Shown: positions 1 to 64,000 of the stretch, in pieces | Layout: every line of letters starts with the position of its first letter | Position numbering within the stretch: the stretch's first letter is position 1 | Assembly (NCBI RefSeq): GCF_001591405.1 | Contig: NZ_BCUV01000006.1 | Location: 620,001-684,000, forward strand | Source of the DNA: Janibacter terrae NBRC 107853 | GTDB taxonomy: Bacteria > Actinomycetota > Actinomycetes > Actinomycetales > Dermatophilaceae | Reading direction: 5' to 3' | DNA length: 64,000 nucleotides | Notes under the pieces: model-generated | What the model was told of the DNA's origin: nothing | Database searches by the model: none | The model's input: only the letters and a program-made list of their open reading frames with translations | Made by a program: the position numbers and the translations under genes

Positions 1-1299
1 GCCGGCACCGGTCGCGCGACCCTCGTCGCCTCCTACCTGCACACGCACTGGGCCGGCTCGCCCTCCGTGGCGGGGTCCTTCGTCGAGGCCGCTCGTGGCT
101 GGGGCCAAGCCCGCACGGTCACCTCGGACGAAGTCCCTCGGGGCGTCCGTGGATCGGGTGGGGTGGCGCTGGGGGCTTCGCCCGTGCACCCCACGTCCGC
201 GGAGCACTCACCTGACGCCCCGCAACCGGCTCAGCCCTTGAGTCGCGCCACCCCAGCCCGATCCACGTCCTTGGCAGACCCCCTTCGTCATCACGGGGAC
301 GCCGAGGTGTCGAGCGAGCTGGTGGACCTCGCCGTCAACGTGCGGCTCACCCAGCCGCCGGGGTGGCTCGCGCAGGCCCTCGCCGAGGAGCTGTCGACCG
401 TCGCGGCCTACCCCGACCCCACCCGTGCTCGGGATGCGATCGCCGCGCGGCACGGTGTGGCCCGCGACCAGGTGCTGCCGACGAGTGGTGGGGCCGAGGC
501 CTTCACGCTGCTCGCGCGGGCGCTGACACCGCGCGACGCGGTCGTCGTGCACCCGCAGTTCACCGAGCCCGAGGCCGCGCTGCGCGCCGCGGGGCACGAG
601 GTGCGGCGCGTCCTGCTGCGGCCGGAGGACGACTTTGCGCTCACGGCCCAGGCGCTCGGGCAGATCGGCGACGCCGACCTCGTCGTCGTCGGCAACCCGA
701 CCAACCCGACGGGCGTGCTCCACCCGGCAGCTACGCTGCGCTCGCTCGTGCGGCCCGGCCGGGTGGTCCTCGTCGACGAGGCCTTCATCGACTCCGTCCC
801 CGGCGAGCGCGAGACGCTCCTGGGGGGCGACCTCACCGGCCTGCTCGTCGTGCGCTCGCTGACCAAGACCTGGGCCGTCGCCGGCATCCGCGCCGGCTAC
901 GTCGTCGGAGACGCCGAGCTCGTCGCGGCCCTGGCCGAGCACCAACCGCACTGGTCCGTGGGCTCCCTCGCGCTGCGCGTCATGATCGAGACCGCCACCC
1001 AAGCCGCACTCGTCGAGGCCGACCGGGCCGCCGAGGAGATCGCCGGGTGGCGGGCCCACCTCACGCGGGGGCTGCACACGCTGGGCATCCCGACCGCCGG
1101 CGGGGACGCCCCCTTCGTCCTGGCCCGGGTCGGCACGGGTGTCCGCGAGGCGCTGCGCGATGCCGGGTGGGCCGTGCGGCGAGGCGATACGTTCCCGGGG
1201 CTCGACACCGCATGGGTGCGGATCGCCGTCCGTGACCCCCACACCATCGACGGGTTGCTGAGAGAGCTGACCCACCTGCACCACCGGAGGACCGCATGA
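1..1299 (+). CDS. cobC: Fusion of cobyrinate a,c-diamide synthase C-terminus (CobB) with CobC-type PLP aminotransferase; 5' end outside window
   Basis: The frame is open from base 1, so the gene begins upstream. The first ~35 codons carry SYLHTHWAG, the C-terminal signature of CobB (cobyrinate a,c-diamide synthase, class I glutamine amidotransferase). After a ~55-residue Pro/Ser/Ala-rich linker, the frame continues from about base 270 into a fold-type I PLP enzyme of the Rv2231c/CobC type. Seen there are GNPTNPTG (substrate-side loop) and SLTKTW, whose Lys (bases 865-867) should form the Schiff base. The family makes or transfers the aminopropanol arm of cobalamin; CobB amidates the corrin ring. 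An internal start near base 67 is possible but would remove the CobB signature. The gene overlaps cobA by ATGA, heading a tightly coupled cob operon. Confidence 0.85.
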   Translation, partial: AGTGRATLVASYLHTHWAGSPSVAGSFVEAARGWGQARTVTSDEVPRGVRGSGGVALGASPVHPTSAEHSPDAPQPAQPLSRATPARSTSLADPLRHHGDAEVSSELVDLAVNVRLTQPPGWLAQALAEELSTVAAYPDPTRARDAIAARHGVARDQVLPTSGGAEAFTLLARALTPRDAVVVHPQFTEPEAALRAAGHEVRRVLLRPEDDFALTAQALGQIGDADLVVVGNPTNPTGVLHPAATLRSLVRPGRVVLVDEAFIDSVPGERETLLGGDLTGLLVVRSLTKTWAVAGIRAGYVVGDAELVAALAEHQPHWSVGSLALRVMIETATQAALVEADRAAEEIAGWRAHLTRGLHTLGIPTAGGDAPFVLARVGTGVREALRDAGWAVRRGDTFPGLDTAWVRIAVRDPHTIDGLLRELTHLHHRRTA

Positions 1300-2060
1300 C
1301 CGACGCCACCACCGCCACCGGGCGGGTCATCCTCGTCGGCGGAGGGCCGGGCGACCCCGGCCTGCTCACCGTCGCCGGACACGACGCGCTTGCGGCGGCC
1401 GACATCGTCGTCACCGACCGCCTCGGTCCGGTCGCGGCGCTCGACGAGATCGCCCCGCAGGCCGAGATCGTCCACGTCGGCAAGATCCCCCGCGGCAAGT
1501 TCACCCCCCAGGAGCGGATCAACGAACTGCTCGTCGAGCACGCCCGCGCCGGCCGGACCGTGGTGCGGCTCAAGGGCGGTGACGGTTACCTCTTCGGCCG
1601 CGGCGGCGAGGAGTGGAACCACTGCGTCGCCGCCGGCGTGCCCGTCGAGGCCGTGCCGGGCGTCTCCTCCGCCTTCTCCGTGCCGGCCCTCGCCGGCATC
1701 CCGGTGACCCACCGCGGCCTGTCCCAGGGCGTCGCGGTCGTCTCCGGGCACGTCGCCCCCGACGACCCGCGCAGCGAGGTCGACTGGGCGGCGCTGGCCA
1801 CCTCGCGTCTGACGATCGTCATCCTCATGGGGGTCGCCACCCTCGGGGCGATCGCCGAGGCGCTCGTCGCGGCCGGCCTGTCCCCCGACACCCCCGCCGC
1901 GTGCATCGCCGACGGGGCCACCCCGCAGCAGCGCTCGGTGCGGGCGCCCCTGTCGCAGATCGCCTCCGCGGCCGACGAAGGGGGCTTCGCTCCCCCGGCC
2001 ATCACGGTCGTCGGTGACGTCGTCGGCGCCCTCGACTCACCGGCCCCCACCTCGCCGTGA
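1296..2060 (+). CDS. cobA: Uroporphyrinogen-III C-methyltransferase (SUMT)
   Basis: A cytosolic SAM-dependent enzyme that methylates uroporphyrinogen III at C2 and C7 to precorrin-2, the branch point to cobalamin and siroheme. The 254-aa length fits a stand-alone SUMT without CysG domains. Visible are the N-terminal glycine-rich loop GGGPGDPGLLT (about residues 15-25), RLKGGDGYLFGRGGEE (91-106) and the PGVSSAF loop (121-127), all typical of tetrapyrrole methylases. The ATG start overlaps the cobC stop (ATGA) and its own stop overlaps cobS, so translation is probably coupled. Confidence 0.95.
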   Translation: MTDATTATGRVILVGGGPGDPGLLTVAGHDALAAADIVVTDRLGPVAALDEIAPQAEIVHVGKIPRGKFTPQERINELLVEHARAGRTVVRLKGGDGYLFGRGGEEWNHCVAAGVPVEAVPGVSSAFSVPALAGIPVTHRGLSQGVAVVSGHVAPDDPRSEVDWAALATSRLTIVILMGVATLGAIAEALVAAGLSPDTPAACIADGATPQQRSVRAPLSQIASAADEGGFAPPAITVVGDVVGALDSPAPTSP

Positions 2061-2881
2061 GCGCGTCCGAGGGGCTGCGCCTGGCCGTCGGGACCTTCAC
2101 CCGGTCGCCGAGTGGCCGGGTGACGATCACCCCCGACACCGCGCGCACCGCGCTGCTCCTCGCGCCGCTCGCGGTCCTCCCCCTCGCGCTCCAGGTCGTC
2201 CTCGTCGGACTCACCGTCGAGATCGGCGTGCCACCGCTCGTCGCCGCGGGCCTCGCGCTCGGCGTGCTCGCCCACGGCTCACGGGGCATGCACCTCGACG
2301 GCCTGGCCGACACGGTCGACGGCCTCGGCGCCGGCTGGGACCGCGAGCGGGCGCTCGAGATCATGCGGCGCGGCGACGTCGGCCCGATGGGGGCGGTCGC
2401 GCTCGTCGTCGTGCTGCTCGTGCAGGCCGGGGCGATCGCCGCTCTGCTCGGGTCCGGCTGGCGCGGGGCCCTCGTCGTCGGGGCCGCCGTCGTGGCGTCC
2501 CGGGCGGCTGCCCCCGCCGTCTGCGGTCGCGGGCAGCAGGCCGCGCCGGGCTCGAGGCTCGGGGCGGCCTTCGTCGGCACCGTGCCCCTCGTCGGCGCCG
2601 CGCTCGTGGTGCTCGCCGTCGGTGCGCTCGTCGTGGCATCGGTGCTGCCGGTCGCCCTGCTGCTGGCGGGTCTGGGTGACGGGAGCTCCGCGGCCCCCTT
2701 GTGGATGGTAGCGCGGGCCGTGCTCGTGGCGGCAGTGGCCGCGCCCGTGGCCGTCTGGGCGGCGATCTCGCTCCGGGACAAGGCTGTTCGCACCTTCGGC
2801 GGTGTGGGTGGCGACGTCATCGGGGCCGGTGTCGAGGTGGCTCTCACCGTGCTGCTCGTGCTGCTGACGGTGGCGTGGTGA
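2057..2881 (+). CDS. cobS: Adenosylcobinamide-GDP ribazoletransferase (cobalamin synthase)
   Basis: An integral-membrane enzyme joining alpha-ribazole to adenosylcobinamide-GDP, the last step of the nucleotide loop pathway. The 274-aa protein has several hydrophobic segments and the conserved HLDGLADTVDG stretch at about residues 79-89, whose Asp residues are thought to bind Mg2+. MRRGDVGPMG follows, also family-typical. The GTG start overlaps the cobA stop (GTGA). It sits directly before cobU, which makes its GDP-activated substrate. Confidence 0.93.
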   Translation: MSASEGLRLAVGTFTRSPSGRVTITPDTARTALLLAPLAVLPLALQVVLVGLTVEIGVPPLVAAGLALGVLAHGSRGMHLDGLADTVDGLGAGWDRERALEIMRRGDVGPMGAVALVVVLLVQAGAIAALLGSGWRGALVVGAAVVASRAAAPAVCGRGQQAAPGSRLGAAFVGTVPLVGAALVVLAVGALVVASVLPVALLLAGLGDGSSAAPLWMVARAVLVAAVAAPVAVWAAISLRDKAVRTFGGVGGDVIGAGVEVALTVLLVLLTVAW

Positions 2882-3429
2882 GCATGCGCGTCCTCGTCAC
2901 CGGTGGCGTCCGCTCGGGCAAGTCCCGGCACGCCGAGGCCCTCCTGCTGCCCCCGCACGTGCCCGAGGGCACGCCCGTCACCTATCTCGCGGCCGGCCCG
3001 CAGCGCGACGACGCCGACTGGGCGGCTCGCGTGGCCGCGCACCGGCAGCGGCGACCGGCGACCTGGTCGACCGTCGAGAGCACGGACGCGGCGAGTGGCC
3101 TGTGGGAGGCCGAGGACCCGGTCCTGCTCGACTGCCTCGGCACCTGGCTGACCGCCCAGCTCGACGAGATCGAGGCCTGGGAGGCACCCGAGCACCACTG
3201 GGGCCCCACGCTCGAGCAGCGGGTGGACGACCTCGAGGCGGCCTGGCGCGCAGCCCCCTTCGTCGTGGCCGTGACCAACGAGGTCGGCTGGGGGCTGGTC
3301 TCGGAGCACCGCTCCGGGCGGATCTTCGCCGACCGTCTCGGCTGGCTCAACCAGCGCCTTGCCGCGTCCGCCGACCGGGTCGACCTCGTGGTCTCGGGGC
3401 AGGTGCTGACGATCAAGGGGGCCGGGTGA
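2878..3429 (+). CDS. cobU: Bifunctional adenosylcobinamide kinase / adenosylcobinamide-phosphate guanylyltransferase
   Basis: Phosphorylates adenosylcobinamide and transfers GMP from GTP to it. The 183-aa protein begins VSMRVLVTGGVRSGKS, with the P-loop GGVRSGKS at residues 9-16, and has VTNEVGWGLV in the second half, typical of CobU/CobP. GTG at 2878 is chosen because it overlaps the cobS stop in the same GTGA pattern used by its neighbours; ATG at 2884 is the alternative. The distal half carries one copy of the repeated 10-mer (3255-3264), there encoding Pro-Phe-Val. Confidence 0.92.
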   Translation: MSMRVLVTGGVRSGKSRHAEALLLPPHVPEGTPVTYLAAGPQRDDADWAARVAAHRQRRPATWSTVESTDAASGLWEAEDPVLLDCLGTWLTAQLDEIEAWEAPEHHWGPTLEQRVDDLEAAWRAAPFVVAVTNEVGWGLVSEHRSGRIFADRLGWLNQRLAASADRVDLVVSGQVLTIKGAG

Positions 3430-4343
3430 GCGACCCCGTCGCCATCGGCCTCCTCCTCGGGTGGGCGGCCGACCGGGCGCTCGGCGACCCACGACGAGGG
3501 CACCCCGTCGCGCTCTTCGGCACGTGGGCCGGCTGGGTCGAGACGCGCACCCATCGCGACTCCCGGGCCGCCGGTGTCCTCACCGAGGCGTTCGTGCTCG
3601 CGCCGCCGCTCGCCCTGGGGGTCGCCGCCACGCGCCTGCCCGGGCCGGCGCGTGCCCTTGCGACCGCGGCCCTGACCTGGGCGGCACTCGGTGGCACGAG
3701 CCTGGGTCGCGAAGGGCTGGCGGTGCACGACCTGCTCGCCTCCGACGACCTCCCCGGAGCGCGCACCCGGGTCCGCAACCTCGTCGGTCGGGTCACCGAC
3801 GACCTCACCGCCGACGAGGTCGCCCGGGCCGCCGTCGAGTCCGTCGCGGAGAACACCTCCGACGCCGTCGTGGGCACGCTCGTCTGGGGCGCCGCGCTCG
3901 GCCCGCTCGGCGTCGTCCTCCACCGGACGGCCAACACCCTCGACGCGATGCACGGCCACCGCACGGCCCGCTATGCCCGATTTGGTTGGGCCGCAGCCCG
4001 ACTCGACGACCTGCTGGGCTGGGTCCCCGCCCGGGCCACCGTCCTCGCGACCGCTGCGGCCTCCCCCCTTCGTGCCGGTGAGGTGGTGCGCACGGCGGTG
4101 CGGGACGGGCGCGACCACCCCAGCCCCAATGCCGGTCCGGTCGAGGCCGGCTTCGCCGCGGCCCTGGGCCTGTGCCTCGGTGGGCGGACGGTCTACGCGA
4201 GCGGCGCCGAGGACCGGGTCGTCATGGGCTCGGGGCCGGCGCCCACCGTCGCGGACCTGCCGCGCGCCGTGCTCCTCGCCCGCCGGGTGGGTGTCGTCAC
4301 GCTGGTCGCGGTCGTCGGGGCCCGCTTGCTCGCCCGCCGCTGA
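3426..4343 (+). CDS. cobD: Adenosylcobinamide-phosphate synthase (CobD/CbiB)
   Basis: A membrane enzyme that attaches aminopropanol (or its phosphate) to adenosylcobyric acid. At 305 aa it is normal length. VESVAENTSDAVVG (about residues 139-152) and the later HRTANTLDAMHGH, DGRDHPSPNAG and EAGFAAALG stretches are CbiB-family motifs. GTG at 3426 overlaps the cobU stop. It ends the plus-strand cob run; the convergent cobK begins 6 bp away, leaving no room for a separate terminator. Confidence 0.92.
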   Translation: MSDPVAIGLLLGWAADRALGDPRRGHPVALFGTWAGWVETRTHRDSRAAGVLTEAFVLAPPLALGVAATRLPGPARALATAALTWAALGGTSLGREGLAVHDLLASDDLPGARTRVRNLVGRVTDDLTADEVARAAVESVAENTSDAVVGTLVWGAALGPLGVVLHRTANTLDAMHGHRTARYARFGWAAARLDDLLGWVPARATVLATAAASPLRAGEVVRTAVRDGRDHPSPNAGPVEAGFAAALGLCLGGRTVYASGAEDRVVMGSGPAPTVADLPRAVLLARRVGVVTLVAVVGARLLARR

Positions 4344-4349
4344 GGCGGG

Positions 4350-5099
4350 TCAGTCGCTGATCTGGCCCAGGACCCACGTCGTGGCGGCGTCGGCATCGCT
4401 CGCCTCCGCGACGCCCGGCGCCCGCGCCGGGCGCGACACGACGACGACCGGCACCCCGACGTGTCGGGACGCGTCGAGCTTGGCCTCGGTGTAGCGACCA
4501 CCCGAGTCCTTGGTGAGCAGCACGGTGACGCCGTGCTCGCGCATGATCGCCTCCTCGTCGGCGACGGCGAAGGGCCCCCGCGAGCGCAGCACGGTCCAGG
4601 CCGCCGGCAGTGGCCGCTCCGCAGGCTCGACGAGCCGGACGAGCACCGGCCGGTCGGCCCAGGCGTCGATGTGGTGGTGCAGGGTCTGCCGCCCCGTCGT
4701 GACGAAGGGGATCCCGCCCACCTCGTCCGCCGCCTCCCGGGCAGCCACGTGGTCCTCGACCCAGGTCCAGGACGCGGCGTCGGGGTGTGCGGCCCAGCCC
4801 GGCCGCGCCAGTCGGAGGAGGGGCAGGCCGAGCGACGAGCAAGCCTGTGCCGCATGGGCGCCCATCGTCGCGGCGAAGGGGTGGGTGGCGTCGACGACCG
4901 CGCTCACCTCGTGCTCACGGAGCCAGTCGGTCAAGCCAGCGACCCCACCGAACCCGCCGATCCGCACGGGCCCGACCGGCAGTCGGGGCTGCGACACCCG
5001 GCCGGCGAGGGAGGAGGTGAGGGGCACCCCCTGGGCGTCCAGGCGAGCGGCGAGATCCCTCGCCTCGGCGGTCCCTCCGAGGATCAGCACGTGCGACAT
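4350..5099 (-). CDS. cobK: Precorrin-6A reductase
   Basis: Reduces the corrin macrocycle of precorrin-6A with NADPH in aerobic cobalamin synthesis. The 249-aa protein opens MSHVLILGGTAEARDLA, a Rossmann-like start, and carries VVDATHPFA (the conserved DATHPFA box) and LLTKDSGG near the C-terminus, all typical of CobK/CbiJ. ATG at 5099 is chosen because a GGGAGGGTGA ribosome-binding site precedes it; the open frame upstream is low-complexity. It is convergent with cobD. One repeated 10-mer (4701-4710) encodes Pro-Phe-Val here. Confidence 0.92.
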   Translation of the reverse strand: MSHVLILGGTAEARDLAARLDAQGVPLTSSLAGRVSQPRLPVGPVRIGGFGGVAGLTDWLREHEVSAVVDATHPFAATMGAHAAQACSSLGLPLLRLARPGWAAHPDAASWTWVEDHVAAREAADEVGGIPFVTTGRQTLHHHIDAWADRPVLVRLVEPAERPLPAAWTVLRSRGPFAVADEEAIMREHGVTVLLTKDSGGRYTEAKLDASRHVGVPVVVVSRPARAPGVAEASDADAATTWVLGQISD

Positions 5100-5143
5100 G
5101 GGCTCACCCTCCCACGCACAGGTTGCCCGCATACGGTCACCCC

Positions 5144-5845
5144 GTGCAGCACCTCCTCGACCGCCTCTCCCCCGCGAGCCCCGCACCCGAGCTCGCCGGG
5201 TGGACCCTCGTCGCCGTCCTCGCGTTCGGCTGCGTCGCGGCGACGTGGTGGCCGGCGTGGCGGGTGCTGCGGCTCGTCGTCACCCTCGTCCACGAGCTCG
5301 GTCACGCCCTCGTGGGCGTGGCGTGCGGGCGACGCTTCACCGGCTTCGTCCTGCGCTCGGACATGTCCGGCCACGCCGTGACCGTGGGCCCCGCCAGCGG
5401 TGCGGGCGTGGTCGCGACGACCTGGGCCGGCTACCCGGCTCCGGGGATCGTCGGCGCCCTGCTCGTGGGGCTCGCGACGGCCGGGTGGGCGGCCCCGACG
5501 CTCACCCTCCTGCTCGTGGGGCTGCTCACCACCCTGACCCGGGTGCGCTCGGCGCTCACCGGACTCGTCGTCGTCGCGGTGCTCGCGGCGTGCGCCGCCC
5601 TGTGGTGGTGGCGCGACGATGCCCTGCAGCAGCAGGTCCTCGTCGGTGTGGGCCTGCTGCTCCTCGTGGGAGCCTGGCGCCACCTGGCGACGATGCTCGG
5701 CGGCATCGAGCCCCGCAGCGACCCGGGCTCGCTCGCCCGAACGACGGGCGTGCCTGCGGTGCTGTGGGTCGCGAGCTTCGCCCTGGTCCTCGCCGGCGCG
5801 ACCTGGCTCGCCGCCAGCCGCCTCCTCGGTGCCGTGGGAGTCTGA
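5144..5845 (+). CDS. M50-family membrane metallopeptidase-like protein
   Basis: A ~233-aa membrane protein with about six hydrophobic segments. HELGHALVG near residue 50 is an HExxH zinc motif within a helix, as in site-2-type (M50B) proteases. GYPAPGIVGALLVG follows, where S2P-like proteins often have a conserved Pro/Gly segment. No PDZ domain is visible, so the substrate cannot be guessed. GTG at 5144 is preferred over an upstream TTG at 5123, but neither has a clear ribosome-binding site. It is divergent from cobK and 3 bp before the DoxX gene, so these two are probably co-transcribed. Confidence 0.75.
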   Translation: MQHLLDRLSPASPAPELAGWTLVAVLAFGCVAATWWPAWRVLRLVVTLVHELGHALVGVACGRRFTGFVLRSDMSGHAVTVGPASGAGVVATTWAGYPAPGIVGALLVGLATAGWAAPTLTLLLVGLLTTLTRVRSALTGLVVVAVLAACAALWWWRDDALQQQVLVGVGLLLLVGAWRHLATMLGGIEPRSDPGSLARTTGVPAVLWVASFALVLAGATWLAASRLLGAVGV

Positions 5846-5848
5846 GAC

Positions 5849-6283
5849 ATGTCCTCACCACTGCGTGCCGTCGGGCAGGCGCTGCTCGGTTCCTTCCTCG
5901 TCCTCGCGGGCGTGGCCCACCTGACCTTTGCCCGCACCGAGTTCCGGGCCCAGGTGCCGCCGTGGTTCCCCGCTGACGCCGACCTCGTCGTCCTCGTCTC
6001 GGGTGTCGTCGAGATCGCTGTCGGCGCGGCCTTGCTCCTCGTCTGGCGCCATCCCGCTCGAGCCGTGGTCGGCCTGGTGACGGCAGCGCTCTTCGTCGCG
6101 GTCTTCCCCGGCAACATCGCGCAGCTCACCGAGCACCGCGACGCCTTCGGGCTGACGAGCGACACCTCACGGGCGGTCCGGCTCGTCTTCCAGCCGGTGC
6201 TCGTCGTGGGGGCGGTGTGGAGCACCGGCGCCTGGCGCTGGTGGCACCGGCGTCGGGTGCCCCCGCCCGAGCAGCACCCCTAG
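5849..6283 (+). CDS. DoxX-family membrane protein
   Basis: A 144-aa protein with four predicted membrane segments and the DoxX-like opening GSFLVLAGVAHLTF. FPGNIAQ in the third segment is common in the DoxX/DoxD-like group. Functions in this family are diverse and mostly unproven (thiosulfate:quinone oxidoreductase subunit in archaea, redox-stress membrane complexes in mycobacteria). It starts 3 bp after the M50-like gene and overlaps the end of the convergent HAD gene by 4 bp. Confidence 0.78.
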   Translation: MSSPLRAVGQALLGSFLVLAGVAHLTFARTEFRAQVPPWFPADADLVVLVSGVVEIAVGAALLLVWRHPARAVVGLVTAALFVAVFPGNIAQLTEHRDAFGLTSDTSRAVRLVFQPVLVVGAVWSTGAWRWWHRRRVPPPEQHP

Positions 6284-7083
6284 GGGGCGAGCCAGCCGTC
6301 GACGATCTCGAGGACGTCGATCAGCTCGTGCGCGACGCCATCGGGCTCGACGTCGACGGTCACCTGCTGGTCGGCCGGGATGTCGCTGTGCGGCACCCAG
6401 ATCGCGCGCATCCCGACCTCCTGGGAGCCGAGCACGTCCTCAAAGAGCCGGTCGCCGACGTAGACGGCATTGGCCATCGGCACGCCGACGGCCGCGGCCG
6501 CGGCCTCGAAGGCCTCCCGGTGCGGCTTGACCACCTGGATCTCCGACGAGTAGACGTCGCCGTCGATGAGGTCGAGCACACCGTCACGCTCGAAGATCTC
6601 GCGGTGGTAGTCCCCGCTCCAGATGGTGTTGGACAGCACCCCGACCTTGAGACCCCGAGCGCGCAGCCCCTCCCAGAGCGGCCGCACCTGCGGGTCGGTG
6701 TGGGTGTGCGGCTCCCAGAAGCGACGGTAGGCCGCGAGCGCGACGTGGTGCCGGTCGTGCTGTGGGTCGATGCCGGCCTTGCGCAGGATGTCGTCGAGGT
6801 GCGCGCCACGCTGCTCGTCGCGCACCTGCTGCCAGGCATCGGCCTCGACGGCGTGGATCCGCTCGGCGAGCTCGTGTGCGCGGTCGAGGTCCTCCTGCGG
6901 CACCTCGTCGGACTCGATCGGGATGCCGTGGACCTCCCGCGCGAAGACGCGCCACTGCTGGCCCAGGTCGATCGTGTGCCACGGGGTGAGCGTGCCGCCC
7001 CAGTCGAAGATCACCGCCTCGACGGGCCCGGCCTCGGGCCGCTCACGCACGGTGAGCGGGTGGCGCATCTCGTCGACGCTCAC
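6280..7083 (-). CDS. HAD-superfamily hydrolase
   Basis: A 267-aa haloacid-dehalogenase-fold protein, probably a cytosolic phosphatase of unknown substrate. Motif I is FDWGGTLT (about residues 25-32): the nucleophile Asp is present, but the usual acid/base Asp two residues later is Gly. Motif II is LSNT, the motif III Lys is in VVKPH, and motif IV is GDRLFED. The insert between motifs I and II fits a helical C1 cap. GTG at 7083 overlaps the proS stop (GTGA), so it is translated with proS. The motif I change occurs in other HAD proteins and in phosphonatases, so activity is not excluded. Confidence 0.82.
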
Positions 7084-8867
7084 GCGCCGCCACGCACCTC
7101 GGCGAGCACGGCCTCGACGGCCTCCCCCACCGGCACCTCGCGGCGCTCACCGCTGCGGCGGTCCTTGATCTCGACGACGCCCTCGGCCAGCCCCTTGCCG
7201 ACGACGAGGATCGTCGGGACCCCGACGAGCTCGGCGTCCTTGAACTTCACGCCGGGGCTCACCTTGCCGGCGCGGTCGTCGTACAGGACGCTGACCCCCT
7301 TCGCCTCGAGCCGGGCGGACAGGTCGGCGGCCGTGGTGAAGATCTCGTCCGTCTTGCCCGCAGCGACCACGTGCACGTCGAAGGGGGCCAGCGCCCGTGG
7401 CCACACGAGACCGGACTCGTCGTGGTTGTCCTCGGCGATGACACCGACGGCGCGCGTGACGCCGACGCCGTACGAGCCCATCGTGACGGTGACGAGCTTG
7501 CCGTTCTCGTCGAGGACCTTCAGCCCCAGCGCCTCGGCGTACTTGGTGCCGAGCTGGAAGATGTGGCCCATCTCGACGCCCCGCGCGAGGGTCAGTGTCC
7601 CCGTGCCCGTGGGGCTCGGGTCGCCCTCCCGGATCTCGGCGGCCTGGATCGTGCCGTCGGCGGTGAAGTCGCGACCGTGGACCAGGTCGATGACGTGCCT
7701 GCCGTGCTCGTCCGCGCCGGTGACCCAGGCGGAGCCCTCGGCGATCGACGGGTCGAGGAGGTACCGGATGCCGCTCGGGCGCTCGGAGCCGAGCACGCCG
7801 GGCCCGATGTAGCCCTTGGCGAGCGTCGGGTGGTCGGCGAAGTCCTTCTCCTCGAAGGCCTCGACCTCCGCCGGGGAGACCTGCGCCTCGAGCCGCTTGG
7901 CGTCGACCTCCCGGTCGCCGGGGACACCGATCGCCAGCGGCTCGCGCCACGGCTCGTCGTGCTCGGCGTCGGCGGGGTGGACCAGCATGACGATGACGTT
8001 CTTGAGCGTGTCCGCGGCCGTCCACGCGCGCCCGTCGGTCCGGGGGTGGTTCGCGTTGAGCGCCGCGACGAGCGTCTCGATGGTGGGGGTGTCGGGGGTG
8101 TCCTCGACGTGGGCGGGACCGACGGTCACCTCGACGGGCGGCGCTTGCGGGACCTCGACGGCCTCGACGTTGGCCGCGTAGCCGGAGGCGTCCCGCACGA
8201 AGGTGTCCTCGCCGTTCGGGCTCACCGCGAGGAACTCCTCGCTCGCACTGCCGCCCATGGCGCCGGAGTCGGCGTGGACGATGACGTACTCGAACCCGAG
8301 CCGGTCGAAGATCTTGATGTACGCGTCACGGTGGGCGTCATAGGCCTTCTGCAGCCCGGCCTGGTCGATGTCGAAGGAGTAGCTGTCCTTCATGATGAAC
8401 TCGCGCCCGCGCAGCACGCCGGCGCGCGGGCGGGCCTCGTCGCGGTACTTCGTCTGGATCTGGAAGAGGGTGAGCGGCAGGTCCTTGTACGAGGTGTACA
8501 TGTCCTTGACCGCGAGGCAGAACATCTCCTCGTGCGTCGGGCCGAGGAGCATCTGCGCGTCCTTGCGGTCGACGAGCCGGAAGAGGTTGTCGCCGTACTC
8601 GGTCCAGCGGTTGGTCGCCTCGTACGGCTCCTTGGGCAGCAGCGCCGGGAAGGAGAGCTCCTGGCCGCCGATGGCCTCCATCTCCTCGCGGACGATCGCC
8701 TCGACCTTGCGCAGGACCCGCAGACCGAGCGGCAGCCACGTGTAGACGCCCGGCGCCGCGCGGCGGATGTAGCCGGCCCGGACGAGCAGCTTGTGGCCCG
8801 GCAGCTCCGCGTCCGCCGGGTCCTCCCGGAGGGTACGCAGGAAGAAGGACGACATGCGGGTGACCAC
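7080..8867 (-). CDS. proS: Prolyl-tRNA synthetase (bacterial type with editing insertion)
   Basis: Charges tRNA-Pro. The 595-aa protein has the class II motifs in order: motif 2 region [21 protein letters not shown], an INS editing domain in the middle ([11 protein letters not shown] onward), motif 3 near GSYGVGVTR, and a C-terminal anticodon-binding domain ([23 protein letters not shown]). GTG at 8867 ([13 protein letters not shown]) is chosen because AGGAG lies 8 nt upstream and the N-terminus matches mycobacterial ProS; ATG at 8855 is the alternative. It is first in a two-gene unit with the HAD hydrolase. Confidence 0.97.
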
Positions 8868-8904
8868 GAGAGCTGCTCCTGGTGGGACGAAGGGGTGTGC
8901 CCGA

Positions 8905-9813
8905 TCAGGGTATCCGCTCACCCACGAGCGCCGCCCCGGCAGAGACCAACCGGGCGGTGACGAGCCGGACCGCGGCCCGCTCGGCCCGGTCGGGCCGGGA
9001 CAGCGCGACGATCCACCGGGCGGACCGCACCCCGGTGAGCGGGACGAGGGCGAGCTCGTCGGTCGTGCGGGTCGTGTACCGCGGCAGGAGCGCCAGGCCC
9101 AGCCCGGAGGCGACCAGGGCGGCGACGAGCTGGTTGTCGCGGACGCGCAGGCGCCGGTCGATGCGGCGTCCACAGGCTGCTTCGATCCGCTCGAGCACGG
9201 TGTCGAAGGGGTAGTGCTCGGGGACGGCGATCCACGTCTCGTCGACGACGTCGCGCGGTCGCAGCTCGGACCGTCCGGCGAGCGCGTGGTCCGCTGGCAC
9301 GGCGACGTCGAGCGGCTCACGCACGAGGACGGTGCTGCGCAGACCCTCGCCCCCGGCGGGGACCTCTCCCGTCAGGGAGTGGGCCACGACGATGTCGGCG
9401 TCCGCGGCCGCGGCGGCGTAGTCGTGCTCGGCGAGGTCCAGGTCGTCGATCTCGATGCTCACCGAGCTGGCGGCCAGCATCGTCAGTGCCCCGGGCAGCA
9501 GGGCCGTCAGACCGCTCGGCAGACCGGCGATCCGCACGCTCCCCACGGGCGCGCCCCGGTGCTCCTCGAGCCGCGCGGCGACCCGGGCCATGGCCGCGCT
9601 CACCTCGTCGGCGCCGTCCGCGAGCAGCGCCCCCGCCTCGGTGAGCCGCAGCCCGCGACCGTCCGGTTCCACGAGCGGCACGCCGGCAGATCGCTGCGCG
9701 GTGCGCAGCTGCTGCGACAGCGCCGACGGAGTGCGGTGCGTGGCCGCGGCAACGGCCGCCAGGCTCCCGCGCTCGCGCAGGTCCCGCAGCAGCTCGAGGT
9801 GCCGGATATCCAT
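8905..9813 (-). CDS. LysR-family transcriptional regulator
   Basis: A 302-aa DNA-binding regulator. The N-terminal helix-turn-helix covers about residues 1-60 ([17 protein letters not shown], then TPSALSQQL as recognition helix), followed by a type 2 periplasmic-binding-like effector domain (VRIAGLPSG onward). It is divergent from an EamA transporter across a ~70-bp gap, the usual LysR arrangement, so that transporter is the likely target. AGCCTA at 9820-9825 reads TAGGCT on its strand, 6 nt before the ATG, suggesting a leaderless mRNA. Confidence 0.9.
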
Positions 9814-9861
9814 GCAGGGAGCCTACGTGGACCGTGCACAATGATTCGCTTGTCCTGCATG
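9811..9861. promoter_or_regulatory. Inverted repeat in the LysR/EamA divergent promoter
   Basis: CATGCAGG at 9811-9818 and CCTGCATG at 9854-9861 form a perfect 8-bp dyad with 35 bp between the arms. The left arm includes the LysR start codon and abuts its -10 hexamer. CACAAT at 9837-9842 is a possible -10 for the transporter. Arm spacing of about four helical turns would suit a LysR tetramer, but binding is inferred. Confidence 0.4.
9814..9825 (-). promoter_or_regulatory. -10 element for the LysR gene, leaderless
   Basis: TAGGCT on the minus strand (AGCCTA at 9820-9825) is 6 nt before the ATG. Confidence 0.45.
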
Positions 9862-9885
9862 GTCGGGTCAGCGCACCATCAACTC

Positions 9886-10842
9886 GTGCCCGTCCGCCAC
9901 CGCCTCCTCGCCGTCGTCGTCGCCGTCCTCTGGGGCGCCAACTTCATCGCCATCCACGCCTCGCTCGAGATCTTCCCGCCCTTCTTCTGCTCGGCGCTGC
10001 GCTTCCTGCTGCTGGCGATCCCGACCATCGCCCTCGTCCCCCGCCCGCAGGTCCCCACGCGCTGGCTCGTCGGGTACGGCATCGGCTTCGGCATCCTGCA
10101 GTTCGCCTTCCTCTACCTCGCGATGGACGTCGGCATGCCGGCCGGCCTCGCGTCCCTCGTGCTGCAGAGCTCCGCGCCCTTCACCGTCGTCCTCGGCGCG
10201 GCACTTCTCGGCGAGCGCCTCTCTGCCCGCGCGGCGGCCGGGGTCGGCGTCGCCGCGCTCGGCATGGCCGTCGTCGGGTCGCAGCGCCTCGACGCGCAGG
10301 CGGGGCTCCTCCCCTTCGTCCTCACCCTGCTCGCCGGCCTGGGCTGGGCCTTCGGCAACCTCGCCTCCCGCCTGGCCGCCGCCCCCGAGCCGCTCCACCT
10401 GACGATGTGGATGACGGTGATCCCGCCGCTCCCCCTGCTCGCGGTGTCGCTGGCCGTCGAGGGCCCCGAGCGCATCGGCGCGGCCCTCGCCGACTCGATG
10501 ACCGCGGCGGCGATCCCGGCCTGGCTCGGCATGGTCTACACGACGCTCCTCGCGACGGTCGTCGGTTCGGGCATCTGGACCTGGCTCATGGCGCGCCACC
10601 CCTCGGGGACGGTCGCGCCGTTCTCGATGCTCGTCCCGGTCACCGGGCTCGGTCTGGCCTGGCTGCTCCTGGACGAGGTGCCCGCTCCGCTCGAGCTGCT
10701 CGGCGGCGTCCTCGTCGTCGGCGGGGTGCTGTGGGCCTCGCGGCCGAGCACGCGAGGTCGTCCTGGTGCATCCGGTGGCCGGATCCGCCACGAGGTGCAC
10801 GAGGACGACCTCGGGTGCACACCGGTCAGCGGATCGCGCTGA
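9886..10842 (+). CDS. EamA/DMT-family transporter
   Basis: A drug/metabolite exporter-type permease of ~318 aa with ten hydrophobic segments in two EamA repeats. It opens VPVRHRLLAVVVAVLWGANFIAIH, a classic EamA first helix. The start is uncertain: GTG 9886 fits the family length, while ATG 9859, TTG 9850 (7 nt after a CACAAT -10) and ATG 9841 are in frame upstream. No ribosome-binding site supports any of them. The last ~30 codons are not membrane-like and are encoded by a long hairpin, so the C-terminus may be an extension into a terminator. Probably controlled by the divergent LysR gene. Confidence 0.85.
   Translation: MPVRHRLLAVVVAVLWGANFIAIHASLEIFPPFFCSALRFLLLAIPTIALVPRPQVPTRWLVGYGIGFGILQFAFLYLAMDVGMPAGLASLVLQSSAPFTVVLGAALLGERLSARAAAGVGVAALGMAVVGSQRLDAQAGLLPFVLTLLAGLGWAFGNLASRLAAAPEPLHLTMWMTVIPPLPLLAVSLAVEGPERIGAALADSMTAAAIPAWLGMVYTTLLATVVGSGIWTWLMARHPSGTVAPFSMLVPVTGLGLAWLLLDEVPAPLELLGGVLVVGGVLWASRPSTRGRPGASGGRIRHEVHEDDLGCTPVSGSR
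10753..10813. terminator. Long imperfect hairpin at the EamA / sirtuin convergent ends
   Basis: The left arm starts CGAGGTCGTCCT (10753-10764) and the right arm ends AGGACGACCTCG (10802-10813). Inner pairs GTGCA/TGCAC and GTGGC/GCCAC continue the stem with small mismatched bulges. It lies inside the last codons of the EamA gene and 13 bp beyond the sirtuin stop, so it could stop transcripts from both sides. There is no U-run, as is common in high-GC actinobacteria. Confidence 0.55.
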
Positions 10843-11599
10843 CGATCTGCGCCAGGACCTGCGCGGCCGGGCCGCGCACGTGGTGGTGGCACATGTCGCT
10901 GATCTCGGTCTCGAGCGGGTTGATCTCGATGACGGTCGCCCCCTCGGCCCGCGCCATGGCGGGGTAGCCCGCGGCCGGGTAGACGATGCCCGAGGTGCCG
11001 ACGACGAGGACGACGTCGCCCGGCTCGAGGGCCTCGATCGCCGCCTCGGTCGCCTCGACCGCCTCGGGCGGCAGCAGCTCGCCGAACCACACGACGCCGG
11101 GACGCACGTCCCCTGCGCACTCGGGGCAGGTCGGCGGGTCGATCCGCTCGGTCGGCTCCGACGGCAGCGCCGGCTCCCCCGGGTACGGGCTCTCGCAGTC
11201 CGCGCACCGCAGGGCGAGCAGCGAGCCGTGGAGGTGCGCCGCCACCGGCGACCCGGCGCGCTCGTGCAGGTCGTCGACGTTCTGCGTCGAGATCGTCACC
11301 TCGCGCAGCCCGGCGAGCTCGGCGAGCGCGCGGTGGCCGGCGTTGGGCTCGACGTCGCGCACGAGCCGCATCCGCCACGCGTACCAGGCCCAGACGAAGG
11401 GAGGATCCAGCCGGAAGGCCTCGGCCGTCGCCAGCTGGCTCGGGTCGAAGGCCTCCCACAGCCCGGTCTGCGCGTCGCGGAAGGTCGGCACGCCGGACTC
11501 GGCGCTCATCCCGGCCCCGGAGAGCACGAGGACGCGGCGGGCGCCGCGCACGGCCTCGACCACGGCGTCAGGGACCTGGTGCGGGTCGGTGTCGGTCAT
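10826..11599 (-). CDS. NAD-dependent protein deacylase (sirtuin, class III-like)
   Basis: Removes acyl groups from lysine using NAD+. The 257-aa protein carries GAGMSAESGVPTFRD (NAD site, about residues 28-42), TQNVDDLHERAG and the catalytic His in AHLHG, a Cys4 zinc site (CADC ... CPEC), and GTSGIVYPAAGYP. The YxxR pair in WYAWRMR is the feature associated with desuccinylase/demalonylase activity in SIRT5 and CobB. Its ATG overlaps the stop of the GNAT gene (ATGA), coupling an acylating-type enzyme with a deacylase. It is convergent with the EamA gene, the stops overlapping by 17 bp. Confidence 0.92.
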   Translation of the reverse strand: MTDTDPHQVPDAVVEAVRGARRVLVLSGAGMSAESGVPTFRDAQTGLWEAFDPSQLATAEAFRLDPPFVWAWYAWRMRLVRDVEPNAGHRALAELAGLREVTISTQNVDDLHERAGSPVAAHLHGSLLALRCADCESPYPGEPALPSEPTERIDPPTCPECAGDVRPGVVWFGELLPPEAVEATEAAIEALEPGDVVLVVGTSGIVYPAAGYPAMARAEGATVIEINPLETEISDMCHHHVRGPAAQVLAQIVSAIR

Positions 11600-12471
11600 G
11601 AGTCCTCCGGGATCGCGGGTTGCTCGTAGAGGGCGCGGGTGCCGCGGTGACGGAAGCCGAGGCGTTCGTACAGGGCGCGCGCCGGGTTCTGGCAGCCGAC
11701 GGCCAACCAGACCACCTCGGCCCCGCGGCGCTGCACGGCGGTCAGGGAGCGCGCGACGAGGTGGGCACCCAGGCCCTTGCCGCGCCACTCGGGCACGACG
11801 CCGACCTCCTCGATCCACCCGTCGGAGAGGGTGACGAAGCCGGCGACGTGGCCCGCTCGGTCCATGGCGACACGGGAGTCCTCGGGCTGGAACCCCCGCT
11901 GCTCGCGCAGCCAGCGGCCCCAGGCCCGCGAGCTGCCCTCGTCGTACCCGGGCTGGTCGGCGAAGGACGCCGCGTACGCGTGCCGGAAGGCCTCGGAGGT
12001 GTCGTCGGTGAAGGGCAGCGTCACGACGTCGTCGGGTCGACGCACGACGGGGATGCTGCGCAGGCTGTGGCGCATGATCGTCTCCGCGAAGACCCGGTGC
12101 AGCCCGAGGTCGGCGAGGAGCGTCTCGGCCTCGGGGCTCACCGAGTCGAGGACGAACCGGACCGGCCCGACCGAGTGGGCCAGGACCCACTCGGCGAGCT
12201 CGCCCCCGATCCCCTGCCCCATCACCGCCGGGTCGACGAGCCCGGTCGCCGTGCGTCCGTCCGCGGCACTCAGGCCGATCGCCGCCGCGGCGACGACGTC
12301 ACCGAGCTCGTCCCGCCCGCAGATCGCGACGTCGGTGACGAGGCTGTCGCGCAGGTGGTCGCGGTCCGCGAGGTCGGGCAACCCGCCGTCCCTCGCGAGG
12401 CAGGCCGTGCCCAGCCGCACGAGCGCGTCGAGGTCGGCCTCCGTGGTCGGCGACCACTGCAGCGTGCCCAT
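11596..12471 (-). CDS. Tandem GNAT-domain N-acetyltransferase
   Basis: A 291-aa protein with two GNAT folds. The C-terminal one (from about residue 150) is canonical, with VEEVGV-like beta4 (IEEVGVVPEWRGKGLG) supplying the acetyl-CoA-binding Q/RxxGxG/A loop, then NPARALYERLGF. The N-terminal one (VDPAVMGQGIGGEL) is more degenerate. The tandem layout recalls mycothiol synthase MshD, but nothing here proves that substrate. It lies 14 bp after poxB and overlaps the sirtuin gene, so protein or small-molecule acetylation linked to acetate metabolism is plausible. Confidence 0.8.
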   Translation of the reverse strand: MGTLQWSPTTEADLDALVRLGTACLARDGGLPDLADRDHLRDSLVTDVAICGRDELGDVVAAAAIGLSAADGRTATGLVDPAVMGQGIGGELAEWVLAHSVGPVRFVLDSVSPEAETLLADLGLHRVFAETIMRHSLRSIPVVRRPDDVVTLPFTDDTSEAFRHAYAASFADQPGYDEGSSRAWGRWLREQRGFQPEDSRVAMDRAGHVAGFVTLSDGWIEEVGVVPEWRGKGLGAHLVARSLTAVQRRGAEVVWLAVGCQNPARALYERLGFRHRGTRALYEQPAIPEDS

Positions 12472-12485
12472 GGACCCGGGCCCCC

Positions 12486-14228
12486 TCAGAAGATCTGACG
12501 CAGGTTGGCACGGGAGAGGTCGAGCAGCTCGTCGCCACGCCCGGACATGACGGTCCGCAGCGCGTACAGGGTGAAGCCCTTGACCTGCTCGGCGGAGATC
12601 GCCGGCGGGATCGTCAGCTCCTGCCGCTCGGTGACCACGTCGACGAGCGCGGGACCGTCGTGCGCGAAGGCCTCGCGCAGGCTGGTCTCGAGGTCGCTCG
12701 TCTCGGTGACCCGCCAGCCCCTGATCCCGCAGGCCTGCGCGACCTGGGCGAAGTCGGGGTTGTCCAGGTCGGTCCCGAAGCCGGGGAGCCCGGCGGCCTT
12801 CATCTCGAGCTCGACGAAGTTGAGCGAGGAGTTGTTAAGCACGACGATCTTGATCGGCAGGTCGTGCTGGCGCACCGTGAGCAGCTCGCCGAGCATCATC
12901 GCCAGGCCCCCGTCGCCGCTCAGGGTGACGACCTGGCGCCCAGGGCAGGCCAGCTGCGCGCCGATCGCGTGCGGCACCGCGTTGGCCATCGACCCGTGGA
13001 TGAAGGAACCGATGAGCCGGCGGTCGCCTCGGCACTGGAGGTACCGGGCCGCGTAGACGACGGGCGAGCCGACGTCGGGGATGAAGACCGCGTCGTCCGC
13101 GGCGATCTCGTCGACGAGCCGGGCGAGGTACTGGGGGTGGATCGGCTGGGACCTCTTGCCGAAGAGCCCCTTCCTGGGCGGCTCGGCGAGCTCGTCGAGC
13201 CTGTCGCGGGTCCTGCCGTAGTGCTCGAGCGAGTCCTCGAGGTGGCGTCGGTCGGTGGCGCGGTCGAGCAGCGGCAGCAGCGCGCGGACCGTGTCGCCGA
13301 CGTCCCCGACGAGACCCAGCTCGAGCGGGACGCGGCGACCGAGGCGCTCGCCGCGCAGGTCGACCTGGATGAACCGCGCGCCCTGCGGGTAGAACTGCCG
13401 GTACGGGAAGTCCGTCCCGAGCATGAGCACGGTCTCGGCCTCCTCCATCGCCCGGTACCCCGAGGCGAACCCGAGGAGCCCGGTGAGCCCGACGTCGAAG
13501 GGGTTGTCCCCCTCGATGTCCTGCTTGGAGCGAAGGGTGTGCACCACCGGGGCCGCGAGCAGGTCCGCGAGTGCGAGGACGTCGTCCTTGGCGCCGGCCG
13601 CGCCGGCGCCGACGAGCAGGGTCGTGCGCCGGGAGCCCCCGAGGAGGTCGGCGGCGCGCTGCAGCTGGGCCGCGTCGGGGACGACCTGCGCGCGGGCGCG
13701 CTCGAGGACCGTCACGCGCTCGTCGGTGGCCTCGGCCTGGGCGACGTCGCCGGGGACCACGAGCACGGCGACCCCGCGCTCCTGGATCGCCGCGCGCATC
13801 GCGGTCTCGAGCATCCGGGGCATCTGCGAGGGCTCGGAGACCATCTCGCACCAGACGCTGCACTCCTGGAAGAGGTGCTGCGGGTGGGTCTCCTGGAAGT
13901 ACCCGCTGCCGATCTCGGCGCTCGGGATCTGCGCGGCGATCGCCAGGACCGGGACCCGGCTGCGGTGGGCGTCGAAGAGTCCGTTGACGAGGTGGAGGTT
14001 GCCCGGGCCGCAGGAGCCGAGGACGACCGCGAGCTCCCCGGTCAGCTCGGCGTCGGCGGCCGCGGCGAAGGCGCCGGCCTCCTCGTGGCGCACCAGCCGC
14101 CAGTCCATCCCCCCGTCCCGTCGCATCGCCTCGGTGAACCCGTTGAGGGAGTCACCCGGCACCCCGTAGGCGCGGGTGACGCCGTTGGCCCGCAGGGTCG
14201 CGATGACGTTGTCGGCGATGGTGCCCAT
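12486..14228 (-). CDS. poxB: Thiamine-diphosphate-dependent pyruvate dehydrogenase (quinone)/pyruvate oxidase
   Basis: Oxidatively decarboxylates pyruvate to acetate, passing electrons to quinone via FAD (family knowledge). The 580-aa protein has the three ThDP-enzyme domains: N-terminal Pyr domain (YGVPGDSLNGF with RHEEAGAFAAAA, whose Glu activates ThDP), a central FAD domain (LLVGAGAAGAKDD), and a C-terminal PP domain with SGDGGLAMMLGE (about residue 435) and NNSSLNFVELE, the Mg-ThDP motif. ATG at 14228 has an excellent AGGAGG 4 nt upstream. It leads a poxB-GNAT-sirtuin unit. Acetolactate synthase is less likely given the MDR neighbour and PoxB-like N-terminus. Confidence 0.9.
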   Translation of the reverse strand: MGTIADNVIATLRANGVTRAYGVPGDSLNGFTEAMRRDGGMDWRLVRHEEAGAFAAAADAELTGELAVVLGSCGPGNLHLVNGLFDAHRSRVPVLAIAAQIPSAEIGSGYFQETHPQHLFQECSVWCEMVSEPSQMPRMLETAMRAAIQERGVAVLVVPGDVAQAEATDERVTVLERARAQVVPDAAQLQRAADLLGGSRRTTLLVGAGAAGAKDDVLALADLLAAPVVHTLRSKQDIEGDNPFDVGLTGLLGFASGYRAMEEAETVLMLGTDFPYRQFYPQGARFIQVDLRGERLGRRVPLELGLVGDVGDTVRALLPLLDRATDRRHLEDSLEHYGRTRDRLDELAEPPRKGLFGKRSQPIHPQYLARLVDEIAADDAVFIPDVGSPVVYAARYLQCRGDRRLIGSFIHGSMANAVPHAIGAQLACPGRQVVTLSGDGGLAMMLGELLTVRQHDLPIKIVVLNNSSLNFVELEMKAAGLPGFGTDLDNPDFAQVAQACGIRGWRVTETSDLETSLREAFAHDGPALVDVVTERQELTIPPAISAEQVKGFTLYALRTVMSGRGDELLDLSRANLRQIF

Positions 14229-14379
14229 GGCGCCTCCTGTGCTCGACGAGGATCGTGGCCACCACGCTATCCCGACGCACGGGGGCTCACGGTCGCTGCG
14301 CGACCTGCACCCCCGTGGACCCCGACCACCCGCAGTGACAGAGTGGGGACGAGCGACCCGACCCGAGAGGAGCGCACCG

Positions 14380-15351
14380 ATGCGCGCCGTGTACGCCGAG
14401 AGCTTCAGCACCGCCGACCCGCTGTCCGGACTGGTGGTCGGCGAGCGCCCCGACCCGCAGGTCCCCGAGGGCTGGACGCGGGTCGCCGTCAAGGCGGCCG
14501 CGCTCAACCACCACGACCTGTGGTCGCTGCGCGGGGTGGGGCTGAAGGAGGACGCGCTGCCGATGATCCTCGGCTGCGACGCCGCGGGCACCGACGAGGA
14601 CGGCAACGAGGTCGTCGTCCACGCGATCATCAACGACCCGCACTTCACCGGCGCCGACGAGACGACCGACCCGCGCCGCTCGCTGCTCTCCGAGCGCCAT
14701 CAGGGCACCTTCGCCGACACCGTCGTCGTCCCGCGTCGCAACCTCGTGCCGAAGCCGGCCGGGCTGTCGATGACCGAGGCCGCCTGCCTGCCCACGGCAT
14801 GGCTGACCGCCTACCGCATGCTCTTCGTCCGTGGCGGTCTGCGCCCCGGTGAGAGCGTGCTGGTCCAGGGCAGCGGTGGTGGCGTCGCGACGGCGCTGAT
14901 CATCCTCGCCCGCGCGGCCGGGCTGCGCGTGTACGCCACCTCGCGCGACGAGGCCAAGCGGGCGCACGCCCTGCAGATCGGCGCCCACGAGGTCTTCGCG
15001 TCAGGCGAGCGGCTACCGGTCAAGGTCGATGCGGTCATGGAGACGGTCGGGCGGGCGACGTGGTCGCACTCGATCCGCTCGCTGCGTCCGGGTGGCCGCA
15101 TCGTCATCTCGGGCACGACGAGCGGGCCGCGGCCCGACGACGCGGAGCTGACCCGCATCTTCTTCCTGCAGCTGAGCGTCATCGGCTCCACCATGGGCAC
15201 CCGTGACGAGCTGGGTCAGCTCGTGCAGCTGCTGGAGTCCACCGGCTCGCGTCCGCTCATCCACTCCGAGCTGCCGCTCGAGCAGGCCCGCGACGGGTTC
15301 GCCGCGATGGAGTCCGGCGAGATCATGGGCAAGATCGTCTTCACCCTCTGA
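14380..15351 (+). CDS. MDR-superfamily oxidoreductase (quinone reductase / zinc-type alcohol dehydrogenase-like)
   Basis: A 323-aa medium-chain dehydrogenase/reductase using NAD(P)H. GroES-like N-terminal domain (KAAALNHHDLWSLRG), then CDAAGTDEDGNEV, and a Rossmann domain with VLVQGSGGGVATALI (about residues 162-176). Zinc ligands of true alcohol dehydrogenases are not clearly conserved, pointing to quinone/enoyl reductase-like chemistry. ATG at 14380 follows GAGAGGAG by 7 nt. It is divergent from poxB across ~150 bp and convergent with the GNAT gene 9 bp away. Confidence 0.85.
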   Translation: MRAVYAESFSTADPLSGLVVGERPDPQVPEGWTRVAVKAAALNHHDLWSLRGVGLKEDALPMILGCDAAGTDEDGNEVVVHAIINDPHFTGADETTDPRRSLLSERHQGTFADTVVVPRRNLVPKPAGLSMTEAACLPTAWLTAYRMLFVRGGLRPGESVLVQGSGGGVATALIILARAAGLRVYATSRDEAKRAHALQIGAHEVFASGERLPVKVDAVMETVGRATWSHSIRSLRPGGRIVISGTTSGPRPDDAELTRIFFLQLSVIGSTMGTRDELGQLVQLLESTGSRPLIHSELPLEQARDGFAAMESGEIMGKIVFTL

Positions 15352-15359
15352 CCGCCGCC

Positions 15360-16205
15360 TCAGAAGAGGATCGTCGAGAAGGTCCCGATCCGCTCCATGC
15401 CGATCCGTCGGTAGGTGGCGATCGCCGGGGCGTTGTAGTCGTTGACGTAGAGCGTGCCCAGGGGCGCGTGGTCGCTCATCGCCTGCTCGAGGGCGGCAGC
15501 CATCATGGGGGCGGCGAGCCCCTGCCCGCGCAGCTCGGGCGCGAGCCACACGCCCTGGATCTGGCTGGCCCCGAGCGCCACCGAGCCGACGTCGGCCTTG
15601 AAGATCACCCGTCCGCCCTCGACGACGACATAGGTCCGGCCCGCGCGGACCAGGCGCCAGATCGAGTCGCGGTAGAACGCGGGGCTGCCCGTGTAGGGCC
15701 GGTAGCCGATCTCCTGGGTGAACATGTGCTCGGCTGCGGGCAGCACGAGGTCGACCTCGTCGACGCGGGCCGGCCGCACCCGAGGGTCCAGCTCCACGCC
15801 GAGGGACGAAGGGGGTGTCCGCGTCGCCATGAGCGGCTGCTCGCCCCGGATGGCGCGGGGCTGGGGGAAGGCCGCACCGGCCTCGCGCCACAGGCCGGCC
15901 ACCTCGTCGCGCGGTCCGAGGAAGGAGGCGCAGCGGCGCCGCACCTTGCGCACGTGGGCGGCCAGCGCGGGCCAGCTCTGCGCGCTCGTGCCGACGGGCA
16001 CGACATTGGCGACGCTCCACACGAGGGCGGACAGACGCCCTTCGTCGAACCAGCCGTACGCGGAGGTCGAGCCGGAGCCGAGGCCACCGTCGAGGATGCG
16101 GCTGGCCACGAAGACGTGGGACGCGGGGTCCCGCGCGCACAGGTCCAGGGCCGCATCGACGTCGTCGGGGCCGAGGAGCCGGGTGGGTTGGCGGGTGCGC
16201 AGCAC
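15360..16205 (-). CDS. GNAT-family acetyltransferase with N-terminal DUF4081-like domain
   Basis: A 281-aa protein. The first half (about residues 1-130) matches the DUF4081-type region of mycobacterial Rv2867c; the second half is a GNAT domain with QGVWLAPELRGQGLAAPMMAA (acetyl-CoA loop) and VNDYNAPAIATYRRIGM. Its place directly after ispG, rip1 and dxr is the same as Rv2867c in Mycobacterium, which supports orthology; its function is unproven. The GTG start lies 6 nt from TAGGCT on its strand (16212-16217), so it probably also has its own leaderless promoter. Confidence 0.85.
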   Translation of the reverse strand: MLRTRQPTRLLGPDDVDAALDLCARDPASHVFVASRILDGGLGSGSTSAYGWFDEGRLSALVWSVANVVPVGTSAQSWPALAAHVRKVRRRCASFLGPRDEVAGLWREAGAAFPQPRAIRGEQPLMATRTPPSSLGVELDPRVRPARVDEVDLVLPAAEHMFTQEIGYRPYTGSPAFYRDSIWRLVRAGRTYVVVEGGRVIFKADVGSVALGASQIQGVWLAPELRGQGLAAPMMAAALEQAMSDHAPLGTLYVNDYNAPAIATYRRIGMERIGTFSTILF

Positions 16206-16217
16206 CTCGTCAGCCTA
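16206..16217 (-). promoter_or_regulatory. -10 element for the DUF4081-GNAT gene, leaderless
   Basis: TAGGCT on the minus strand (AGCCTA at 16212-16217), 6 nt before GTG 16205. Confidence 0.45.
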
Positions 16218-16250
16218 GTGATCCCGCGGGCGCCGTGCGTGGCGGAGAGG

Positions 16251-17408
16251 TCAGCTGACCGTCACGGTCGCGCCCGACTCCTCGCCGTCGAGGGGCTCGC
16301 CCATCTCCTCGGCGATGCGCATGGCCTCCTCGATGAGGGTCTCGACGATCTGGCTCTCGGGGACGGTCTTGATGACCTCGCCCTTGACGAAGATCTGGCC
16401 CTTGCCGTTGCCGGAGGCGACGCCCAGGTCGGCCTCACGGGCCTCCCCCGGGCCGTTGACGACGCAGCCCATGACGGCCACCCGCAGGGGGACCGTCATG
16501 CCCTCGAGGCCGGCGGTCACCTCGTCGGCGAGCTTGTAGACGTCGACCTGCGCGCGGCCGCAGCTCGGGCAGGAGACGATCTCGAGCTTGCGCGGGCGCA
16601 GGCCCAGGGACTGCAGGATCTGCTGGCCGACCTTGACCTCCTCGACCGGGGGGGCCGAGAGGGAGACGCGGATGGTGTCGCCGATGCCCCGGGAGAGCAA
16701 CGCACCGAAGGCGGTCGCGGACTTGATCGTGCCCTGGAAGGCGGGGCCGGCCTCGGTGACGCCGAGGTGCAGCGGCCAGTCACCGGCCTCGGCGAGCAGC
16801 TCGTAGGCGCGCACCATCGTCACCGGGTCGTTGTGCTTGACCGAGATCTTGAAGTCGTGGAAGTCGTGCTCCTCGAAGAGGCCCGCCTCCCAGACCGCCG
16901 ACTCGACGAGCGCCTCGGGGGTGGCCCGGCCGTACTTCTCGAGCAGCCGCTTGTCGAGGCTGCCGGCGTTGACGCCGATGCGGATCGAGGTGCCGTGGTC
17001 CTTGGCCGCCCTGGCGATCTCCTTGACCTGGTCGTCGAACTTGCGGATGTTGCCCGGGTTGACCCGCACGGCGGCGCACCCGGCCTCGATGGCCTGGAAG
17101 ACGTACTTCGGCTGGAAGTGGATGTCGGCGATGACCGGGATCTGGCTGTGCCGGGCGATCTCGGCGAGCGCGTCGGCGTCGTCCTGGCTGGGGCAGGCCA
17201 CGCGCACGATGTCGCAGCCCGCGGCCGTCAGCTCGGCGATCTGCTGCAGGGTCGTGTTGACGTCGGACGTCAGCGTCGTCGTCATCGACTGCACCGAGAT
17301 CGGCGACTCGCTGCCGACGCCGACCGAGCCGACCTTGATCTGGCGGGTCGGGCGGCGGGGGGCGAGCACGGGGGCCGGGGCCTTGGGCATGCCGAGGGAG
17401 ACGCTCAT
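16251..17408 (-). CDS. ispG: (E)-4-hydroxy-3-methylbut-2-enyl-diphosphate synthase
   Basis: A [4Fe-4S] enzyme converting MEcPP to HMBPP in the MEP isoprenoid pathway. The 385-aa protein has the TIM-barrel start ([13 protein letters not shown]), PVIADIHF and RVNPGNI, then the cluster-binding C-terminal domain with CPSCGR and [10 protein letters not shown] supplying three Cys, as in the family. It is grouped with dxr of the same pathway. CATAAT lies 6 nt before the ATG (17415-17420 on the plus strand), an almost perfect -10, so ispG likely has its own leaderless promoter besides read-through from rip1. Confidence 0.97.
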
Positions 17409-17420
17409 GCACCCATTATG
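17409..17420 (-). promoter_or_regulatory. -10 element for ispG, leaderless
   Basis: CATAAT on the minus strand (ATTATG at 17415-17420), 6 nt before ATG 17408. One of the best -10 matches in the window. Confidence 0.5.
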
Positions 17421-17454
17421 CGACCTGGTCTCTGGGTGTCCCCTGTGGGACCCG

Positions 17455-18789
17455 CTAGGTCAGGCGGATCGGGTTGACGAGGTCCGCGTAGACGAGCAGC
17501 AAGGTCATCGCGATGAAGGCGATGGCGACGCCGTACGCGAGCGGGAGCGCCTTGGCCACGTCGACCGGACCGGGGTCGGGCAGACCGCGTACCCTCGCCC
17601 AGCCCTTCTTGACCGCCTCCCACAGGGCGCCGGCGACGTGGCCGCCGTCGAGCGGCAGCAGCGGGATGGTGTTGAAGGCGAAGAGGACGAGGTTGAGCGA
17701 GCCGAGCAGGCTGAGCAGCAGGATCGACTTGTCCCGGGCGTCACCGAAGATGTCGGAGCTCGCGACCTCGCCGGCTACGCGGCCGACGCCGACGACGGAC
17801 ATCGGCCCCTCGGGGTCGCGCTCGCCCCCGGCGAAGGCCGCCTCGGCCACGCCGACGAGCTTCTGCGGGATCTTCACGAGCAGGCCGTAGGTGTCGCCGA
17901 GCATGCCGCCGAAGAGACCGGGCACCGCGGTGATCGGCTGCTTCTGCATCTCCTGGCTGCCGGTGGCCCCGAGGAACCCGGCGCGCTCGGTGACGATCTC
18001 CCCCTTCGCGTCCCGCTCGACGCGACCGTCCGGCGTGTACACGGGCAGGTCGAGGACGATCGGGTCGGCCGTGAGGGTCCGGCTCGTGCCGTCGCGGTCG
18101 ACGGTCACCGCGAGGGGCTTGTCGAGGTTGGCGCGGATCGAGCCGCGCACGTCGTCCCACGTGCTCACCGGGGTGCCGTTGATCGCGGTGATCGTGTCGC
18201 CGGGCTTGACGCCGGCGGCGTTGGCCGGAGCGACGGGCATGTCGGAGGTGCACTCGCTCGCGGCGCTCCGTCCGGACTGCTGGATGTCGACGCACTCGTT
18301 GACCGACGAGATCGTCGTCGTCGTGACGGCCACGCCGTTGAGGGTGAAGATGCCGGTGAAGAGCACGAGCGCGATGACGAGGTTCATCACCGGGCCGCCC
18401 ATCATGATGACGACCCGCTTCCAGATCGGCAGCTGGTAGAACATGCGGCCGTCGTCGCCGGGCTGGACCTCCTCGAAGCTCTGCTGGCGCGCCTCGTCGA
18501 CGAGCTGGCTCACACGCCCCGTGCTCGCGGTGCGCATCGTCCCGGGCGCCTGCCCCTTGGCCGGCGGGAACATGCCGATCATCCGGATGTAGCCACCGAG
18601 GGGGATCGCCTTGACGCCGTACTCGGTCTCGCCGCGGCGTCGCGACCAGACGGTCGGGCCGAAGCCGACCATGTACTGCGGCACGCGGACACCGAACTTC
18701 TTGGCGGGGACGAGGTGGCCGATCTCGTGCAGCGCGATCGACAGGCCGATGCCGAGCACGGCAAGGACGATCCCCAGGACGTAGAGCAT
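17455..18789 (-). CDS. rip1: Site-2 protease / RseP-type intramembrane zinc metalloprotease
   Basis: Cuts membrane-bound anti-sigma factors within the bilayer. The 444-aa protein has HEIGH (about residues 21-25) in the first membrane helix, GGYIRMIGM, a PDZ domain ([21 protein letters not shown], about 185-235), and the second catalytic motif LPLDGGH near the C-terminus. Four membrane segments are visible. The position between dxr and ispG is the same as Rv2869c (Rip1) of M. tuberculosis. A 12-bp gap to dxr suggests an operon. Confidence 0.94.
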
Positions 18790-18801
18790 GCCCTGATCGT
18801 C

Positions 18802-19983
18802 TCACGCCAGCCGCAGGACCGACCTGGCTTCGGCACGCGCCCAGGCGTCCGCGGCGAGCACGCCCTCGACCGTGTGGGCGTCGAAGCGGCTGTCGTCGTG
18901 GCGCCCCACGACCTCGCCGATCGTGTCGACGATGTCGGTGAACCGGCAGGCCCCCTCGTGGAAGGCGTCGACCCCCACCTCGTTGGCCGCGTTGTACACG
19001 GCCGGGTGGGTCCCGCCGGCCGCGCCGACCTGCTGGGCCAGCCGCACGGCGGGGAAGGCCTCGTCGTCGAGGGGCTCGAAGCGCCAGTCCTGCGCCTGCG
19101 TCCAGTCGACGGGTGTCTCGACGTCGGTGAGCCGCTCGGGCCACGAGAGCCCCAGGGCGATCGGGGCGAGCATCGTCGGCAGCCCGAGCTGGGCGATGAC
19201 CGCGCCGTCGTGGAACTCCACCATCGAGTGGATGATCTGCTGCGGGTGGACGACCGCCTCGATCCGGTCCATCGGCACGTCGAAGAGCAGGTGGGCCTCG
19301 ATGAGCTCGAGGCCCTTGTTGACGAGCGTCGCGCTGTTGGTCGTGATGACCCGCCCCATCGCGAAGTTGGGGTGCTTGAGCGCCTGCGCCGGCGTCACCT
19401 CGCGCAGCGCGGCCCGGTCCATCCTGCGGAAGGGCCCGCCGCTCGCGGTGACGACGAGCCTGCGGACCTCCTCGGCCCGGCCGGCCCGCAGCGCCTGCGC
19501 GATCGCCGAGTGCTCGGAGTCGACGGGCACGATCTGGTCGGGCGCCGCGACGTCCCGCACGATCGGGCCGCCGATGATCAGCGACTCCTTGTTGGCCAGG
19601 GCGAGGCGGGCACCCGATCGCAGGGCCGCCAGGGTCGGCCGCAGGCCGATCGCCCCGGTGATGCCGTTGAGCACGACGTCGGTGGGGGCGCCGGCGACCT
19701 CGGTGGCCGCTTCCTCCCCCACGACGACCTCGGGCGCGTAGCCGGTGACGCCGGCCTCCTGCGCGGCGACCGCGATGGCGGCGGTGAGCTCCTCGCGGCT
19801 CCCGGCCGCAGCGCCCACGAGCGAAGGGAGATGACGCGCGGCCTGCGTGGCGAGCAGCCCGATGTTGGCCCCGCCCGCGATGGCCGTCACCTCGAAGCGC
19901 CCCGGGTGGGCCTCGATGACCTGCAGCCCCTGCGTGCCGATCGACCCGGTCGAGCCGATGAGGGTGACGCGCGTGCGGGTCAT
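18802..19983 (-). CDS. dxr: 1-deoxy-D-xylulose-5-phosphate reductoisomerase
   Basis: Converts DXP to MEP with NADPH, the committed step of the MEP pathway. The 393-aa protein opens with the NADPH loop IGSTGSIGTQ, then LANKESLI, PVDSEHSA (metal-binding Asp/Glu) and KHPNFAMG, all diagnostic. The GTASGGP-like loop is present as VTASGGPFR. The stop of the upstream thioesterase gene overlaps its ATG, so the two are co-translated. It is followed by rip1 and ispG. Confidence 0.97.
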   Translation of the reverse strand: MTRTRVTLIGSTGSIGTQGLQVIEAHPGRFEVTAIAGGANIGLLATQAARHLPSLVGAAAGSREELTAAIAVAAQEAGVTGYAPEVVVGEEAATEVAGAPTDVVLNGITGAIGLRPTLAALRSGARLALANKESLIIGGPIVRDVAAPDQIVPVDSEHSAIAQALRAGRAEEVRRLVVTASGGPFRRMDRAALREVTPAQALKHPNFAMGRVITTNSATLVNKGLELIEAHLLFDVPMDRIEAVVHPQQIIHSMVEFHDGAVIAQLGLPTMLAPIALGLSWPERLTDVETPVDWTQAQDWRFEPLDDEAFPAVRLAQQVGAAGGTHPAVYNAANEVGVDAFHEGACRFTDIVDTIGEVVGRHDDSRFDAHTVEGVLAADAWARAEARSVLRLA

Positions 19984-20477
19984 GCGCCGGTCCCCGCCCG
20001 GCGGCTGGAGTCGATGGCCTGGCGCCGGGCGAGCCGGTTGGCCCGGCGGATCTCCGCCTCGCGGAACCGGCGCCGCTCCTCGGGCGTCTCGATCGTCAGC
20101 ATCGGGACGTGACGGGTCCCCCCTTCGGCATCGACGGCGACGAAGACGAGGTAGGCGCTCGCGACGTGGACGCGGTCGGTGACGGCGTCCCAGCGGTCGA
20201 CCTCCGCCCGCACGCCGACCTCCATCGACGAGGTGCCCGCCCAGTTGACCTGCGCGCTGACGTGCAGGACGTCGCCGACGCGGACCGGGTTGTGGAAGGC
20301 CATCTCGTCCATCGCGGCCGTCACCGCCGGGCCCTGCGCGAAGCGGTTGGCGGAGACACCGGCGGTGTCGTCGACCATCTTCATGATGTTGCCGCCGTGC
20401 ACATTGCCCAGGAGGTTGGCCTCGGCCTGCGACATGACGCGCGAGAGGGTGATGCAGGTGTCGGTGGGAGTCGTCAC
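19980..20477 (-). CDS. Acyl-CoA thioesterase (hotdog fold, YciA/ACOT type)
   Basis: Hydrolyses acyl-CoA to free acid and CoA. The 165-aa protein has the family core: NLLGNVHGGNIMKMVDDTAG, in which the Asn/His/Gly and downstream Asp belong to the active site, then AFHNPVRVGDVLHV. The highly charged C-terminal tail is common in actinobacterial members. GTG at 20477 (VTTPTDTCITL) is preferred over an upstream ATG at 20507 from family length; no strong ribosome-binding site helps. It overlaps dxr by 4 bp. Confidence 0.85.
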   Translation of the reverse strand: MTTPTDTCITLSRVMSQAEANLLGNVHGGNIMKMVDDTAGVSANRFAQGPAVTAAMDEMAFHNPVRVGDVLHVSAQVNWAGTSSMEVGVRAEVDRWDAVTDRVHVASAYLVFVAVDAEGGTRHVPMLTIETPEERRRFREAEIRRANRLARRQAIDSSRRAGTGA

Positions 20478-20553
20478 GGGGCCATCATGGCAGCGTGACC
20501 ACGGCACTCATGTGGGGCGTCCTCGCCGCACTGCTCTGCGGCAGTGCAGCTCG

Positions 20554-20913
20554 TCACCGGTCGGCGACGACGATGCTCAGGTCGGGGTACTCGGCGTCGA
20601 GGTCGGCGAGGACCGCGAGTACCCCGGCGTCGGTGCCGGTGCTCTCCGTCGCCAGGTGCGGGTCGGGGGCGTCGTGGTGGTCCGGTCGCCACACGAGCGT
20701 CCACGGGTGGTCGTGCCTGTCGGCGACGTCGCGCAGGCAGTCCATGAGCGCGTCGAGGTTGCGCCCGAAGTGCTCCGGGAAGAGCAGGCTCTCGGCGAAC
20801 CGGTCGTAGATCTCCTCACGGTCGGCTCCCCCGTCGACGAGGTGCACGTGGTCGGTCCCGGCGACGGCGCGGGCGAGCAGCCCGTCGACCCCCGCGGCCT
20901 CGATGTGGATCAT
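20554..20913 (-). CDS. Barstar-family ribonuclease inhibitor
   Basis: A 119-aa barstar-like protein expected to stay in the cytosol and plug the active site of the neighbouring RNase. FPEHFGRNLDALMDCL (about residues 46-61) is the barstar core helix, where barnase-contacting Asp and nearby residues sit, and LSIVVADR ends the fold. Its ATG overlaps the stop of the RNase gene (ATGA), the order RNase then inhibitor, so both are made together. No own promoter is evident. Confidence 0.9.
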   Translation of the reverse strand: MIHIEAAGVDGLLARAVAGTDHVHLVDGGADREEIYDRFAESLLFPEHFGRNLDALMDCLRDVADRHDHPWTLVWRPDHHDAPDPHLATESTGTDAGVLAVLADLDAEYPDLSIVVADR

Positions 20914-21353
20914 CGGCCCTCCTCGATCTGGCGGAAGCTGTCGTAGTGGTCGTCCGTGTAGTACCGGTCGCCCCGCTCGCCGCCGACGATGCGGCGGGCG
21001 CCGCGGTCGTCCTCGCCGGGCGTGGGCACCGTGTACTCGCGGTAGTAGCCACGGCGCTGCGACGGGAGGATCCCCTCCCGGTTGGAGAAGGTGATCCCGT
21101 CGCGGGCGTACGGGAAGGGCCCGCCTGAGCGGACCAGCTCCAGCGTCTCGCGACCCTGCGGCGGCAGCGCGGACTCCGCGACCGTCTCCAGGCCCGAGTC
21201 GGGGGTCGAGGTCGCCGCCGGGGTCGACGGCGGGGTCGACGGCGGCGCCCCCTTCGTGCCCTCGGCGCCGCCCTGGACGACGATCCACAGCGCGAGCAGG
21301 ATCAGCAGCACTCCCCCGACCAGCTGCAGCCGGGTGCGCCAGGTCCGGGTCAT
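20910..21353 (-). CDS. Guanyl-specific ribonuclease (RNase Sa/N1-T1 type), secreted or membrane-anchored
   Basis: A 147-aa protein: N-terminal hydrophobic segment (about residues 9-27) preceded by basic residues, then a ~30-residue Pro/Thr/Ser-rich linker, then a ~90-residue microbial RNase domain. REYTVPTPG, GARRIVGG and DDHYDSF carry the Glu, Arg and His that are catalytic in Streptomyces RNase Sa (Glu54, Arg69, His85). The hydrophobic segment lacks an obvious signal peptidase site, so it may stay anchored outside the membrane. It pairs with the overlapping barstar gene. It may serve nutrition, competition or self-directed toxicity; the sequence does not tell. Confidence 0.88.
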   Translation of the reverse strand: MTRTWRTRLQLVGGVLLILLALWIVVQGGAEGTKGAPPSTPPSTPAATSTPDSGLETVAESALPPQGRETLELVRSGGPFPYARDGITFSNREGILPSQRRGYYREYTVPTPGEDDRGARRIVGGERGDRYYTDDHYDSFRQIEEGR

Positions 21354-21371
21354 CGCAGGACGCCGGTCATG

Positions 21372-22835
21372 TCAGAGGGCCAGGCCGACGTACTTGGTCT
21401 CGAGGTACTCCTCGATGCCCTCGAAGCCCCCTTCGCGCCCGAAGCCGGAGTGCTTGACCCCGCCGAAGGGGGCGGACGGGTTGGAGACGATGCCCTGGTT
21501 GATGCCGACCATGCCGAACTCCAGCGCCTCGGCCACCCGAATGGTCCGCGCGGTGTGCTCGGTGAAGACGTACGCGACGAGGCCGTACTCGGTCGAGTTG
21601 GCCAGGCGGACCGCCTCCTCCTCGGTGCGGAAGGTCGTGATCGGCGCGACCGGTCCGAAGATCTCCTCGGTGAGCACGCGCGCTTCCGCGGGGACATCGG
21701 TGAGGACCGTCGGCGGGTAGAACCACCCCTTGCCGGAGGGGACCTCGCCGCCGACGAGCGCGCGGGCGCCCTGCGCGAGCGCGTCGTCGACGAGCTCGGC
21801 GACGCCCGTGCGTGCCTTCTCCGTGATGAGGGGGCCGACGTCGACCCCCTTCGTCGTGCCCTTGCCCATGGTCAGCGCGCCCATCCGGTCGGCGAGCGCG
21901 GCGGCGAAGTCCTCGGCGACCGACTCGTGGACGATGAACCGGTTGGCGGCCGTGCACGCCTCGCCGATGTTGCGCATCTTGGCGAGCATCGCGCCCTCGA
22001 CGGCGCGCTCGAGGTCGGCGTCCTCGAAGACGACGAAGGGGGCGTTGCCCCCGAGCTCCATCGACGTGCGCAGGAGCTGCGCGGAGGACTGCTCGACGAG
22101 CTTCTTGCCGACCGGGGTGGAGCCGGTGAAGGTCAGCTTGCGCAGGCGCGGGTCCCGGATGATCGGCTCGCTCACCTCGCCGGAAGAGGTCGTCGGCACG
22201 ACGTTGAGCACGCCGGCGGGCAGGCCGACCTCGTCGAGCAGGCGGGCGAGCGCGAGCATCGTGAGCGGCGTCTCGTGGGCGGGCTTGACGACGGTCGTGC
22301 AGCCGGCGGCGATCGCGGGGCCGATCTTGCGCGTGCCCATGGCGAGCGGGAAGTTCCACGGGGTGATGGCGAAGACCGGGCCGACGGGCTGCTTCATCGT
22401 CATCAGGCGGGTTCCGCCCGAGGGCGCGACGGCGTAGCGGCCGTGGATGCGCACGGCCTCCTCGGCGAACCACCGGAAGAACTCGGCCCCGTAGGTGACC
22501 TCGCCGCGCGCCTCGGCCAACGGCTTGCCCATCTCGAGGGTCATCAGCATGGCGAAGGTGTCGGCCCGCTCGGTGAGCAGCTCGAAGGCCGAGCGCAGGA
22601 TCTCCGAGCGCACCCGCGGGTCGGTCGCCGCCCACTCGGCCTGCGCGGCCACGGCGGCGTCGAGCGCGGCCCGCCCGTCGGCGACGGTCGCGTCGGCGAC
22701 CTCGACGAGGGTCGCGGCGGTGGCGGGGTCGGAGACGGCGAAGGTGGCCCCGTCGCCGGCGTCGCGCCACGCACCGGCGATCCACAGCTGGGTGGGGGCG
22801 TACTCGAGGGCTGACTTCTGCGTCACGGTTGCCAT
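21372..22835 (-). CDS. gabD: Succinate-semialdehyde dehydrogenase (NADP+)
   Basis: Oxidises succinate semialdehyde to succinate, the last step of GABA breakdown. The 487-aa aldehyde dehydrogenase has PWNFPLAMGTRK, FTGSTPVGK, the catalytic Glu in MELGGNAPF and the catalytic Cys in GEACTAANRF, and the ending FGGVKHSGFGREGG...YLETKY, a GabD-type C-terminus. It could serve the polyamine cluster 5-13 kb away, which yields GABA. ATG at 22835 lies 6 nt after TAACGT on its strand, so a leaderless mRNA is likely. Two copies of the repeated 10-mer fall in the gene. Confidence 0.88.
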   Translation of the reverse strand: MATVTQKSALEYAPTQLWIAGAWRDAGDGATFAVSDPATAATLVEVADATVADGRAALDAAVAAQAEWAATDPRVRSEILRSAFELLTERADTFAMLMTLEMGKPLAEARGEVTYGAEFFRWFAEEAVRIHGRYAVAPSGGTRLMTMKQPVGPVFAITPWNFPLAMGTRKIGPAIAAGCTTVVKPAHETPLTMLALARLLDEVGLPAGVLNVVPTTSSGEVSEPIIRDPRLRKLTFTGSTPVGKKLVEQSSAQLLRTSMELGGNAPFVVFEDADLERAVEGAMLAKMRNIGEACTAANRFIVHESVAEDFAAALADRMGALTMGKGTTKGVDVGPLITEKARTGVAELVDDALAQGARALVGGEVPSGKGWFYPPTVLTDVPAEARVLTEEIFGPVAPITTFRTEEEAVRLANSTEYGLVAYVFTEHTARTIRVAEALEFGMVGINQGIVSNPSAPFGGVKHSGFGREGGFEGIEEYLETKYVGLAL

Positions 22836-22847
22836 GGGGTTACGTTA
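22836..22847 (-). promoter_or_regulatory. -10 element for gabD, leaderless
   Basis: TAACGT on the minus strand (ACGTTA at 22842-22847), 6 nt before ATG 22835. A TTGACA word at 22891-22896 faces the other way, toward the DUF6421-like gene, without a good -10. Confidence 0.45.
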
Positions 22848-22940
22848 CGACCAACGGCCCCGTCGAGCGACTGGCGAAAATCCTCCGGCTTTGACACGCT
22901 TGTACCGATGAACTTCCCGTCCTCGCCCCCGGAGAGCGCC

Positions 22941-25115
22941 ATGACTGCCACCACCCCCTTCGCCCGGGTCCTGCTCGACCAGGCGCACAGCAGCGCGTGG
23001 TCCCTCGACGCCGACGTCGCCGCCCGGATGAACCCCGCCAACCCCGGTGACGCGAGCCTCGCCCGGGCCGCAGCGGTCCTGCGCGAGCGCGGCACCGAGG
23101 TCCTCGCGCACACCCACGGCGAGCTGACGGGCGCGGCCCTCGAGGGTGTCGACGTCCTCGTCATCGCCCACCCCGCAGCCGCCGCCAGTGAACGGGTCGC
23201 CGGCGACCTCCCACCGGTCCTCACCCCCGCCGAGATCTCCGCCGTCACCGACCACGTGACGAAGGGGGGCGGCCTCGTCGTCCTCGCCGAGTGCGACCAC
23301 GACGCCCACGGCAACAACCTGAACGAGCTGCTCGCCCCCTTCGGCCTGGCGGTCGTCTCCACGCTCGTGCACGAGCGCGCCGACGGCGGCCGCCGCCACC
23401 TCGGCAACGCGACCTGGGTCCTCGGCGAGATGGGCACGGGTCCCGGGCAGGGCGTCATGGCCGGCATCGGCGAGCTGTGCTTCTACCGCGCCGGCACGAT
23501 CGACGTCTCCCGCGCCCCCGGCGCCCGGGTCCTCGCCCGCACCTCGGCGACCGCGCACCCCGCCGGCCAGCCGCTGGCCGTCACCGTCGAGCACGGGCGG
23601 GGGCGCGTCGTCGTCCTCGCCGACTCCGACCTCGTCGGGGACGACTCGATCGGCGAGCTCGACCACGAGGAGCTCTGGGTCAATGTCGTGACCTGGGCGG
23701 GGAACCGGGCCGGCCACACGCTCCCCGAGGTGCCAGGCGCCCTGGCGCCGAGCCTCGGAGGGTCGGTGGCCACGAGCACGGCCTGGCTCGGGCTCAAGGC
23801 AGCGGTCGAGGAGCTGCGCCTCATGCAGGCCGAGGACGGGTCACTGCGCGCGGACGCCGACCGCGGGCGTGCCACCGCGCTCGTCGCCGCGATGATCGTG
23901 CGGATCGCCGAGCTGGCGCCGCGGTTCCCGCACGACGCGGACTACCTGGCCGCACTGCCCGTGGACCTGCAGCGCTGGGTCGACGGCGGCTTCGGCGTGC
24001 CCGACTTCCTCGACTCGCTGCTCGCCTTCCGCCCCGACCGGCACCGCGTCGACGGCGCCGAGCACCTCGTCGTCTTCCCGATGTACACGCAGAACGGCAA
24101 CCTCGACCGCGTCTTCGAGGCCGTCCTCCTGGACGTCATGTGGCCGCAGTGGCTCGCCGACGTCGAGGCGACCTACGACAACCCGATGTTCCTGCCGGTC
24201 CGCTTCCTCGACTTCACCCCCGGCTACGACACCAACTCGGCCGTGCTCTTCCCCGAGACCGTCTCGGTGCGCGAGGTCCCGAGCTTCAGCTGGGGCGCGA
24301 TCTTCTGCGACCGCGAGGCCGCCCGCTTCCGTCGCGTCAGCGCCGCGTCGGCCGAGGTGCTCGGGCTCGACCTGCCGCCGGAGGGCGAGCGGCTGCTCGC
24401 CTCGCAGGACGTCGCGCAGGCGACCTTCGCGATGTGGGACCTCATCCACGACCGCACGCACAGCCACGGGGACCTCCCCTTCGACCCCTTCATGATCAAG
24501 CAGCGGATGCCCTTCTGGATGTACGCGCTCGAAGAGCTGCGCTGCGACCTGGGCACCTTCCGGCAGAGCGTGCGGCTGGCGGAGCAGGGTCACCCGTACG
24601 CCCGCTCCGTCCAGCTGGCGATCCTCTTCGACCGGCTCTTCCGCTTCCCCGTCACGGGCGACCGGGTGCGCAACTACGACGGCCTCGGCGGTCAGCTGCT
24701 CTTCGCCTGGCTGCACAAGCGCGGCGTCCTGCGGTGGACGGACAACACGCTGACCCTCGACTGGTCGCAGGTGCCCGCCGCGGTGCTCGCCCTCGCCGAC
24801 GAGGTCGAGGCGCTCTACCGCGAGGGCATCGACCGCTCCCGCGTCGGGCACTGGATGGCCGCGCACGACTTCATCGCCGGCTACGTCGCGCCGCACCCCG
24901 CCTCGGTGTGGGCGAAGGGGGCCGAGCACCTCCCCCTCGACGGCCCGCCCAGGGGCCTGACCGACCTCGTCCAGCAGGACGAGTTCCCGCTCAACGTCTT
25001 CTACGAGGCGCTGCGCAAGAAGCTGGCGCCCGTCATCGAGTCGACCCGCGGGATCACCGGCAGCCGCGACCCGCGCGCCGAGGACGCCGCCGCGGTTGAG
25101 AGGATCTCCGCGTGA
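22941..25115 (+). CDS. Large DUF6421-like protein with N-terminal ThuA/GATase-like domain
   Basis: A 724-aa protein of unknown function. Residues ~6-250 look like a Rossmann-type ThuA/DUF4350-like domain (LVIAHP, then VTKGGGLVVLAE and RVVVLADSD). Residues ~260-720 resemble actinobacterial proteins labelled DUF6421 (from memory). In that part IHDRTHSHG (His503, His507, His509) followed by ALEELRCDL (Glu531/Glu532) looks like a metal site, HxxxHxH plus Glu; this is inference. ATG at 22941 is chosen for its GGAGAG site 4 nt upstream; ATG 22908 is the alternative. The stop overlaps the threonine aldolase GTG, so the two are co-translated and probably share a pathway. Confidence 0.75.
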   Translation: MTATTPFARVLLDQAHSSAWSLDADVAARMNPANPGDASLARAAAVLRERGTEVLAHTHGELTGAALEGVDVLVIAHPAAAASERVAGDLPPVLTPAEISAVTDHVTKGGGLVVLAECDHDAHGNNLNELLAPFGLAVVSTLVHERADGGRRHLGNATWVLGEMGTGPGQGVMAGIGELCFYRAGTIDVSRAPGARVLARTSATAHPAGQPLAVTVEHGRGRVVVLADSDLVGDDSIGELDHEELWVNVVTWAGNRAGHTLPEVPGALAPSLGGSVATSTAWLGLKAAVEELRLMQAEDGSLRADADRGRATALVAAMIVRIAELAPRFPHDADYLAALPVDLQRWVDGGFGVPDFLDSLLAFRPDRHRVDGAEHLVVFPMYTQNGNLDRVFEAVLLDVMWPQWLADVEATYDNPMFLPVRFLDFTPGYDTNSAVLFPETVSVREVPSFSWGAIFCDREAARFRRVSAASAEVLGLDLPPEGERLLASQDVAQATFAMWDLIHDRTHSHGDLPFDPFMIKQRMPFWMYALEELRCDLGTFRQSVRLAEQGHPYARSVQLAILFDRLFRFPVTGDRVRNYDGLGGQLLFAWLHKRGVLRWTDNTLTLDWSQVPAAVLALADEVEALYREGIDRSRVGHWMAAHDFIAGYVAPHPASVWAKGAEHLPLDGPPRGLTDLVQQDEFPLNVFYEALRKKLAPVIESTRGITGSRDPRAEDAAAVERISA

Positions 25116-26197
25116 CCGACACGAGCACCCAGACCGGCACCGCCACCCCCTTCGCACCGCTCCACGACCCGTCGACCCGGGGCTTCGCCAGCGACAACTA
25201 CGCCGGCATCCACCCCGAGGTCCTCGCGGCGCTCGTCGCGGCCAACGGCGGACACCAGGTCGCCTACGGCGAGGACGTCTACACCGCACGGCTCACCGAG
25301 GTGCTCGGTGAGGTCTTCGGGACCGGGGTCGGGGTCTTCCCGGTCTTCAACGGCACGGGGGCCAATGTCCTGGCGCTGCAGGCCTGCACGCCGCGCTGGT
25401 CCTCGGTGCTCACGACGAGCAGCGCCCACATCCACGTCGACGAGGCCGCCGCCCCCGAGCGGGTCGGCGGGTTCAAGGTCAACGTCATCGACACCCCGGA
25501 CGGCAAGCTGACGCCCGAGCTCATCCGCGCCTACCCGGCCCGGGTCGAGGACGAGCACTTCGCCCAGGTGGGGGTCGTCTCGATCACCAACTCGACCGAG
25601 GTGGGGACGGTCTACACCCCCGCCGAGATCCGGGCGATCGCCGACCTCGTCCACGACCTCGGCTGGGTCCTGCACCTGGACGGCTCCCGCCTGTCCAACG
25701 CAGCGGCCGCGCTCGGCGTCGGGCTGCGGGAGCTGACGACCGACGCGGGCGTCGACATCCTCTCCCTCGGCGGGACCAAGTGCGGCGCGATGCTCGCCGA
25801 GGCCGTCGTCGTCCTCTCCCCCGAGCGGGTCCACGGCACCACCTTCCTGCGCAAGCAGTCGATGCAGCTCGCGAGCAAGATGCGGTTCGTCTCCGCCCAG
25901 CTGCTCGCGCTCTTCGAGGGTGACCTGTGGCGGCGCAACGCCGAGCACGCCAACGCGATGGCTCGGCGACTCGCTGACGGCGTCGCGGGCATCGAGGGCC
26001 TGGAGCTGCCGCACGAGGTCGAGGCCAACGCCGTCTTCCCGATCCTGCCGCGGGAGTCCAGCGAGCGGCTCATGGAGAGCTTCCGGTTCTACTTCTGGGA
26101 CGAGGCGAGCGGGCAGGTCCGGTGGATGTGCGCGTGGGACACGACGGAGGGTGACGTCGACCGTTTCGTCGAGGCGGTGCGGGCCGAGCTGGGCTGA
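25112..26197 (+). CDS. ltaE: Low-specificity L-threonine aldolase-like PLP enzyme
   Basis: Fold-type I PLP enzyme of the beta-eliminating lyase/threonine aldolase family, cleaving threonine or allo-threonine to glycine and acetaldehyde. The 361-aa protein shows FASDNYAGIHPEV at the N-terminus, FNGTGANVLAL, LHLDGSRLSNAA (Asp that pairs with the PLP nitrogen) and SLGGTKCGAM with the PLP Lys223. The GTG start overlaps the preceding DUF6421-like gene. The strict coupling suggests a more specific substrate than threonine, but nothing in the sequence names it. Confidence 0.85.
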   Translation: MTDTSTQTGTATPFAPLHDPSTRGFASDNYAGIHPEVLAALVAANGGHQVAYGEDVYTARLTEVLGEVFGTGVGVFPVFNGTGANVLALQACTPRWSSVLTTSSAHIHVDEAAAPERVGGFKVNVIDTPDGKLTPELIRAYPARVEDEHFAQVGVVSITNSTEVGTVYTPAEIRAIADLVHDLGWVLHLDGSRLSNAAAALGVGLRELTTDAGVDILSLGGTKCGAMLAEAVVVLSPERVHGTTFLRKQSMQLASKMRFVSAQLLALFEGDLWRRNAEHANAMARRLADGVAGIEGLELPHEVEANAVFPILPRESSERLMESFRFYFWDEASGQVRWMCAWDTTEGDVDRFVEAVRAELG

Positions 26198-26258
26198 TCC
26201 CGCCTGTGGGATCCCTCACAAAGGTGTGTTCATTCAGGCGGTACCCAGCCTCGTCGAC

Positions 26259-26270
26259 TAGACCTGAAGG
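26259..26270 (+). promoter_or_regulatory. -10 element for the PAP2 gene, leaderless
   Basis: TAGACC at 26259-26264, 6 nt before GTG 26271. CTGAAGG right before the GTG is too close to serve as a ribosome-binding site. Confidence 0.4.
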
Positions 26271-27134
26271 GTGGCCCGCCTCCCCCGACTGACCAGCGCA
26301 CCGGTTCTCGCCGGTGCGCTCGTCGTGTTCACCCTCCTGGCGGCCGGTCCCCTGCAGCCCTACGACGAGATGTTCCAGGGCTACTGGGCCAAGCACTACA
26401 CCCCCAACTGGGCGACCTTCCTCGACAAGGTGCCCAACGCCGTCGCCGGTCAGGCGGTCTGCCTGCCGGTCCTCGCGGCAGTGGCGATCCGTCTCGCCTG
26501 GCGCCACCGCACGTGGCACCCTCTCGCCGTCGTCGCGGCGGCAGAGGCCGGGTTCTACGTCGGCATCGGGGGGATGAAGGTGCTGCTCGGGCGCACCGCG
26601 CCCGCGGCCGGCGAAGGGGGGTTCTGGCAGGGGGGGCCGCTCGCCCACGGGTGGTACGGCATCGCCTACCCCTCGGGGCACGCCGCCGAGGCCGTGCTGA
26701 TCTACGGGGCGGCCGCCTACCTGGTGCTCACCTACGCCGGTCCCGACCACCGTCTGCGGCGCCGTCTGACCTGGCTCGTCGGGCTCATCGCGCTCAACGC
26801 GATCATCGTCGCCTTCTACCTCGGGTTCCACTGGCCCACGGACCTCGTCGCCGGTCTGCTCGCCGGCGGGCTCGTCCTGCGCCTGCTCGTCGACGGCGAC
26901 CGGGCGCTCGCGCGGCGGGGCCTCCCCTTCGGCTGGAGCCACGAGATCCGGCGCCCCGAGCCCGAGCCGGCCCAACGCCCCCAGCCCGTGCCCGTGCCCG
27001 CCGCGGTCTGGCTGCGCGCGCCGCTGCCCCGCCCGGTCCACTCGATCCGGCCGCTCACGGCCGCCTGGTCGGTCCCCATCCCCGGCGCCCAGCACCCCCG
27101 CCCGCGACCCGACCGGGAGCTCCAGCTCCACTGA
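26271..27134 (+). CDS. PAP2-family membrane phosphatase
   Basis: A 287-aa lipid-phosphate-type phosphatase with about six membrane segments. The three PAP2 motifs are present: KVLLGRTAP, YPSGHAAE (catalytic-site His) and FYLGFHWPTDLVAG (nucleophile His), with the phosphatase site facing outward. The last ~65 residues are Pro/Arg-rich, probably cytosolic and disordered. GTG at 26271 lies 6 nt after TAGACC (26259-26264), consistent with a leaderless mRNA. It ends in tandem palindromes shared with the convergent gene. Confidence 0.88.
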   Translation: MARLPRLTSAPVLAGALVVFTLLAAGPLQPYDEMFQGYWAKHYTPNWATFLDKVPNAVAGQAVCLPVLAAVAIRLAWRHRTWHPLAVVAAAEAGFYVGIGGMKVLLGRTAPAAGEGGFWQGGPLAHGWYGIAYPSGHAAEAVLIYGAAAYLVLTYAGPDHRLRRRLTWLVGLIALNAIIVAFYLGFHWPTDLVAGLLAGGLVLRLLVDGDRALARRGLPFGWSHEIRRPEPEPAQRPQPVPVPAAVWLRAPLPRPVHSIRPLTAAWSVPIPGAQHPRPRPDRELQLH

Positions 27135-27203
27135 GACGCTGCATTGCCCTAGGGCAATGCAGCGTCTCGACGTCGAGAGAGTGCATTGCCCTAGGGCAAT
27201 GCA
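27133..27203. terminator. Two tandem perfect palindromes sharing one core, between convergent genes
   Basis: 27133-27168 is a perfect 36-bp palindrome centred on CCCT|AGGG. 27182-27203 is a second, 22-bp perfect palindrome with the same core CATTGCCCTAGGGCAATG. The first starts within the PAP2 stop codon. The TAG stop of the convergent dehydrogenase gene (27191-27193) is part of the second core. Strong bidirectional termination is the simplest role; identity of the two cores suggests duplication or a protein-binding site. Confidence 0.7.
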
Positions 27204-28516
27204 GGTCTTCCCGCGCGGTTGGGGGCCGCCGGGTCGCGCTCCTCCATCCCCCACGGCGAGCCGTAGCCGTACGGCGCCGGCGCGGCGAGCAGCTCCAGGA
27301 AGGGGCGGGCGTCGAAGGCCTCCGGGCCCTTGGCCCCCGAGCCGGACCACACCCCGCTCCCGAGCAGCTCCAGTGCGATGACCGGGTTGAGCGCGGTCTG
27401 CCACACGACCGCCTGGGCGTCGTACTCACGCATCGAGACCTCGTTGTCGGCGACGTGGTAGAGGTACACCGCCCGCGGCTCGCCGTCCTTGGTGCCGGTG
27501 ACGAGCAGGCCGGCGCACGTCCTGCCGACCATCCGCGGACCGATCGTCGACGGGTCCGGCAGCACGGCCGCGACGACGTCGCGCGGGCTGACCCGCACGC
27601 CCTTGACGTCGACCGGCTCGGTCGAGTCCAGGCCGAGCTCGTGGAGGTTCCTCAGCATCGAGATCATCTGCTCGCCGAGCCCGTACTTGAAGGTCACCCG
27701 CCGCGCGTCGACCCACCGCGGCATGAGGAGCACCTCCTCGTGCTCGACGTGCACGCACTCGACCGGCCCGATCCCCTCGGGGAAGTCGAAGACCTCCGGC
27801 TCGGCGAAGGGCGGCATCGTCGCGAAGCCCGCCTCCACGTCCCCGCCGGCCCGCTCGCTCTCCCACACGACGGGCGGGTTGAGGCACTCCTCGATGATCG
27901 TCCACATCGAGAAGCCGGGGGCGAAGACCTCGTTGCCGTGCTCGTCGTGGACGACGAGGTCGGCCCCGTCGCGGGTGCCGAGCTCGTCGATCTCGTCGAA
28001 GAGCTCGTCGGCCGCGTACCGGGCGAAGACGTCGGACAGCCCCGGCTCCACGCCGATGCCGAGCAGCGCGAGCCGGTCCGCGGCCTCCCACTCCCCCGCC
28101 CTGGCCAGCTGCAGGTCCCCGAGCTTGACGCCCGGCAGCTCGTGCGGCCGCTCCGGGTGCGGCGTCGACAGCGACATCGCCATGTCGAGGTAGTCAGCGC
28201 CGGCCGCGAGCGCGCCCTCGAAGATCGGCATGACGAAGCGCGGGTCGACCGCGTTGAAGACATGGGTGGCACGGTGCTGCCGCGCCAGGGCGGTGACCGC
28301 TGCGGCGTCCGACGCGTCCACCTGGGCGGCGACGAAGACTGCGGTTCCATGACGGCCCGGGCGCCCCTCCCTTCGTGCCTCGGCGGCCGCGACGCTGGCC
28401 TGCGCCCGCTCGAGCGAGTAGTCCGCGACCACCCACAGCTCGTAGAAGTCCCGCTCGGCGGCGATCTTGGCCGCGGCGTCACCGACGCCCCCGGCGCCGA
28501 TCATCAGCACGCGCAT
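27191..28516 (-). CDS. Saccharopine-dehydrogenase-family NAD(P)-dependent enzyme
   Basis: A 441-aa oxidoreductase: Rossmann domain with MIGAGGVGDAAAK (about residues 5-17), then the saccharopine-dehydrogenase-like domain with VNAVDPRFVMPIFEGAL-type sequence and EPGLSDVFARYAADEL. Saccharopine and carboxy(nor)spermidine dehydrogenases belong to this group; both act on an imine between an amine and an aldehyde. Placed last after potABCD, it is likely to act on a polyamine-derived substrate (inference). ATG at 28516 has AGGAG 7 nt upstream. The last codons run into the palindrome pair. Only 14 bp separate it from potC. Confidence 0.82.
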   Translation of the reverse strand: MRVLMIGAGGVGDAAAKIAAERDFYELWVVADYSLERAQASVAAAEARREGRPGRHGTAVFVAAQVDASDAAAVTALARQHRATHVFNAVDPRFVMPIFEGALAAGADYLDMAMSLSTPHPERPHELPGVKLGDLQLARAGEWEAADRLALLGIGVEPGLSDVFARYAADELFDEIDELGTRDGADLVVHDEHGNEVFAPGFSMWTIIEECLNPPVVWESERAGGDVEAGFATMPPFAEPEVFDFPEGIGPVECVHVEHEEVLLMPRWVDARRVTFKYGLGEQMISMLRNLHELGLDSTEPVDVKGVRVSPRDVVAAVLPDPSTIGPRMVGRTCAGLLVTGTKDGEPRAVYLYHVADNEVSMREYDAQAVVWQTALNPVIALELLGSGVWSGSGAKGPEAFDARPFLELLAAPAPYGYGSPWGMEERDPAAPNRAGRPALP

Positions 28517-28530
28517 CCGACTCTCCTGAC

Positions 28531-29346
28531 TCACTTCGAGGTGCGGCTGCTCACCACGCGCTGACCGACCACGACGAGCAGGACGGCGATGACGAAGAGT
28601 GAGAAGCCGATGACATTGGCCTGGGCGGGGATGCCGCGCAGGTAGCTGACGTAGACGAACTTGGGGAAGGTGCTCGTGTCGCCCGAGACGAAGTTGGTGA
28701 TGATGAAGTCGTCGAAGCTCAGGCTGAAGGCGAGCATCGCGGCGCCGACGACGCCCGGCATGACGAGCGGCAGCGTCACCCGCCAGAAGGTCCCGGCCGT
28801 CCCGGCGTAGAGGTCCTGGGCGGCCTCCTCCATCCGGGGGTCGAGGCTCTCCAGGCGCGCGCGCACGGTGACGACGACGAAGCTCAGGCAGAACATGATG
28901 TGCGCGATGACGATCGTCCAGAAGCCCAGCTGCAGGCCGATCCGGGAGAAGCCCTGGACGAAGATCGTCAGCAGGCTCGCGCCGAGGACGATCTCGGGCG
29001 TGGCCATCGGCACGAAGACGAGCAGGTTGCCGGCGGACCTCCCGCGGAACCGGTGCCGCACGAGGGCGAAGGCGATCATCGTCCCCAGGACGGTCGCGAC
29101 GAAGGTCGCGAGCAGCCCCACCTGGAGCGAGGTGACGAGCGAGTCGCAGATGCCGGGCGCGCCGCAGGGGTTCTGCCAGTGCTTGAGCGTCGGCCCGGCG
29201 TTGGAGTTCCACGTGATGTTGGACTTGCGGTAGTCGTTGAAGCTGAAGATGAAGGTGTAGAGCACCGGCAGGAAGAGGTAGAAGAGCACGAGGATCGCTG
29301 CGATCATCGCGAAGCGGTCGCCGACCCAGCGGGTCACGGAGCGCAT
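28531..29346 (-). CDS. potC: Spermidine/putrescine ABC transporter permease PotC
   Basis: A 271-aa inner-membrane permease with six membrane segments. The EAA loop that contacts the ATPase is EEAAQDLYAGTAGTFWRVTLPLVMPG (about residues 160-185). FTFSFND-like FIFSFNDYRKSNITW near the N-terminus is typical of PotC. It follows potB with 1 bp between stop and start, so the genes are co-translated. There are two Cys near residue 65 (GAPGIC) in an external loop, perhaps a disulfide. Confidence 0.92.
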   Translation of the reverse strand: MRSVTRWVGDRFAMIAAILVLFYLFLPVLYTFIFSFNDYRKSNITWNSNAGPTLKHWQNPCGAPGICDSLVTSLQVGLLATFVATVLGTMIAFALVRHRFRGRSAGNLLVFVPMATPEIVLGASLLTIFVQGFSRIGLQLGFWTIVIAHIMFCLSFVVVTVRARLESLDPRMEEAAQDLYAGTAGTFWRVTLPLVMPGVVGAAMLAFSLSFDDFIITNFVSGDTSTFPKFVYVSYLRGIPAQANVIGFSLFVIAVLLVVVGQRVVSSRTSK

Positions 29347-29347
29347 C

Positions 29348-30253
29348 TCAGACCAGCTCCTCGGTGCCGAAGCGGCGCACGTAGAGGAAGACGAGCACGA
29401 GGATCATCGCCATGAGCGTGAAACTCAGCGCCGCGGCCGTGTCGTAGCCGCCCGGCACCCGGAAGAACTGGCTCTCGATGACGTTGCCGACCATCTTGGT
29501 GCTGCGGTCGGACCCGAGGAGCTCGGCGTTGACGTAGTCGCCGGAGGCGGGGATGAAGGTGAGCAGCGTCCCCGCGAGCACGCCCGGCATGGAGATCGGG
29601 AGCGTCACCCGCGCGAAGGTCGTCAGGCCGTTGCCGTAGAGGTCCCCACCGGCCTCGATGACCCGGGCGTCGGCGCGCTCGAGCGAGGCGTAGATCGGCA
29701 GGACCATGAACGGCAGGAAGTTGTAGGTCAGGCCCGCGACGACCGCCACCCAGGTCTCGGTGATCCGCCCGCCCGGCAACATGTGCAGGGTGGTGAGCAC
29801 GTTGGCGACGATGCCGTCGTCGGCGAGGATCTGGCGCCACGCGATCGTGCGCAGGATGAAGGAGGTGAAGAAGGGGGCGATGACGCAGATGAGCATGACC
29901 GGTCGCCACGCCCCCGCCTTGAAGGCCATGGCGTAGGCGAGCGGGTAGGCTAGGACGAAGGCGAAGAAGGTCGCGAGCGCCCCGAAGACGAGCGAGCGGA
30001 CCATGTGCGGCCAGAACTCGGTGAGCGCGTCGACGTAGTTGCCGACGTTGACGTCGCGGTAGTAGTAGCCCGGGGCTCCGGGGTAGTCGCTCTGCAGCGA
30101 GACGGTGAACAGCTGCACGACGGGCACGACGAAGAAGACGACGAGCCAGAGGATGCCGGGCAGCAGGAGCAGGTAGGCGTACCGCTGCGAGCGGCGGGCG
30201 ACGACGACGTCTGGGTCGGGTTCCACCCCCCGCGTCGCCGTGGTGGTGGTCAC
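29348..30253 (-). CDS. potB: Spermidine/putrescine ABC transporter permease PotB
   Basis: A 301-aa permease with six membrane segments and the EAA loop IEAGGDLYGNGLTTFARVTLPISMPG. PFFTSFILRTIAWRQIL is a signature of PotB-type subunits. GTG at 30253 (VTTTTATRG) overlaps the potA stop (GTGA). With PotC it forms the membrane channel of a polyamine importer; substrate assignment rests on family resemblance and the aminobutyraldehyde dehydrogenase and aminotransferase beside it. Confidence 0.9.
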   Translation of the reverse strand: MTTTTATRGVEPDPDVVVARRSQRYAYLLLLPGILWLVVFFVVPVVQLFTVSLQSDYPGAPGYYYRDVNVGNYVDALTEFWPHMVRSLVFGALATFFAFVLAYPLAYAMAFKAGAWRPVMLICVIAPFFTSFILRTIAWRQILADDGIVANVLTTLHMLPGGRITETWVAVVAGLTYNFLPFMVLPIYASLERADARVIEAGGDLYGNGLTTFARVTLPISMPGVLAGTLLTFIPASGDYVNAELLGSDRSTKMVGNVIESQFFRVPGGYDTAAALSFTLMAMILVLVFLYVRRFGTEELV

Positions 30254-31422
30254 GACGCCTCCCCCGTGGCGATGAAGGCCTTGTCCTGCGCTCCCTCGGG
30301 GAGCCCGTCGGCGGCGACGACGAAGGCGTGCGCCGGGTCCCACGAGATCGACACCTCGTCGCCCGGGCGGGTGGCCTGCGGCTCGACGTCGAGGTTCTGC
30401 TCGTAGACCTGCCACTGGCCGCCCGAGGGCACGGTGACGAGGTACTGCGTCGCGACACCGGTGAAGGAGACGTCGGCGACCGTCGCCCGCACCTCGCCCC
30501 CCGTACCCCCGTGACGAAGGGGGTGCAGCCGCACCTTCTCGGGCCGCACGCCGAAGAGCACCTTGCCCTCGGTGACCGCGGCGCGCGAGCGCGGCACCCG
30601 CACCGTCGTGCCCGCCGCGTCGGCCACGAGGTGGTCGCCGTCGCTGCCGGTGATCGTCGCCGGGACGAGGTTGGACTGGCCGACGAACCCGGCGACGAAG
30701 GCCGTGCCGGGCAGGTCGTACAGGGCCTCGGGAGCGCCCATCTGCTCGATGTGCCCCTTGTTCATCACCGCGACCGTGTCGGCCATCGTCATGGCCTCCT
30801 CCTGGTCGTGGGTGACGTGGATGAAGGTCAGCCCGACCTCGGTCTGGATCCGCTTGAGCTCCACCTGCATCTGGCGGCGCAGCTTGAGGTCGAGGGCACC
30901 GAGCGGCTCGTCGAGCAGCAGCACCTCCGGCCGGTTGACGATGGCCCGGGCGAGGGCGACGCGTTGCTGCTGACCACCGGAGAGCTGCCCGGGGCGACGC
31001 CCCGCCAGGTGCCCCATCTGGACGAGCTCGAGGGCGTCCTCGGCGAGCTGCGGCGCGTCCGAGAGGCCGCGTCGCCTGGGGCCGAAGGCCACGTTGTCGC
31101 GGACGCTCAGGTGCGGGAAGAGCGCGTAGCTCTGGAAGACGGTGTTGACCGGCCGCTCGTAGGGGCGCGAACCGGTGAGGTCGGTGTCGCCGATGAGCAC
31201 CCGGCCGCCGGTCGGCTGCTCGAGACCCGCGACCATCCGCAGCGTCGTCGTCTTGCCGCACCCGGAGGGACCGAGCAGGGCGAAGAAGGAGCCCTGCGGC
31301 ACCTGCAGGTGCAGGTCGTCGACGGCGGTGAAGTCCCCGAAGGTCTTGGTCACCGCGTCCAGGCGCAGGTCCCCCTTCGCCTCCCGGAAACCGCCGGACG
31401 AGGTGCGCGAGAAGATGCCCAT
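30250..31422 (-). CDS. potA: Spermidine/putrescine ABC transporter ATP-binding protein PotA
   Basis: A 390-aa ATPase with Walker A GPSGCGKTT (about residues 51-59), Q-loop FQSYALFPH, signature LSGGQQQR, Walker B VLLLDEPLGALD and the switch HVTHDQEEAM, followed by a C-terminal TOBE regulatory domain (VRPEKVRLHP). ATG at 31422 overlaps the potD stop (ATGA). The repeated 10-mer lies in the TOBE part (30513-30522), encoding Pro-Leu-Arg there rather than the usual Pro-Phe-Val. Confidence 0.94.
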   Translation of the reverse strand: MGIFSRTSSGGFREAKGDLRLDAVTKTFGDFTAVDDLHLQVPQGSFFALLGPSGCGKTTTLRMVAGLEQPTGGRVLIGDTDLTGSRPYERPVNTVFQSYALFPHLSVRDNVAFGPRRRGLSDAPQLAEDALELVQMGHLAGRRPGQLSGGQQQRVALARAIVNRPEVLLLDEPLGALDLKLRRQMQVELKRIQTEVGLTFIHVTHDQEEAMTMADTVAVMNKGHIEQMGAPEALYDLPGTAFVAGFVGQSNLVPATITGSDGDHLVADAAGTTVRVPRSRAAVTEGKVLFGVRPEKVRLHPLRHGGTGGEVRATVADVSFTGVATQYLVTVPSGGQWQVYEQNLDVEPQATRPGDEVSISWDPAHAFVVAADGLPEGAQDKAFIATGEAS

Positions 31423-32678
31423 CAGTTGCCCACCGCCTTCGCCCACAGGGCCGAGTAGTCCGCGTCCTCCTGGGCCGAGAGCGCCCGGAAGCCGACGATG
31501 TCGTGCTCGGCGATGTAGTCCTCACCGGGGAAGATGAAGGGCGACTCCGCGAGATCCGGGTCGATCTTCTCCATCTCCTCGCGGGCACCCTCCACGGGGC
31601 AGATGTAGTTGACCCAGGCGGCGACCTCGGCGGCCACCTTCGGCTCGTAGTAGTAGTCCATGACGCGCTGCGCGTTGCGGCGGTGGTGGCTCGTGATCGG
31701 GACCATGAGGTTGTCGCTCCAGAGCATCCCGCCGCTCTCGGGGATGACGAACTCCCAGTCCTCGTCCTCGGTCTCGGCGCGCAGGATGAACAGGTCGCCG
31801 GACCACACGATGCCCGCGACGGCGTTGCCGCTCTTGAGGTCGTTGAGGTAGCTGTTGCCCTTGATCCGGCGGATGTAGCCGTCGTTCACGCGCTTGTCGA
31901 GCTCGCCGATCGCGGCCTCGAACTGTTCCCGGGTGAAGTCACCGGAGGGGTCGACCCCCTGCTGCTGCATGATCAGGCCGAGCGTGTCGCGGAACTCGCT
32001 GAGCACCGAGATGCGGCCCTTGAGGTCGTCGGCCCACAGGTCCTCGAGCGACTTCAGCTCCCGACCCACCTTCTTCTTGTGGTAGCCGATCCCGGCGAAG
32101 CCGGACTGCCAGGTGAGCGAGTGCTGGCGTCCCGGGTCGAAGGAGACCTCGCGCAGCGGGGCGAGCAGGTTGCCGGCATTGGCCATCTGGATCAGCTCCA
32201 GCGGCTGGCACAGCCCCTCCCGGATGATCCGGTTGGCCATCCAGTCGGTGAAGGTGAAGATGTCGCGGTTGATGTCCTGCTTGGCCCGCAGCTGCGGGGC
32301 GATCTTGTTGAAGTACGTGTCGTTGTCGTCGATGTCCTCGGTGTAGCTGACCTTGATGCCGGTCTGCTTCTCGAAGGCGGTCAGCGTCGGGTACGTCTTG
32401 CCGGCGTCGTCCATGTCGAGGTAGGCCGTCCAGTTGGCCCACCCGACGGTCTTCTCGGTGTCCGAGCGGTCCTGCGGGAGCTCGACCGCGGCCACGCCCG
32501 CGGTCGGGGGCTCCGGCGGGGCGCACGCGGCGAGCGCGCTGCCGCCGATCCCCAGCGCCGCGAGGCCCAGGACGTCCCGCCGGCTCGGTCCGTGCCGGCG
32601 ACGGCCACGGGCCGAGGCCTGCGCGGCGCGCACGAGAGCAGCGATTTCGGGATCGGCTGGCTGCCGAAAGGGGTCCAT
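31422..32678 (-). CDS. potD: Polyamine-binding lipoprotein PotD (Tat-exported)
   Basis: A 418-aa substrate-binding protein. The N-terminus has a twin-arginine motif SRRDVLGLAALG (about residues 32-43) and a lipobox LAAC, so it is probably exported folded by Tat and lipidated at Cys51. The mature part is a type 2 periplasmic-binding fold with WANWTAYLD, TEDIDDNDTYFNKI, FTDWMANRI and GIVWSGD, resembling PotD/PotF. It is the first gene of the potDABC-dehydrogenase unit; a copy of the 10-mer lies in the 42-bp gap before the aldehyde dehydrogenase stop. Confidence 0.92.
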   Translation of the reverse strand: MDPFRQPADPEIAALVRAAQASARGRRRHGPSRRDVLGLAALGIGGSALAACAPPEPPTAGVAAVELPQDRSDTEKTVGWANWTAYLDMDDAGKTYPTLTAFEKQTGIKVSYTEDIDDNDTYFNKIAPQLRAKQDINRDIFTFTDWMANRIIREGLCQPLELIQMANAGNLLAPLREVSFDPGRQHSLTWQSGFAGIGYHKKKVGRELKSLEDLWADDLKGRISVLSEFRDTLGLIMQQQGVDPSGDFTREQFEAAIGELDKRVNDGYIRRIKGNSYLNDLKSGNAVAGIVWSGDLFILRAETEDEDWEFVIPESGGMLWSDNLMVPITSHHRRNAQRVMDYYYEPKVAAEVAAWVNYICPVEGAREEMEKIDPDLAESPFIFPGEDYIAEHDIVGFRALSAQEDADYSALWAKAVGN

Positions 32679-32720
32679 CGCGGACCTCGCTTCCGTGAGG
32701 AGGGACGAAGGGGGTGAGCG

Positions 32721-34166
32721 TCAGCTCTCGATGTTGGCCATGACGTGCTTGATGCGGGTGTAGTCCTCGAAGCCGTACATGGACAGGTCCTTGCCGTAGC
32801 CCGAGTGCTTGAACCCGCCGTGCGGCATCTCGGCGACGAGCGGGATGTGGGTGTTGATCCACACGCAGCCGAAGTCCAGGCGCTTGCTCATGCGCATCGC
32901 CCGCCCGAAGTCCTTGGTCCACACCGAGGAGGCGAGGCCGTACTCCACGCCGTTGGCCCAGGCGACGGCCTGGTCCTCGTCGGTGAACCGCTGGACCGTG
33001 ATGACCGGACCGAAGATCTCGTCCTGGATCGCCTCGTCGTCCTGGTGGAGCCCGGAGACGACGGTCGGCGCGTAGAAGAAGCCCTCGCCCATCGCGCTCA
33101 GCCGCTCGCCGCCCTGCGCGAGGTGGGCGTGGTCGGGCAGCCGGTCGATGAAGCCGGCGACCTTGGCCAGCTGGTCCTTGTTGTTGACCGGGCCGAGCAG
33201 CGCGTCGTCGTCGTCGGGCATGCCGACCTTGGCGTTGTCGCGGGCGTACTCGGCGAGCGCGGCGACGAAGTCGTCGTGGATGCCGGGGGCGGCGAGGACC
33301 CGGGTCGCGGCGGTGCAGTCCTGGCCGGCGTTGAAGTAGCCGGCCGTGGCGATGCCCTCGACCGCGGCCTCGATGTCGGCGTCGTCGAAGACGACGACGG
33401 GCGCCTTGCCCCCGAGCTCGAGGTGGGCGCGCTTGAGGTTCTTGGCCGCGGAGGCGGCGACCTCGAGGCCCGCGCGGACCGAGCCGGTGATCGCGACGAG
33501 CCCGGGGGTCAGGTGCTCGACGAGGGCGCGGCCGGTGTCGCGGTCGCCCGTGATGACGTTGAAGGTGCCGGCCGGCAGGAACTCGGCGGCGATCTCGGCC
33601 ATGAGCAAGGTCGTCTCGGGCGTGGTGTCGCTCGGCTTGAGGACGACCGTGTTGCCGGCGGCCAGGGCGGGGGCGATCTTCCACGCGGCCATCATCATCG
33701 GGTAGTTCCACGGGGTGACCTGGCCGACGACACCGATCGGCTCGCGACGGATCCAGCTCGTGTGCCCCTGCATGTACTCGGCCGAGGCCCTCCCCTCGAG
33801 CACCCGGGCGGCACCGGCGAAGAAGCGGATCTGGTCGCACATCACGGGCACCTCCTCGGAGGCGGTGAGGGCGTGCGGCTTGCCGGTGTTCTCCCCTTCG
33901 AGCCGGATGAGGTCCTCGGCGCGCGCCTCGAGGGCGTCGGCGAACTTCAGCAGCGCTGTCTGGCGCTCCCCCGGCGTCGTCTCGCCCCACCGCGCGAAGG
34001 CGGACTCGGCACTCGCGTACGCGGCGTCGACATCGGCCTGCGTCGAGACGGGCGCGTGGGCGACGACCTGGCCGGTGGCCGGGTTGACCAGCTCGGTGCT
34101 CGCGTCGCCCGAGGCGTCGACGTACGCGCCACCGACGAAGTTGCGCAGGGTCCGGGGCTGGGTCAC
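32721..34166 (-). CDS. Gamma-aminobutyraldehyde dehydrogenase
   Basis: Oxidises 4-aminobutanal from putrescine to GABA. The 481-aa aldehyde dehydrogenase has [27 protein letters not shown] (catalytic Glu), [11 protein letters not shown] (catalytic Cys) and [23 protein letters not shown], a C-terminus typical of the PatD/YdcW group. Position between potD and the Lrp-aminotransferase pair fits polyamine catabolism. GTG at 34166 has GGAAGGA upstream. Its promoter region, with TATGGT near 34199-34204 (minus strand), overlaps a 14-bp palindrome that may bind the divergent regulator. Confidence 0.9.
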
Positions 34167-34215
34167 GACAGGGTCCTTCCGATCGGGAATGTGACCCCGA
34201 CCATAGTGCTTGTCG

Positions 34216-34229
34216 TGTCGATATCGACA
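34216..34229. promoter_or_regulatory. Palindromic operator candidate TGTCGATATCGACA
   Basis: A perfect 14-bp palindrome in the 169-bp divergent gap between the aminobutyraldehyde dehydrogenase and AsnC genes. On the minus strand it lies at the -35 position relative to TATGGT (34204-34199), so a bound protein would control the dehydrogenase and perhaps the pot genes. AsnC/Lrp proteins bind partly palindromic 13-15-bp sites, so the adjacent regulator is the obvious candidate. Confidence 0.55.
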
Positions 34230-34300
34230 GGTCTCGGCGACATCAATTCGGAAAACATCAGCCCATGGCTCACATAGACACGGATTTCGTCGCTCTCGGC

Positions 34301-34335
34301 TTGCCATCCGTCCTGGATCGCGTCACGATGGCGAC
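34301..34335 (+). promoter_or_regulatory. Promoter of the asnC-aminotransferase unit, probably leaderless
   Basis: TTGCCA (34301-34306), a 17-bp spacer and CACGAT (34324-34329) give a plausible -35/-10 pair. The ATG at 34336 is 6 nt after the -10, so transcription would begin at the start codon. Confidence 0.5.
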
Positions 34336-34794
34336 ATGTCCGCCGCCGTCCAGCTCGACGAGATGAGCAAGCAGATCATCGAGCACCTGCAGGAGGACGG
34401 CCGTCAGTCCTACGCGACGATCGGGCGTTCCGTGGGTCTCTCCGAGGCCGCCGTGCGCCAGCGCGTCCAGCGTCTGCTCGACGCAGAGGTCATGCAGATC
34501 GTCGCGGTCACCGATCCGCTCCAGGTGGGCTTCCACCGGCAGGCGATGATCGGGATCACCGTCGAGGGCGACCTGCGACCCGTCGCCGACGCCCTGACGG
34601 ACATGCACGAGGTGTCCTACGTGGTCACCACGGCGGGCAGCTTCGACGTCCTCGCCGAGATCGTCTGCGAGGACGACGAGGAGCTGCTCGTCCTGCTCAC
34701 CGAGCGCATCCGCACCCTGCCGGGCGTGCGCTCGACCGAGACCTTCGTCTATCTCAAGCTCAACAAGCAGCACTACAACTGGGGGACCAGATGA
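34336..34794 (+). CDS. Lrp/AsnC-family transcriptional regulator
   Basis: A 152-aa regulator. Residues ~5-60 form the AsnC helix-turn-helix (MSKQIIEHLQEDGRQSYATIG, then VGLSEAAVRQRVQRL), and residues ~65-145 form the RAM effector domain (GITVEGD, VVTTAGSFDVLAEI, GVRSTETFVYLKL). It overlaps the aminotransferase gene by ATGA and is divergent from the dehydrogenase. A role as local sensor of a polyamine-derived amino acid is likely. The ATG at 34336 fits the leaderless promoter; upstream open frame is unlikely coding. Confidence 0.92.
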   Translation: MSAAVQLDEMSKQIIEHLQEDGRQSYATIGRSVGLSEAAVRQRVQRLLDAEVMQIVAVTDPLQVGFHRQAMIGITVEGDLRPVADALTDMHEVSYVVTTAGSFDVLAEIVCEDDEELLVLLTERIRTLPGVRSTETFVYLKLNKQHYNWGTR

Positions 34795-36182
34795 CCCGAC
34801 CGCCCACCACCGCCCTCGGCACCGACATGCAGCAGGCGGCCCGCGACCACCTGTGGATGCACTTCACCCGCCACTCCGTCTACGAGCAGGGCGGGCACAT
34901 CCCGACGATCGTGCGCGGCGAGGGCCACAAGATCTGGGACGACGCCGGCCGCGAGTACATCGACGGCCTGTCCGGCCTCTTCGTCGTCCAGGTCGGGCAC
35001 GGCCGCACCGAGCTCGCCGAGACCGCGATGCGGCAGGCGGAGAAGCTCGCCTTCTTCCCCATCTGGTCCTACGCGCACCCCGCCGCGATCGAGCTCGCCG
35101 AGCGGCTTGCCCAGGGCGCCCCCGGCGACCTCAACCGCGTCTTCTTCACCACCGGTGGCGGCGAGGCCGTCGAGTCCGCGTGGAAGCTGGCCAAGCAGTA
35201 CTTCAAGCTCACCGGCAAGCCGAAGAAGCACAAGGTCATCTCGCGCGCGATCGCCTACCACGGCACCCCGCACGGCGCCCTGTCGATCACCGGGCTGCCG
35301 CCGCTCAAGGAGGACTTCGAGCCGCTGGTCCCCGGCGCCCACAAGGTCCCCAACACCAACATCTACCGCGCCTCGGACGAGCTGCGCGAGGACCCCAAGG
35401 CCTTCGGCCGCTGGGCCGCCGACCGGATCGCCGAGGCCATCGAGTTCGAGGGCCCGGACACGGTCGCGGCCGTCTTCCTCGAGCCGGTGCAGAACGCCGG
35501 CGGCTGCTTCCCGCCGCCCCCGGGCTACTTCGAGCGGGTCCGCGAGATCTGCGACGAGTACGACGTCCTGCTCGTCTCCGACGAGGTCATCTGCGCCTTC
35601 GGCCGGATCGGCTCGATGTTCGCGTGCCAGGACTTCGGGTACGTCCCCGACATCATCACCTGCGCGAAGGGGATGACCTCCGGCTACTCCCCCATCGGAG
35701 CGATGATCGCGAGCGACCGCCTCTTCGAGCCCTACAAGAAGGGGGCGACGAGCTTCACCCACGGCTACACCTTCGGTGGGCACCCGGTGAGCTCGGCGGT
35801 GGCGCTGGCCAACCTCGACATCTTCGAGCGCGAGGGCCTCAACGAGCACGTCAAGACGAATGCCCCCGCCTTCCGCGCCACGCTGGAGAAGCTGCTCGAC
35901 CTCCCCCTCGTCGGGGACGTCCGCGGCGAGGGGTACTTCTACGGGATCGAGCTGGTCAAGGACAAGGCGACGCGCGAGACCTTCGACGCCGCCGAGTCCG
36001 AGTCGATGCTGCGCGGGTTCCTGTCCAAGGCGCTCTTCGACGCGGGCCTGTACTGCCGCGCCGACGACCGCGGCGACCCGGTGGTCCAGCTCGCCCCGCC
36101 GCTCACCATCGGCCAGCCCGAGTTCGACGAGATCGAGTCGCGCCTGCGCTCGGTGCTGACGGAGGCCGAGAACCACCTCTGA
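34791..36182 (+). CDS. Class III aminotransferase (putrescine/GABA-type)
   Basis: Transfers an amino group from a terminal amine (putrescine, diamine or GABA) to a keto acid. The 463-aa protein has GLFVVQVGHGRTELAE, FFTTGGGEAVESAWKLA, VFLEPVQNAGGC, LVSDEVICAFGR and the PLP Lys293 in TCAKGMTSGY. The close match to the group called aspartate aminotransferase family (SCO5655-like in Streptomyces, from memory), and coupling to AsnC next to aminobutyraldehyde dehydrogenase, favour a polyamine transaminase. Beta-alanine/pyruvate transaminase is the main alternative. Confidence 0.88.
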   Translation: MTRPPTTALGTDMQQAARDHLWMHFTRHSVYEQGGHIPTIVRGEGHKIWDDAGREYIDGLSGLFVVQVGHGRTELAETAMRQAEKLAFFPIWSYAHPAAIELAERLAQGAPGDLNRVFFTTGGGEAVESAWKLAKQYFKLTGKPKKHKVISRAIAYHGTPHGALSITGLPPLKEDFEPLVPGAHKVPNTNIYRASDELREDPKAFGRWAADRIAEAIEFEGPDTVAAVFLEPVQNAGGCFPPPPGYFERVREICDEYDVLLVSDEVICAFGRIGSMFACQDFGYVPDIITCAKGMTSGYSPIGAMIASDRLFEPYKKGATSFTHGYTFGGHPVSSAVALANLDIFEREGLNEHVKTNAPAFRATLEKLLDLPLVGDVRGEGYFYGIELVKDKATRETFDAAESESMLRGFLSKALFDAGLYCRADDRGDPVVQLAPPLTIGQPEFDEIESRLRSVLTEAENHL

Positions 36183-36185
36183 GGC

Positions 36186-36197
36186 TAGGTTGGCCGC
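36186..36197 (+). promoter_or_regulatory. -10 element for the LOG gene, leaderless
   Basis: TAGGTT at 36186-36191 is 6 nt before the GTG at 36198. It lies just after the aminotransferase stop, so the LOG gene can be transcribed separately. Confidence 0.45.
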
Positions 36198-37349
36198 GTG
36201 ACGAGAGAGATCCGGCTGCACCCCCTGCGCGACCTGCTCGGTCGCCGCCGCAGCGACCCGACCTACCACGAGGTCCACGACGCCGACGAGCTGCGCCGGC
36301 TGACCGCCACCGGCGAGTCGCTCGCCGGCTGGCGGCTGCAGGGCCTCGACCTGGAGCCGCACGCCGAGCCGCTCTCCCGCAGCGACGTCCGCGGGCTCGT
36401 CGTCCTCGGCGGTACGGTCCCCGACGCGCTGGCGCAGAGCCTCGTCGCCCGCGGCGCGGTGATCATCCCGCCCGACCCGACGTGCCCGGTCGAGACCTTC
36501 CGCGCCCGGCTGTACTCCCCCTTCGACCTGTACGGCGGGCTCGAGGTCGACGGCTACCCGAGCACGGTCGACGCGCGGGCGTACGCGTGGAGCCGGGAGA
36601 CCCGCACGCAGCACGACGCCTACGCCACCCTCCTGCGGGCCGTGCACGACGACGCGGTGAACGACGCCCTTGTCGAGGCCCTCCACGGGCTCGACGTCGT
36701 CGGCGTGATGGGCGGGCACGCCCTCGGGCGCGGCAGCAGCGACTACGCGGACGCGGCCCGACTCGGCCAGGCCCTCGCGGGCGCCGGCCGGGCGGTGCTC
36801 ACCGGCGGCGGCCCGGGCGCGATGGAGGCGGCCAACCTCGGGGCGATCGCCCCCTCGCCCGAGGCCGTGGAGGCCGCCCTGGAGCGCCTGACGCAGGTGC
36901 CCTCCTTCCGCCCGTCGATCGACGCCTGGGCGAGCCTGGCGCTGTCGGTACGGGCGGACCTCGACGTCGCGGACGGCGGGGCGCGCAGCTTCGGCATCCC
37001 GACGTGGTTCTACGGGCACGAGCCGCCCAATGTCTTCTGCGGGGGCATCGCCAAGTACTTCTCCAACGCGCTGCGCGAGGACGTGCTGCTCGCGCGGAGC
37101 ACCGGCGGCCTCGTCGTCCTGCCGGGCGCGGCCGGCACCGTGCAGGAGGTCTTCCAGGCGTGCACGCCGCTGTACTACGCGCCGCCGGGCGACGCCCTGC
37201 CCCCGCTCGTGCTCGTCGGTCTCGAGCACTGGACCGAGACCGTGCCGGTGTGGCCGGCCCTGCGGGCCCTGGCCACGGGGCGCCCGCTCGCCGACGTCCT
37301 CCACCTCGTGGCGACCCCCGAGGAGGCCGCCGCGATCGTCCTGGCCTGA
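36198..37349 (+). CDS. LOG-family (TIGR00730-like) nucleotide-processing protein, long form
   Basis: A 383-aa protein whose C-terminal two thirds carry the lysine-decarboxylase-like LOG fold: VMGGHALGRG, LTGGGPGAMEAANLGA and LVVLPGAAGTVQEVFQ (a variant of PGGxGTxxE, with Gly-to-Ala at the second position). LOG enzymes release nitrogenous bases from nucleoside 5'-monophosphates. The N-terminal ~150 residues (VLGGTVPDALAQSL, then YAWSRETRT) are an extra domain found in the longer actinobacterial type. True lysine decarboxylase is ruled out by fold. The stop codon overlaps a copy of the 10-mer. Confidence 0.85.
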   Translation: MTREIRLHPLRDLLGRRRSDPTYHEVHDADELRRLTATGESLAGWRLQGLDLEPHAEPLSRSDVRGLVVLGGTVPDALAQSLVARGAVIIPPDPTCPVETFRARLYSPFDLYGGLEVDGYPSTVDARAYAWSRETRTQHDAYATLLRAVHDDAVNDALVEALHGLDVVGVMGGHALGRGSSDYADAARLGQALAGAGRAVLTGGGPGAMEAANLGAIAPSPEAVEAALERLTQVPSFRPSIDAWASLALSVRADLDVADGGARSFGIPTWFYGHEPPNVFCGGIAKYFSNALREDVLLARSTGGLVVLPGAAGTVQEVFQACTPLYYAPPGDALPPLVLVGLEHWTETVPVWPALRALATGRPLADVLHLVATPEEAAAIVLA

Positions 37350-37370
37350 CGAAGGGGGTCCGCCCCGGGG

Positions 37371-38246
37371 TCAGTCGAAGACGATCGTGCGCCGCCCGCG
37401 CAGGACCACCCGTCGCTCGACGTGCCAGCGCAGGGCGCGGCCGAAGGCCATCGCCTCGAGCTCCGCGCCGGTGGCCGCGAGCTGCGCGGGGCTCATCCGG
37501 TGGTCGACGCGGCGGAAGTCCTGCTCGATGATCGGTCCCTCGTCGAGGTCGGCCGTCACGTAGTGCGCGGTCGCGCCGATGACCTTGACGCCGCGGTCGT
37601 GCGCCTGGGAGTAGGGACGCGCGCCCTTGAACGAGGGCAGCAGCGAGTGGTGGATGTTGATGACCCGCCCGGGGAAGTCCGCGCACATCCGCTCGGAGAG
37701 CACCTGCATGTAGCGCGCCAGCGCCACGGTCTCGACCCGCTCGGCCGCGATGATCTCGCGGAGCCTGGCCTCGGCCTGCGGTTTGGTCGCTGCGGTCACC
37801 GGGACGTGGTGGAAGGGGATGCCGTGCCACTCGACCTCCGCCCGGAAGTCCTCGTGGTTGGAGACGACCGCGGGGACGACGACGTTGAGCTGACCGGTGC
37901 GCACCCGGAAGAGCAGGTCGTTGAGCACGTGGCCCTGGCGGCTCACCATGATGAGCAGGCGGTGCGGCTCGTGCGGGTCGTGGATGTCGACGTCGGCTCC
38001 GAGCTCGGCCGCCAGCCGCCCGCGCGCGACCTCCAGGCGCTCCGTGTCGATCGGGCCCTGCCCCTGCAGGTGCATCCGCAGGTGGAACTCGCCGGTCGAG
38101 TCGTCGCCGAACTGCTGGCTGTCGAGGATGTTGAGGTCCAGGCCCACCATCGCCCCGGTCACCGCGTGGACGATGCCTCGCCGGTCGGGACCGCTCAGGG
38201 TCAGGACGACCTCGCGGCCGAGGCCGCCCGGGACGGCCGCGCTCAC
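37371..38246 (-). CDS. purU: Formyltetrahydrofolate deformylase
   Basis: Hydrolyses 10-formyl-THF to formate and THF, feeding purine synthesis and folate balance. The 291-aa protein has an N-terminal ACT domain ([17 protein letters not shown], about residues 14-90) and a C-terminal formyltransferase fold with the catalytic Asn-His pair in [14 protein letters not shown] and Asp in [16 protein letters not shown] at 38246 overlaps the rlmN stop (GTGA). It is convergent with the LOG gene 21 bp away, with no obvious hairpin between them. Confidence 0.95.
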
Positions 38247-39463
38247 GCTGCGCCCGAGGTGGCCGCGGCGAGCTGCCCGCAGGCCCCGTCGATGTCGCTG
38301 CCCCGGGTGTCGCGCACGGTCGTCGGGATGCCGTGGGCGCGCAGCCGCTCGACGAACTGCTGCTCGACGCCGGGCCGCGAGGCGGTCCACCTCGAGCCGG
38401 GGGTCGGGTTGAGCGGGATCGGGTTGACGTGCACCCAGCCCCTGCCGCGCTGGGTGAGCTTCTTGCCGAGCAGGTCCGCCCGCCAGGCCTGGTCGTTGAC
38501 GTCCTTGATGAGCGCGTACTCGATGCTCACCCGGCGCCCGGTCCTCAGGTAGTAGCGGTGGGCCGCGTCGATCGCCTCGTCGACCTTGAAGCGGGTGTTG
38601 ATCGGCACCAGCTCGTCGCGCAGCTCGTCGTCGGGCGCGTGCAGCGACAGCGCGAGGGTCACCGGGATGCCCTCCTCGGTGAGCCGGTCGATGCCCGTCA
38701 CCAGCCCGACGGAGGACATCGTGATCCCCCGCGCGCTCATCCCGAGCCCCTCGGGCGAGGGGTCGACCATGCGGCGGATCGCGCCGATCGCCGCCGTGTA
38801 GTTGGCCAGGGCCTCCCCCATGCCCATGAAGACGACGTTGGTGACGCGCCGGCCCCCCGACGAAGGGAGGGACTCCCCTTCGTCGTCGGCCTCGGCGCCC
38901 AGCGCGACGCCCGTGTCGTCCCCGAGCGCCAGGTCACCGGCCTGCGCGAGCAGGCGGTTGGCGGCGACGACCTGGTCGACGATCTCGCCGGTCGACATGT
39001 TGCGCGTCAGGCCCTCCTGGCCGGTGGCGCAGAAGGGGCAGTTCATGCCGCAGCCGGCCTGGCTGGAGACGCAGATCGTCGCGCGGCGCGGGTAGCGCAT
39101 GAGGACGGACTCCACGAGCGCGCCGTCGTGCAGGCGCCACACGGACTTCAACGTCGCGCCCCGGTCGGCCGTGATGGTGCGCACCGGGGTGAGCAGGCGC
39201 GGGAGCATCGCCGTGACGAGCTCCTCGCGGGCCGCCTTGGGCAGGTCCGACATCTGCTCGGGGTCGTCGGTGTGGTGGGTGAAGTAGTGCGTCGACAGCT
39301 GCTTGGCGCGGAAGCCCGGCAGGCCGAGCTCCTTGGCCCACTCGACGCGACCGGCGAGGTCGAGGTCGGCGAGGTGGCGCGGCGGCTTGCCGCGCCGGGG
39401 CGCGGTCATCGTCAGCTGGCCGGGCACCGGGCGGGTGGTCGAGGGCGTGGGCAGGTCGGTCAT
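38243..39463 (-). CDS. rlmN: 23S rRNA/tRNA A2503/A37 C2-methyltransferase
   Basis: A radical SAM enzyme that methylates A2503 of 23S rRNA and A37 of some tRNAs. The 406-aa protein has the cluster motif CGMNCPFC (Cys138, 142, 145) and the MNPIP-like [13 protein letters not shown] near the end. Residues ~177-206 (LALGDDTG...SSGGRR) are an acidic insertion before [11 protein letters not shown] and contain the DNA hairpin at 38859-38884. GEALANY replaces the usual GEPLANY. ATG 39463 is preferred to GTG 39466 because GACACT lies 7 nt upstream, giving a leaderless start. Confidence 0.93.
38859..38884. repeat. Inverted pair of the 10-mer motif inside rlmN
   Basis: GACGAAGGGAG and CTCCCCTTCGTC face each other with three bases between, a stem of 11 pairs with one bulged C. 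It encodes part of an acidic insertion in RlmN, so a terminator-like structure sits within a coding sequence. Confidence 0.65.
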
Positions 39464-39476
39464 CACCCCCAGTGTC
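39464..39476 (-). promoter_or_regulatory. -10 element for rlmN, leaderless
   Basis: GACACT on the minus strand (AGTGTC at 39471-39476), 7 nt before ATG 39463; supports that start over GTG 39466. Confidence 0.35.
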
Positions 39477-39515
39477 TCAGGTCAGGAGCGCGCTGACGCC
39501 AAAGCCGCCCGCGGC

Positions 39516-39533
39516 GGGGTCGTCGGCGACCCC
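39516..39533 (-). terminator. Hairpin after cdsA
   Basis: GGGGTCG-TCGG-CGACCCC, a perfect 7-bp stem, starts 5 bp beyond the cdsA stop on its strand. It has no U-run. It probably ends the pyrH-frr-cdsA transcripts before rlmN, which has its own -10 candidate. Confidence 0.5.
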
Positions 39534-39538
39534 GGGGG

Positions 39539-40414
39539 TCACACCGGGGCGATGATGCGCAGCGCCACCCACGCGAGCGGGACGACCAGGACGAGCGAGT
39601 CGAGGCGGTCCATCAGGCCCCCGTGCCCCGGGATGATGTTGGACATGTCCTTGATCCCGAGGTTGCGCTTGAGGCTGGACTCGATGAGGTCACCGATCGT
39701 CGCGACCGGGGCGACGAGCACGCCGAGGACCGCGCCCTGCCACCACTGGCCGTCGAGGGTGAGCGGGATGACGATCGCGCCCACGACCGCGCAGGACAGG
39801 ACCGAGCCGGCGAAGCCCTCCCAGGACTTCTTGGGCGAGAGCCGTGGTGCCATCGGGTGCTTGCCGAGGACCACCCCGAAGGCATAGCCGCCGATGTCGG
39901 AGAAGACCGTGACGATGATGAAGACGAAGATGCGCCACTGGCCCTGCGGCTCGGCGAGCATCATCGCCGCGAAACCCGCGAGCAGGCACGGGTAGAGCAG
40001 GATCAGCGCACCGGCGCCGACGTCCGGCAGGGCGCCGCCCAGCCCGTCCGCGACGCGCCAGACGAGGGTGGCCACGAGGGTGAGCGACGCGGCGAAGACG
40101 AGGCCCTCGGCACCGCGCAGGTAGGCCGCGACCGTCATGCTCACCGCGCCGACGGCGACCGGGACGAAGGGGGCGTACAGCCCCCCTTCGCTCAGGGCCT
40201 GACGCATCTCCCACACCGCCACGACCATGGCGAGGCAGATGAGGACGACGAAGACGACGGGGTGCGCCACGAGCGAGGCGACGACGAGGCCGGCCAGGGC
40301 GACCCCCGTCGCGATGGCGACCGGCAGGTTGCGGCCCGCCCGGCTCGAGGGCCCGGCGGGCGCGGGCGCGGCCGCCCGGATCGCCCGGCGGGACGCGAAC
40401 TCGGGCTCGGACAT
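39539..40414 (-). CDS. cdsA: Phosphatidate cytidylyltransferase (CDP-diglyceride synthase)
   Basis: A membrane enzyme making CDP-diacylglycerol from phosphatidate and CTP for phospholipid synthesis. The 291-aa protein has about eight membrane segments and the full PROSITE-type signature in SSLKRNLGIKDMSN ... GHGGLMDRLD near the C-terminus. A charged ~30-residue N-terminal tail precedes the first helix. ATG at 40414 is 1 bp past the frr stop. One 10-mer (40163-40172) encodes Pro-Phe-Val and pairs with a facing near-copy 9 bp downstream. Confidence 0.95.
   Translation of the reverse strand: MSEPEFASRRAIRAAAPAPAGPSSRAGRNLPVAIATGVALAGLVVASLVAHPVVFVVLICLAMVVAVWEMRQALSEGGLYAPFVPVAVGAVSMTVAAYLRGAEGLVFAASLTLVATLVWRVADGLGGALPDVGAGALILLYPCLLAGFAAMMLAEPQGQWRIFVFIIVTVFSDIGGYAFGVVLGKHPMAPRLSPKKSWEGFAGSVLSCAVVGAIVIPLTLDGQWWQGAVLGVLVAPVATIGDLIESSLKRNLGIKDMSNIIPGHGGLMDRLDSLVLVVPLAWVALRIIAPV
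40163..40190. repeat. Facing pair of the 10-mer motif inside cdsA
   Basis: CGAAGGGGG at 40165-40173 faces CCCCCTTCG at 40182-40190, a 9-bp stem with an 8-nt loop. The left copy extends to the full GACGAAGGGG. The pair lies within a membrane segment/loop of CdsA. Confidence 0.6.
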
Positions 40415-40415
40415 G

Positions 40416-40973
40416 TCAGACCTCGGAGAGCTCTGCTTCCTTGGCCTTGAGGATCGTGTCCACGTTGTCGACGTACTTCTTCGTGAGGGCGTCGAGCTCC
40501 TTCTCACCGCGGGTGCCGTCGTCCTCGCCGACCTCGCCGTCCTTGACGAGCTTGTCGATCGTGTCCTTGGCGGCGCGACGGATGTGGCGGATGGAGACCT
40601 TGGCGTCCTCACCCTGCGTGTGCGCCAGCTTGATGTACTCCTTGCGGCGCTCTGCGGTCAGCTCGGGCATCGTCACGCGGATGACGTTGCCGTCGTTGCT
40701 CGGGTTGGCGCCGAGGTCGGACTCGCGCAGCGCGCTCTCGATGGCCTGCAGCGACGACTTGTCGAAGGGGCTGATGAGCAGCGTGCGGGCCTCGGGCGAC
40801 TGGAAGGAGGCCAGCTGCTGCAGAGGGGTCGGCGAGCCGTAGTAGTCGACCGTCACCTTGCTGAAGAGGCCGGGGTTGACCCGGCCGGTGCGGATCCCGG
40901 CGAAGTTCTCCTTCGCCACCTCGACGGCCTTGTCCATCTTGTCCTCGGCCTCGAGCAGTGCGTCCTCGATCAT
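40416..40973 (-). CDS. frr: Ribosome-recycling factor
   Basis: Splits post-termination ribosomes together with EF-G. The 185 aa from ATG 40973 match the standard RRF length. FAGIRTGRVNPGLFSKVTVDYYG (about residues 24-46) and LTAERRKEYIKLA are hallmark sequences. GGAGGAGAG precedes the ATG by 4 nt, ruling out the 10-codon upstream extension. It lies between pyrH and cdsA as in most Actinobacteria. Confidence 0.97.
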   Translation of the reverse strand: MIEDALLEAEDKMDKAVEVAKENFAGIRTGRVNPGLFSKVTVDYYGSPTPLQQLASFQSPEARTLLISPFDKSSLQAIESALRESDLGANPSNDGNVIRVTMPELTAERRKEYIKLAHTQGEDAKVSIRHIRRAAKDTIDKLVKDGEVGEDDGTRGEKELDALTKKYVDNVDTILKAKEAELSEV

Positions 40974-41049
40974 GGCTCTCCTCCTCGGCCTCACGGCCGT
41001 CACGGCTGCGGCTCTCGCCGCGAGTTGGGTCTGGGGGTCAGTCTGTCAC

Positions 41050-41778
41050 TCAGGCGTGGACGAAGGTGCCGATGGGCTCGCCGAGCAGCGCCCGGGTGAC
41101 ATTGCCCTCGCCCTCCATGCCGAAGACGACCATCGGCAGGCCGTTCTCGCGGCAGAGGCTGAAGGCAGCCGCGTCGACGACCTTGAGGTCCTGCTGCAGC
41201 GCCTGCTCGAAGGTCACCGAGTGGAGCTTGCGGGCCTCGGGGTTGGTGCGCGGGTCGGAGTCGTAGACGCCGTCGACGCCGTTCTTGGACATCAGCACGA
41301 CATCGCACTTGATCTCGAGGGCGCGCTGGGCGCTCACCGTGTCGGTGGAGAAGAAGGGCATGCCGGCGCCGGCGCCGAAGATCACGACGCGCCCCTTCTC
41401 GAGGTGGCGGATCGCGCGACGCGGGATGTACGGCTCGGCCACCTGGCCCATGGTGATGGCCGTCTGGACGCGGGTGTCGACGCCGGCGTCCTCGAGGAAG
41501 TCCTGCAGCGCGAGGCAGTTCATGACCGTGCCGAGCATCCCCATGTAGTCGGCGCGGGTGCGGTCCATGCCCTGCTCCTGGAGCTGGGCGCCGCGGAAGA
41601 AGTTGCCGCCACCCACGACGATGGCGACCTGGACGCCCTCGTGCACCGCCGCGGCGATCTGGTCGGCCACCCCGCGGACGACGTCCGGGGCCACGCCCAC
41701 CTTGCCGCCTCCGAAGACCTCACCCGAGAGCTTGAGGAGGACCCTGCGATAGGCCGGGGGGGTCGTCTGGTCGGTCAC
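41050..41778 (-). CDS. pyrH: UMP kinase
   Basis: Phosphorylates UMP to UDP for pyrimidine nucleotide synthesis. The 242-aa protein, of the amino-acid-kinase fold, has [12 protein letters not shown] (ATP/UMP site), [25 protein letters not shown] and [15 protein letters not shown]. The GTG start (41778) follows a ~130-bp gap from tsf that contains a strong hairpin, so pyrH-frr-cdsA probably forms a separate transcription unit. 76 bp separate it from frr. Confidence 0.97.
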
Positions 41779-41856
41779 GTGCTGCTCCCTGGTGGATCGC
41801 GTGCTGGGTCACCCGATCCTTCCACAGTCGAGATGGTGCCCATGACCACCCACGAC

Positions 41857-41895
41857 GAAGGGGGCCGCACCCGGTGATCGGGTGCGGCCCCCTTC
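41857..41895. terminator. Perfect 17-bp-stem terminator between tsf and pyrH
   Basis: Left arm 41857-41873 (GAAGGGGGCCGCACCCG), loop GTGAT, right arm 41879-41895. It begins 16 bp after the tsf stop on the minus strand. The left arm is built on a copy of GACGAAGGGG (41854-41863). No T-run follows. Confidence 0.8.
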
Positions 41896-41911
41896 ATGGG
41901 GTGCTGCGCGG

Positions 41912-42739
41912 TCAGGAACCGACGCGGAAGCGCGCGAACTGCGTGGCGCTCGCGCCGGCCTCCTCGAGGACCTTGCCGACGGACTTCTTGGAGTCCTTGG
42001 CGAAGGGCTGGTCGAGCAGGACGTTCTCCTTGAAGAAGCCCCCCACGCGACCCTCGACGATCTTGGGCAGGGCCGCCTCGGGCTTGCCCTCCTCCTTGGC
42101 CGTCTCCTCGGCGATGCGACGCTCGTTGGCGACGACGTCGGCGTCGATCTCGTCGCGGGTGAGGACGGTGGGGCTGAAGGCCGCGATGTGCATCGCGACG
42201 TCCCGCGCCACCTTGTCGTCGCCGCCCTCGGTGCCCACCAGGACACCGATCTGGGCCGGCAGGTCGGGGCTGGTCTTGTGCAGGTAGGCCGAGACCCGGG
42301 GGGCCTCGACGCGGGCGACCCGCTTGACCTCGATCTTCTCGCCGATGGTGGCGTTGGCGTCGTCGAGGAGGTCCTTGACGGTCTTGTCGCCGGCGGGGGC
42401 AGCCAGGAGGCTGTCCGCGTCGGTGGCCTTGGCCGCGACGGCCGCGGCGAGGACCTCGTCCGCGAGGGCGCCGAACTTCTCGCCCTTGGCGACGAAGTCG
42501 GTCTCGCAGAGGACCTCGACGAGGGTGCCGACGCCGGCCTCGGCCTGGGCGACGACGAGCCCGTTGGAGGTCGTGCGACCCTCGCGCTTGGTGACGCCCT
42601 TCAGGCCCTTGATCCGGAGCAGCTCCTGCGCCTTGGACTTGTCGCCATCGGCCTCGTCGAGCGCCTTCTTCACGTCGAGCATGCCGGCGCCGGTGCGCTC
42701 GCGCAGCTCCTTGATGTCAGCGGCGGTGTAGTTCGCCAT
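41912..42739 (-). CDS. tsf: Translation elongation factor Ts
   Basis: Nucleotide-exchange factor for EF-Tu. The 275-aa protein starts MANYTAADIKELRERTGAGMLDVKKAL, the EF-Ts N-terminal domain, and has LCETDFVAKGEKF (about residues 77-89), the signature that touches EF-Tu. Length and the position after rpsB are standard for Actinobacteria. The transcript from rpsB likely ends at the hairpin just past this gene. Confidence 0.98.
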   Translation of the reverse strand: MANYTAADIKELRERTGAGMLDVKKALDEADGDKSKAQELLRIKGLKGVTKREGRTTSNGLVVAQAEAGVGTLVEVLCETDFVAKGEKFGALADEVLAAAVAAKATDADSLLAAPAGDKTVKDLLDDANATIGEKIEVKRVARVEAPRVSAYLHKTSPDLPAQIGVLVGTEGGDDKVARDVAMHIAAFSPTVLTRDEIDADVVANERRIAEETAKEEGKPEAALPKIVEGRVGGFFKENVLLDQPFAKDSKKSVGKVLEEAGASATQFARFRVGS

Positions 42740-42790
42740 GTGTGTCCCGTTCTCCTATGTGAGGTGTGACGGTGGTCGGTGAGGTGGTGC

Positions 42791-43726
42791 TCAGGCCTCG
42801 GGGGTCGGCTCGGCGGACGGCACGTCCACGGCCGGCGCCTCGGTGGCGGCCGGGGCGTCGACGCCCTCGGTCGCGGTCTCGGCGGGGGCCTCGGCGATCG
42901 CGGTCTCGGTCGCGGCCTCGGCGGGGGCCGCCTCGGCGGGGGCCTCAGCGGTCGCGGCCTCACCGGCCAGGAGCTCACGCTCCCACTCGGCCATCGGCTC
43001 GGCCTCGGCGGCAGCACCGGCGTTGGCGTTGCCGCCACCACGCGACATCAGGCCGTCGGCGACCGCGTCGGCGACGACGCGGGTCAGCAGGGTGACGGAG
43101 CGGATGGCGTCGTCGTTGCCGGGGATCTTGTAGTCGACCTCGTCGGGGTCGCAGTTGGTGTCGAGGATCGCGATGACCGGCAGGCCCAGCTTGCGCGCCT
43201 CGTCGACGGCGAGGTGCTCCTTCTTGGTGTCGACGATCCACACGGCCGAGGGGACCTTGGCCATGTTGCGGATGCCACCGAGGGTCTTCTCCAGCTTGTC
43301 CTTCTCACGGCGAAGGATGAGGAGCTCCTTCTTGGTGTAGCCGGAGCCGGCCACGGTGTCGAAGTCGAGCTCCTCGAGCTCCTTCAGACGCGTGAGGCGC
43401 TTGGAGATCGTCTGGAAGTTGGTGAGCATGCCACCGAGCCAGCGGTGGTTGACGTAGGGCATCCCGACGCGCGTCGCCTGCTCGGCGATCGGCTCCTGCG
43501 CCTGCTTCTTGGTGCCGACGAACAGGATGGTCCCGCCGTGGGACACCGTCTGCTTGACGAACTCGTAGGCGTCGTTGATGTAGGTCAGCGACTGCTGCAG
43601 GTCGATGATGTAGATGCCGTTGCGCTCGGTCATGATGAAGCGCTTCATCTTGGGGTTCCAGCGTCGGGTCTGGTGCCCGAAGTGGACGCCGCTCTCCAGG
43701 AGCTGGCGCATGGTGACGACGGCCAT
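42791..43726 (-). CDS. rpsB: 30S ribosomal protein S2 with Ala/Glu-rich C-terminal tail
   Basis: Small-subunit protein S2. From ATG 43726 it has 311 aa: [34 protein letters not shown] and [11 protein letters not shown] are typical. The last ~70 residues are a low-complexity tail of [11 protein letters not shown]-like repeats, longer than in most bacteria but known in Actinobacteria. GAGAGGA precedes the ATG. Upstream there is a ~230-bp divergent gap with a TAGGAT -10 candidate at 43902-43907 (minus strand), which implies a ~170-nt leader. Confidence 0.98.
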
Positions 43727-43958
43727 GCCGAAGTCCTCTCGTCGAAGGGTTGTCAGTTGTGTGCCTGGTGTCCCGACCCACCCCGCCCGATCCGACCGGG
43801 TGGTCGGAGGGGACTGCCGTGGTGCGCCCCGGGTTCGGAGAGAGATCTCGTCACACGGTGAGGAACACGCGAATTCATCCAGACAGACTGGATGTGCCCC
43901 CCATCCTACGGCCGCCGGACGAAGGGGAGAAATCGCCCGCTCCCCTAGGGTCGGGTGC
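43727..43958. promoter_or_regulatory. Divergent rpsB / dapC-like promoter region and rpsB leader
   Basis: On the minus strand TAGGAT (43907-43902) may be the rpsB -10. A hairpin CATCCAG-ACAGA-CTGGATG at 43876-43894 would lie just inside the leader, a possible S2 autoregulation site (inference). On the plus strand TAGGGT (43946-43951) is 7 nt before the aminotransferase ATG, suggesting leaderless expression. A 10-mer copy (43918-43927) falls in the presumed rpsB -35/-10 spacer. Confidence 0.5.
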
Positions 43959-45116
43959 ATGAGCGACCCCCTCGTGGCCCGGATGCGCCCGCACGCCGAG
44001 ACGATCTTCGCGACGATGTCGGCGCTCGCCCTCGAGCACGACGCGGTCAACCTCGGGCAGGGCTTCCCCGACACCGACGGCCCTCCCCAGGTCCTCGAGG
44101 CTGCCCGCGCGGCGATCGCCGCCGGCCACAACCAGTACCCGCCCTCGATCGGGATCCCTGCCCTGCGGGAGGCGATCGCCCGCCACCAGGAGCGGCACCA
44201 CTCCCTCCGCCCCGATCCGGGCAGCGAGGTGCTCGTGACCTCGGGCGCGACCGAGGCGATCGTCGCGTGCCTGCTCGGGCTGGTCGAGCCGGGCGACGAG
44301 GTCGTGACCTTCGAGCCCTCGTACGACTGCTACTCGGCGGGCATCGCCCTCGCCGGCGGGGTCAAGCGGGCGGTCCCGCTGGACGTCCCGGACCTCTCCT
44401 TCGACCCGGCCGGGCTGGCCGCCGCCTTCTCCGACCGGACCCGTGCGGTCCTGCTCAACTCCCCGCACAACCCGACCGGCAAGGTCTTCACCCGCGCCGA
44501 GCTCGAGGTCGTCGCCGAGCTCGCCCGGCGCCACGACGTGGTCGTCATCAGCGACGAGGTGTACGAGCACCTGACCTACGACGTCCCGCACGTGCCGATC
44601 GCGACCCTGCCGGGCATGGCCGAGCGGACGCTCACGATCGGCTCGGCGGGCAAGTTCTTCTCCGTCACCGGGTGGAAGGTCGGCTGGGTGAGCGGCCCGG
44701 CGCCCCTCGTGCGGGCGGCGCGCGTCGTCAAGCAGTTCCTCACCTTCACGACGGCCTCCCCCCTGCAGCACGCGGTCGCCCACGCCCTCGACCTCGGCCC
44801 CGCGCTCCTCGACGAGCTGACGCTCTCGCTCCGGTCGCGCCGCGACCTGCTCGTGGGCGGCCTGCGCGAGGCGGGCTTCGACGTGCGGCCCAGCGACGGC
44901 ACCTACTTCGTCGTCGCCGACGCCGCGCCGCTCGGCGTCACCGACGCGGCCACGTGGTGCCTGGGGCTGCCTGCCGCCGCGGGCGTGGCCGCCGTGCCGG
45001 TGTCCGTCTTCTGCGACGACCCTGGCCCGACCGCCTCCCTCGTGCGCTTCGCGTTCTGCAAGCAGGAGCCGGTGCTCGAGGAGGCCTGCCGGCGCCTCGT
45101 CGCCCACACCGCCTGA
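43959..45116 (+). CDS. dapC: Class I/II aminotransferase, DapC-like (N-succinyldiaminopimelate aminotransferase)
   Basis: A 385-aa fold-type I PLP enzyme. Seen are [43 protein letters not shown] (Asp/Tyr contacting PLP) and [15 protein letters not shown] with the PLP Lys232. It resembles Rv0858c, assigned to lysine/DAP synthesis, and kynurenine aminotransferases, which share this GQGFP start; the specific substrate is therefore moderately sure. ATG at 43959 follows a -10 hexamer by 7 nt. It is divergent from rpsB and upstream of the M23 gene. Confidence 0.82.
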
Positions 45117-45202
45117 TCCACAGACCGGTCGCGGCCCGCGCGCCCGTCCCCAGCCCGCGCCCGGCCCCGCGCGCGTCGGGCGAAGGGGGCCACCCTCGGA
45201 CC

Positions 45203-45697
45203 ATGAGCACCGTCCCCCTCGTCGCCCTGGCCCTCGCCGGAGCCCTCGTCGGACCTCCCCCGCCCCCGGCGGCTGCCCGGTGGTCCTGGCCGGTGGGGGG
45301 TGGTGCGCGACCAGCGGTCGTCGCTGCCTTCGATGCCCCTGCGCAGCGGTGGGGGGCGGGCCATCGCGGCATCGACCTGGCCGCGCGCCGTGGCGACCGG
45401 GTCACCGCGGTGACGGACGGCGTCGTGTCGCACCGCGGACGGATCGCCGGGCGCGGGACGGTGAGCGTCACCCACGCCGACGGCGTGCGCAGCACCTACG
45501 AGCCCGTCGACTCGGCCCTGAGGGTGGGCCAGCGGGTCCGTCGCGGTCAGGGCCTCGGGCGGCTCGGCGTGGAGCCGGGCCACTGCGTGCCTGCCGCCTG
45601 CCTGCACCTGGGCGCCAGGCGCGGGGACGACTACCTCGACCCGATGACCTTCTTCGGCGCCCGCCGGGTCGTGCTCCTCCCCCTCGACGCCAGGTGA
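45203..45697 (+). CDS. Small secreted M23 (LytM-fold) peptidase-like protein
   Basis: A 164-aa protein with an N-terminal signal peptide (about residues 1-24, ending PPAAA) and an M23 fold: GHRGIDLAA (zinc His and Asp), GVVSHRGRIAGRGTVSV, and CLHLG near the C-terminus. In active LytM enzymes the last motif is HxH; here the first His is Cys, a change I recall as common in this actinobacterial subgroup (CLHWG). Position before rpsB on the opposite strand matches Rv2891. It may act on peptidoglycan or regulate another hydrolase. The convergent xerC stop is 4 bp away. Confidence 0.82.
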   Translation: MSTVPLVALALAGALVGPPPPPAAARWSWPVGGGARPAVVAAFDAPAQRWGAGHRGIDLAARRGDRVTAVTDGVVSHRGRIAGRGTVSVTHADGVRSTYEPVDSALRVGQRVRRGQGLGRLGVEPGHCVPAACLHLGARRGDDYLDPMTFFGARRVVLLPLDAR

Positions 45698-45701
45698 TCG
45701 C

Positions 45702-46640
45702 TCAGGCGCGCGGGTGGGCCTGCTCGTAGCTGCGCCGCAGCCGGTCGAGGGAGACGTGGGTGTAGATCTGCGTCGTCGCCAGGGACGAGTGGCCGAGCAG
45801 CTCCTGCACCATCCGCAGGTCGGCGCCGCCCTCGAGGAGGTGGGTGGCCGCGGAGTGGCGCAGGCCGTGCGGGCCCACGTCGGGGGCGTCGGGCACGTGC
45901 GCGAGCAGCGCGTGGACGACCTCGCGCACCTGCCGGGGGTCGACCCTGCGACCCCGGCGGCCGAGGAAGAGCGCCGGCCCGGACGCGGCCGTCGCCACCC
46001 GGGGACGGCCGCGCACGAGCCACTCGCCCAGCGCCTCGTCGGCGGGGAGCCCGAAGGGCACGACCCGCTCCTTGCGGCCCTTGCCGAGCACGCGGACGAC
46101 GCGCCGGTCCCGGTCGGCGTCGTCGACGTCGAGGCCCGTGAGCTCGCTGACCCGGATGCCGGTCGCGTACAGCAGCTCCAGTACGGCTCGGTTGCGCAGA
46201 TGGATCGGGTCGTCGTCGTCCGCGGCCACCGCGGCGATGTCGAGGACCGCGGTGGCGCTCTCCCGGCTGAGCACGTCGGGCAGGGTGCGCTGCCGCTTCG
46301 GCGAGGCGAGTCGCAGCGCCGGGTCGACGTCGACGCGACCGGTGCGCCGGGCCCAGGCGAAGAAGGTGCGGACGGCCGCCGAGCGCCGCGACAGCGTCGA
46401 CCGGGCGGCCCCCTCGGCCGCGAGGGTGCCGAGCCAGGCCCGCAGCTGGGCCAGCGTGACGTCGGCCGGTGCGCCCGCCCCGTCGGCGGCGCACCAGGCC
46501 AGGCAGCCCCGCACGTCGCCGGCGTAGGCCCGCACGGTGTGCCCCGACCGGTCGCGCTCGCGCTCGAGGTGCGCGACGAAGGCCTCGACCGCGTCGGCCA
46601 CCCACGAGGGGGTCGGCTGGGGTGTCGGTGTCGGGCTCAC
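45702..46640 (-). CDS. xerC: Tyrosine recombinase XerC
   Basis: Resolves chromosome dimers at dif with XerD. The 312-aa protein has a SAM-like N-terminal core-binding domain (about residues 14-105) and a catalytic domain with Arg in TGIRVSEL, His and Arg in [12 protein letters not shown], His in [10 protein letters not shown] and the nucleophile Tyr in IYTHV. It lies in the same place as Rv2894c, near dprA. No integrase-associated att site or cargo is nearby, so it is the housekeeping XerC rather than a mobile-element integrase. Confidence 0.93.
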
Positions 46641-46698
46641 TCCCCCACGGTGCCACGACGGGGCGGCGCCGGCGCGGAGGCTGCGGCAGCCCGCGCCC

Positions 46699-47898
46699 TC
46701 ACCCCCCGCGCTCGGGTCCGGGGCCGCGCCGCCAGCCGCCGACGCCGTCCTGGACGGCCCACGCGTCGAGCTCCATGGCCGCGAGGTCGGCGAAGACCTC
46801 CTCGAGGGGCACCACGAGCTCGGTCGCGATCTCGTCGGCCCGGGTGGCCCGGCGCACCTGGAGCAGGTCGTGGACCCGGCGCTGCGTCGACGTCAGGACG
46901 TCGAGCGCGCGGGCCGGGCCGAGCAGCTCGACCTCCTCCTCGTCGAGCCCCTCGCCGATGGGGCGGGCCAGGGCGAGGACGTCATCGGTGTCGGTGACGA
47001 TCCCGGCCTGGCCCTTGCGGATCGACTCGTGGCACCCCGCCGAGGACATCTGCGTGACGGGGCCGGGCACTGCCCCGACCTGTCGCCCGAGGTGCTGCGC
47101 CCAGTTGGCGGTGTTGAGCGAGCCCGACCGCAGCCCCGCCTCGACGACGACGGTCACCGAGGACAGCGCCGCGATGATCCGGTTGCGAGCGAGGAAGCGG
47201 TGTCGCATGGCCACGGTCCCCGTCGCCAGCTCGGTGACGACCGCGCCGCCCTCGGCGACCGCCTCGACGAGCCGGCGGTTGCCCTCGGGGTAGACCCGCT
47301 CGGGCCCGCACGGGAGCACGGCGACGCACGGACCGTCGACCGCGAGCGATCCCTGGTGGGCGGCGGCGTCGATGCCGAACGCCGCCCCCGACACGACCGT
47401 CCAGCCACGACCGGCGAGGCCGGCCCCCAGCTCGCGCGAGACCGCCTCGCCGTAGCCGGTGCTGGCACGCGACCCGACGACGGCCACGGCCCTGCGGGTG
47501 AGGTCGGCGAGGCAGCCCCCGCCCCGCACGTGCAGCAGGTGCGGCTGGATGTCGGTGTCGGACAGGGCCGCTGGCCAGTCCGCGTCCCCGGGGACGACCA
47601 CCCGGGACCGGGTCCTCGCCACCCGGTCGAGCTCGGCGTCGACGTCGACACCGGCGACGTGCACCCGAGCGCTGGCGCAGCGGGGCAGGTCACCGTCGAC
47701 GAGCCGGTGCCACGCCTCGACGTGGCCCAGCGACCAGATGTCGTCGAAGAGCGCCGGTCGCGAGTCGCTCGGCCGCTCCCGCCGGCTCTCCAGCACCCGT
47801 GACCAGGCGATGCGCGCACGCCGCTCGTCCGTGCCGACCTGGGCGTGGGCTCGAGCCGTCTCCGCCCGCGTCGGGGCGCTGCCTCCCGTCCGGCTCAT
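46699..47898 (-). CDS. dprA: DNA-processing protein DprA
   Basis: Binds incoming single-stranded DNA and loads RecA in transformation. The 399-aa protein has the Rossmann fold with [68 protein letters not shown] and [22 protein letters not shown], then a C-terminal winged-helix DprA domain ([23 protein letters not shown]). An N-terminal extension of ~100 residues precedes the core. ATG overlaps the comM stop. Its presence beside comM and yraN matters for the uptake-sequence-like 10-mer seen across the window. Confidence 0.94.
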
Positions 47899-49433
47899 GC
47901 CGCCACCGCGCCCTGCGTGCGGTACATCAGCGCCAGCCCGACGTCGACGCGGCTCGGTGTGGTCCGGCCGTTGAGGTCGGCCGAGGTCCACGCCAGCCGC
48001 AGGACGCGGTCGTAGCCGCGGAGCGTGACCTGCCCCAGGTCCAGAGCCCGGTCCAGGGTGGAGGTCGTCTGGGACGACAGGCGGAAGGGGCGCCGCCGCA
48101 GCACCGGTCCGGGCACCTGGCTGTTGAGCACCCACCCGTGGGTCGACCAGCGGCGTGCCTGCGCCGAGCGCGCCTCGACGACGCGGGTGGCGACGGCCGC
48201 GCTCGTGTCGGGCGCGGCCTCGTTGAGGTCGGCCAGGCTCACCTTGGGCACCTGCACCTGGATGTCGACCCGGTCGAGCAGCGGCCCGCTGAGGCGTGCG
48301 GCATAGGCGCGTCGCTCGGTGGGTCGGCAGCGGCAGCTGAGCCCCTTGCCGTGCCCCTCCCCGCAGGGGCAGGGGTTGGCGGCGAGCACGAGCTGCACGC
48401 GCGCCGGGTACGAGACACGTTCCCGGGCGCGGGCGATGACGACCTCACCGGACTCCAGGGGTTGGCGCAGTGCTTGGAGGACCGCCCCACCGAACTCGGC
48501 GGCCTCGTCGAGGAAGAGGACGCCGTGGTGCGCCTGGGACACCGCGCCCGGCAGGACGGCCCCGGACCCACCACCGACGAGGGCGGCGACGCTCGCCGAG
48601 TGGTGCGGGGCGACGAAGGGCGGGACGAGGTCGATCCCCGAGTCCGGCACGGCCCCGACGAGCGACCTGATCGCGAGCGTCTCGAGCGCCTGGTCGCGGG
48701 TGAGGGGCGGCAGGATCGTCACCAGCCGCTCGGCGAGCATCGTCTTGCCCGAGCCGGGCGGTCCGTTGAGCAGGAGGTGGTGACCACCGGCCGCGGCGAG
48801 GAGCAGCGCGGTGCGCGCCTCGTGCTGCCCGGACACGTCGGCGAGGTCGATCGGTCGCTCGCGCTCCGTCGACTCCGGGACGGGCGGGTCCTCCGCGAGC
48901 GGCAGGACGCCTCCGCGGGGCAACCGGCGGTAGGCCATGACGAGGTCCTCGAGGGTCGCGGCGGTGGAGACCCGCATGCCCTCGACCAGCCGGGCCTCGG
49001 CGACGTCCTCGGGTGCCACGACGACCTGCTCGCACCCGGCAGCCTGGGCGGCCAGCACCGCGGGCAGGACCCCGGCGACGTGCCGCAGGCGACCGTCGAG
49101 CCCGAGCTCGGCCAGGTGCACGACCGGCCGAGCGCTCGCTGCCGGCAGCTCGCCGCAGGCGGCGAGCGCGACGACGGCGATGCCGAGGTCGAACCCGGTG
49201 CCGTGCTTGGGGATCGATGCCGGGGAGAGGTTCACCGACAGGTGGGCCGTGTTGAGCGAGACGCCGGCGGAGATGGCCGCAGAGCGCACCCGCTGCGGCG
49301 CCTGGCGCAGCGCCCGGTCGGGCAGGCCGCCCACGTCGAAGGTCGGCAGCCCCTGCCCGGCATGGCACTCGATCTCGACGAGGTGCCCGGTGACCCCGCG
49401 CAGCGCCACGCCGCGCGTCACGGCGATGCTCAT
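47895..49433 (-). CDS. comM: ComM/YifB-family Mg-chelatase-like AAA+ ATPase
   Basis: A branch-migration helicase that promotes integration of transforming DNA in Vibrio and Haemophilus (family knowledge). The 512-aa protein has an N-terminal Lon-protease-like fold domain (LPTFDVGGLPDRAL, then SIPKHGTGFDLGIAV), Walker A NGPPGSGKTML, Walker B GVLFLDEAAEF, and a zinc-like CPCGEGHGKGLSCRC insert. The ATG overlaps the yraN stop and its own stop overlaps dprA: three coupled DNA-processing genes. Confidence 0.94.
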   Translation of the reverse strand: MSIAVTRGVALRGVTGHLVEIECHAGQGLPTFDVGGLPDRALRQAPQRVRSAAISAGVSLNTAHLSVNLSPASIPKHGTGFDLGIAVVALAACGELPAASARPVVHLAELGLDGRLRHVAGVLPAVLAAQAAGCEQVVVAPEDVAEARLVEGMRVSTAATLEDLVMAYRRLPRGGVLPLAEDPPVPESTERERPIDLADVSGQHEARTALLLAAAGGHHLLLNGPPGSGKTMLAERLVTILPPLTRDQALETLAIRSLVGAVPDSGIDLVPPFVAPHHSASVAALVGGGSGAVLPGAVSQAHHGVLFLDEAAEFGGAVLQALRQPLESGEVVIARARERVSYPARVQLVLAANPCPCGEGHGKGLSCRCRPTERRAYAARLSGPLLDRVDIQVQVPKVSLADLNEAAPDTSAAVATRVVEARSAQARRWSTHGWVLNSQVPGPVLRRRPFRLSSQTTSTLDRALDLGQVTLRGYDRVLRLAWTSADLNGRTTPSRVDVGLALMYRTQGAVAA

Positions 49434-49798
49434 CGCCCGACCCCCGGGATGTGCTGCACCTCGTAGCGACCCTGCTCTCCGAGCAGCCCCACGACGTCCA
49501 GGCGGACCCCGTGGTGGTCGACCTCGTGCTCGGCGAGCCACCGCCCGGCGAGCCGGCGCAGGCGTCCCAGCTTGGCCCGGGTGATCGCCTCGACCGGGTA
49601 CCCGTAGGTGGTCGTGCGGCGGGTCTTCACCTCGCACACGACGATCACGTCGCCGTCGCGCAGGACGAGGTCGATCTCCCCCTCGCGACAGCGCCAGTTG
49701 CGGTCCAGGACCTGCATCCCCCGGCCGGTCAGGTACTCCTCTGCGAACTCCTCGCCCGCTGCTCCCACGCGCACACGTGCGGGTCTCTGCTGGGTCAT
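49430..49798 (-). CDS. yraN: YraN-family (UPF0102) endonuclease-like protein
   Basis: A 122-aa restriction-endonuclease-fold protein with the PD-(D/E)xK-type core: GEIDLVLRDGDVIVVCEVKTR, where Glu-Asp and the E-V-K triad match a nuclease site. It is conserved next to comM and rnhB in many bacteria and its role is unknown; Holliday junction-like resolvase activity has been suggested. ATG at 49798 has GGAGGTGG upstream. The 104-bp gap to DUF2469 has no recognised feature. Confidence 0.88.
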   Translation of the reverse strand: MTQQRPARVRVGAAGEEFAEEYLTGRGMQVLDRNWRCREGEIDLVLRDGDVIVVCEVKTRRTTTYGYPVEAITRAKLGRLRRLAGRWLAEHEVDHHGVRLDVVGLLGEQGRYEVQHIPGVGR

Positions 49799-49902
49799 GA
49801 CGACCACCTCCACCGCCAGTCAACGGTGGGTGGTCCCCCTTCGCCGCGGTCCTCACCGACCTGTGGATCGACGCGCGGGGCGAGAGGGGTCTGCGGATAC
49901 GG

Positions 49903-50217
49903 CTAGAAGCCGTCCTGCGGCATCGCCAGCTCCGACTTGGCCAGCTCCTCGACGTTGACGTCCTTGAAGGTCACGACACGCACCTGCTTGGCGAAGCGCG
50001 CCGGACGGTAGATGTCCCACACCCACGCGTCCTGCATCGTCACCTCGAAGTAGACCTCGGCCCCCTCGCCGCGGACCTTCACGTCGACGCTGTTGGCGAG
50101 GTAGAAGCGACGCTCGGTCTCGACGACGTGGCTGAAGAGGTGCACCACGTCGCGGTACTCGCGGTAGAGCGCGAGCTCCATCTCGGTCTCGTACTTCTCC
50201 AGGTCCTCCGAGCTCAC
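49903..50217 (-). CDS. DUF2469-family conserved actinobacterial protein
   Basis: A 104-aa acidic protein opening [25 protein letters not shown], an unmistakable match to mycobacterial Rv2901c (DUF2469), found only in Actinobacteria as far as I recall. No catalytic motif is evident; beta-strand-rich middle ([15 protein letters not shown]) between helices. The GTG start overlaps the rnhB stop (GTGA) and the place between rnhB and yraN is conserved. Confidence 0.92.
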
Positions 50218-50990
50218 CGGGGCCTCCCTCCGCTCGTCGTGCCGGCCACGAGCGCGTCGTCGCCGCAGGCCCCATCATCATCTCCCACGAGGCGGGGCGC
50301 GATGACGCCCACCCCCGGCAGCGCCCACGAGCGGCGGTGCTGCACGCAGGCCCCGTGGGCCGTCAGCGCGTCGAGGTGCGCCGACGCGGAGTACCCCTTG
50401 TTGTCGGCCCACCCGTACTGCGGGTGCTCGCGGTCCAGCTCGACCATGCGGGCGTCCCGCTCGACCTTGGCGAGCACGCTCGCGGCCGCGACCGAGCTGC
50501 ACCGCAGGTCGGCCTTGATCATCGTGCGCACCGGCGGCGTCGACGCCCCACCGGCGATCTCGGCGAGCAGCCCGACCTCCTCGGGGTCGGTCAGCCAGTC
50601 GTGGTTGCCGTCGAGCAGGACGAGGTCGGGCACGACGGGCAGCTGCGCCAGGGCGCGGCGTCCGGCCAGGCGCAGGGCCGCGATGATCCCGACCTGGTCG
50701 ATCTCGGCCGGCAGGGCGTGGCCCACCGCGTGCGCCAGCGCCCACCGCTGCAGCCGGGGGACCATCGCGCCCCGCGCTGCAGGGGTCAGCAGCTTGGAGT
50801 CGCGCACGCCGGCGGGGGCGCTGCGGCAGGTCTCGTCGATGACGACGACGCCGACGCTCACCGGGCCCGCGAGCGCACCGCGACCGACCTCGTCCATGCC
50901 CGCGAGCACGCGGTGACCCGCGCGCTGCAGCTCACGCTCGACGCGCAGGCTGGGCCGCCCGGACCGGGGTGCGCGGCCGGGTGCGGTCAC
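50214..50990 (-). CDS. rnhB: Ribonuclease HII
   Basis: Removes ribonucleotides and RNA primers from DNA-RNA hybrids. The 258-aa protein has the DEDD catalytic set: Asp-Glu in [14 protein letters not shown], Asp in LLDGNHDWL, and Asp in VERDARM (after [17 protein letters not shown]). The C-terminal ~45 residues after [10 protein letters not shown] are a disordered Gly/Asp-rich tail. GTG start overlaps the lepB stop (GTGA). Gene order with lepB and rplS is typical. Confidence 0.96.
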
Positions 50991-51811
50991 GACGTGTGCG
51001 GCTCGCCCGGCGGCGGGCCGAGCGAGCGGTTGCTCCCCGCCTCAGGGACCTGGGAGAAGACGTCGTGGTGACCGGACAGCCCACCCATCCGGTCGAAGGG
51101 CCACACGGTGACCACCGCCTTGCCGACGACGAGGTCCTCGGGCACCGACCCGGTCCGCCCGTCGCCGCTGGGGTCGTGGAAGCGGGAGTCGGAGGAGTCG
51201 CCGCGGTTGTCGCCCATGACCCACAGACGACCGCTCGGGACGGTGATGTCGAACTCCTGCTGGCTCGGCTCGGCGCCCTGCTTGAGGTACGTCGCCTCCT
51301 CGATCGGCTCGCCGTTGACGAGGAGGCGCCCCTCGGCGTCGCAGCACTGGACGTGGTCGCCCGGCATGCCGATGACGCGCTTGATGAGGTGGCCCTCGGA
51401 GGTGTCGGGCAGCAGCCCGACGAACATCAGGGCGTCGCGCAGGCCGTTGAGCACCGCCCCGCGGTTGGCCTCGGGCGTGGGGCTCAGCCAGTCACCCGGG
51501 TCCTCGAAGACGACGATGTCACCGCGCTTGATCTCGAAGGGCCCGGGCGTGAGCTTGGAGACGACGATCCGGTCGCCGACGAGCAGGGTGTCCTCCATCG
51601 ACTGGCTCGGGATGAAGAAGGCCTGCACGAAGAAGGTCTTGACGACGAAGGACAGGGCCAGGGCCATCGCCAGGACCACCACGACCTCACGGACCGCGGC
51701 CCCGAGTCGGGCGCCGGCACCGCGACGTTCGCGGTCGGTGCGGGCGCTCTCGCGCTCGGCGTCCTCGGCCTCCGCATGGGCCGAGTCAGGATCGTGTGCC
51801 ACAGGTCTCAT
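50987..51811 (-). CDS. lepB: Signal peptidase I (longer paralog)
   Basis: Cleaves Sec and Tat signal peptides outside the membrane. The 274-aa protein has a charged ~40-residue cytosolic N-terminus, one membrane helix, the nucleophile Ser in [10 protein letters not shown], and the general-base Lys in [14 protein letters not shown], with [11 protein letters not shown] as the box E motif. ATG 51811 follows a GGAG site. It lies 103 bp after a second, shorter signal peptidase gene on the same strand. A short Cys pair (HVQCCDAEG) is unusual outside the membrane. Confidence 0.95.
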
Positions 51812-51914
51812 CTCTACTCCGCGCCCAAACCGCTCGGGCGACATCGCTCTCCAGTATCGCTGCTCGGGCGACCCATCGGCGCCAAGCACCCCGGCCATGT
51901 CGGGGTCGGGTCGC

Positions 51915-52598
51915 TCAGGACCCGGTGCCGCCGATGCGGTCCATCGGCCAGTAGCGCCAGGCGACGTGCCCGACGACGTCGTCGACCGGCACCATGCCAC
52001 CGCCGGGGTCGCCGAGGTGGCTGCGCGAGTCGACCGAGTCGCCCCGGTTGTCGCCGAGCACGAAGAGCCGACCCGGGGGGACCTCGACGTCGAAGGGGGT
52101 CCCGCACGCCCTCGTCCCCGGCGCCAGGTACGGCTCGGGCACGACCTCGCCGTTGACCACGAGCCCCCGCTCCGGGGTGCACGCGACCCGGTCGCCGCCG
52201 ACCCCGGCGACGCGCTTGAGGAAGTCCTGCTCGCCCAGGTCGATCGAGAGGGTGGAGGCGACCGCGGAGAGCGTGCGCCCGACGAACCCGTCGGAGACGA
52301 AGGGGGTGCGGTCGGCGGCCGCGAAGGTGTCCGTGCCGTCGAAGACGATGACGTCGCCGCGCTCGACGCGCGAGGCACCGATCTTGGTGACCACGACCCG
52401 GTCGCCGGGGGCGATCGTCGGCTCCATCGAGGAGCTCGGGACGTGGAAGGACTGCATGACGAAGGCCCGCACCAGCATGACGAGCAGGACCGCGACCGCG
52501 ATCTCGAGCATCAGCCGCCGGGCCGGACGCACATCGACCCCCGCCGGGTCACCGGCGGGGGTCGACGCAGCTGCGTCCGGGGCGGGATCGGTCGACAT
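51915..52598 (-). CDS. Signal peptidase I (shorter paralog)
   Basis: A second signal peptidase of 227 aa. Ser in VPSSSMEPTI and Lys in FLKRVAGVGGD are the catalytic dyad; GDNRGDSVDSR is present. One N-terminal membrane helix is seen (about residues 28-48). Two 4-Cys differences from its neighbour imply early divergence. TAGGCT lies 7 nt before the ATG (52606-52611 on the plus strand), so it probably has its own leaderless promoter even though it follows rplS by 43 bp. One 10-mer (52296-52305) encodes Pro-Phe-Val. Confidence 0.94.
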   Translation of the reverse strand: MSTDPAPDAAASTPAGDPAGVDVRPARRLMLEIAVAVLLVMLVRAFVMQSFHVPSSSMEPTIAPGDRVVVTKIGASRVERGDVIVFDGTDTFAAADRTPFVSDGFVGRTLSAVASTLSIDLGEQDFLKRVAGVGGDRVACTPERGLVVNGEVVPEPYLAPGTRACGTPFDVEVPPGRLFVLGDNRGDSVDSRSHLGDPGGGMVPVDDVVGHVAWRYWPMDRIGGTGS

Positions 52599-52611
52599 CG
52601 GGGTCAGCCTA
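52599..52611 (-). promoter_or_regulatory. -10 element for the shorter lepB, leaderless
   Basis: TAGGCT on the minus strand (AGCCTA at 52606-52611), 7 nt before ATG 52598. Confidence 0.45.
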
Positions 52612-52641
52612 CGACCCGCGCGGGTCGCGATCTGCGGCAGA

Positions 52642-52998
52642 TCAGCTCGCGGGGGTGTCGCGACGCTCGCGGATGCGAGCGGCCTTGCCGCGGAGGTTGC
52701 GCAGGTAGTAGAGCTTGGCGCGGCGGACGTCACCGCGGGTGGCGACCTCGATCTTCTCGATGACCGGGGTGTGGATCGGGAAGGTCCGCTCCACGCCGAC
52801 ACCGAAGGAGACCTTGCGGACGGTGAAGGTCTCACCGATGCCGCCGCCGTGACGACGGATCACGACGCCCTGGAAGACCTGGACACGGGAGCGGCTGCCC
52901 TCGATGACCTTCACGTGCACCTTGAGGGTGTCACCGGCCCGGAACTCGGGGATGTCGTCCCGCAGGGACGCCTTGTCGATCTCGTCGAAACGCTGCAT
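52642..52998 (-). CDS. rplS: 50S ribosomal protein L19
   Basis: Large-subunit protein at the 30S-50S bridge. From ATG 52998 the protein has 118 aa, standard length: [43 protein letters not shown] and [16 protein letters not shown] are diagnostic. The open frame extends 250 codons upstream but that part does not resemble L19 and overlaps the leader. The operon is headed by a ~200-bp leader described separately. Confidence 0.98.
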
Positions 52999-53204
52999 GG
53001 CGCTGTCGCTTTCCTGCGGACGCCACAGGCCGTCCGCCCTCGTCAGTGATGTATGAGGAGTCGCACCCACCGCCGCGTGCCGTCGGGTCGGGGCCAAGGC
53101 CTCGTCCCGGGCACTCCCCCTGTGGCAGGGGCGGTGTCCATGAGCGCGATGTCCGATTCTGCCAGAGGTGGGCGGGTGACCAGAAATCGTGGGGCGGGGC
53201 GCCC
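52999..53204 (-). promoter_or_regulatory. rplS leader and promoter region
   Basis: 206 bp without a gene. A hairpin GCGGACG-(8 nt)-CGTCCGC at 53016-53037 lies 18 nt upstream of the rplS start, and CCCCTG-TGG-CAGGGG lies at about 53117-53131. CAGAAT (53161-53156, minus strand) with TTTCTG about 19 nt upstream may be the promoter. The structured ~155-nt leader could give ribosomal-protein feedback control; I do not recognise a named riboswitch. Confidence 0.45.
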
Positions 53205-54404
53205 TCAGCGACGGCGCGGCCGACGCAGGTCGACGGTGCCGGGCTCCTCCCCCGGGCCGACGACCCGGTAGCCGGCCTTGGTGCAGAACCGCAGCAGGCG
53301 CGGCTGGTCCGCGCCGGCGTCGAGCCACAGGGTGCTCGTGTCGGTCGGGGCGAGGGCCTCGGCGTGCGCGAGCAGGGCCCGCCCGAGTCCCCTGCCCTGC
53401 AGGTCGGGGACGACCATGAGCCGGCCGATCTGCCAGGTCGTGGGATCCCGCGGGTCGCGTCGCACGCGCACCGAGCCCACGAGCCGGTCCCCCGCGCGGA
53501 AGAGGTGGGTCGTCCAGTGCCGGAGGCCCTCGGCCACGGTCGCTGCGTCCTCCGCGGGCGCACCCCGCCAGAGCTCCGGCGGGGTCACCATCTCGATCCA
53601 GCAGGCCTTCTGCAGCACGGTGAGCTCCGGCGCGTCGGCGCGGGTGGCGACGGAGTGCTCGAGCCCGGCGAGCTCCTCGGTGGTCGCCGCGACGTGGAGC
53701 AGGTCCGGTCGGCGCGCTGCCGTCCGCTCGAGCCGCTGCTCGTGCCGCCACCGCGCGATCGCCCCGTGGTTGCCCCCGAGGAGCACCTCGGGCACGGCCC
53801 GTGCGACGCCGTCACCCCCGTCCCACACCGACGGCTTGGTGTAGATCGGGTACTCGAGCAGACCCCCTTCGTGCGACTCCTCGACGAGCGACTCGGCGTT
53901 GCCGACGACGCCCGGCAGCAGCCGGCCGATCGCCTCGACCATCGCGAGGACGGCCACCTCGCCGCCGTTGAGGACGTAGTCGCCGAGCGAGATGACCCGC
54001 ACCGGCATGCGCTCGGCGGCCCACTCGTAGACGCGCTCGTCGATGCCCTCGTAGCGGCCGCAGGCGAAGGCGATCCACGGCGCCCGGGCGAGCTCGCGCG
54101 CCGTCCCCTGGGTGAACCGCTCGCCGCCCGGGCCCGGGACGACGAGGACCGGTGCCGCGCCGGTGCCCTCGTCCGCCGAGTCGAGCACGTGGGTGAGCGC
54201 CTCGCTCCAGGGCTGGGGCTTCATCACCATGCCCGCACCCCCGCCGTACGGGGTGTCGTCGACCGTGCGGTGCCGGTCGTGCGCGAAGTCGCGCAGGTCG
54301 TGCACGCGCAGGTCGATGATCCCGTCCCGCCGGGCCTTGCCGATGAGCGAGATGTCGAGCGCGGCGAGGTACTCCGGGAAGATCGAGACGGCGTCGATGC
54401 GCAC
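53205..54404 (-). CDS. trmD: tRNA (guanine37-N1)-methyltransferase fused to a GNAT domain
   Basis: The first ~245 residues are TrmD, making m1G37 in t[47 protein letters not shown] and [18 protein letters not shown] (trefoil-knot SAM site), then SYPIYTKP-like [12 protein letters not shown]. Residues ~250-399 are a GNAT acetyltransferase: [26 protein letters not shown] and [15 protein letters not shown]. TrmD alone ends near 245 residues, so this is a true fusion, in one frame without a stop. GTG 54404 is 3 bp after the rimM stop. The GNAT substrate is unknown. Confidence 0.93.
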
Positions 54405-54407
54405 GGC

Positions 54408-54956
54408 TCACTCCCCCGACGAGTCGAGGTCGAGCAGGCCGGGAGGCGCGTCGACGACGAGCCGGCCGGCCTCGGGGTCGACCTCCGGCACGATCGCCTC
54501 GACGAAGGGGACGAGAGCCCGCGTGCCGTCCGGTCGCCGCAGCACGAGCCGGTCCTGGGCGGCGCCGAGCTCCAGGGCGACGACCTCGCCGACGACCTCG
54601 CCGTCCGGGGTCCGGGCGGTGAGGCCGACGAGGTCCGCCTCGTACCAGCCCTCGTCGTCGTCCTCGTCCTCGAAGGCCTCCGCCGCGAGGACCAGGCGCG
54701 TGCCGCGCAGGGACTCCGCGCCGGTGCGGTCCTGGACCTCCTCGAACCCGAGGAGCCAGATCCCGCGGTGGACGCGGGTCGTTGCCAGGGTCAGCCGGCG
54801 CGGCACGCCCGACCCGGGCCCGGCGCGGGTGTCGAAGACGGTACCCGGCACGAGCCGTGACTCCGGGTCGTCGGTGTGCAGCTGCACGGTCACCTCGCCA
54901 CGCAGCGCGTGGGGCTTGCCGATGCGAGCGACGACGTGGCCGTCGGTGTCAGTCAT
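54408..54956 (-). CDS. rimM: 16S rRNA-processing protein RimM
   Basis: Helps 30S head assembly around S19. The 182-aa protein has the two domains: HVVARIGKPHALRGEVTVQLHTD (RimM N-terminal) and the PRC-barrel part (YEADLVGLTARTPDGEVVGEVVAL, PFVEAIVPEVD). TAGGTT lies 7 nt before the ATG at 54956 (54964-54969 on the plus strand), pointing to a leaderless mRNA separate from rpsP-khpA, which ends in a hairpin just upstream. One 10-mer encodes Pro-Phe-Val. Confidence 0.94.
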   Translation of the reverse strand: MTDTDGHVVARIGKPHALRGEVTVQLHTDDPESRLVPGTVFDTRAGPGSGVPRRLTLATTRVHRGIWLLGFEEVQDRTGAESLRGTRLVLAAEAFEDEDDDEGWYEADLVGLTARTPDGEVVGEVVALELGAAQDRLVLRRPDGTRALVPFVEAIVPEVDPEAGRLVVDAPPGLLDLDSSGE

Positions 54957-54969
54957 GCGGGACAACCTA
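54957..54969 (-). promoter_or_regulatory. -10 element for rimM-trmD, leaderless
   Basis: TAGGTT on the minus strand (AACCTA at 54964-54969), 7 nt before ATG 54956, just after the rpsP-khpA terminator hairpin in transcription order. Confidence 0.5.
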
Positions 54970-54993
54970 CGATTCCGCGCCCCGACATGGCGA

Positions 54994-55025
54994 ATGGCCG
55001 CCACCCCGGTGGGGGTGACGGCCAT
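54994..55025 (-). terminator. Terminator after rpsP-khpA
   Basis: Arms 54994-55007 (ATGGCCGCCACCCC) and 55012-55025 form a 14-bp stem with one mismatch and the loop GGTG, 27 bp after the khpA stop on the minus strand and upstream of the rimM -10. No T-run. Confidence 0.7.
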
Positions 55026-55052
55026 GCGCGCGTGCTGACGGCCCGCGCTGGA

Positions 55053-55295
55053 TCAGCGCTCGCGGTCGGTGTCGACGATGTCGATCCGCACGTTCTCCCC
55101 GCCCGAGAGAGCGGTGAGGACGGTGCGGAGCGCGGAGGCGGTCCGGCCGGAGCGACCGATGACGCGGCCGAGGTCGTCGGGGTGCACGCGCACCTCGAGG
55201 ATCTGCCCGCGACGCAGGTTCTTGCTCCGGACGACGACGTCGTCCTTGTGGTCGACGATGCCGGTGACCAGGTGCTCGAGCGCCTCGTCGAGCAT
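55053..55295 (-). CDS. khpA: KH-domain RNA-binding protein KhpA
   Basis: An 80-aa single KH domain with the GxxG loop IGRSGRTASALRTVL (about residues 45-59). Proteins of this family bind RNA together with KhpB/Jag and affect cell elongation in Gram-positives (family knowledge). It follows rpsP by 1 bp, the standard actinobacterial order (Rv2908c). Translation is probably coupled to rpsP. Confidence 0.95.
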   Translation of the reverse strand: MLDEALEHLVTGIVDHKDDVVVRSKNLRRGQILEVRVHPDDLGRVIGRSGRTASALRTVLTALSGGENVRIDIVDTDRER

Positions 55296-55296
55296 C

Positions 55297-55842
55297 TCAG
55301 GCCTCGGTGGTCTCGGCCTCGGCCGGGGCCTCCTCGGCGGGAGCCTCGGCAGCGGCCTCCTCGGCGGCCTTGGCCTCGGCGGCCTTGGCCTCGGCGGCCT
55401 TGGCCTCGGCGGCCTTGGCCTCGGCGGCAGCCTTCTTGTCGGCGGCCTCCTTGTCGGCCTTCTTCTTCGCCGTGATGGCCTCGTGCTCGGAGGCGTCCTT
55501 GTCGGAGTTGGCGAGGGCGGCCTCGTAGAGGTCCTTCTTGGAGGTCTTGGGCTCCTTGACCTTCAGCGTGCCCTCGGCACCGGGCTCGCCCTTGTACTTC
55601 TGCCAGTCACCGGTGACCTTGAGCAGCGCGGCGACGGCCTCGGTGGGCTGGGCGCCCTGGGAGAGCCAGTACTGGGCGCGCTCGCTGTCGATGTCGATGA
55701 CCGAGGGCTCCTCGGTGGGGTGGTACTTGCCGATCTCCTCGATGGCCCGGCCATCGCGCTTGGCGCGCGAGTCCATGACGACGACGCGGTAGAACGGAGC
55801 GCGGATCTTGCCCATGCGCTTCAGACGGATCTTGACGGCCAC
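55297..55842 (-). CDS. rpsP: 30S ribosomal protein S16 with long Ala/Lys/Glu tail
   Basis: From GTG 55842 the protein has 181 aa; the first ~85 residues are S16 ([35 protein letters not shown]). The remaining ~95 residues are a charged tail, including EAKAA-type repeats encoded by 15-bp DNA repeats. Classical S16 is 75-90 residues, but actinobacterial homologs carry similar tails. GAAGGGA, a near copy of the 10-mer, lies 8 nt before the GTG and may serve as its ribosome-binding site. khpA follows. Confidence 0.97.
55363..55422. repeat. Four tandem 15-bp repeats in the rpsP tail
   Basis: GGCGGCCTTGGCCTC is repeated four times without change (units at 55363, 55378, 55393, 55408). It encodes KAAEA-type units of the S16 tail, so copy number could vary by slippage without frameshift. 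Confidence 0.85.
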
Positions 55843-56133
55843 GTGTGTGGTCCCTTCGTTTCGTGAGCACGGCGAGACCGTGCGCGGTTCGCACGGGGTA
55901 TCGGGCTCGGGGTGTAGGCATCCGGCGCGCAGGAGGGATCCCCGGCGCGGACGGGTACGAAGGGGGATTCTTCCACGCGGGGCAGCGCCCGGCCAAAACC
56001 GGCCCCGACGCGTCACCCTGCGGCCCCCGCCAGTTGCTCTCCCGGTCACCGTCACGTCGCCCACCGGCCGTTGGCTGGCTCACGTCCCGGCCCTCGTCCG
56101 GCGACCGAGCCCCTGATCAAGGAGAACATCTTC
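55843..56133. promoter_or_regulatory. Divergent region between rpsP and phoX
   Basis: About 290 bp without a gene. On the minus strand a hairpin GCACGG-CGAGA-CCGTGC at 55867-55883 would lie in the rpsP leader, and GATACC near 55898 is a weak -10. On the plus strand AAGGAG (56119-56124) is the phoX ribosome-binding site, 9 nt before GTG. Two GTCACC-like words near 56043-56052 faintly recall Pho boxes but are too poor to call. Confidence 0.35.
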
Positions 56134-57495
56134 GTGAGCACCGAGCAGTCCCCCTTCGTCCAGCGTCGCACGATCATCCAGGGCGCGGCCGCCCTCGCTG
56201 CCCTCGGCCCGCTCGGCGCCCTCGGCGCGCGCACCGCCGGTGCGGCCCCGATGGCCCGACAGCCCTTCGGCCCCGACTACGGCCCGCTGCGTCCGACCAA
56301 GGACCAGACCACCGGCCTCGAGCTCATCTCGCTGCCCAGGGGCTTCGAGTACCTCACCTTCGGGTGGACCGGCTCGATGATGTCCGACGGCCGCCCCACC
56401 CCGGCGATGCACGACGGCATGGCCGCCTTCCGCGACGGTGACTTCGTGCGCCTCGTCCGCAACCACGAGAACGGCACGGGCAGCGCCTACGCCACCCCCG
56501 CCTACGACGCCCTCGAGGGCGCAGGTGGCACGACCACCCTCGTCTTCGACCCTGACGCCGGTGAGCTCGTCGAGTCCTACGCCTCCCTCGCCGGCACCGT
56601 GCGCAACTGCGCGGGCGGCCCGACCCCCTGGGGCACCTGGCTCTCCTGCGAGGAGACCACGCACATCGCCGCCGACGGCACGCGCCACGGCTACGTCTTC
56701 GAGGTGCCGGCGAAGGGCATGAGCGACGCCACGCCGATCAAGGAGATGGGCCGGTTCTCGCACGAGGCGACCTGCGTCGACCCCTCGACCGGCATCGTCT
56801 ACCTCACCGAGGACGCGACCCCGTCCGGCCTCTACCGCTTCGTCCCGACGACCCCGGGCCGGCTCGCCGACGGCGGACAGCTGCAGATGCTCGCCATCGG
56901 GTCCGCGACGTACCAGACGTACGGCGACGGCACGGGCGTCACCTACAGCGACCTGTCGTGGGTCACCATCGACCAGCCCGACCCGGGTCCGGGCGAGACG
57001 AGCACCGTGCGCCAGGGCATCGCCAAGGGCGGCGCCCAGTTCGCCCGGCTCGAGGGGGCCTGGTGGGGCAACGACCGCGCCTACATCGTCTCCACGAGCG
57101 GCGGCCCGGCCAAGCAGGGCCAGGTCTTCGAGTACGACCCGAAGGCCGGGACGCTCACCGTCCTCATCGCCTCCCCGAGCGCCCAGACGCTCAACAACCC
57201 CGACAACATCTGCGTCTCGCCCCGCGGCGGCATCGTCCTGTGCGAGGACGGCAGCGGCAGCGAGTACCTCCACGGCCTGACCGCGACGGGCGAGATCTTC
57301 CCCTTCGCCCAGAACACCGTGGTCCTGCCGAGCAACGGCCTGGCGGGCAGCACGGTGCGCGCCGGCAGCTACACGGGGTCGGAGTGGTGCGGCTCGACCT
57401 TCGAGCCGAAGAACGGCAACTGGCTCTTCGCCAACGCGCAGAGCCCGGGCATCACCTTCGCCATCACCGGCCCGTGGCGCAAGGGCGCCCTCTGA
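56134..57495 (+). CDS. phoX: PhoX-family (DUF839) phosphatase-like protein, Tat-exported
   Basis: A 453-aa protein beginning with a twin-arginine signal (QRRTIIQGAAALAALGPLGALG, Tat cleavage near AGAAP). The mature part resembles PhoX, a calcium/iron-dependent alkaline phosphatase: NHENGTG, GTWLSCEET, SHEATCVDPSTGIVYLTED and NNPDNICVSPRGGIVLCEDG are typical DUF839 blocks with Glu/Asp metal ligands. Exported phosphatase activity to scavenge phosphate is likely; some DUF839 proteins have other roles. GTG 56134 is supported by AAGGAG. It ends at a 44-bp palindrome. A 10-mer near its N-terminus encodes Pro-Phe-Val. Confidence 0.87.
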   Translation: MSTEQSPFVQRRTIIQGAAALAALGPLGALGARTAGAAPMARQPFGPDYGPLRPTKDQTTGLELISLPRGFEYLTFGWTGSMMSDGRPTPAMHDGMAAFRDGDFVRLVRNHENGTGSAYATPAYDALEGAGGTTTLVFDPDAGELVESYASLAGTVRNCAGGPTPWGTWLSCEETTHIAADGTRHGYVFEVPAKGMSDATPIKEMGRFSHEATCVDPSTGIVYLTEDATPSGLYRFVPTTPGRLADGGQLQMLAIGSATYQTYGDGTGVTYSDLSWVTIDQPDPGPGETSTVRQGIAKGGAQFARLEGAWWGNDRAYIVSTSGGPAKQGQVFEYDPKAGTLTVLIASPSAQTLNNPDNICVSPRGGIVLCEDGSGSEYLHGLTATGEIFPFAQNTVVLPSNGLAGSTVRAGSYTGSEWCGSTFEPKNGNWLFANAQSPGITFAITGPWRKGAL

Positions 57496-57504
57496 GGACG
57501 GCCT

Positions 57505-57548
57505 GACGAAGGGGAGGTCGCAGCGATCGCTGCGACCTCCCCTTCGTC
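57505..57548. terminator. 44-bp perfect palindrome made of two facing 10-mers
   Basis: Arms 57505-57526 and 57527-57548 match perfectly around GCGATCGC. Both ends are exact copies of GACGAAGGGG/CCCCTTCGTC. It lies between the stops of phoX (+) and the Rrf2 gene (-), the layout of a bidirectional terminator. Confidence 0.85.
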
Positions 57549-57553
57549 GTCGG

Positions 57554-58015
57554 TCAGCGGTTCTCCCAGGCGCCGGGCGCGGCGACCGCGTCCTGCACGG
57601 CCGCGGGGAAGTCCCCGCTCAGCACGTCGGCCAGGCTCGTGCCGTCGAGGACGGAGCGGACGCTGGAGCGGACCGCCACCCACACCGTGCGCAGGTGGGT
57701 CGCGGCGCCGTCGTAGCTCGTCGTCTGGGGGCGCTCCCCGCGCACCTCGGCCAGCGGGCCGTCGACCGCCCGGATGACCGCGCCGACCGAGATCTGCGAC
57801 GCGGGCCGGGCGAGGAGGTAGCCCCCGTTGGCGCCCATCCGGCTCACGACGAGCTCGGCGCGACGCAGGTCCGCGAGGATCGCCTCGAGGAACTTGCGGG
57901 GCAGCTCCTGCTCCGCGGCGAGCCGCACGACCGAGACCGGGGTCCCCCCTTCGCCGTTGGCAGCGAGGGTGAGCATCGCGCGGACCGCGTAGTCCGACCG
58001 GGCGGAGATGTCCAT
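57554..58015 (-). CDS. Rrf2-family transcriptional regulator
   Basis: A 153-aa winged-helix regulator: MDISARSDYAVRAMLTLA, EQELPRKFLEAILADLRRAELV (recognition helix) and SRMGANGGYLLARPASQISVGAVIRAVDGPL are classic Rrf2 blocks. No Cys is present at all, so it cannot bind an Fe-S cluster through cysteines as IscR or NsrR do; it resembles the cysteine-free subgroup such as CymR. GATACT lies 6 nt before its ATG (58022-58027 plus strand), so it is likely leaderless. It is divergent from a TSUP transporter, its probable target. Confidence 0.92.
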   Translation of the reverse strand: MDISARSDYAVRAMLTLAANGEGGTPVSVVRLAAEQELPRKFLEAILADLRRAELVVSRMGANGGYLLARPASQISVGAVIRAVDGPLAEVRGERPQTTSYDGAATHLRTVWVAVRSSVRSVLDGTSLADVLSGDFPAAVQDAVAAPGAWENR

Positions 58016-58027
58016 GCCGCCAGTATC
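58016..58027 (-). promoter_or_regulatory. -10 element for the Rrf2 gene, leaderless
   Basis: GATACT on the minus strand (AGTATC at 58022-58027), 6 nt before ATG 58015. The TSUP operator lies ~60 bp away, so both genes could be controlled from one region. Confidence 0.45.
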
Positions 58028-58081
58028 GCGGGCGGGTGGCATCCGACCTCGACCACTCCCTGAGACATAACTCCGCGTTAC

Positions 58082-58121
58082 TTGACCGATAAGCAGACGT
58101 TGGGTGAAACTCCTGCTTATC
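58082..58121 (+). promoter_or_regulatory. Promoter/operator of the TSUP gene with inverted repeat
   Basis: TTGACC (58082-58087) is a good -35. The perfect 9-bp inverted repeat GATAAGCAG (58088-58096) and CTGCTTATC (58113-58121) covers the spacer and -10 region, where a bound Rrf2 protein would block RNA polymerase. A further half-dyad AAC-TCCGC-GTT lies upstream, near 58070-58079. Confidence 0.5.
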
Positions 58122-58183
58122 TCGTGGGAGATCAACCGATCGCCACGGAGCGCCGCACACTCCTCACGGAAAGAGTCCTCCGT

Positions 58184-59101
58184 ATGCGCAAGCTCGTCCT
58201 CCTGGCCATCGTCGGCCTGCTCGCCCAGCTCGTCGACGGCTCGCTCGGCATGGCCTACGGCGTCACGACCACCACGCTCCTGCTGGCCATCGGCACCAAC
58301 CCAGTCGCCGCGTCCGCCACGGTCCACCTCGCCGAGATCGGCACGACGCTCGTCTCGGGTGCCTCGCACTGGCGCTTCGGCAACGTCGACTGGCCGGTCG
58401 TGCTCAAGATCGGCGTGCCCGGGGCCTTCGGCGCCTTTGCGGGGGCGACCTTCCTCTCGAGCCTCGACACCTCGACGGCCAAGCCCGTCATGTCCGGCAT
58501 CCTGCTCGCGCTGGGCCTCTACGTCCTGCTGCGCTTCACCTTCAAGGGGCTGCGCAAGGACCGCCTCGGCACCCGGTTGCGCAAGCGCTTCCTCGCCCCG
58601 CTGGGCCTCTTCGGCGGATTCGTCGATGCGACCGGCGGCGGCGGCTGGGGCCCGGTCGGCACGCCCGCGATCCTCGCGAGCGGACGCCTGGAGCCGCGCA
58701 AGGTCATCGGCTCGATCGACACCAGCGAGTTCCTCGTCTCCGTCGCCGCCAGCCTCGGGTTCCTCGCCGCGCTCGGCTCGCAGGGGATCAGGTTCTCGTG
58801 GGTCGCCATGCTCTTCATCGGTGGCGCCATCGCCGCGCCCATCGCCGCCTGGCTCGTGCGCACCATCCCGCCGCGCATCCTCGGCTCGCTCGTCGGCGGG
58901 ATCATCGTCCTGACCAACGCCCGCACGATCATGGGCAAGGACGGCCTCGCCCTCGACGGTCCCACCACGTGGGTCGTCTACGGCCTCGTCTGGGCGGCCT
59001 GGATCGCCGCCGTCGCCTACAGCCTGCGCGCCCACCGCGCCGAGTCCGCCGCCGAGGCCACGCCTCAGGATGAGCGCGAGCTGGTGGGCGAGCCGGCCTG
59101 A
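58184..59101 (+). CDS. TSUP-family (TauE/SafE) membrane transporter
   Basis: A 305-aa permease of about eight membrane segments with two repeats. LLAQLVDGSLGMAYGVTTTTLLL and LFGGFVDATGGGGWGPVGTPAIL are the duplicated TauE signature. Relatives export sulfite or sulfoacetate or take up sulfur compounds. The divergent Rrf2 gene suggests control by sulfur or cysteine status (inference). ATG 58184 is preceded by GGAAAGAG; the longer open frame upstream runs through the operator and is unlikely to be translated. Followed by paired palindromic repeats. Confidence 0.88.
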   Translation: MRKLVLLAIVGLLAQLVDGSLGMAYGVTTTTLLLAIGTNPVAASATVHLAEIGTTLVSGASHWRFGNVDWPVVLKIGVPGAFGAFAGATFLSSLDTSTAKPVMSGILLALGLYVLLRFTFKGLRKDRLGTRLRKRFLAPLGLFGGFVDATGGGGWGPVGTPAILASGRLEPRKVIGSIDTSEFLVSVAASLGFLAALGSQGIRFSWVAMLFIGGAIAAPIAAWLVRTIPPRILGSLVGGIIVLTNARTIMGKDGLALDGPTTWVVYGLVWAAWIAAVAYSLRAHRAESAAEATPQDERELVGEPA

Positions 59102-59117
59102 GTCACACCAGCCCCAC

Positions 59118-59203
59118 GTTTATCGGGTCACCCGATATTCACCGGGTTAGCAGGAGTTTGAAACTCATGCGAACCCGTGGTTTATCGGGTGACCCGATAT
59201 TCA
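59118..59203. repeat. Two copies of a 24-bp palindromic element flanking a second dyad
   Basis: Copies at 59118-59141 and 59180-59203 are identical except for one central base; each contains ATCGGGTSACCCGAT. Between them CGGGTT...AACCCG encloses GAGTTT-G-AAACTC (59154-59166). AGCAGGAGTTT inside this block also occurs, reversed, in the TSUP operator. AT content is higher than nearby. Convergent gene ends flank it, so it may be a terminator, a protein-binding array or a small mobile-element remnant. Confidence 0.7.
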
Positions 59204-59232
59204 TGGGGCGAAGGGGGTGCCTCGGCCAGACG

Positions 59233-60321
59233 TCAGCGACCGCCGACCCGCGCGCCTCGCAGGATCACGTGCTCCGGTGTGCCGCAGGCCCGCACGTCCT
59301 CGCGCGGGTCCTCGGCGAGGACGACGAGGTCGGCGTCCTCCCCTTCGGTGATGGCGGGGCGGCCGAGCCACTCGCGGGAGGCCCAGGTGCCGGCGGCGAG
59401 CGCCTCGGTCGTCGAGAAGCCGGCGCGCGTCAACAGCTCCATCTCCTGGGCGACGAGCCCGTGCGGCAACGAGCCGCCCGCGTCCGTGCCCACGTAGATG
59501 TCGATGCCCGCGTCCCGGGCCGCGGCGATCGTCTCGAAGCGCCGCTCGTGCAGCTGCAGCATGTGGCGGTGGTAGTCGGGGAACTTCTCCGCGGCGGGTG
59601 CCGCGATCTTGGGGAAGGTCTCGATGTTGACGAGCGTGGGCACGATGGCGATGCCCTGCTCGGCGAAGGCCGAGATCGTCTCGGGGACGAGGCCGGTCGC
59701 GTGCTCGATGCAGTCGGTCCCGGCGGCCGCGAAGTCGGCGAGCGACTCCTCGCCGAAGCAGTGCGCCGTGACCCGGGCCCCCTCCTCGTGCGCGGCGGCG
59801 ATCGCCTCCACGAGCACCTCGCGTGGCCAGCAGGGGGCGAGGTCCCCGACGCCGCGCTCGATCCAGTCCCCGACGAGCTTGACCCAGCCGTCGCCGGCGC
59901 GGGCCTCAGCCCGCACCCGGGAGACGAGCTGCTCCGGCTCGACCTCGTGGGCGAAGTTGCGGATGTAGCGCCTGGTCCGCGCGATGTGGCGACCGGCGCG
60001 GATGATCTTGGGCAGGTCGTCGCGCTCGTCGATCCACCGGGTGTCGGCCGGGGACCCGGCATCGCGGATGAGCAGCGTGCCGGCGTCGCGGTCGGTCACC
60101 GCCTGGGCCTCGCTCGTCGCGTCGTCGACCGCCCCGTGGGCGTCGAGCCCCACGTGGCAGTGCGCATCGACGAACCCCGGCAGGACGTACCCGCTGACGG
60201 TCTCGACGTCACCGGACGTCGGTGCGGTGAAGGAGATCTTGCCGTCGATCACCCACAGCTCGGGGACGCTCTCGGTCGCCGAGATGAGGACCTCGCCCGT
60301 GACGCGCAGCACATCAGCCAT
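59233..60321 (-). CDS. Amidohydrolase-superfamily metal-dependent hydrolase
   Basis: A 362-aa TIM-barrel hydrolase. Metal and catalytic residues are seen as HxH in DAHCHVG, Lys in VKLVGDW, His in TAHCFG, His in CIEHATG and Asp in GTDAGG, as in subtype I imidazolonepropionase-like members. The C-terminal strand ADLVVLAEDP is typical. It fits the group of mycobacterial Rv2915c, which also lies near ffh. The substrate (a cyclic amide, dipeptide or related ring) is unknown. Confidence 0.88.
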   Translation of the reverse strand: MADVLRVTGEVLISATESVPELWVIDGKISFTAPTSGDVETVSGYVLPGFVDAHCHVGLDAHGAVDDATSEAQAVTDRDAGTLLIRDAGSPADTRWIDERDDLPKIIRAGRHIARTRRYIRNFAHEVEPEQLVSRVRAEARAGDGWVKLVGDWIERGVGDLAPCWPREVLVEAIAAAHEEGARVTAHCFGEESLADFAAAGTDCIEHATGLVPETISAFAEQGIAIVPTLVNIETFPKIAAPAAEKFPDYHRHMLQLHERRFETIAAARDAGIDIYVGTDAGGSLPHGLVAQEMELLTRAGFSTTEALAAGTWASREWLGRPAITEGEDADLVVLAEDPREDVRACGTPEHVILRGARVGGR

Positions 60322-60351
60322 GCCGCCGAGGCTATCCCCCGAGCGCGCGCG

Positions 60352-60888
60352 TCAGCGCAGTGCCTCGGCGATCGGCGTGGCCCCGTCGTGGAACTCGATG
60401 GTCCGGCGCACCGTGCCGCTGTCGGCGAGGGTCGCGGCCACCACCCGGGCGACGTTGGCGCGCGACACCGTGCCACCGCCCTCCCCGACGTCGATCGAGC
60501 CGCTCGCCGGCTCGAGGGTGAGACCGCTCGGGCCGAGGACGGTCCACTCGAGGTCGGTGCCGCGCAGGTGCTCGTCGGCGGCCGCCTTGGCCTCGGCGTA
60601 GGCGAAGAAGGGGTTGTCCGGGTCGACGGCGTAGGTGCGCTGCGGGTCCCCGCCGCCGGCCCCGGCGGACCAGACGACCGCGTCGTGGCCCTCGAGCACC
60701 TCTGCCAGCCCTGGGACGTCGAGCTGCTCGACGTCGGCGACCCGGGCGGTGGCGCCGGTCGCCTCGATCTCGGCGGCGTGGTCGGGGTTGCGGATCACGG
60801 AGGTGACCTCGTGACCCTGCTCGACGAGGATCGGGGCGAGCAGGAGGGCGACCTTGCCGTGGCCGCCGATGAGGACGATGCGGGACAT
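60352..60888 (-). CDS. NAD(P)-binding SDR-like protein (NmrA/atypical SDR)
   Basis: A 178-aa Rossmann protein. MSRIVLIGGHGKVALLL has the GxxGxxA pattern of atypical short-chain dehydrogenases; DAVVWSAGAGG and LEWTVLGPSGLT follow. The catalytic YxxxK is replaced by FAYAEAKAAADEHL, in which a Tyr and Lys exist four apart, so activity is possible. It resembles YwnB/YhfK-type proteins of unknown substrate. GGTCCTCCC-complement gives a GGGAGGACC-like site near the ATG at 60888, though order relative to the start is unclear. Confidence 0.82.
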   Translation of the reverse strand: MSRIVLIGGHGKVALLLAPILVEQGHEVTSVIRNPDHAAEIEATGATARVADVEQLDVPGLAEVLEGHDAVVWSAGAGGGDPQRTYAVDPDNPFFAYAEAKAAADEHLRGTDLEWTVLGPSGLTLEPASGSIDVGEGGGTVSRANVARVVAATLADSGTVRRTIEFHDGATPIAEALR

Positions 60889-60933
60889 GGGAGGACCTTT
60901 CGTCGGGTCCGGCCAGTCCATCACACCGGTGGG

Positions 60934-61743
60934 TCAGCGTCTGCTGAGCACCAGCGCCCGGAGGGACTCGATCGTCACCTCGGGCTGCTCGGAGTGCACC
61001 CAGTGCCCGGCGCCCTTGACCACCACGTGCCGCATCCGCGGGAAGAGCCGGCGCATCTCCGCCAGGTTGTCGTCGGTGACGTACTGCGAGCGCTCGCCGG
61101 AGAGCCACAGCACCGGCTGGTCGAAGGGGGGCAGCCCGGCGATCTCGTCGGCCGGCCACCCGCCGATGGTCGCGATGTCCCGCCCGATGACCTCGAGGTT
61201 GGGCTGCCACCGCCAGCCGCTGCCCTCGCGGCGCAGGTTCTGCAGGAGGAAGGCGCGCACGCCGGGGTCCGGTGCGGCCGGTGCGAGCGCCTTGTCGGCG
61301 TCCGCACGGGTCGCGATGGCGTCGAGGTCCATGGCCTGCATGCCGGCGATGTAGGTCTCGAACTCGGTGAAGCTGCTCGTCGCCGCGGGCGAGATGTCGA
61401 CGACGGCGAGGCGGTCGACGAGCTCGGGCTCGAGGAGGGCGAGCAGCATCGCGATCTTGCCGCCCATGGAGTGGCCGACGACGATCCACGGCTCGTCCGC
61501 GTCGATGGAGCGCAGGGTCTCCCCCACCATCCGGGCGGCACCGGTGTAGGTGAACTCATCGGTCCACGGCGAGCGGCCGTGGTCGGGCATGTCGAGGAGC
61601 GTCGGCCGGCTGATGTCGGACAGGCCCTTGGCGACCTGGGTCCAGTTGCGCCCCTGCCCGAAGAGCCCGTGGCAGAAGGCGACCCGAGGACCGGACTCGC
61701 CCGACGTGGTCGCGTGCAGCTCCGGGAGGCGCATCGTGGTCAC
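60934..61743 (-). CDS. Alpha/beta-hydrolase fold protein
   Basis: A 269-aa hydrolase. Nucleophile elbow GHSMGG (Ser near residue 93), oxyanion-side HGLFGQGRNW, Asp in LWLSGERSQYVTDD and His in GAGHWVHSEQPE make a complete catalytic triad. It resembles esterases of the YbfF group (lipid or thioester substrates). GTG at 61743 overlaps the ffh stop (GTGA), so it is translated with ffh, an unusual partner. Confidence 0.88.
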   Translation of the reverse strand: MTTMRLPELHATTSGESGPRVAFCHGLFGQGRNWTQVAKGLSDISRPTLLDMPDHGRSPWTDEFTYTGAARMVGETLRSIDADEPWIVVGHSMGGKIAMLLALLEPELVDRLAVVDISPAATSSFTEFETYIAGMQAMDLDAIATRADADKALAPAAPDPGVRAFLLQNLRREGSGWRWQPNLEVIGRDIATIGGWPADEIAGLPPFDQPVLWLSGERSQYVTDDNLAEMRRLFPRMRHVVVKGAGHWVHSEQPEVTIESLRALVLSRR

Positions 61744-63347
61744 TGGCCGCCGAGGAACTTCTCGAAGCCCTTGGGCAGCTGGTTGGGGTCGAGGTTCGCC
61801 GGGTCGACGGGGTCCTGACCGCCCTGCCCGCCGAAGGCGGAGCCGGCCGGACGGCTGGCAGAGCGCTCGGCCGCCTCGCGCTCCTGCTGGGCGCGCTTGG
61901 CGGGGTTGCCCGACTTGCCCTTCTTCTTGACCTGCTTGGCCTGCTTCTTGCGGGCGCCGCCACCGCCACCGGGCAGGCCGGGCATCCCCGGCATGCCGCC
62001 GCCGCGGGCGAGCTGCTTCATCATCTTCTGCGCCTGGGTGAAGCGCTCGAGCAGCTGGTTGACCTCGGAGACGGTGACGCCGGAGCCCTTGGCGATGCGC
62101 GAGCGGCGCGAGCCGTTGATCTGCTTGGGGTGCGTCCGCTCGAAGGGGGTCATCGAGCGGACCATGGCCTCGACCCGGTCGAACTCGCGCTCGTCGAGCG
62201 CGTCGAGCTGGGCGGACATCTGGCCCATGCCCGGCATCATCTTGAGCATCGACTTCAGCGAGCCCATGCGCTTGATGGCCGACATCTGCTCGAGGAAGTC
62301 GTTGAAGGTGAAGTCCTCCTCGGCGAGGAACTTGCGCTGCATCTCCTCGGCCTGGCCCTGGTCGAAGGCGCGCTCGGCCTGCTCGATGAGGGTGAGGACG
62401 TCACCCATGTCGAGGATGCGGCTGGCCATGCGGTCGGGGTGGAAGACCTCGATGTCGCGGGTCTGCTCGCCGGTCGAGGCGAACATGATCGGTCGGCCGG
62501 TCGTGCCGGCCACCGACAGGGCGGCGCCACCGCGGGCGTCACCGTCGAGCTTGGACAGGACGACACCGGTGAAGTCGACGCCCTCGGCGAAGGCGCGGGC
62601 GGTCTCGACCGCGGCCTGGCCGATCATCGCGTCGATGACGAAGAGGACCTCGTCGGGCTGGACCGCGGCGCGGATGTCCGCGGCCTGCTGCATCAGCTCG
62701 GCGTCGACGGCGAGACGGCCGGCGGTGTCGACGATGACGACGTCGTGCTGCTGGCTCTGGGCGTGGGCGATGCCCGCGCGGCTGACGACGACCGGGTCAC
62801 CGAAGGAGCGGGTGCCCTCCCCCGACTCGAGGACTGCGTCGTGGCCGCCGGTGTTGCCGCGCTCCGGGGCGAAGACCGGGACCCCGGCGCGCTGGCCGGT
62901 GACCTCGAGCTGGGTGACGGCATTGGGTCGCTGCAGGTCGGCCGCGACGAGGATCGGGGTGTGCCCCTGCTCCTTGAGCCAGGCGCCGAGCTTGCCCGCG
63001 AAGGTCGTCTTGCCGGAGCCCTGGAGGCCGGCGAGCATGATGACCGTCGGCGGGCGCTTGGCGAACTGGATCGTGCGGGTGTTGCCGCCGAGGATCGTCA
63101 CGAGCTCCTCGTTGACGATCTTGATGACCTGCTGGGCCGGGTTGAGCGCCCCGCTCACCTCCGCGCCGGTCGCGCGCTCGCGCACCGCGGAGGTGAACTC
63201 CTTGACGACGGGCAGGGCCACGTCGGCGTCGATGAGCGCCATCCGGATGTCCCGGACGGTCTTGTTGACGTCGGACTCGGACAGGCGCCCCTTGCCGCGG
63301 AGGTTCTTGAACGTCGCGGTCAGGCGGTCGGACAGGCTGGTGAACAC
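61740..63347 (-). CDS. ffh: Signal recognition particle protein Ffh (SRP54)
   Basis: GTPase that binds signal sequences and 4.5S RNA. The 535-aa protein has N, G and M domains: GLQGSGKTT (P-loop, residues 107-115), DTAGR (207-211), SKLDGDARGG, and a Met-rich M domain (LKSMLKMMPGMGQM, MMKQL, then GMPGMPGLPGGGGG). A Lys-rich, Gly-rich C-terminal tail follows. Residues ~165-181 (NTGGHD...GTRS) look like an insertion compared with the usual APEPGNGVGDPV sequence I remember. The start is GTG at 63347, just inside a CCTAGGG word. Confidence 0.97.
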   Translation of the reverse strand: MFTSLSDRLTATFKNLRGKGRLSESDVNKTVRDIRMALIDADVALPVVKEFTSAVRERATGAEVSGALNPAQQVIKIVNEELVTILGGNTRTIQFAKRPPTVIMLAGLQGSGKTTFAGKLGAWLKEQGHTPILVAADLQRPNAVTQLEVTGQRAGVPVFAPERGNTGGHDAVLESGEGTRSFGDPVVVSRAGIAHAQSQQHDVVIVDTAGRLAVDAELMQQAADIRAAVQPDEVLFVIDAMIGQAAVETARAFAEGVDFTGVVLSKLDGDARGGAALSVAGTTGRPIMFASTGEQTRDIEVFHPDRMASRILDMGDVLTLIEQAERAFDQGQAEEMQRKFLAEEDFTFNDFLEQMSAIKRMGSLKSMLKMMPGMGQMSAQLDALDEREFDRVEAMVRSMTPFERTHPKQINGSRRSRIAKGSGVTVSEVNQLLERFTQAQKMMKQLARGGGMPGMPGLPGGGGGARKKQAKQVKKKGKSGNPAKRAQQEREAAERSASRPAGSAFGGQGGQDPVDPANLDPNQLPKGFEKFLGGQ

Positions 63348-63373
63348 CCGGCCTAGGGTACTTGCCCGCGTCC

Positions 63374-63404
63374 CCTCCCTTCGTCCTCGCCCGGCGAAGG
63401 GAGG
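63374..63404 (-). terminator. Hairpin after glnD built from the 10-mer-like sequence
   Basis: CCTCCCTTCG (63374-63383) and CGAAGGGAGG (63395-63404) form a 10-bp perfect stem with an 11-nt loop, immediately past the glnD stop on the minus strand. Each arm holds a near-copy of the repeated motif. Confidence 0.7.
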
Positions 63405-63405
63405 A

Positions 63406-64000
63406 TCACGCGCCGTCGCAGGCGTCGATCACCGTCGCGAGGAGGCGGGCCACGGCCGCCGGGCCGAGCGCCCGTCCGTCGCGGCCGGTCACGTAGAAGG
63501 TGTCCAGGGTCTGGCCGGCGAAGGTGGAGATGTGCGCCGACCGCACGGCCACGTCCTGGCCTGCGAGCGCGACGCCGATGTCGTGGAGCAGCCCGGGGCG
63601 GTCCTGCGAACGCACCTCGATGACGGTGGCCCCGCCGCCGACGCCCGGGAGCACGAAGGCCCGCGTCCCGCCGGCGGCGGTCGCGCCGCCGGCCGCCCGG
63701 CGGCGTGCGAGCGAGCCGAGCGCGGCACGGTCGCCGGCGCCGAGCCGGAGCAGTCCCGCGGTGACGCGCAGGGGTTCGGGGGGGTCGCCGCCCGGCGACT
63801 CGACGAACCACTCGTCCACGGCGATGCCGTCGACGGTCGCCAGCCGGGCCCGTCGCACCGTCATGCCGTGGGCGGCGAGGAGGCCCGCGGTGTCGGCGAA
63901 GAGGCCCACCCGGTCCTGTGCGTGCACGGTGACGGTCCATCCCCCGGGCCCCGGCTCGACCCGCACGTGCGGTCGCCCGGCGACGACGTCCCCGAGGGCA
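63406..64000 (-). CDS. glnD: [Protein-PII] uridylyltransferase, C-terminal part
   Basis: The frame stays open to the window edge, so the 5' part lies beyond 64000. The 198 visible codons hold two ACT domains: VHAQDRVGLFADTAGLLAAHG and VRSQDRPGLLHDIGVALAG, which sense glutamine in GlnD. Just before them is VVAGRPHVRVEPG, a GlnD-type link. GlnD adds or removes UMP from PII proteins to report nitrogen status. Between the ACT domains, Ala/Gly-rich low-complexity sequence (RRRAAGGATAAGG) is present. Order glnD-ffh is that of mycobacteria. Confidence 0.88.
   Translation of the reverse strand, partial: ALGDVVAGRPHVRVEPGPGGWTVTVHAQDRVGLFADTAGLLAAHGMTVRRARLATVDGIAVDEWFVESPGGDPPEPLRVTAGLLRLGAGDRAALGSLARRRAAGGATAAGGTRAFVLPGVGGGATVIEVRSQDRPGLLHDIGVALAGQDVAVRSAHISTFAGQTLDTFYVTGRDGRALGPAAVARLLATVIDACDGA

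Follow-up and report, generated by a model that had tools for sequence, protein, structure and literature searches.

Why does a word of ten base pairs recur throughout 64 kb of Janibacter DNA, within genes and between them, and could it mark DNA for uptake? The initial annotation had read this word, GACGAAGGGG/CCCCTTCGTC, as a DNA uptake sequence. In the window, by which we mean the whole stretch of 64,000 nucleotides analyzed here, all 23 exact copies that had been counted lie at the positions given for them (15 on the plus and 8 on the minus strand; Table 1), and the estimate of fewer than one copy by chance agrees with dinucleotide shuffles, which yield 0.39 copies on average and never more than 3 (n = 100); the GC content, assumed at about 72%, was measured at 72.6%. 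By our own gene calls, 15 copies fall within genes, 7 are intergenic and 1 spans the end of a gene, much as had been described. The length of the word needed amending: The copies are real, but what had been counted as a 10-mer is a single register of a degenerate unit that extends over about 11 bp, GRCGAAGGGRR, the core of which, CGAAGGGGG, is the strongest 9-mer and occurs 40 times in the window (CGAAGGGRR: 59 times).

Table 1. Word copies, word pairs and competence-related genes in the 64-kb window.
Feature	Position	Strand	Context
Word copy GACGAAGGGGG	280..289	-	intergenic
Word copy	1110..1119	-	coding
Word copy	1974..1983	+	coding
Word copy	3255..3264	-	coding
Word copy	4701..4710	+	coding
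Word copy	8886..8895	+	intergenic; followed by T, hence outside the GRCGAAGGGRR consensus
Word copy	10311..10320	-	coding
Word copy	15805..15814	+	coding
Divergent word pair	21427..21472	21427-21435 -, 21464-21472 +	coding
Word copy	21846..21855	-	coding
Word copy	22032..22041	+	coding
Word copy	23258..23267	+	coding
Word copy	30513..30522	+	coding
Word copy	32704..32713	+	intergenic
Word copy	37348..37357	+	spans end of gene 36198-37349 (+)
Convergent word pair, 4 nt between	38861..38884		coding; contains 10-mer copy 38875-38884 (-)
Convergent word pair, 8 nt between	40163..40190		coding; contains 10-mer copy 40163-40172 (+)
Word copy	41854..41863	+	intergenic
Word copy	43918..43927	+	intergenic
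dprA (DNA-processing protein DprA)	46699..47796	-	TIGR00732 over cut-off
yifB/comM (Mg chelatase-like AAA ATPase)	47895..49433	-	TIGR00368 over cut-off
Word copy	52296..52305	+	coding
Word copy	54501..54510	+	coding
Word copy	56151..56160	-	coding
Facing word pair, 21-bp hairpin, terminator-like	57505..57548		between two convergent genes
Divergent word pair	63375..63403		intergenic

The enrichment extends beyond the window: Across the whole genome, GACGAAGGGG is found 760 times against 6 for the reversed word, and CGAAGGGGG reaches some 1,800 copies (1,797, against 22 for its reversed counterpart). In sister genomes, a comparison that the initial annotation had called for, CGAAGGGGG numbers 797–1,860 copies in all 15 other Janibacter genomes. 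The degenerate word appears about once per 1.2 kb, with gaps between words that are random in the window's own genome and evener than random in genome G008 only. Each of the 11 positions carries at least 0.42 bit, as against at most 0.15 bit in the flanks, and because so little information lies outside the 11 positions, a mobile or REP-like repeat is ruled out. GRCGAAGGGRR differs from its own reverse complement and is hence not palindromic. Its positions are partly kept across species, as a word is still present in 44 of the 71 word-by-relative cells that were aligned.

That codon usage and a GC-rich composition produce the word incidentally would be in line with the copies that encode favored codons, for example Pro-Phe-Val by the count of the initial annotation, as well as with an uneven use of the codon phases. 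Against this stands the codon-aware null that had been proposed as a check: Synonymous-codon shuffles, which leave the protein and its codon usage intact while breaking up codon pairs, give a mean of 28.3 and a maximum of 42 coding copies (60 shuffles) where 187 are observed, and for the degenerate word in G008 a mean of 35.9 and a maximum of 48 (40 shuffles) where 278 are observed. Moreover, genic copies occur on both strands of genes, and the word is 2.8 times denser in intergenic than in genic DNA of its own genome (about fourfold in G008), with genes called by a codon-score script that was trained on the Janibacter genome under study and applied to other genera too. The rarity of the reversed word and the background level of CGAAGGGGG outside two of the 53 sampled genera likewise oppose a codon-usage origin, which the shuffles refute and to which we give next to no credence. 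Just as little is left of the proposal of an FtsK/SpoIIIE-orienting polar sequence (KOPS/SRS), which drew on the GAAGGG within the word, likened in the initial annotation to the SpoIIIE word, and on the 15:8 strand split. This split stands for the window but fails as a genome-wide skew: GACGAAGGGG divides 375:385 between the strands of the whole genome, 20 stretches from a genome assembled as one contig give 195:209, and the suggested check for replication skew returned a best two-arc co-orientation of 0.540, compared with 0.550 for random placement (P = 0.78). As there is no replication polarity, the word is therefore not an FtsK-orienting sequence; adjacent words, besides, tend toward opposite directions.

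We then consider how the word is distributed among relatives. In a family sample of 139 genomes from 53 genera, 11 genomes belonging to 2 genera are rich in CGAAGGGGG, and at least 600 copies of an unrelated word, GTATGCCG, are present in 73 genomes from 30 of the 53 genera, the reversed-word control of GTATGCCG itself being elevated in carriers (up to 578); not a single genome is rich in both. GTATGCCG shows its own coding excess (102 copies against a null mean of 6.9) and lies at background in 229 genomes from 19 other families. A one-base variant of it, GGATGCCG, is high in 7 genomes from 3 genera, and in genus g65 the two genomes richest in GGATGCCG are the poorest in GTATGCCG. When matched to taxa by genus labels rather than by a tree, the three words look like dialects of an uptake sequence; two genera (g47 and g57) each include carriers and non-carriers.

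Inverted pairs had been named as a hallmark of uptake sequences, and this is borne out for two of the words but not for the third. Among Janibacter word pairs less than 60 nt apart, 78 are inverted and 7 direct, with an excess of inverted neighbors that persists well past 60 nt; for GTATGCCG the corresponding numbers are 18 and 2. GGATGCCG has no such excess below 60 nt (1 inverted and 6 direct pairs in G137; 8 versus 11 when pooled). The facing copies at 57505 and 57539, described as a terminator-like hairpin, indeed fold (−46.1 kcal/mol, z = −7.4), and four word-pair hairpins gave z-scores of −6.0 to −8.4. Some inverted pairs form strong hairpins 3′ of stop codons, and the intergenic copies, which often constitute inverted pairs, could act as terminators.

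Both competence-related genes that had been pointed out in the window were recovered: dprA, the product of which protects incoming strands, and the yifB gene, which we take to be comM with its role in transformation. Further machinery is encoded elsewhere. ComEC is present in 16 of 16 Janibacter genomes, 57 of 58 relatives and 135 of the 139 family genomes, and in G012 comEA adjoins comEC. The pilin of the tad cluster belongs to DUF4244, the Pfam family of the Micrococcus luteus competence pilin Flp (E = 4.3e-12), and is found in 127 of 139 family genomes. Since ComEC and DUF4244 are nearly universal, even where no word is rich, neither predicts the word, and we likewise rejected the Flp_Fap pilin (PF04964; 61 of 139 genomes, 3 of the 8 Janibacter genomes in the sample) as a predictor. 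Across 21 tad/DUF4244 loci (20 and L081; tadA not found in 6), no gene was linked to word class. In the window's own strain comEC is interrupted by a prophage. Words are sparser in prophage DNA, with 12 per 36.55 kb compared with 350 per 424 kb (one prophage).

Two further explanations accept the word as functional and seek its reader inside the cell. As a Chi-like site, it would be recognized by RecBCD or AdnAB on a single strand and stimulate repair recombination, with which its density, its occurrence in genes and its partly conserved positions are compatible; however, the word has no strand polarity, inverted pairs and hairpins are not known to play a role in Chi, and an unrelated word takes its place between genera and a one-base variant within a genus, all of which makes this alternative unlikely. 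Any other genome-wide site for protein binding or modification, be it for a nucleoid protein, as a methylation or phosphorothioate target or as a HIP1-like word, would agree with the restriction to two sampled genera and the presence on both strands, and such words can function without any relation to uptake. HIP1 of cyanobacteria is a highly iterated, clade-wide short word and in this respect similar, but it is palindromic, unlike the words described here; modification sites are usually not enriched; and the word-poor prophage and the hairpin pairs fit uptake better, so that we regard a binding or modification site as improbable.

The uptake-sequence reading of the initial annotation is thus the one that nearly all of the genomic tests support: the abundance of the word in the genome and the genus, its codon-aware excess, the missing polarity, the genera with different words, the competence genes and, except for GGATGCCG, the inverted pairs with their hairpins at gene ends. 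We consider it quite probable, judging from genome sequences, that GRCGAAGGGRR is the self-recognition word of a DNA uptake sequence system that arose independently within Actinobacteria, used by Janibacter and one neighboring genus. Points that weigh against this are the machinery that fails to predict the word, the tad/DUF4244 loci in which no gene follows word class, the pairs of GGATGCCG, the gaps that are random in the window's own genome, the elevated control of GTATGCCG and the interrupted comEC of the window's own strain. At the cell surface, free DNA bearing the word would be captured preferentially, the probable binder being a pilin-like component of the conserved tad/DUF4244 pilus, and would then be drawn to ComEA and ComEC, through which it would enter as a single strand, to be loaded for recombination by DprA. 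Because word-bearing DNA would enter more often, recombination could spread and maintain the word genome-wide, facing either way and falling into several reading frames. Since related genera carry GTATGCCG or GGATGCCG instead, each dialect would favor DNA of its own kind.

How does this candidate system compare with known ones? The available part of a 2025 paper (PMC12616744) names only Neisseriaceae and Pasteurellaceae, two proteobacterial families, for sequence-selective uptake, and none of the matches listed for open-licence PMC papers described uptake words from Actinobacteria. The DUS of Neisseriaceae, as far as the accessible text of PMC3630211 goes, is likewise a short, high-copy word in and between genes with inverted pairs tied to terminators, and its dialects track taxa and differ by few bases. 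In contrast, the hosts here are high-GC Gram-positive Actinobacteria with different words; the Janibacter word, unlike the dialects of Neisseriaceae among themselves, has no obvious core in common with GTATGCCG or GGATGCCG, which also weighs against the uptake reading; and a type IVa pilus was dismissed as conduit, with PilT above cut-off in 0 of 16 Janibacter genomes, leaving the tad/DUF4244 pilus as the candidate. The USS of Pasteurellaceae (PMC12616744, PMC2346458, in the portions at hand) resembles the word in its core of about 9 bp, its two dialects within a family and its high copy number, but lineage and word are unrelated, and the Janibacter flanks carry little information. A further counterpart is the Flp/tad-dependent natural transformation of M. 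luteus, also an actinobacterium with comEA/comEC and tad clusters (excerpts of PMC4322843 and PMC6370729) and a competence pilin of the same Pfam family; the phrase "uptake sequence" occurs nowhere in the available text of PMC4322843.

We lean, with some reserve, toward one joint reading of the genomic evidence: The Dermatophilaceae/Intrasporangiaceae would hold the first uptake-word system of Gram-positive bacteria, independent of the two known ones and relying on a tad/Flp instead of a type IVa pilus, with three or more dialects, one of which, that of Janibacter, amounts to a complete exchange of the word, with neighboring words that alternate in direction, and with a resulting barrier to gene exchange between genera, which prophages would repeatedly counter by insertion into comEC. 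If this is true, self-recognition by iterated words arose at least three times, the third case being high-GC Gram-positives with a different pilus, and the one-base shift within a genus together with the full replacement between genera would provide a natural dialect series for a receptor search and for asking why uptake words arise. It would also suggest that Janibacter, Knoellia and their relatives might become more amenable to genetics by means of DNA that bears the strain's own word. In genera devoid of the three words, no further dialect was clear in 13–33 kb from ten genomes and 29 kb from G085. ACCGCCTCC occurs 10 times in G021 compared with 0.6, a weak lead to another dialect.

The genomic pattern of the 10-bp word GACGAAGGGG is, as far as sequence can tell, that of uptake words. 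The initial annotation had counted 23 copies in the window, 15 on the plus and 8 on the minus strand, whose coordinates are exact, and its expectation of fewer than one copy agrees with shuffled sequence (mean 0.39, maximum 3). In the whole J. terrae genome (3,576,202 bases in 11 contigs, with the window at C6:620001-684000) the word occurs 375 times on the plus and 385 times on the minus strand, the reversed word 1 and 5 times, respectively. Its strongest 9-mer core, CGAAGGGGG, was found 239 times in 444 kb of this genome (the window and 19 further stretches, leaving out a masked contig of 596 bases) compared to 16.8 copies expected from a fourth-order Markov model. Flanking information exceeds 0.15 bit only at two positions 5' of CGAAGGGGG, a G followed by A/G, and among the variants in the last two positions CGAAGGGAG (67 vs 11) and CGAAGGGGA (50 vs 14) are enriched too, the remainder much more weakly or not at all. 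The unit therefore approximates GRCGAAGGGRR: GACGAAGGGG is over-represented as claimed, but constitutes only one register of it. Two further words, CTAGGGCAAT (12 vs 0.01 expected) and CCCTAGGG (20 vs 2.1), are over-represented in the window and the fetched stretches L081-L100, perhaps as a small repeat.

Codon usage, which had been considered a partial source of the word, was addressed with codon-preserving shuffles of 434 called J. terrae genes. The excess persists: 187 coding copies of CGAAGGGGG stand against a mean of 28.3 and a maximum of 42 in 60 shuffles, and 278 copies of the degenerate word against 35.9 in G008, another Janibacter species, which rules out codon usage as the sole cause. 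Genic copies are divided into 90 sense and 97 antisense, codon phases are used unevenly, with 2-69 copies in each class, and the density of CGAAGGGGG is 1.31/kb between and 0.46/kb within genes. Another proposed explanation, an FtsK-orienting sequence, fails for want of replication polarity: in G008, a one-contig genome sampled at 20 evenly spaced stretches, the strands are occupied 195:209, and the best two-arc split lies at chance (P 0.78).

CGAAGGGGG is present in each of the other 15 Janibacter genomes, at 797 to 1,860 copies. The minimum belongs to G001, where (L181-L188) several 10-mers of a GGGCAGTTGC family reach 25-27 copies in 160 kb and may belong to an array or repeat there. The closest relatives of the window DprA are those of J. 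merdipullorum (73%), J. anophelis (72%), J. corallicola (68%), and Marihabitans (60%), and each of these four dprA loci carries 9-15 copies of CGAAGGGGG. Among 139 family genomes, 11 are rich in the word, namely eight of the genus and three of genus g59 (1,317-1,939 copies); the other 128 hold at most 80.

In samples of other genera, a different word, GTATGCCG, stood out, with named loci in Knoellia, Intrasporangium, Phycicoccus elongatus, and Ornithinimicrobium. It reaches 625-4,724 copies in 73 of the 139 genomes, spread over 30 of the 53 genera. A further 14 genomes have 150-599 copies and 52 have fewer than 150, the latter including every sampled Janibacter and g59 genome. Its strands are balanced in the 73 rich genomes (0.48-0.53), in some of which the reversed control is raised as well (up to 578). 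Beyond the family, no more than 177 copies were counted in any of 229 genomes from 19 families, and the genome at this maximum has 135 reversed ones. GGATGCCG, which differs from GTATGCCG by one base, stood out in Humibacillus. Seven genomes, from g17, g48, and g65, have between 2,099 and 4,480 copies of it, with every other genome at or below 1,336. Within g65, the genomes with 3,619 and 4,480 copies contain 288 and 361 copies of GTATGCCG, those with 2,099 and 2,195 contain 1,189 and 1,217. Genera g47 and g57 each mix rich genomes with one that is nearly word-free. Coding copies again exceed the codon null, both for GTATGCCG (102 vs 6.9 in the pool, 36 vs 2.5 in G101) and for GGATGCCG (20 vs 5.0 in the pool, 86 vs 13.6 in G137, 56 vs 8.8 in G063). 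In G055, from another family, GGCATCCG (14 vs 2.2 expected in L219) is a possible GGATGCCG-like word, and ACCGCCTCC (10 copies in 20 kb vs 0.6; L166 of G021, genus g7) is a weak candidate for a further dialect.

The predicted hairpins of facing words were recovered: four convergent pairs fold almost perfectly (z -6.0 to -8.4), and of the 15 convergent pairs that lie close together in J. terrae, at least 7 start 0-17 nt 3' of the preceding gene's stop codon. Neighbours less than 60 nt apart are inverted in 78 and direct in 7 cases over three Janibacter sets (444, 400, and 352 kb; genic pairs 30 and 2); the corresponding counts are 18 and 2 for GTATGCCG, 8 and 11 for GGATGCCG. At 60-600 nt, inverted neighbours make up 72 of 103 in J. 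terrae (P 0.000), 90 of 129 in G008 (P 0.000), 27 of 39 in other Janibacter (P 0.033), 42 of 54 in GTATGCCG genomes (P 0.000), and 44 of 72 in GGATGCCG genomes (P 0.066; 1,000 strand permutations per set). Opposite-facing neighbours extend to about 1.5 kb, far past hairpin range, most weakly for GGATGCCG; beyond 1.5 kb the excess is lost in all sets except J. terrae. Gap lengths are random in J. terrae, and those in G008 are more regular than chance would give. In 71 word-by-relative comparisons from J. terrae, 37 sites were identical and 44 still words, compared to 68 of 284 identical control 9-mers.

On the tested genomic features, these words fit an uptake-word system, save for the pairs of the GGATGCCG dialect. 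We keep "works like" separate from "is", the defining feature of uptake words being preferential uptake. The matches listed in the literature searched included no report of such words in Actinobacteria, and according to excerpts of a 2025 paper the only families that have them are Neisseriaceae and Pasteurellaceae (PMC12616744).

Both dprA and comM (yifB/comM) lie in the window as annotated, ComEC occurs in 16 of 16 genus genomes, and for G012, one of the genus, both ComEC/Rec2 and ComEA could be confirmed; PilT exceeded the cut-off in none of the genus genomes. DUF4244, the family of the J. terrae tad-cluster pilin, is also matched by the sequence that PMC6370729 prints for Flp, the competence pilin of M. 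luteus (E 4.3e-12), and M. luteus transformation requires its tad clusters according to an excerpt of PMC4322843. DUF4244 is found in 127 and ComEC in 135 of the 139 family genomes; they would therefore permit uptake without explaining which genomes carry a word. The tad/DUF4244 clusters compared in 21 loci revealed no word receptor. Flp_Fap pilins occur in only three of eight Janibacter genomes of the family sample.

Coordinates of competence-related features and interruptions of comEC
Feature	Contig position	Stretch
comEC interruption, J. terrae	C6:460.9-463.9k + 551.5-553.0k	L199 8899-11951 + L257 11465-13043
Tandem prophage copies, J. terrae	C6:462554 onward; C6:507051 onward	L199, L220, L093, L257
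Other comEC interruption loci		L251/L252, L253/L254, L255/L256
Seven-gene tad cluster with 63-residue DUF4244 pilin, J. terrae	C2:11099-15197	
Two more tad-like clusters, J. terrae	C7:1294001-1314000	L200
Flp_Fap pilin matches, J. terrae	C7:1293942; C7:1306501	

The J. terrae comEC is cut at approximately codon 270. A serine integrase gene begins 66 bases from where the aligned comEC part stops and is followed by phage genes, which PHROGs assigns to terminase, portal, head protease, and endolysin; the two tandem prophage copies show no difference in the 9,447 bases compared. In G115 and G085, comEC is cut at the same place with homologous integrases (59% identity) at the junction, and in G130 it is split there over contig ends: This site is a recurrent element insertion site in a competence gene of four genera. 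Of four G115/G085 element proteins, the G085 integrase matched PHROGs, another G085 protein gave a weak tail match, and the two G115 proteins tested gave none. Pneumococcus is known to have elements that disrupt competence genes, as an excerpt of PMC12637031 states. We infer that the function of ComEC is important in this family. The J. terrae prophage itself is poor in the word, with 12 copies in 36.55 kb compared to 350 in 424 kb elsewhere.
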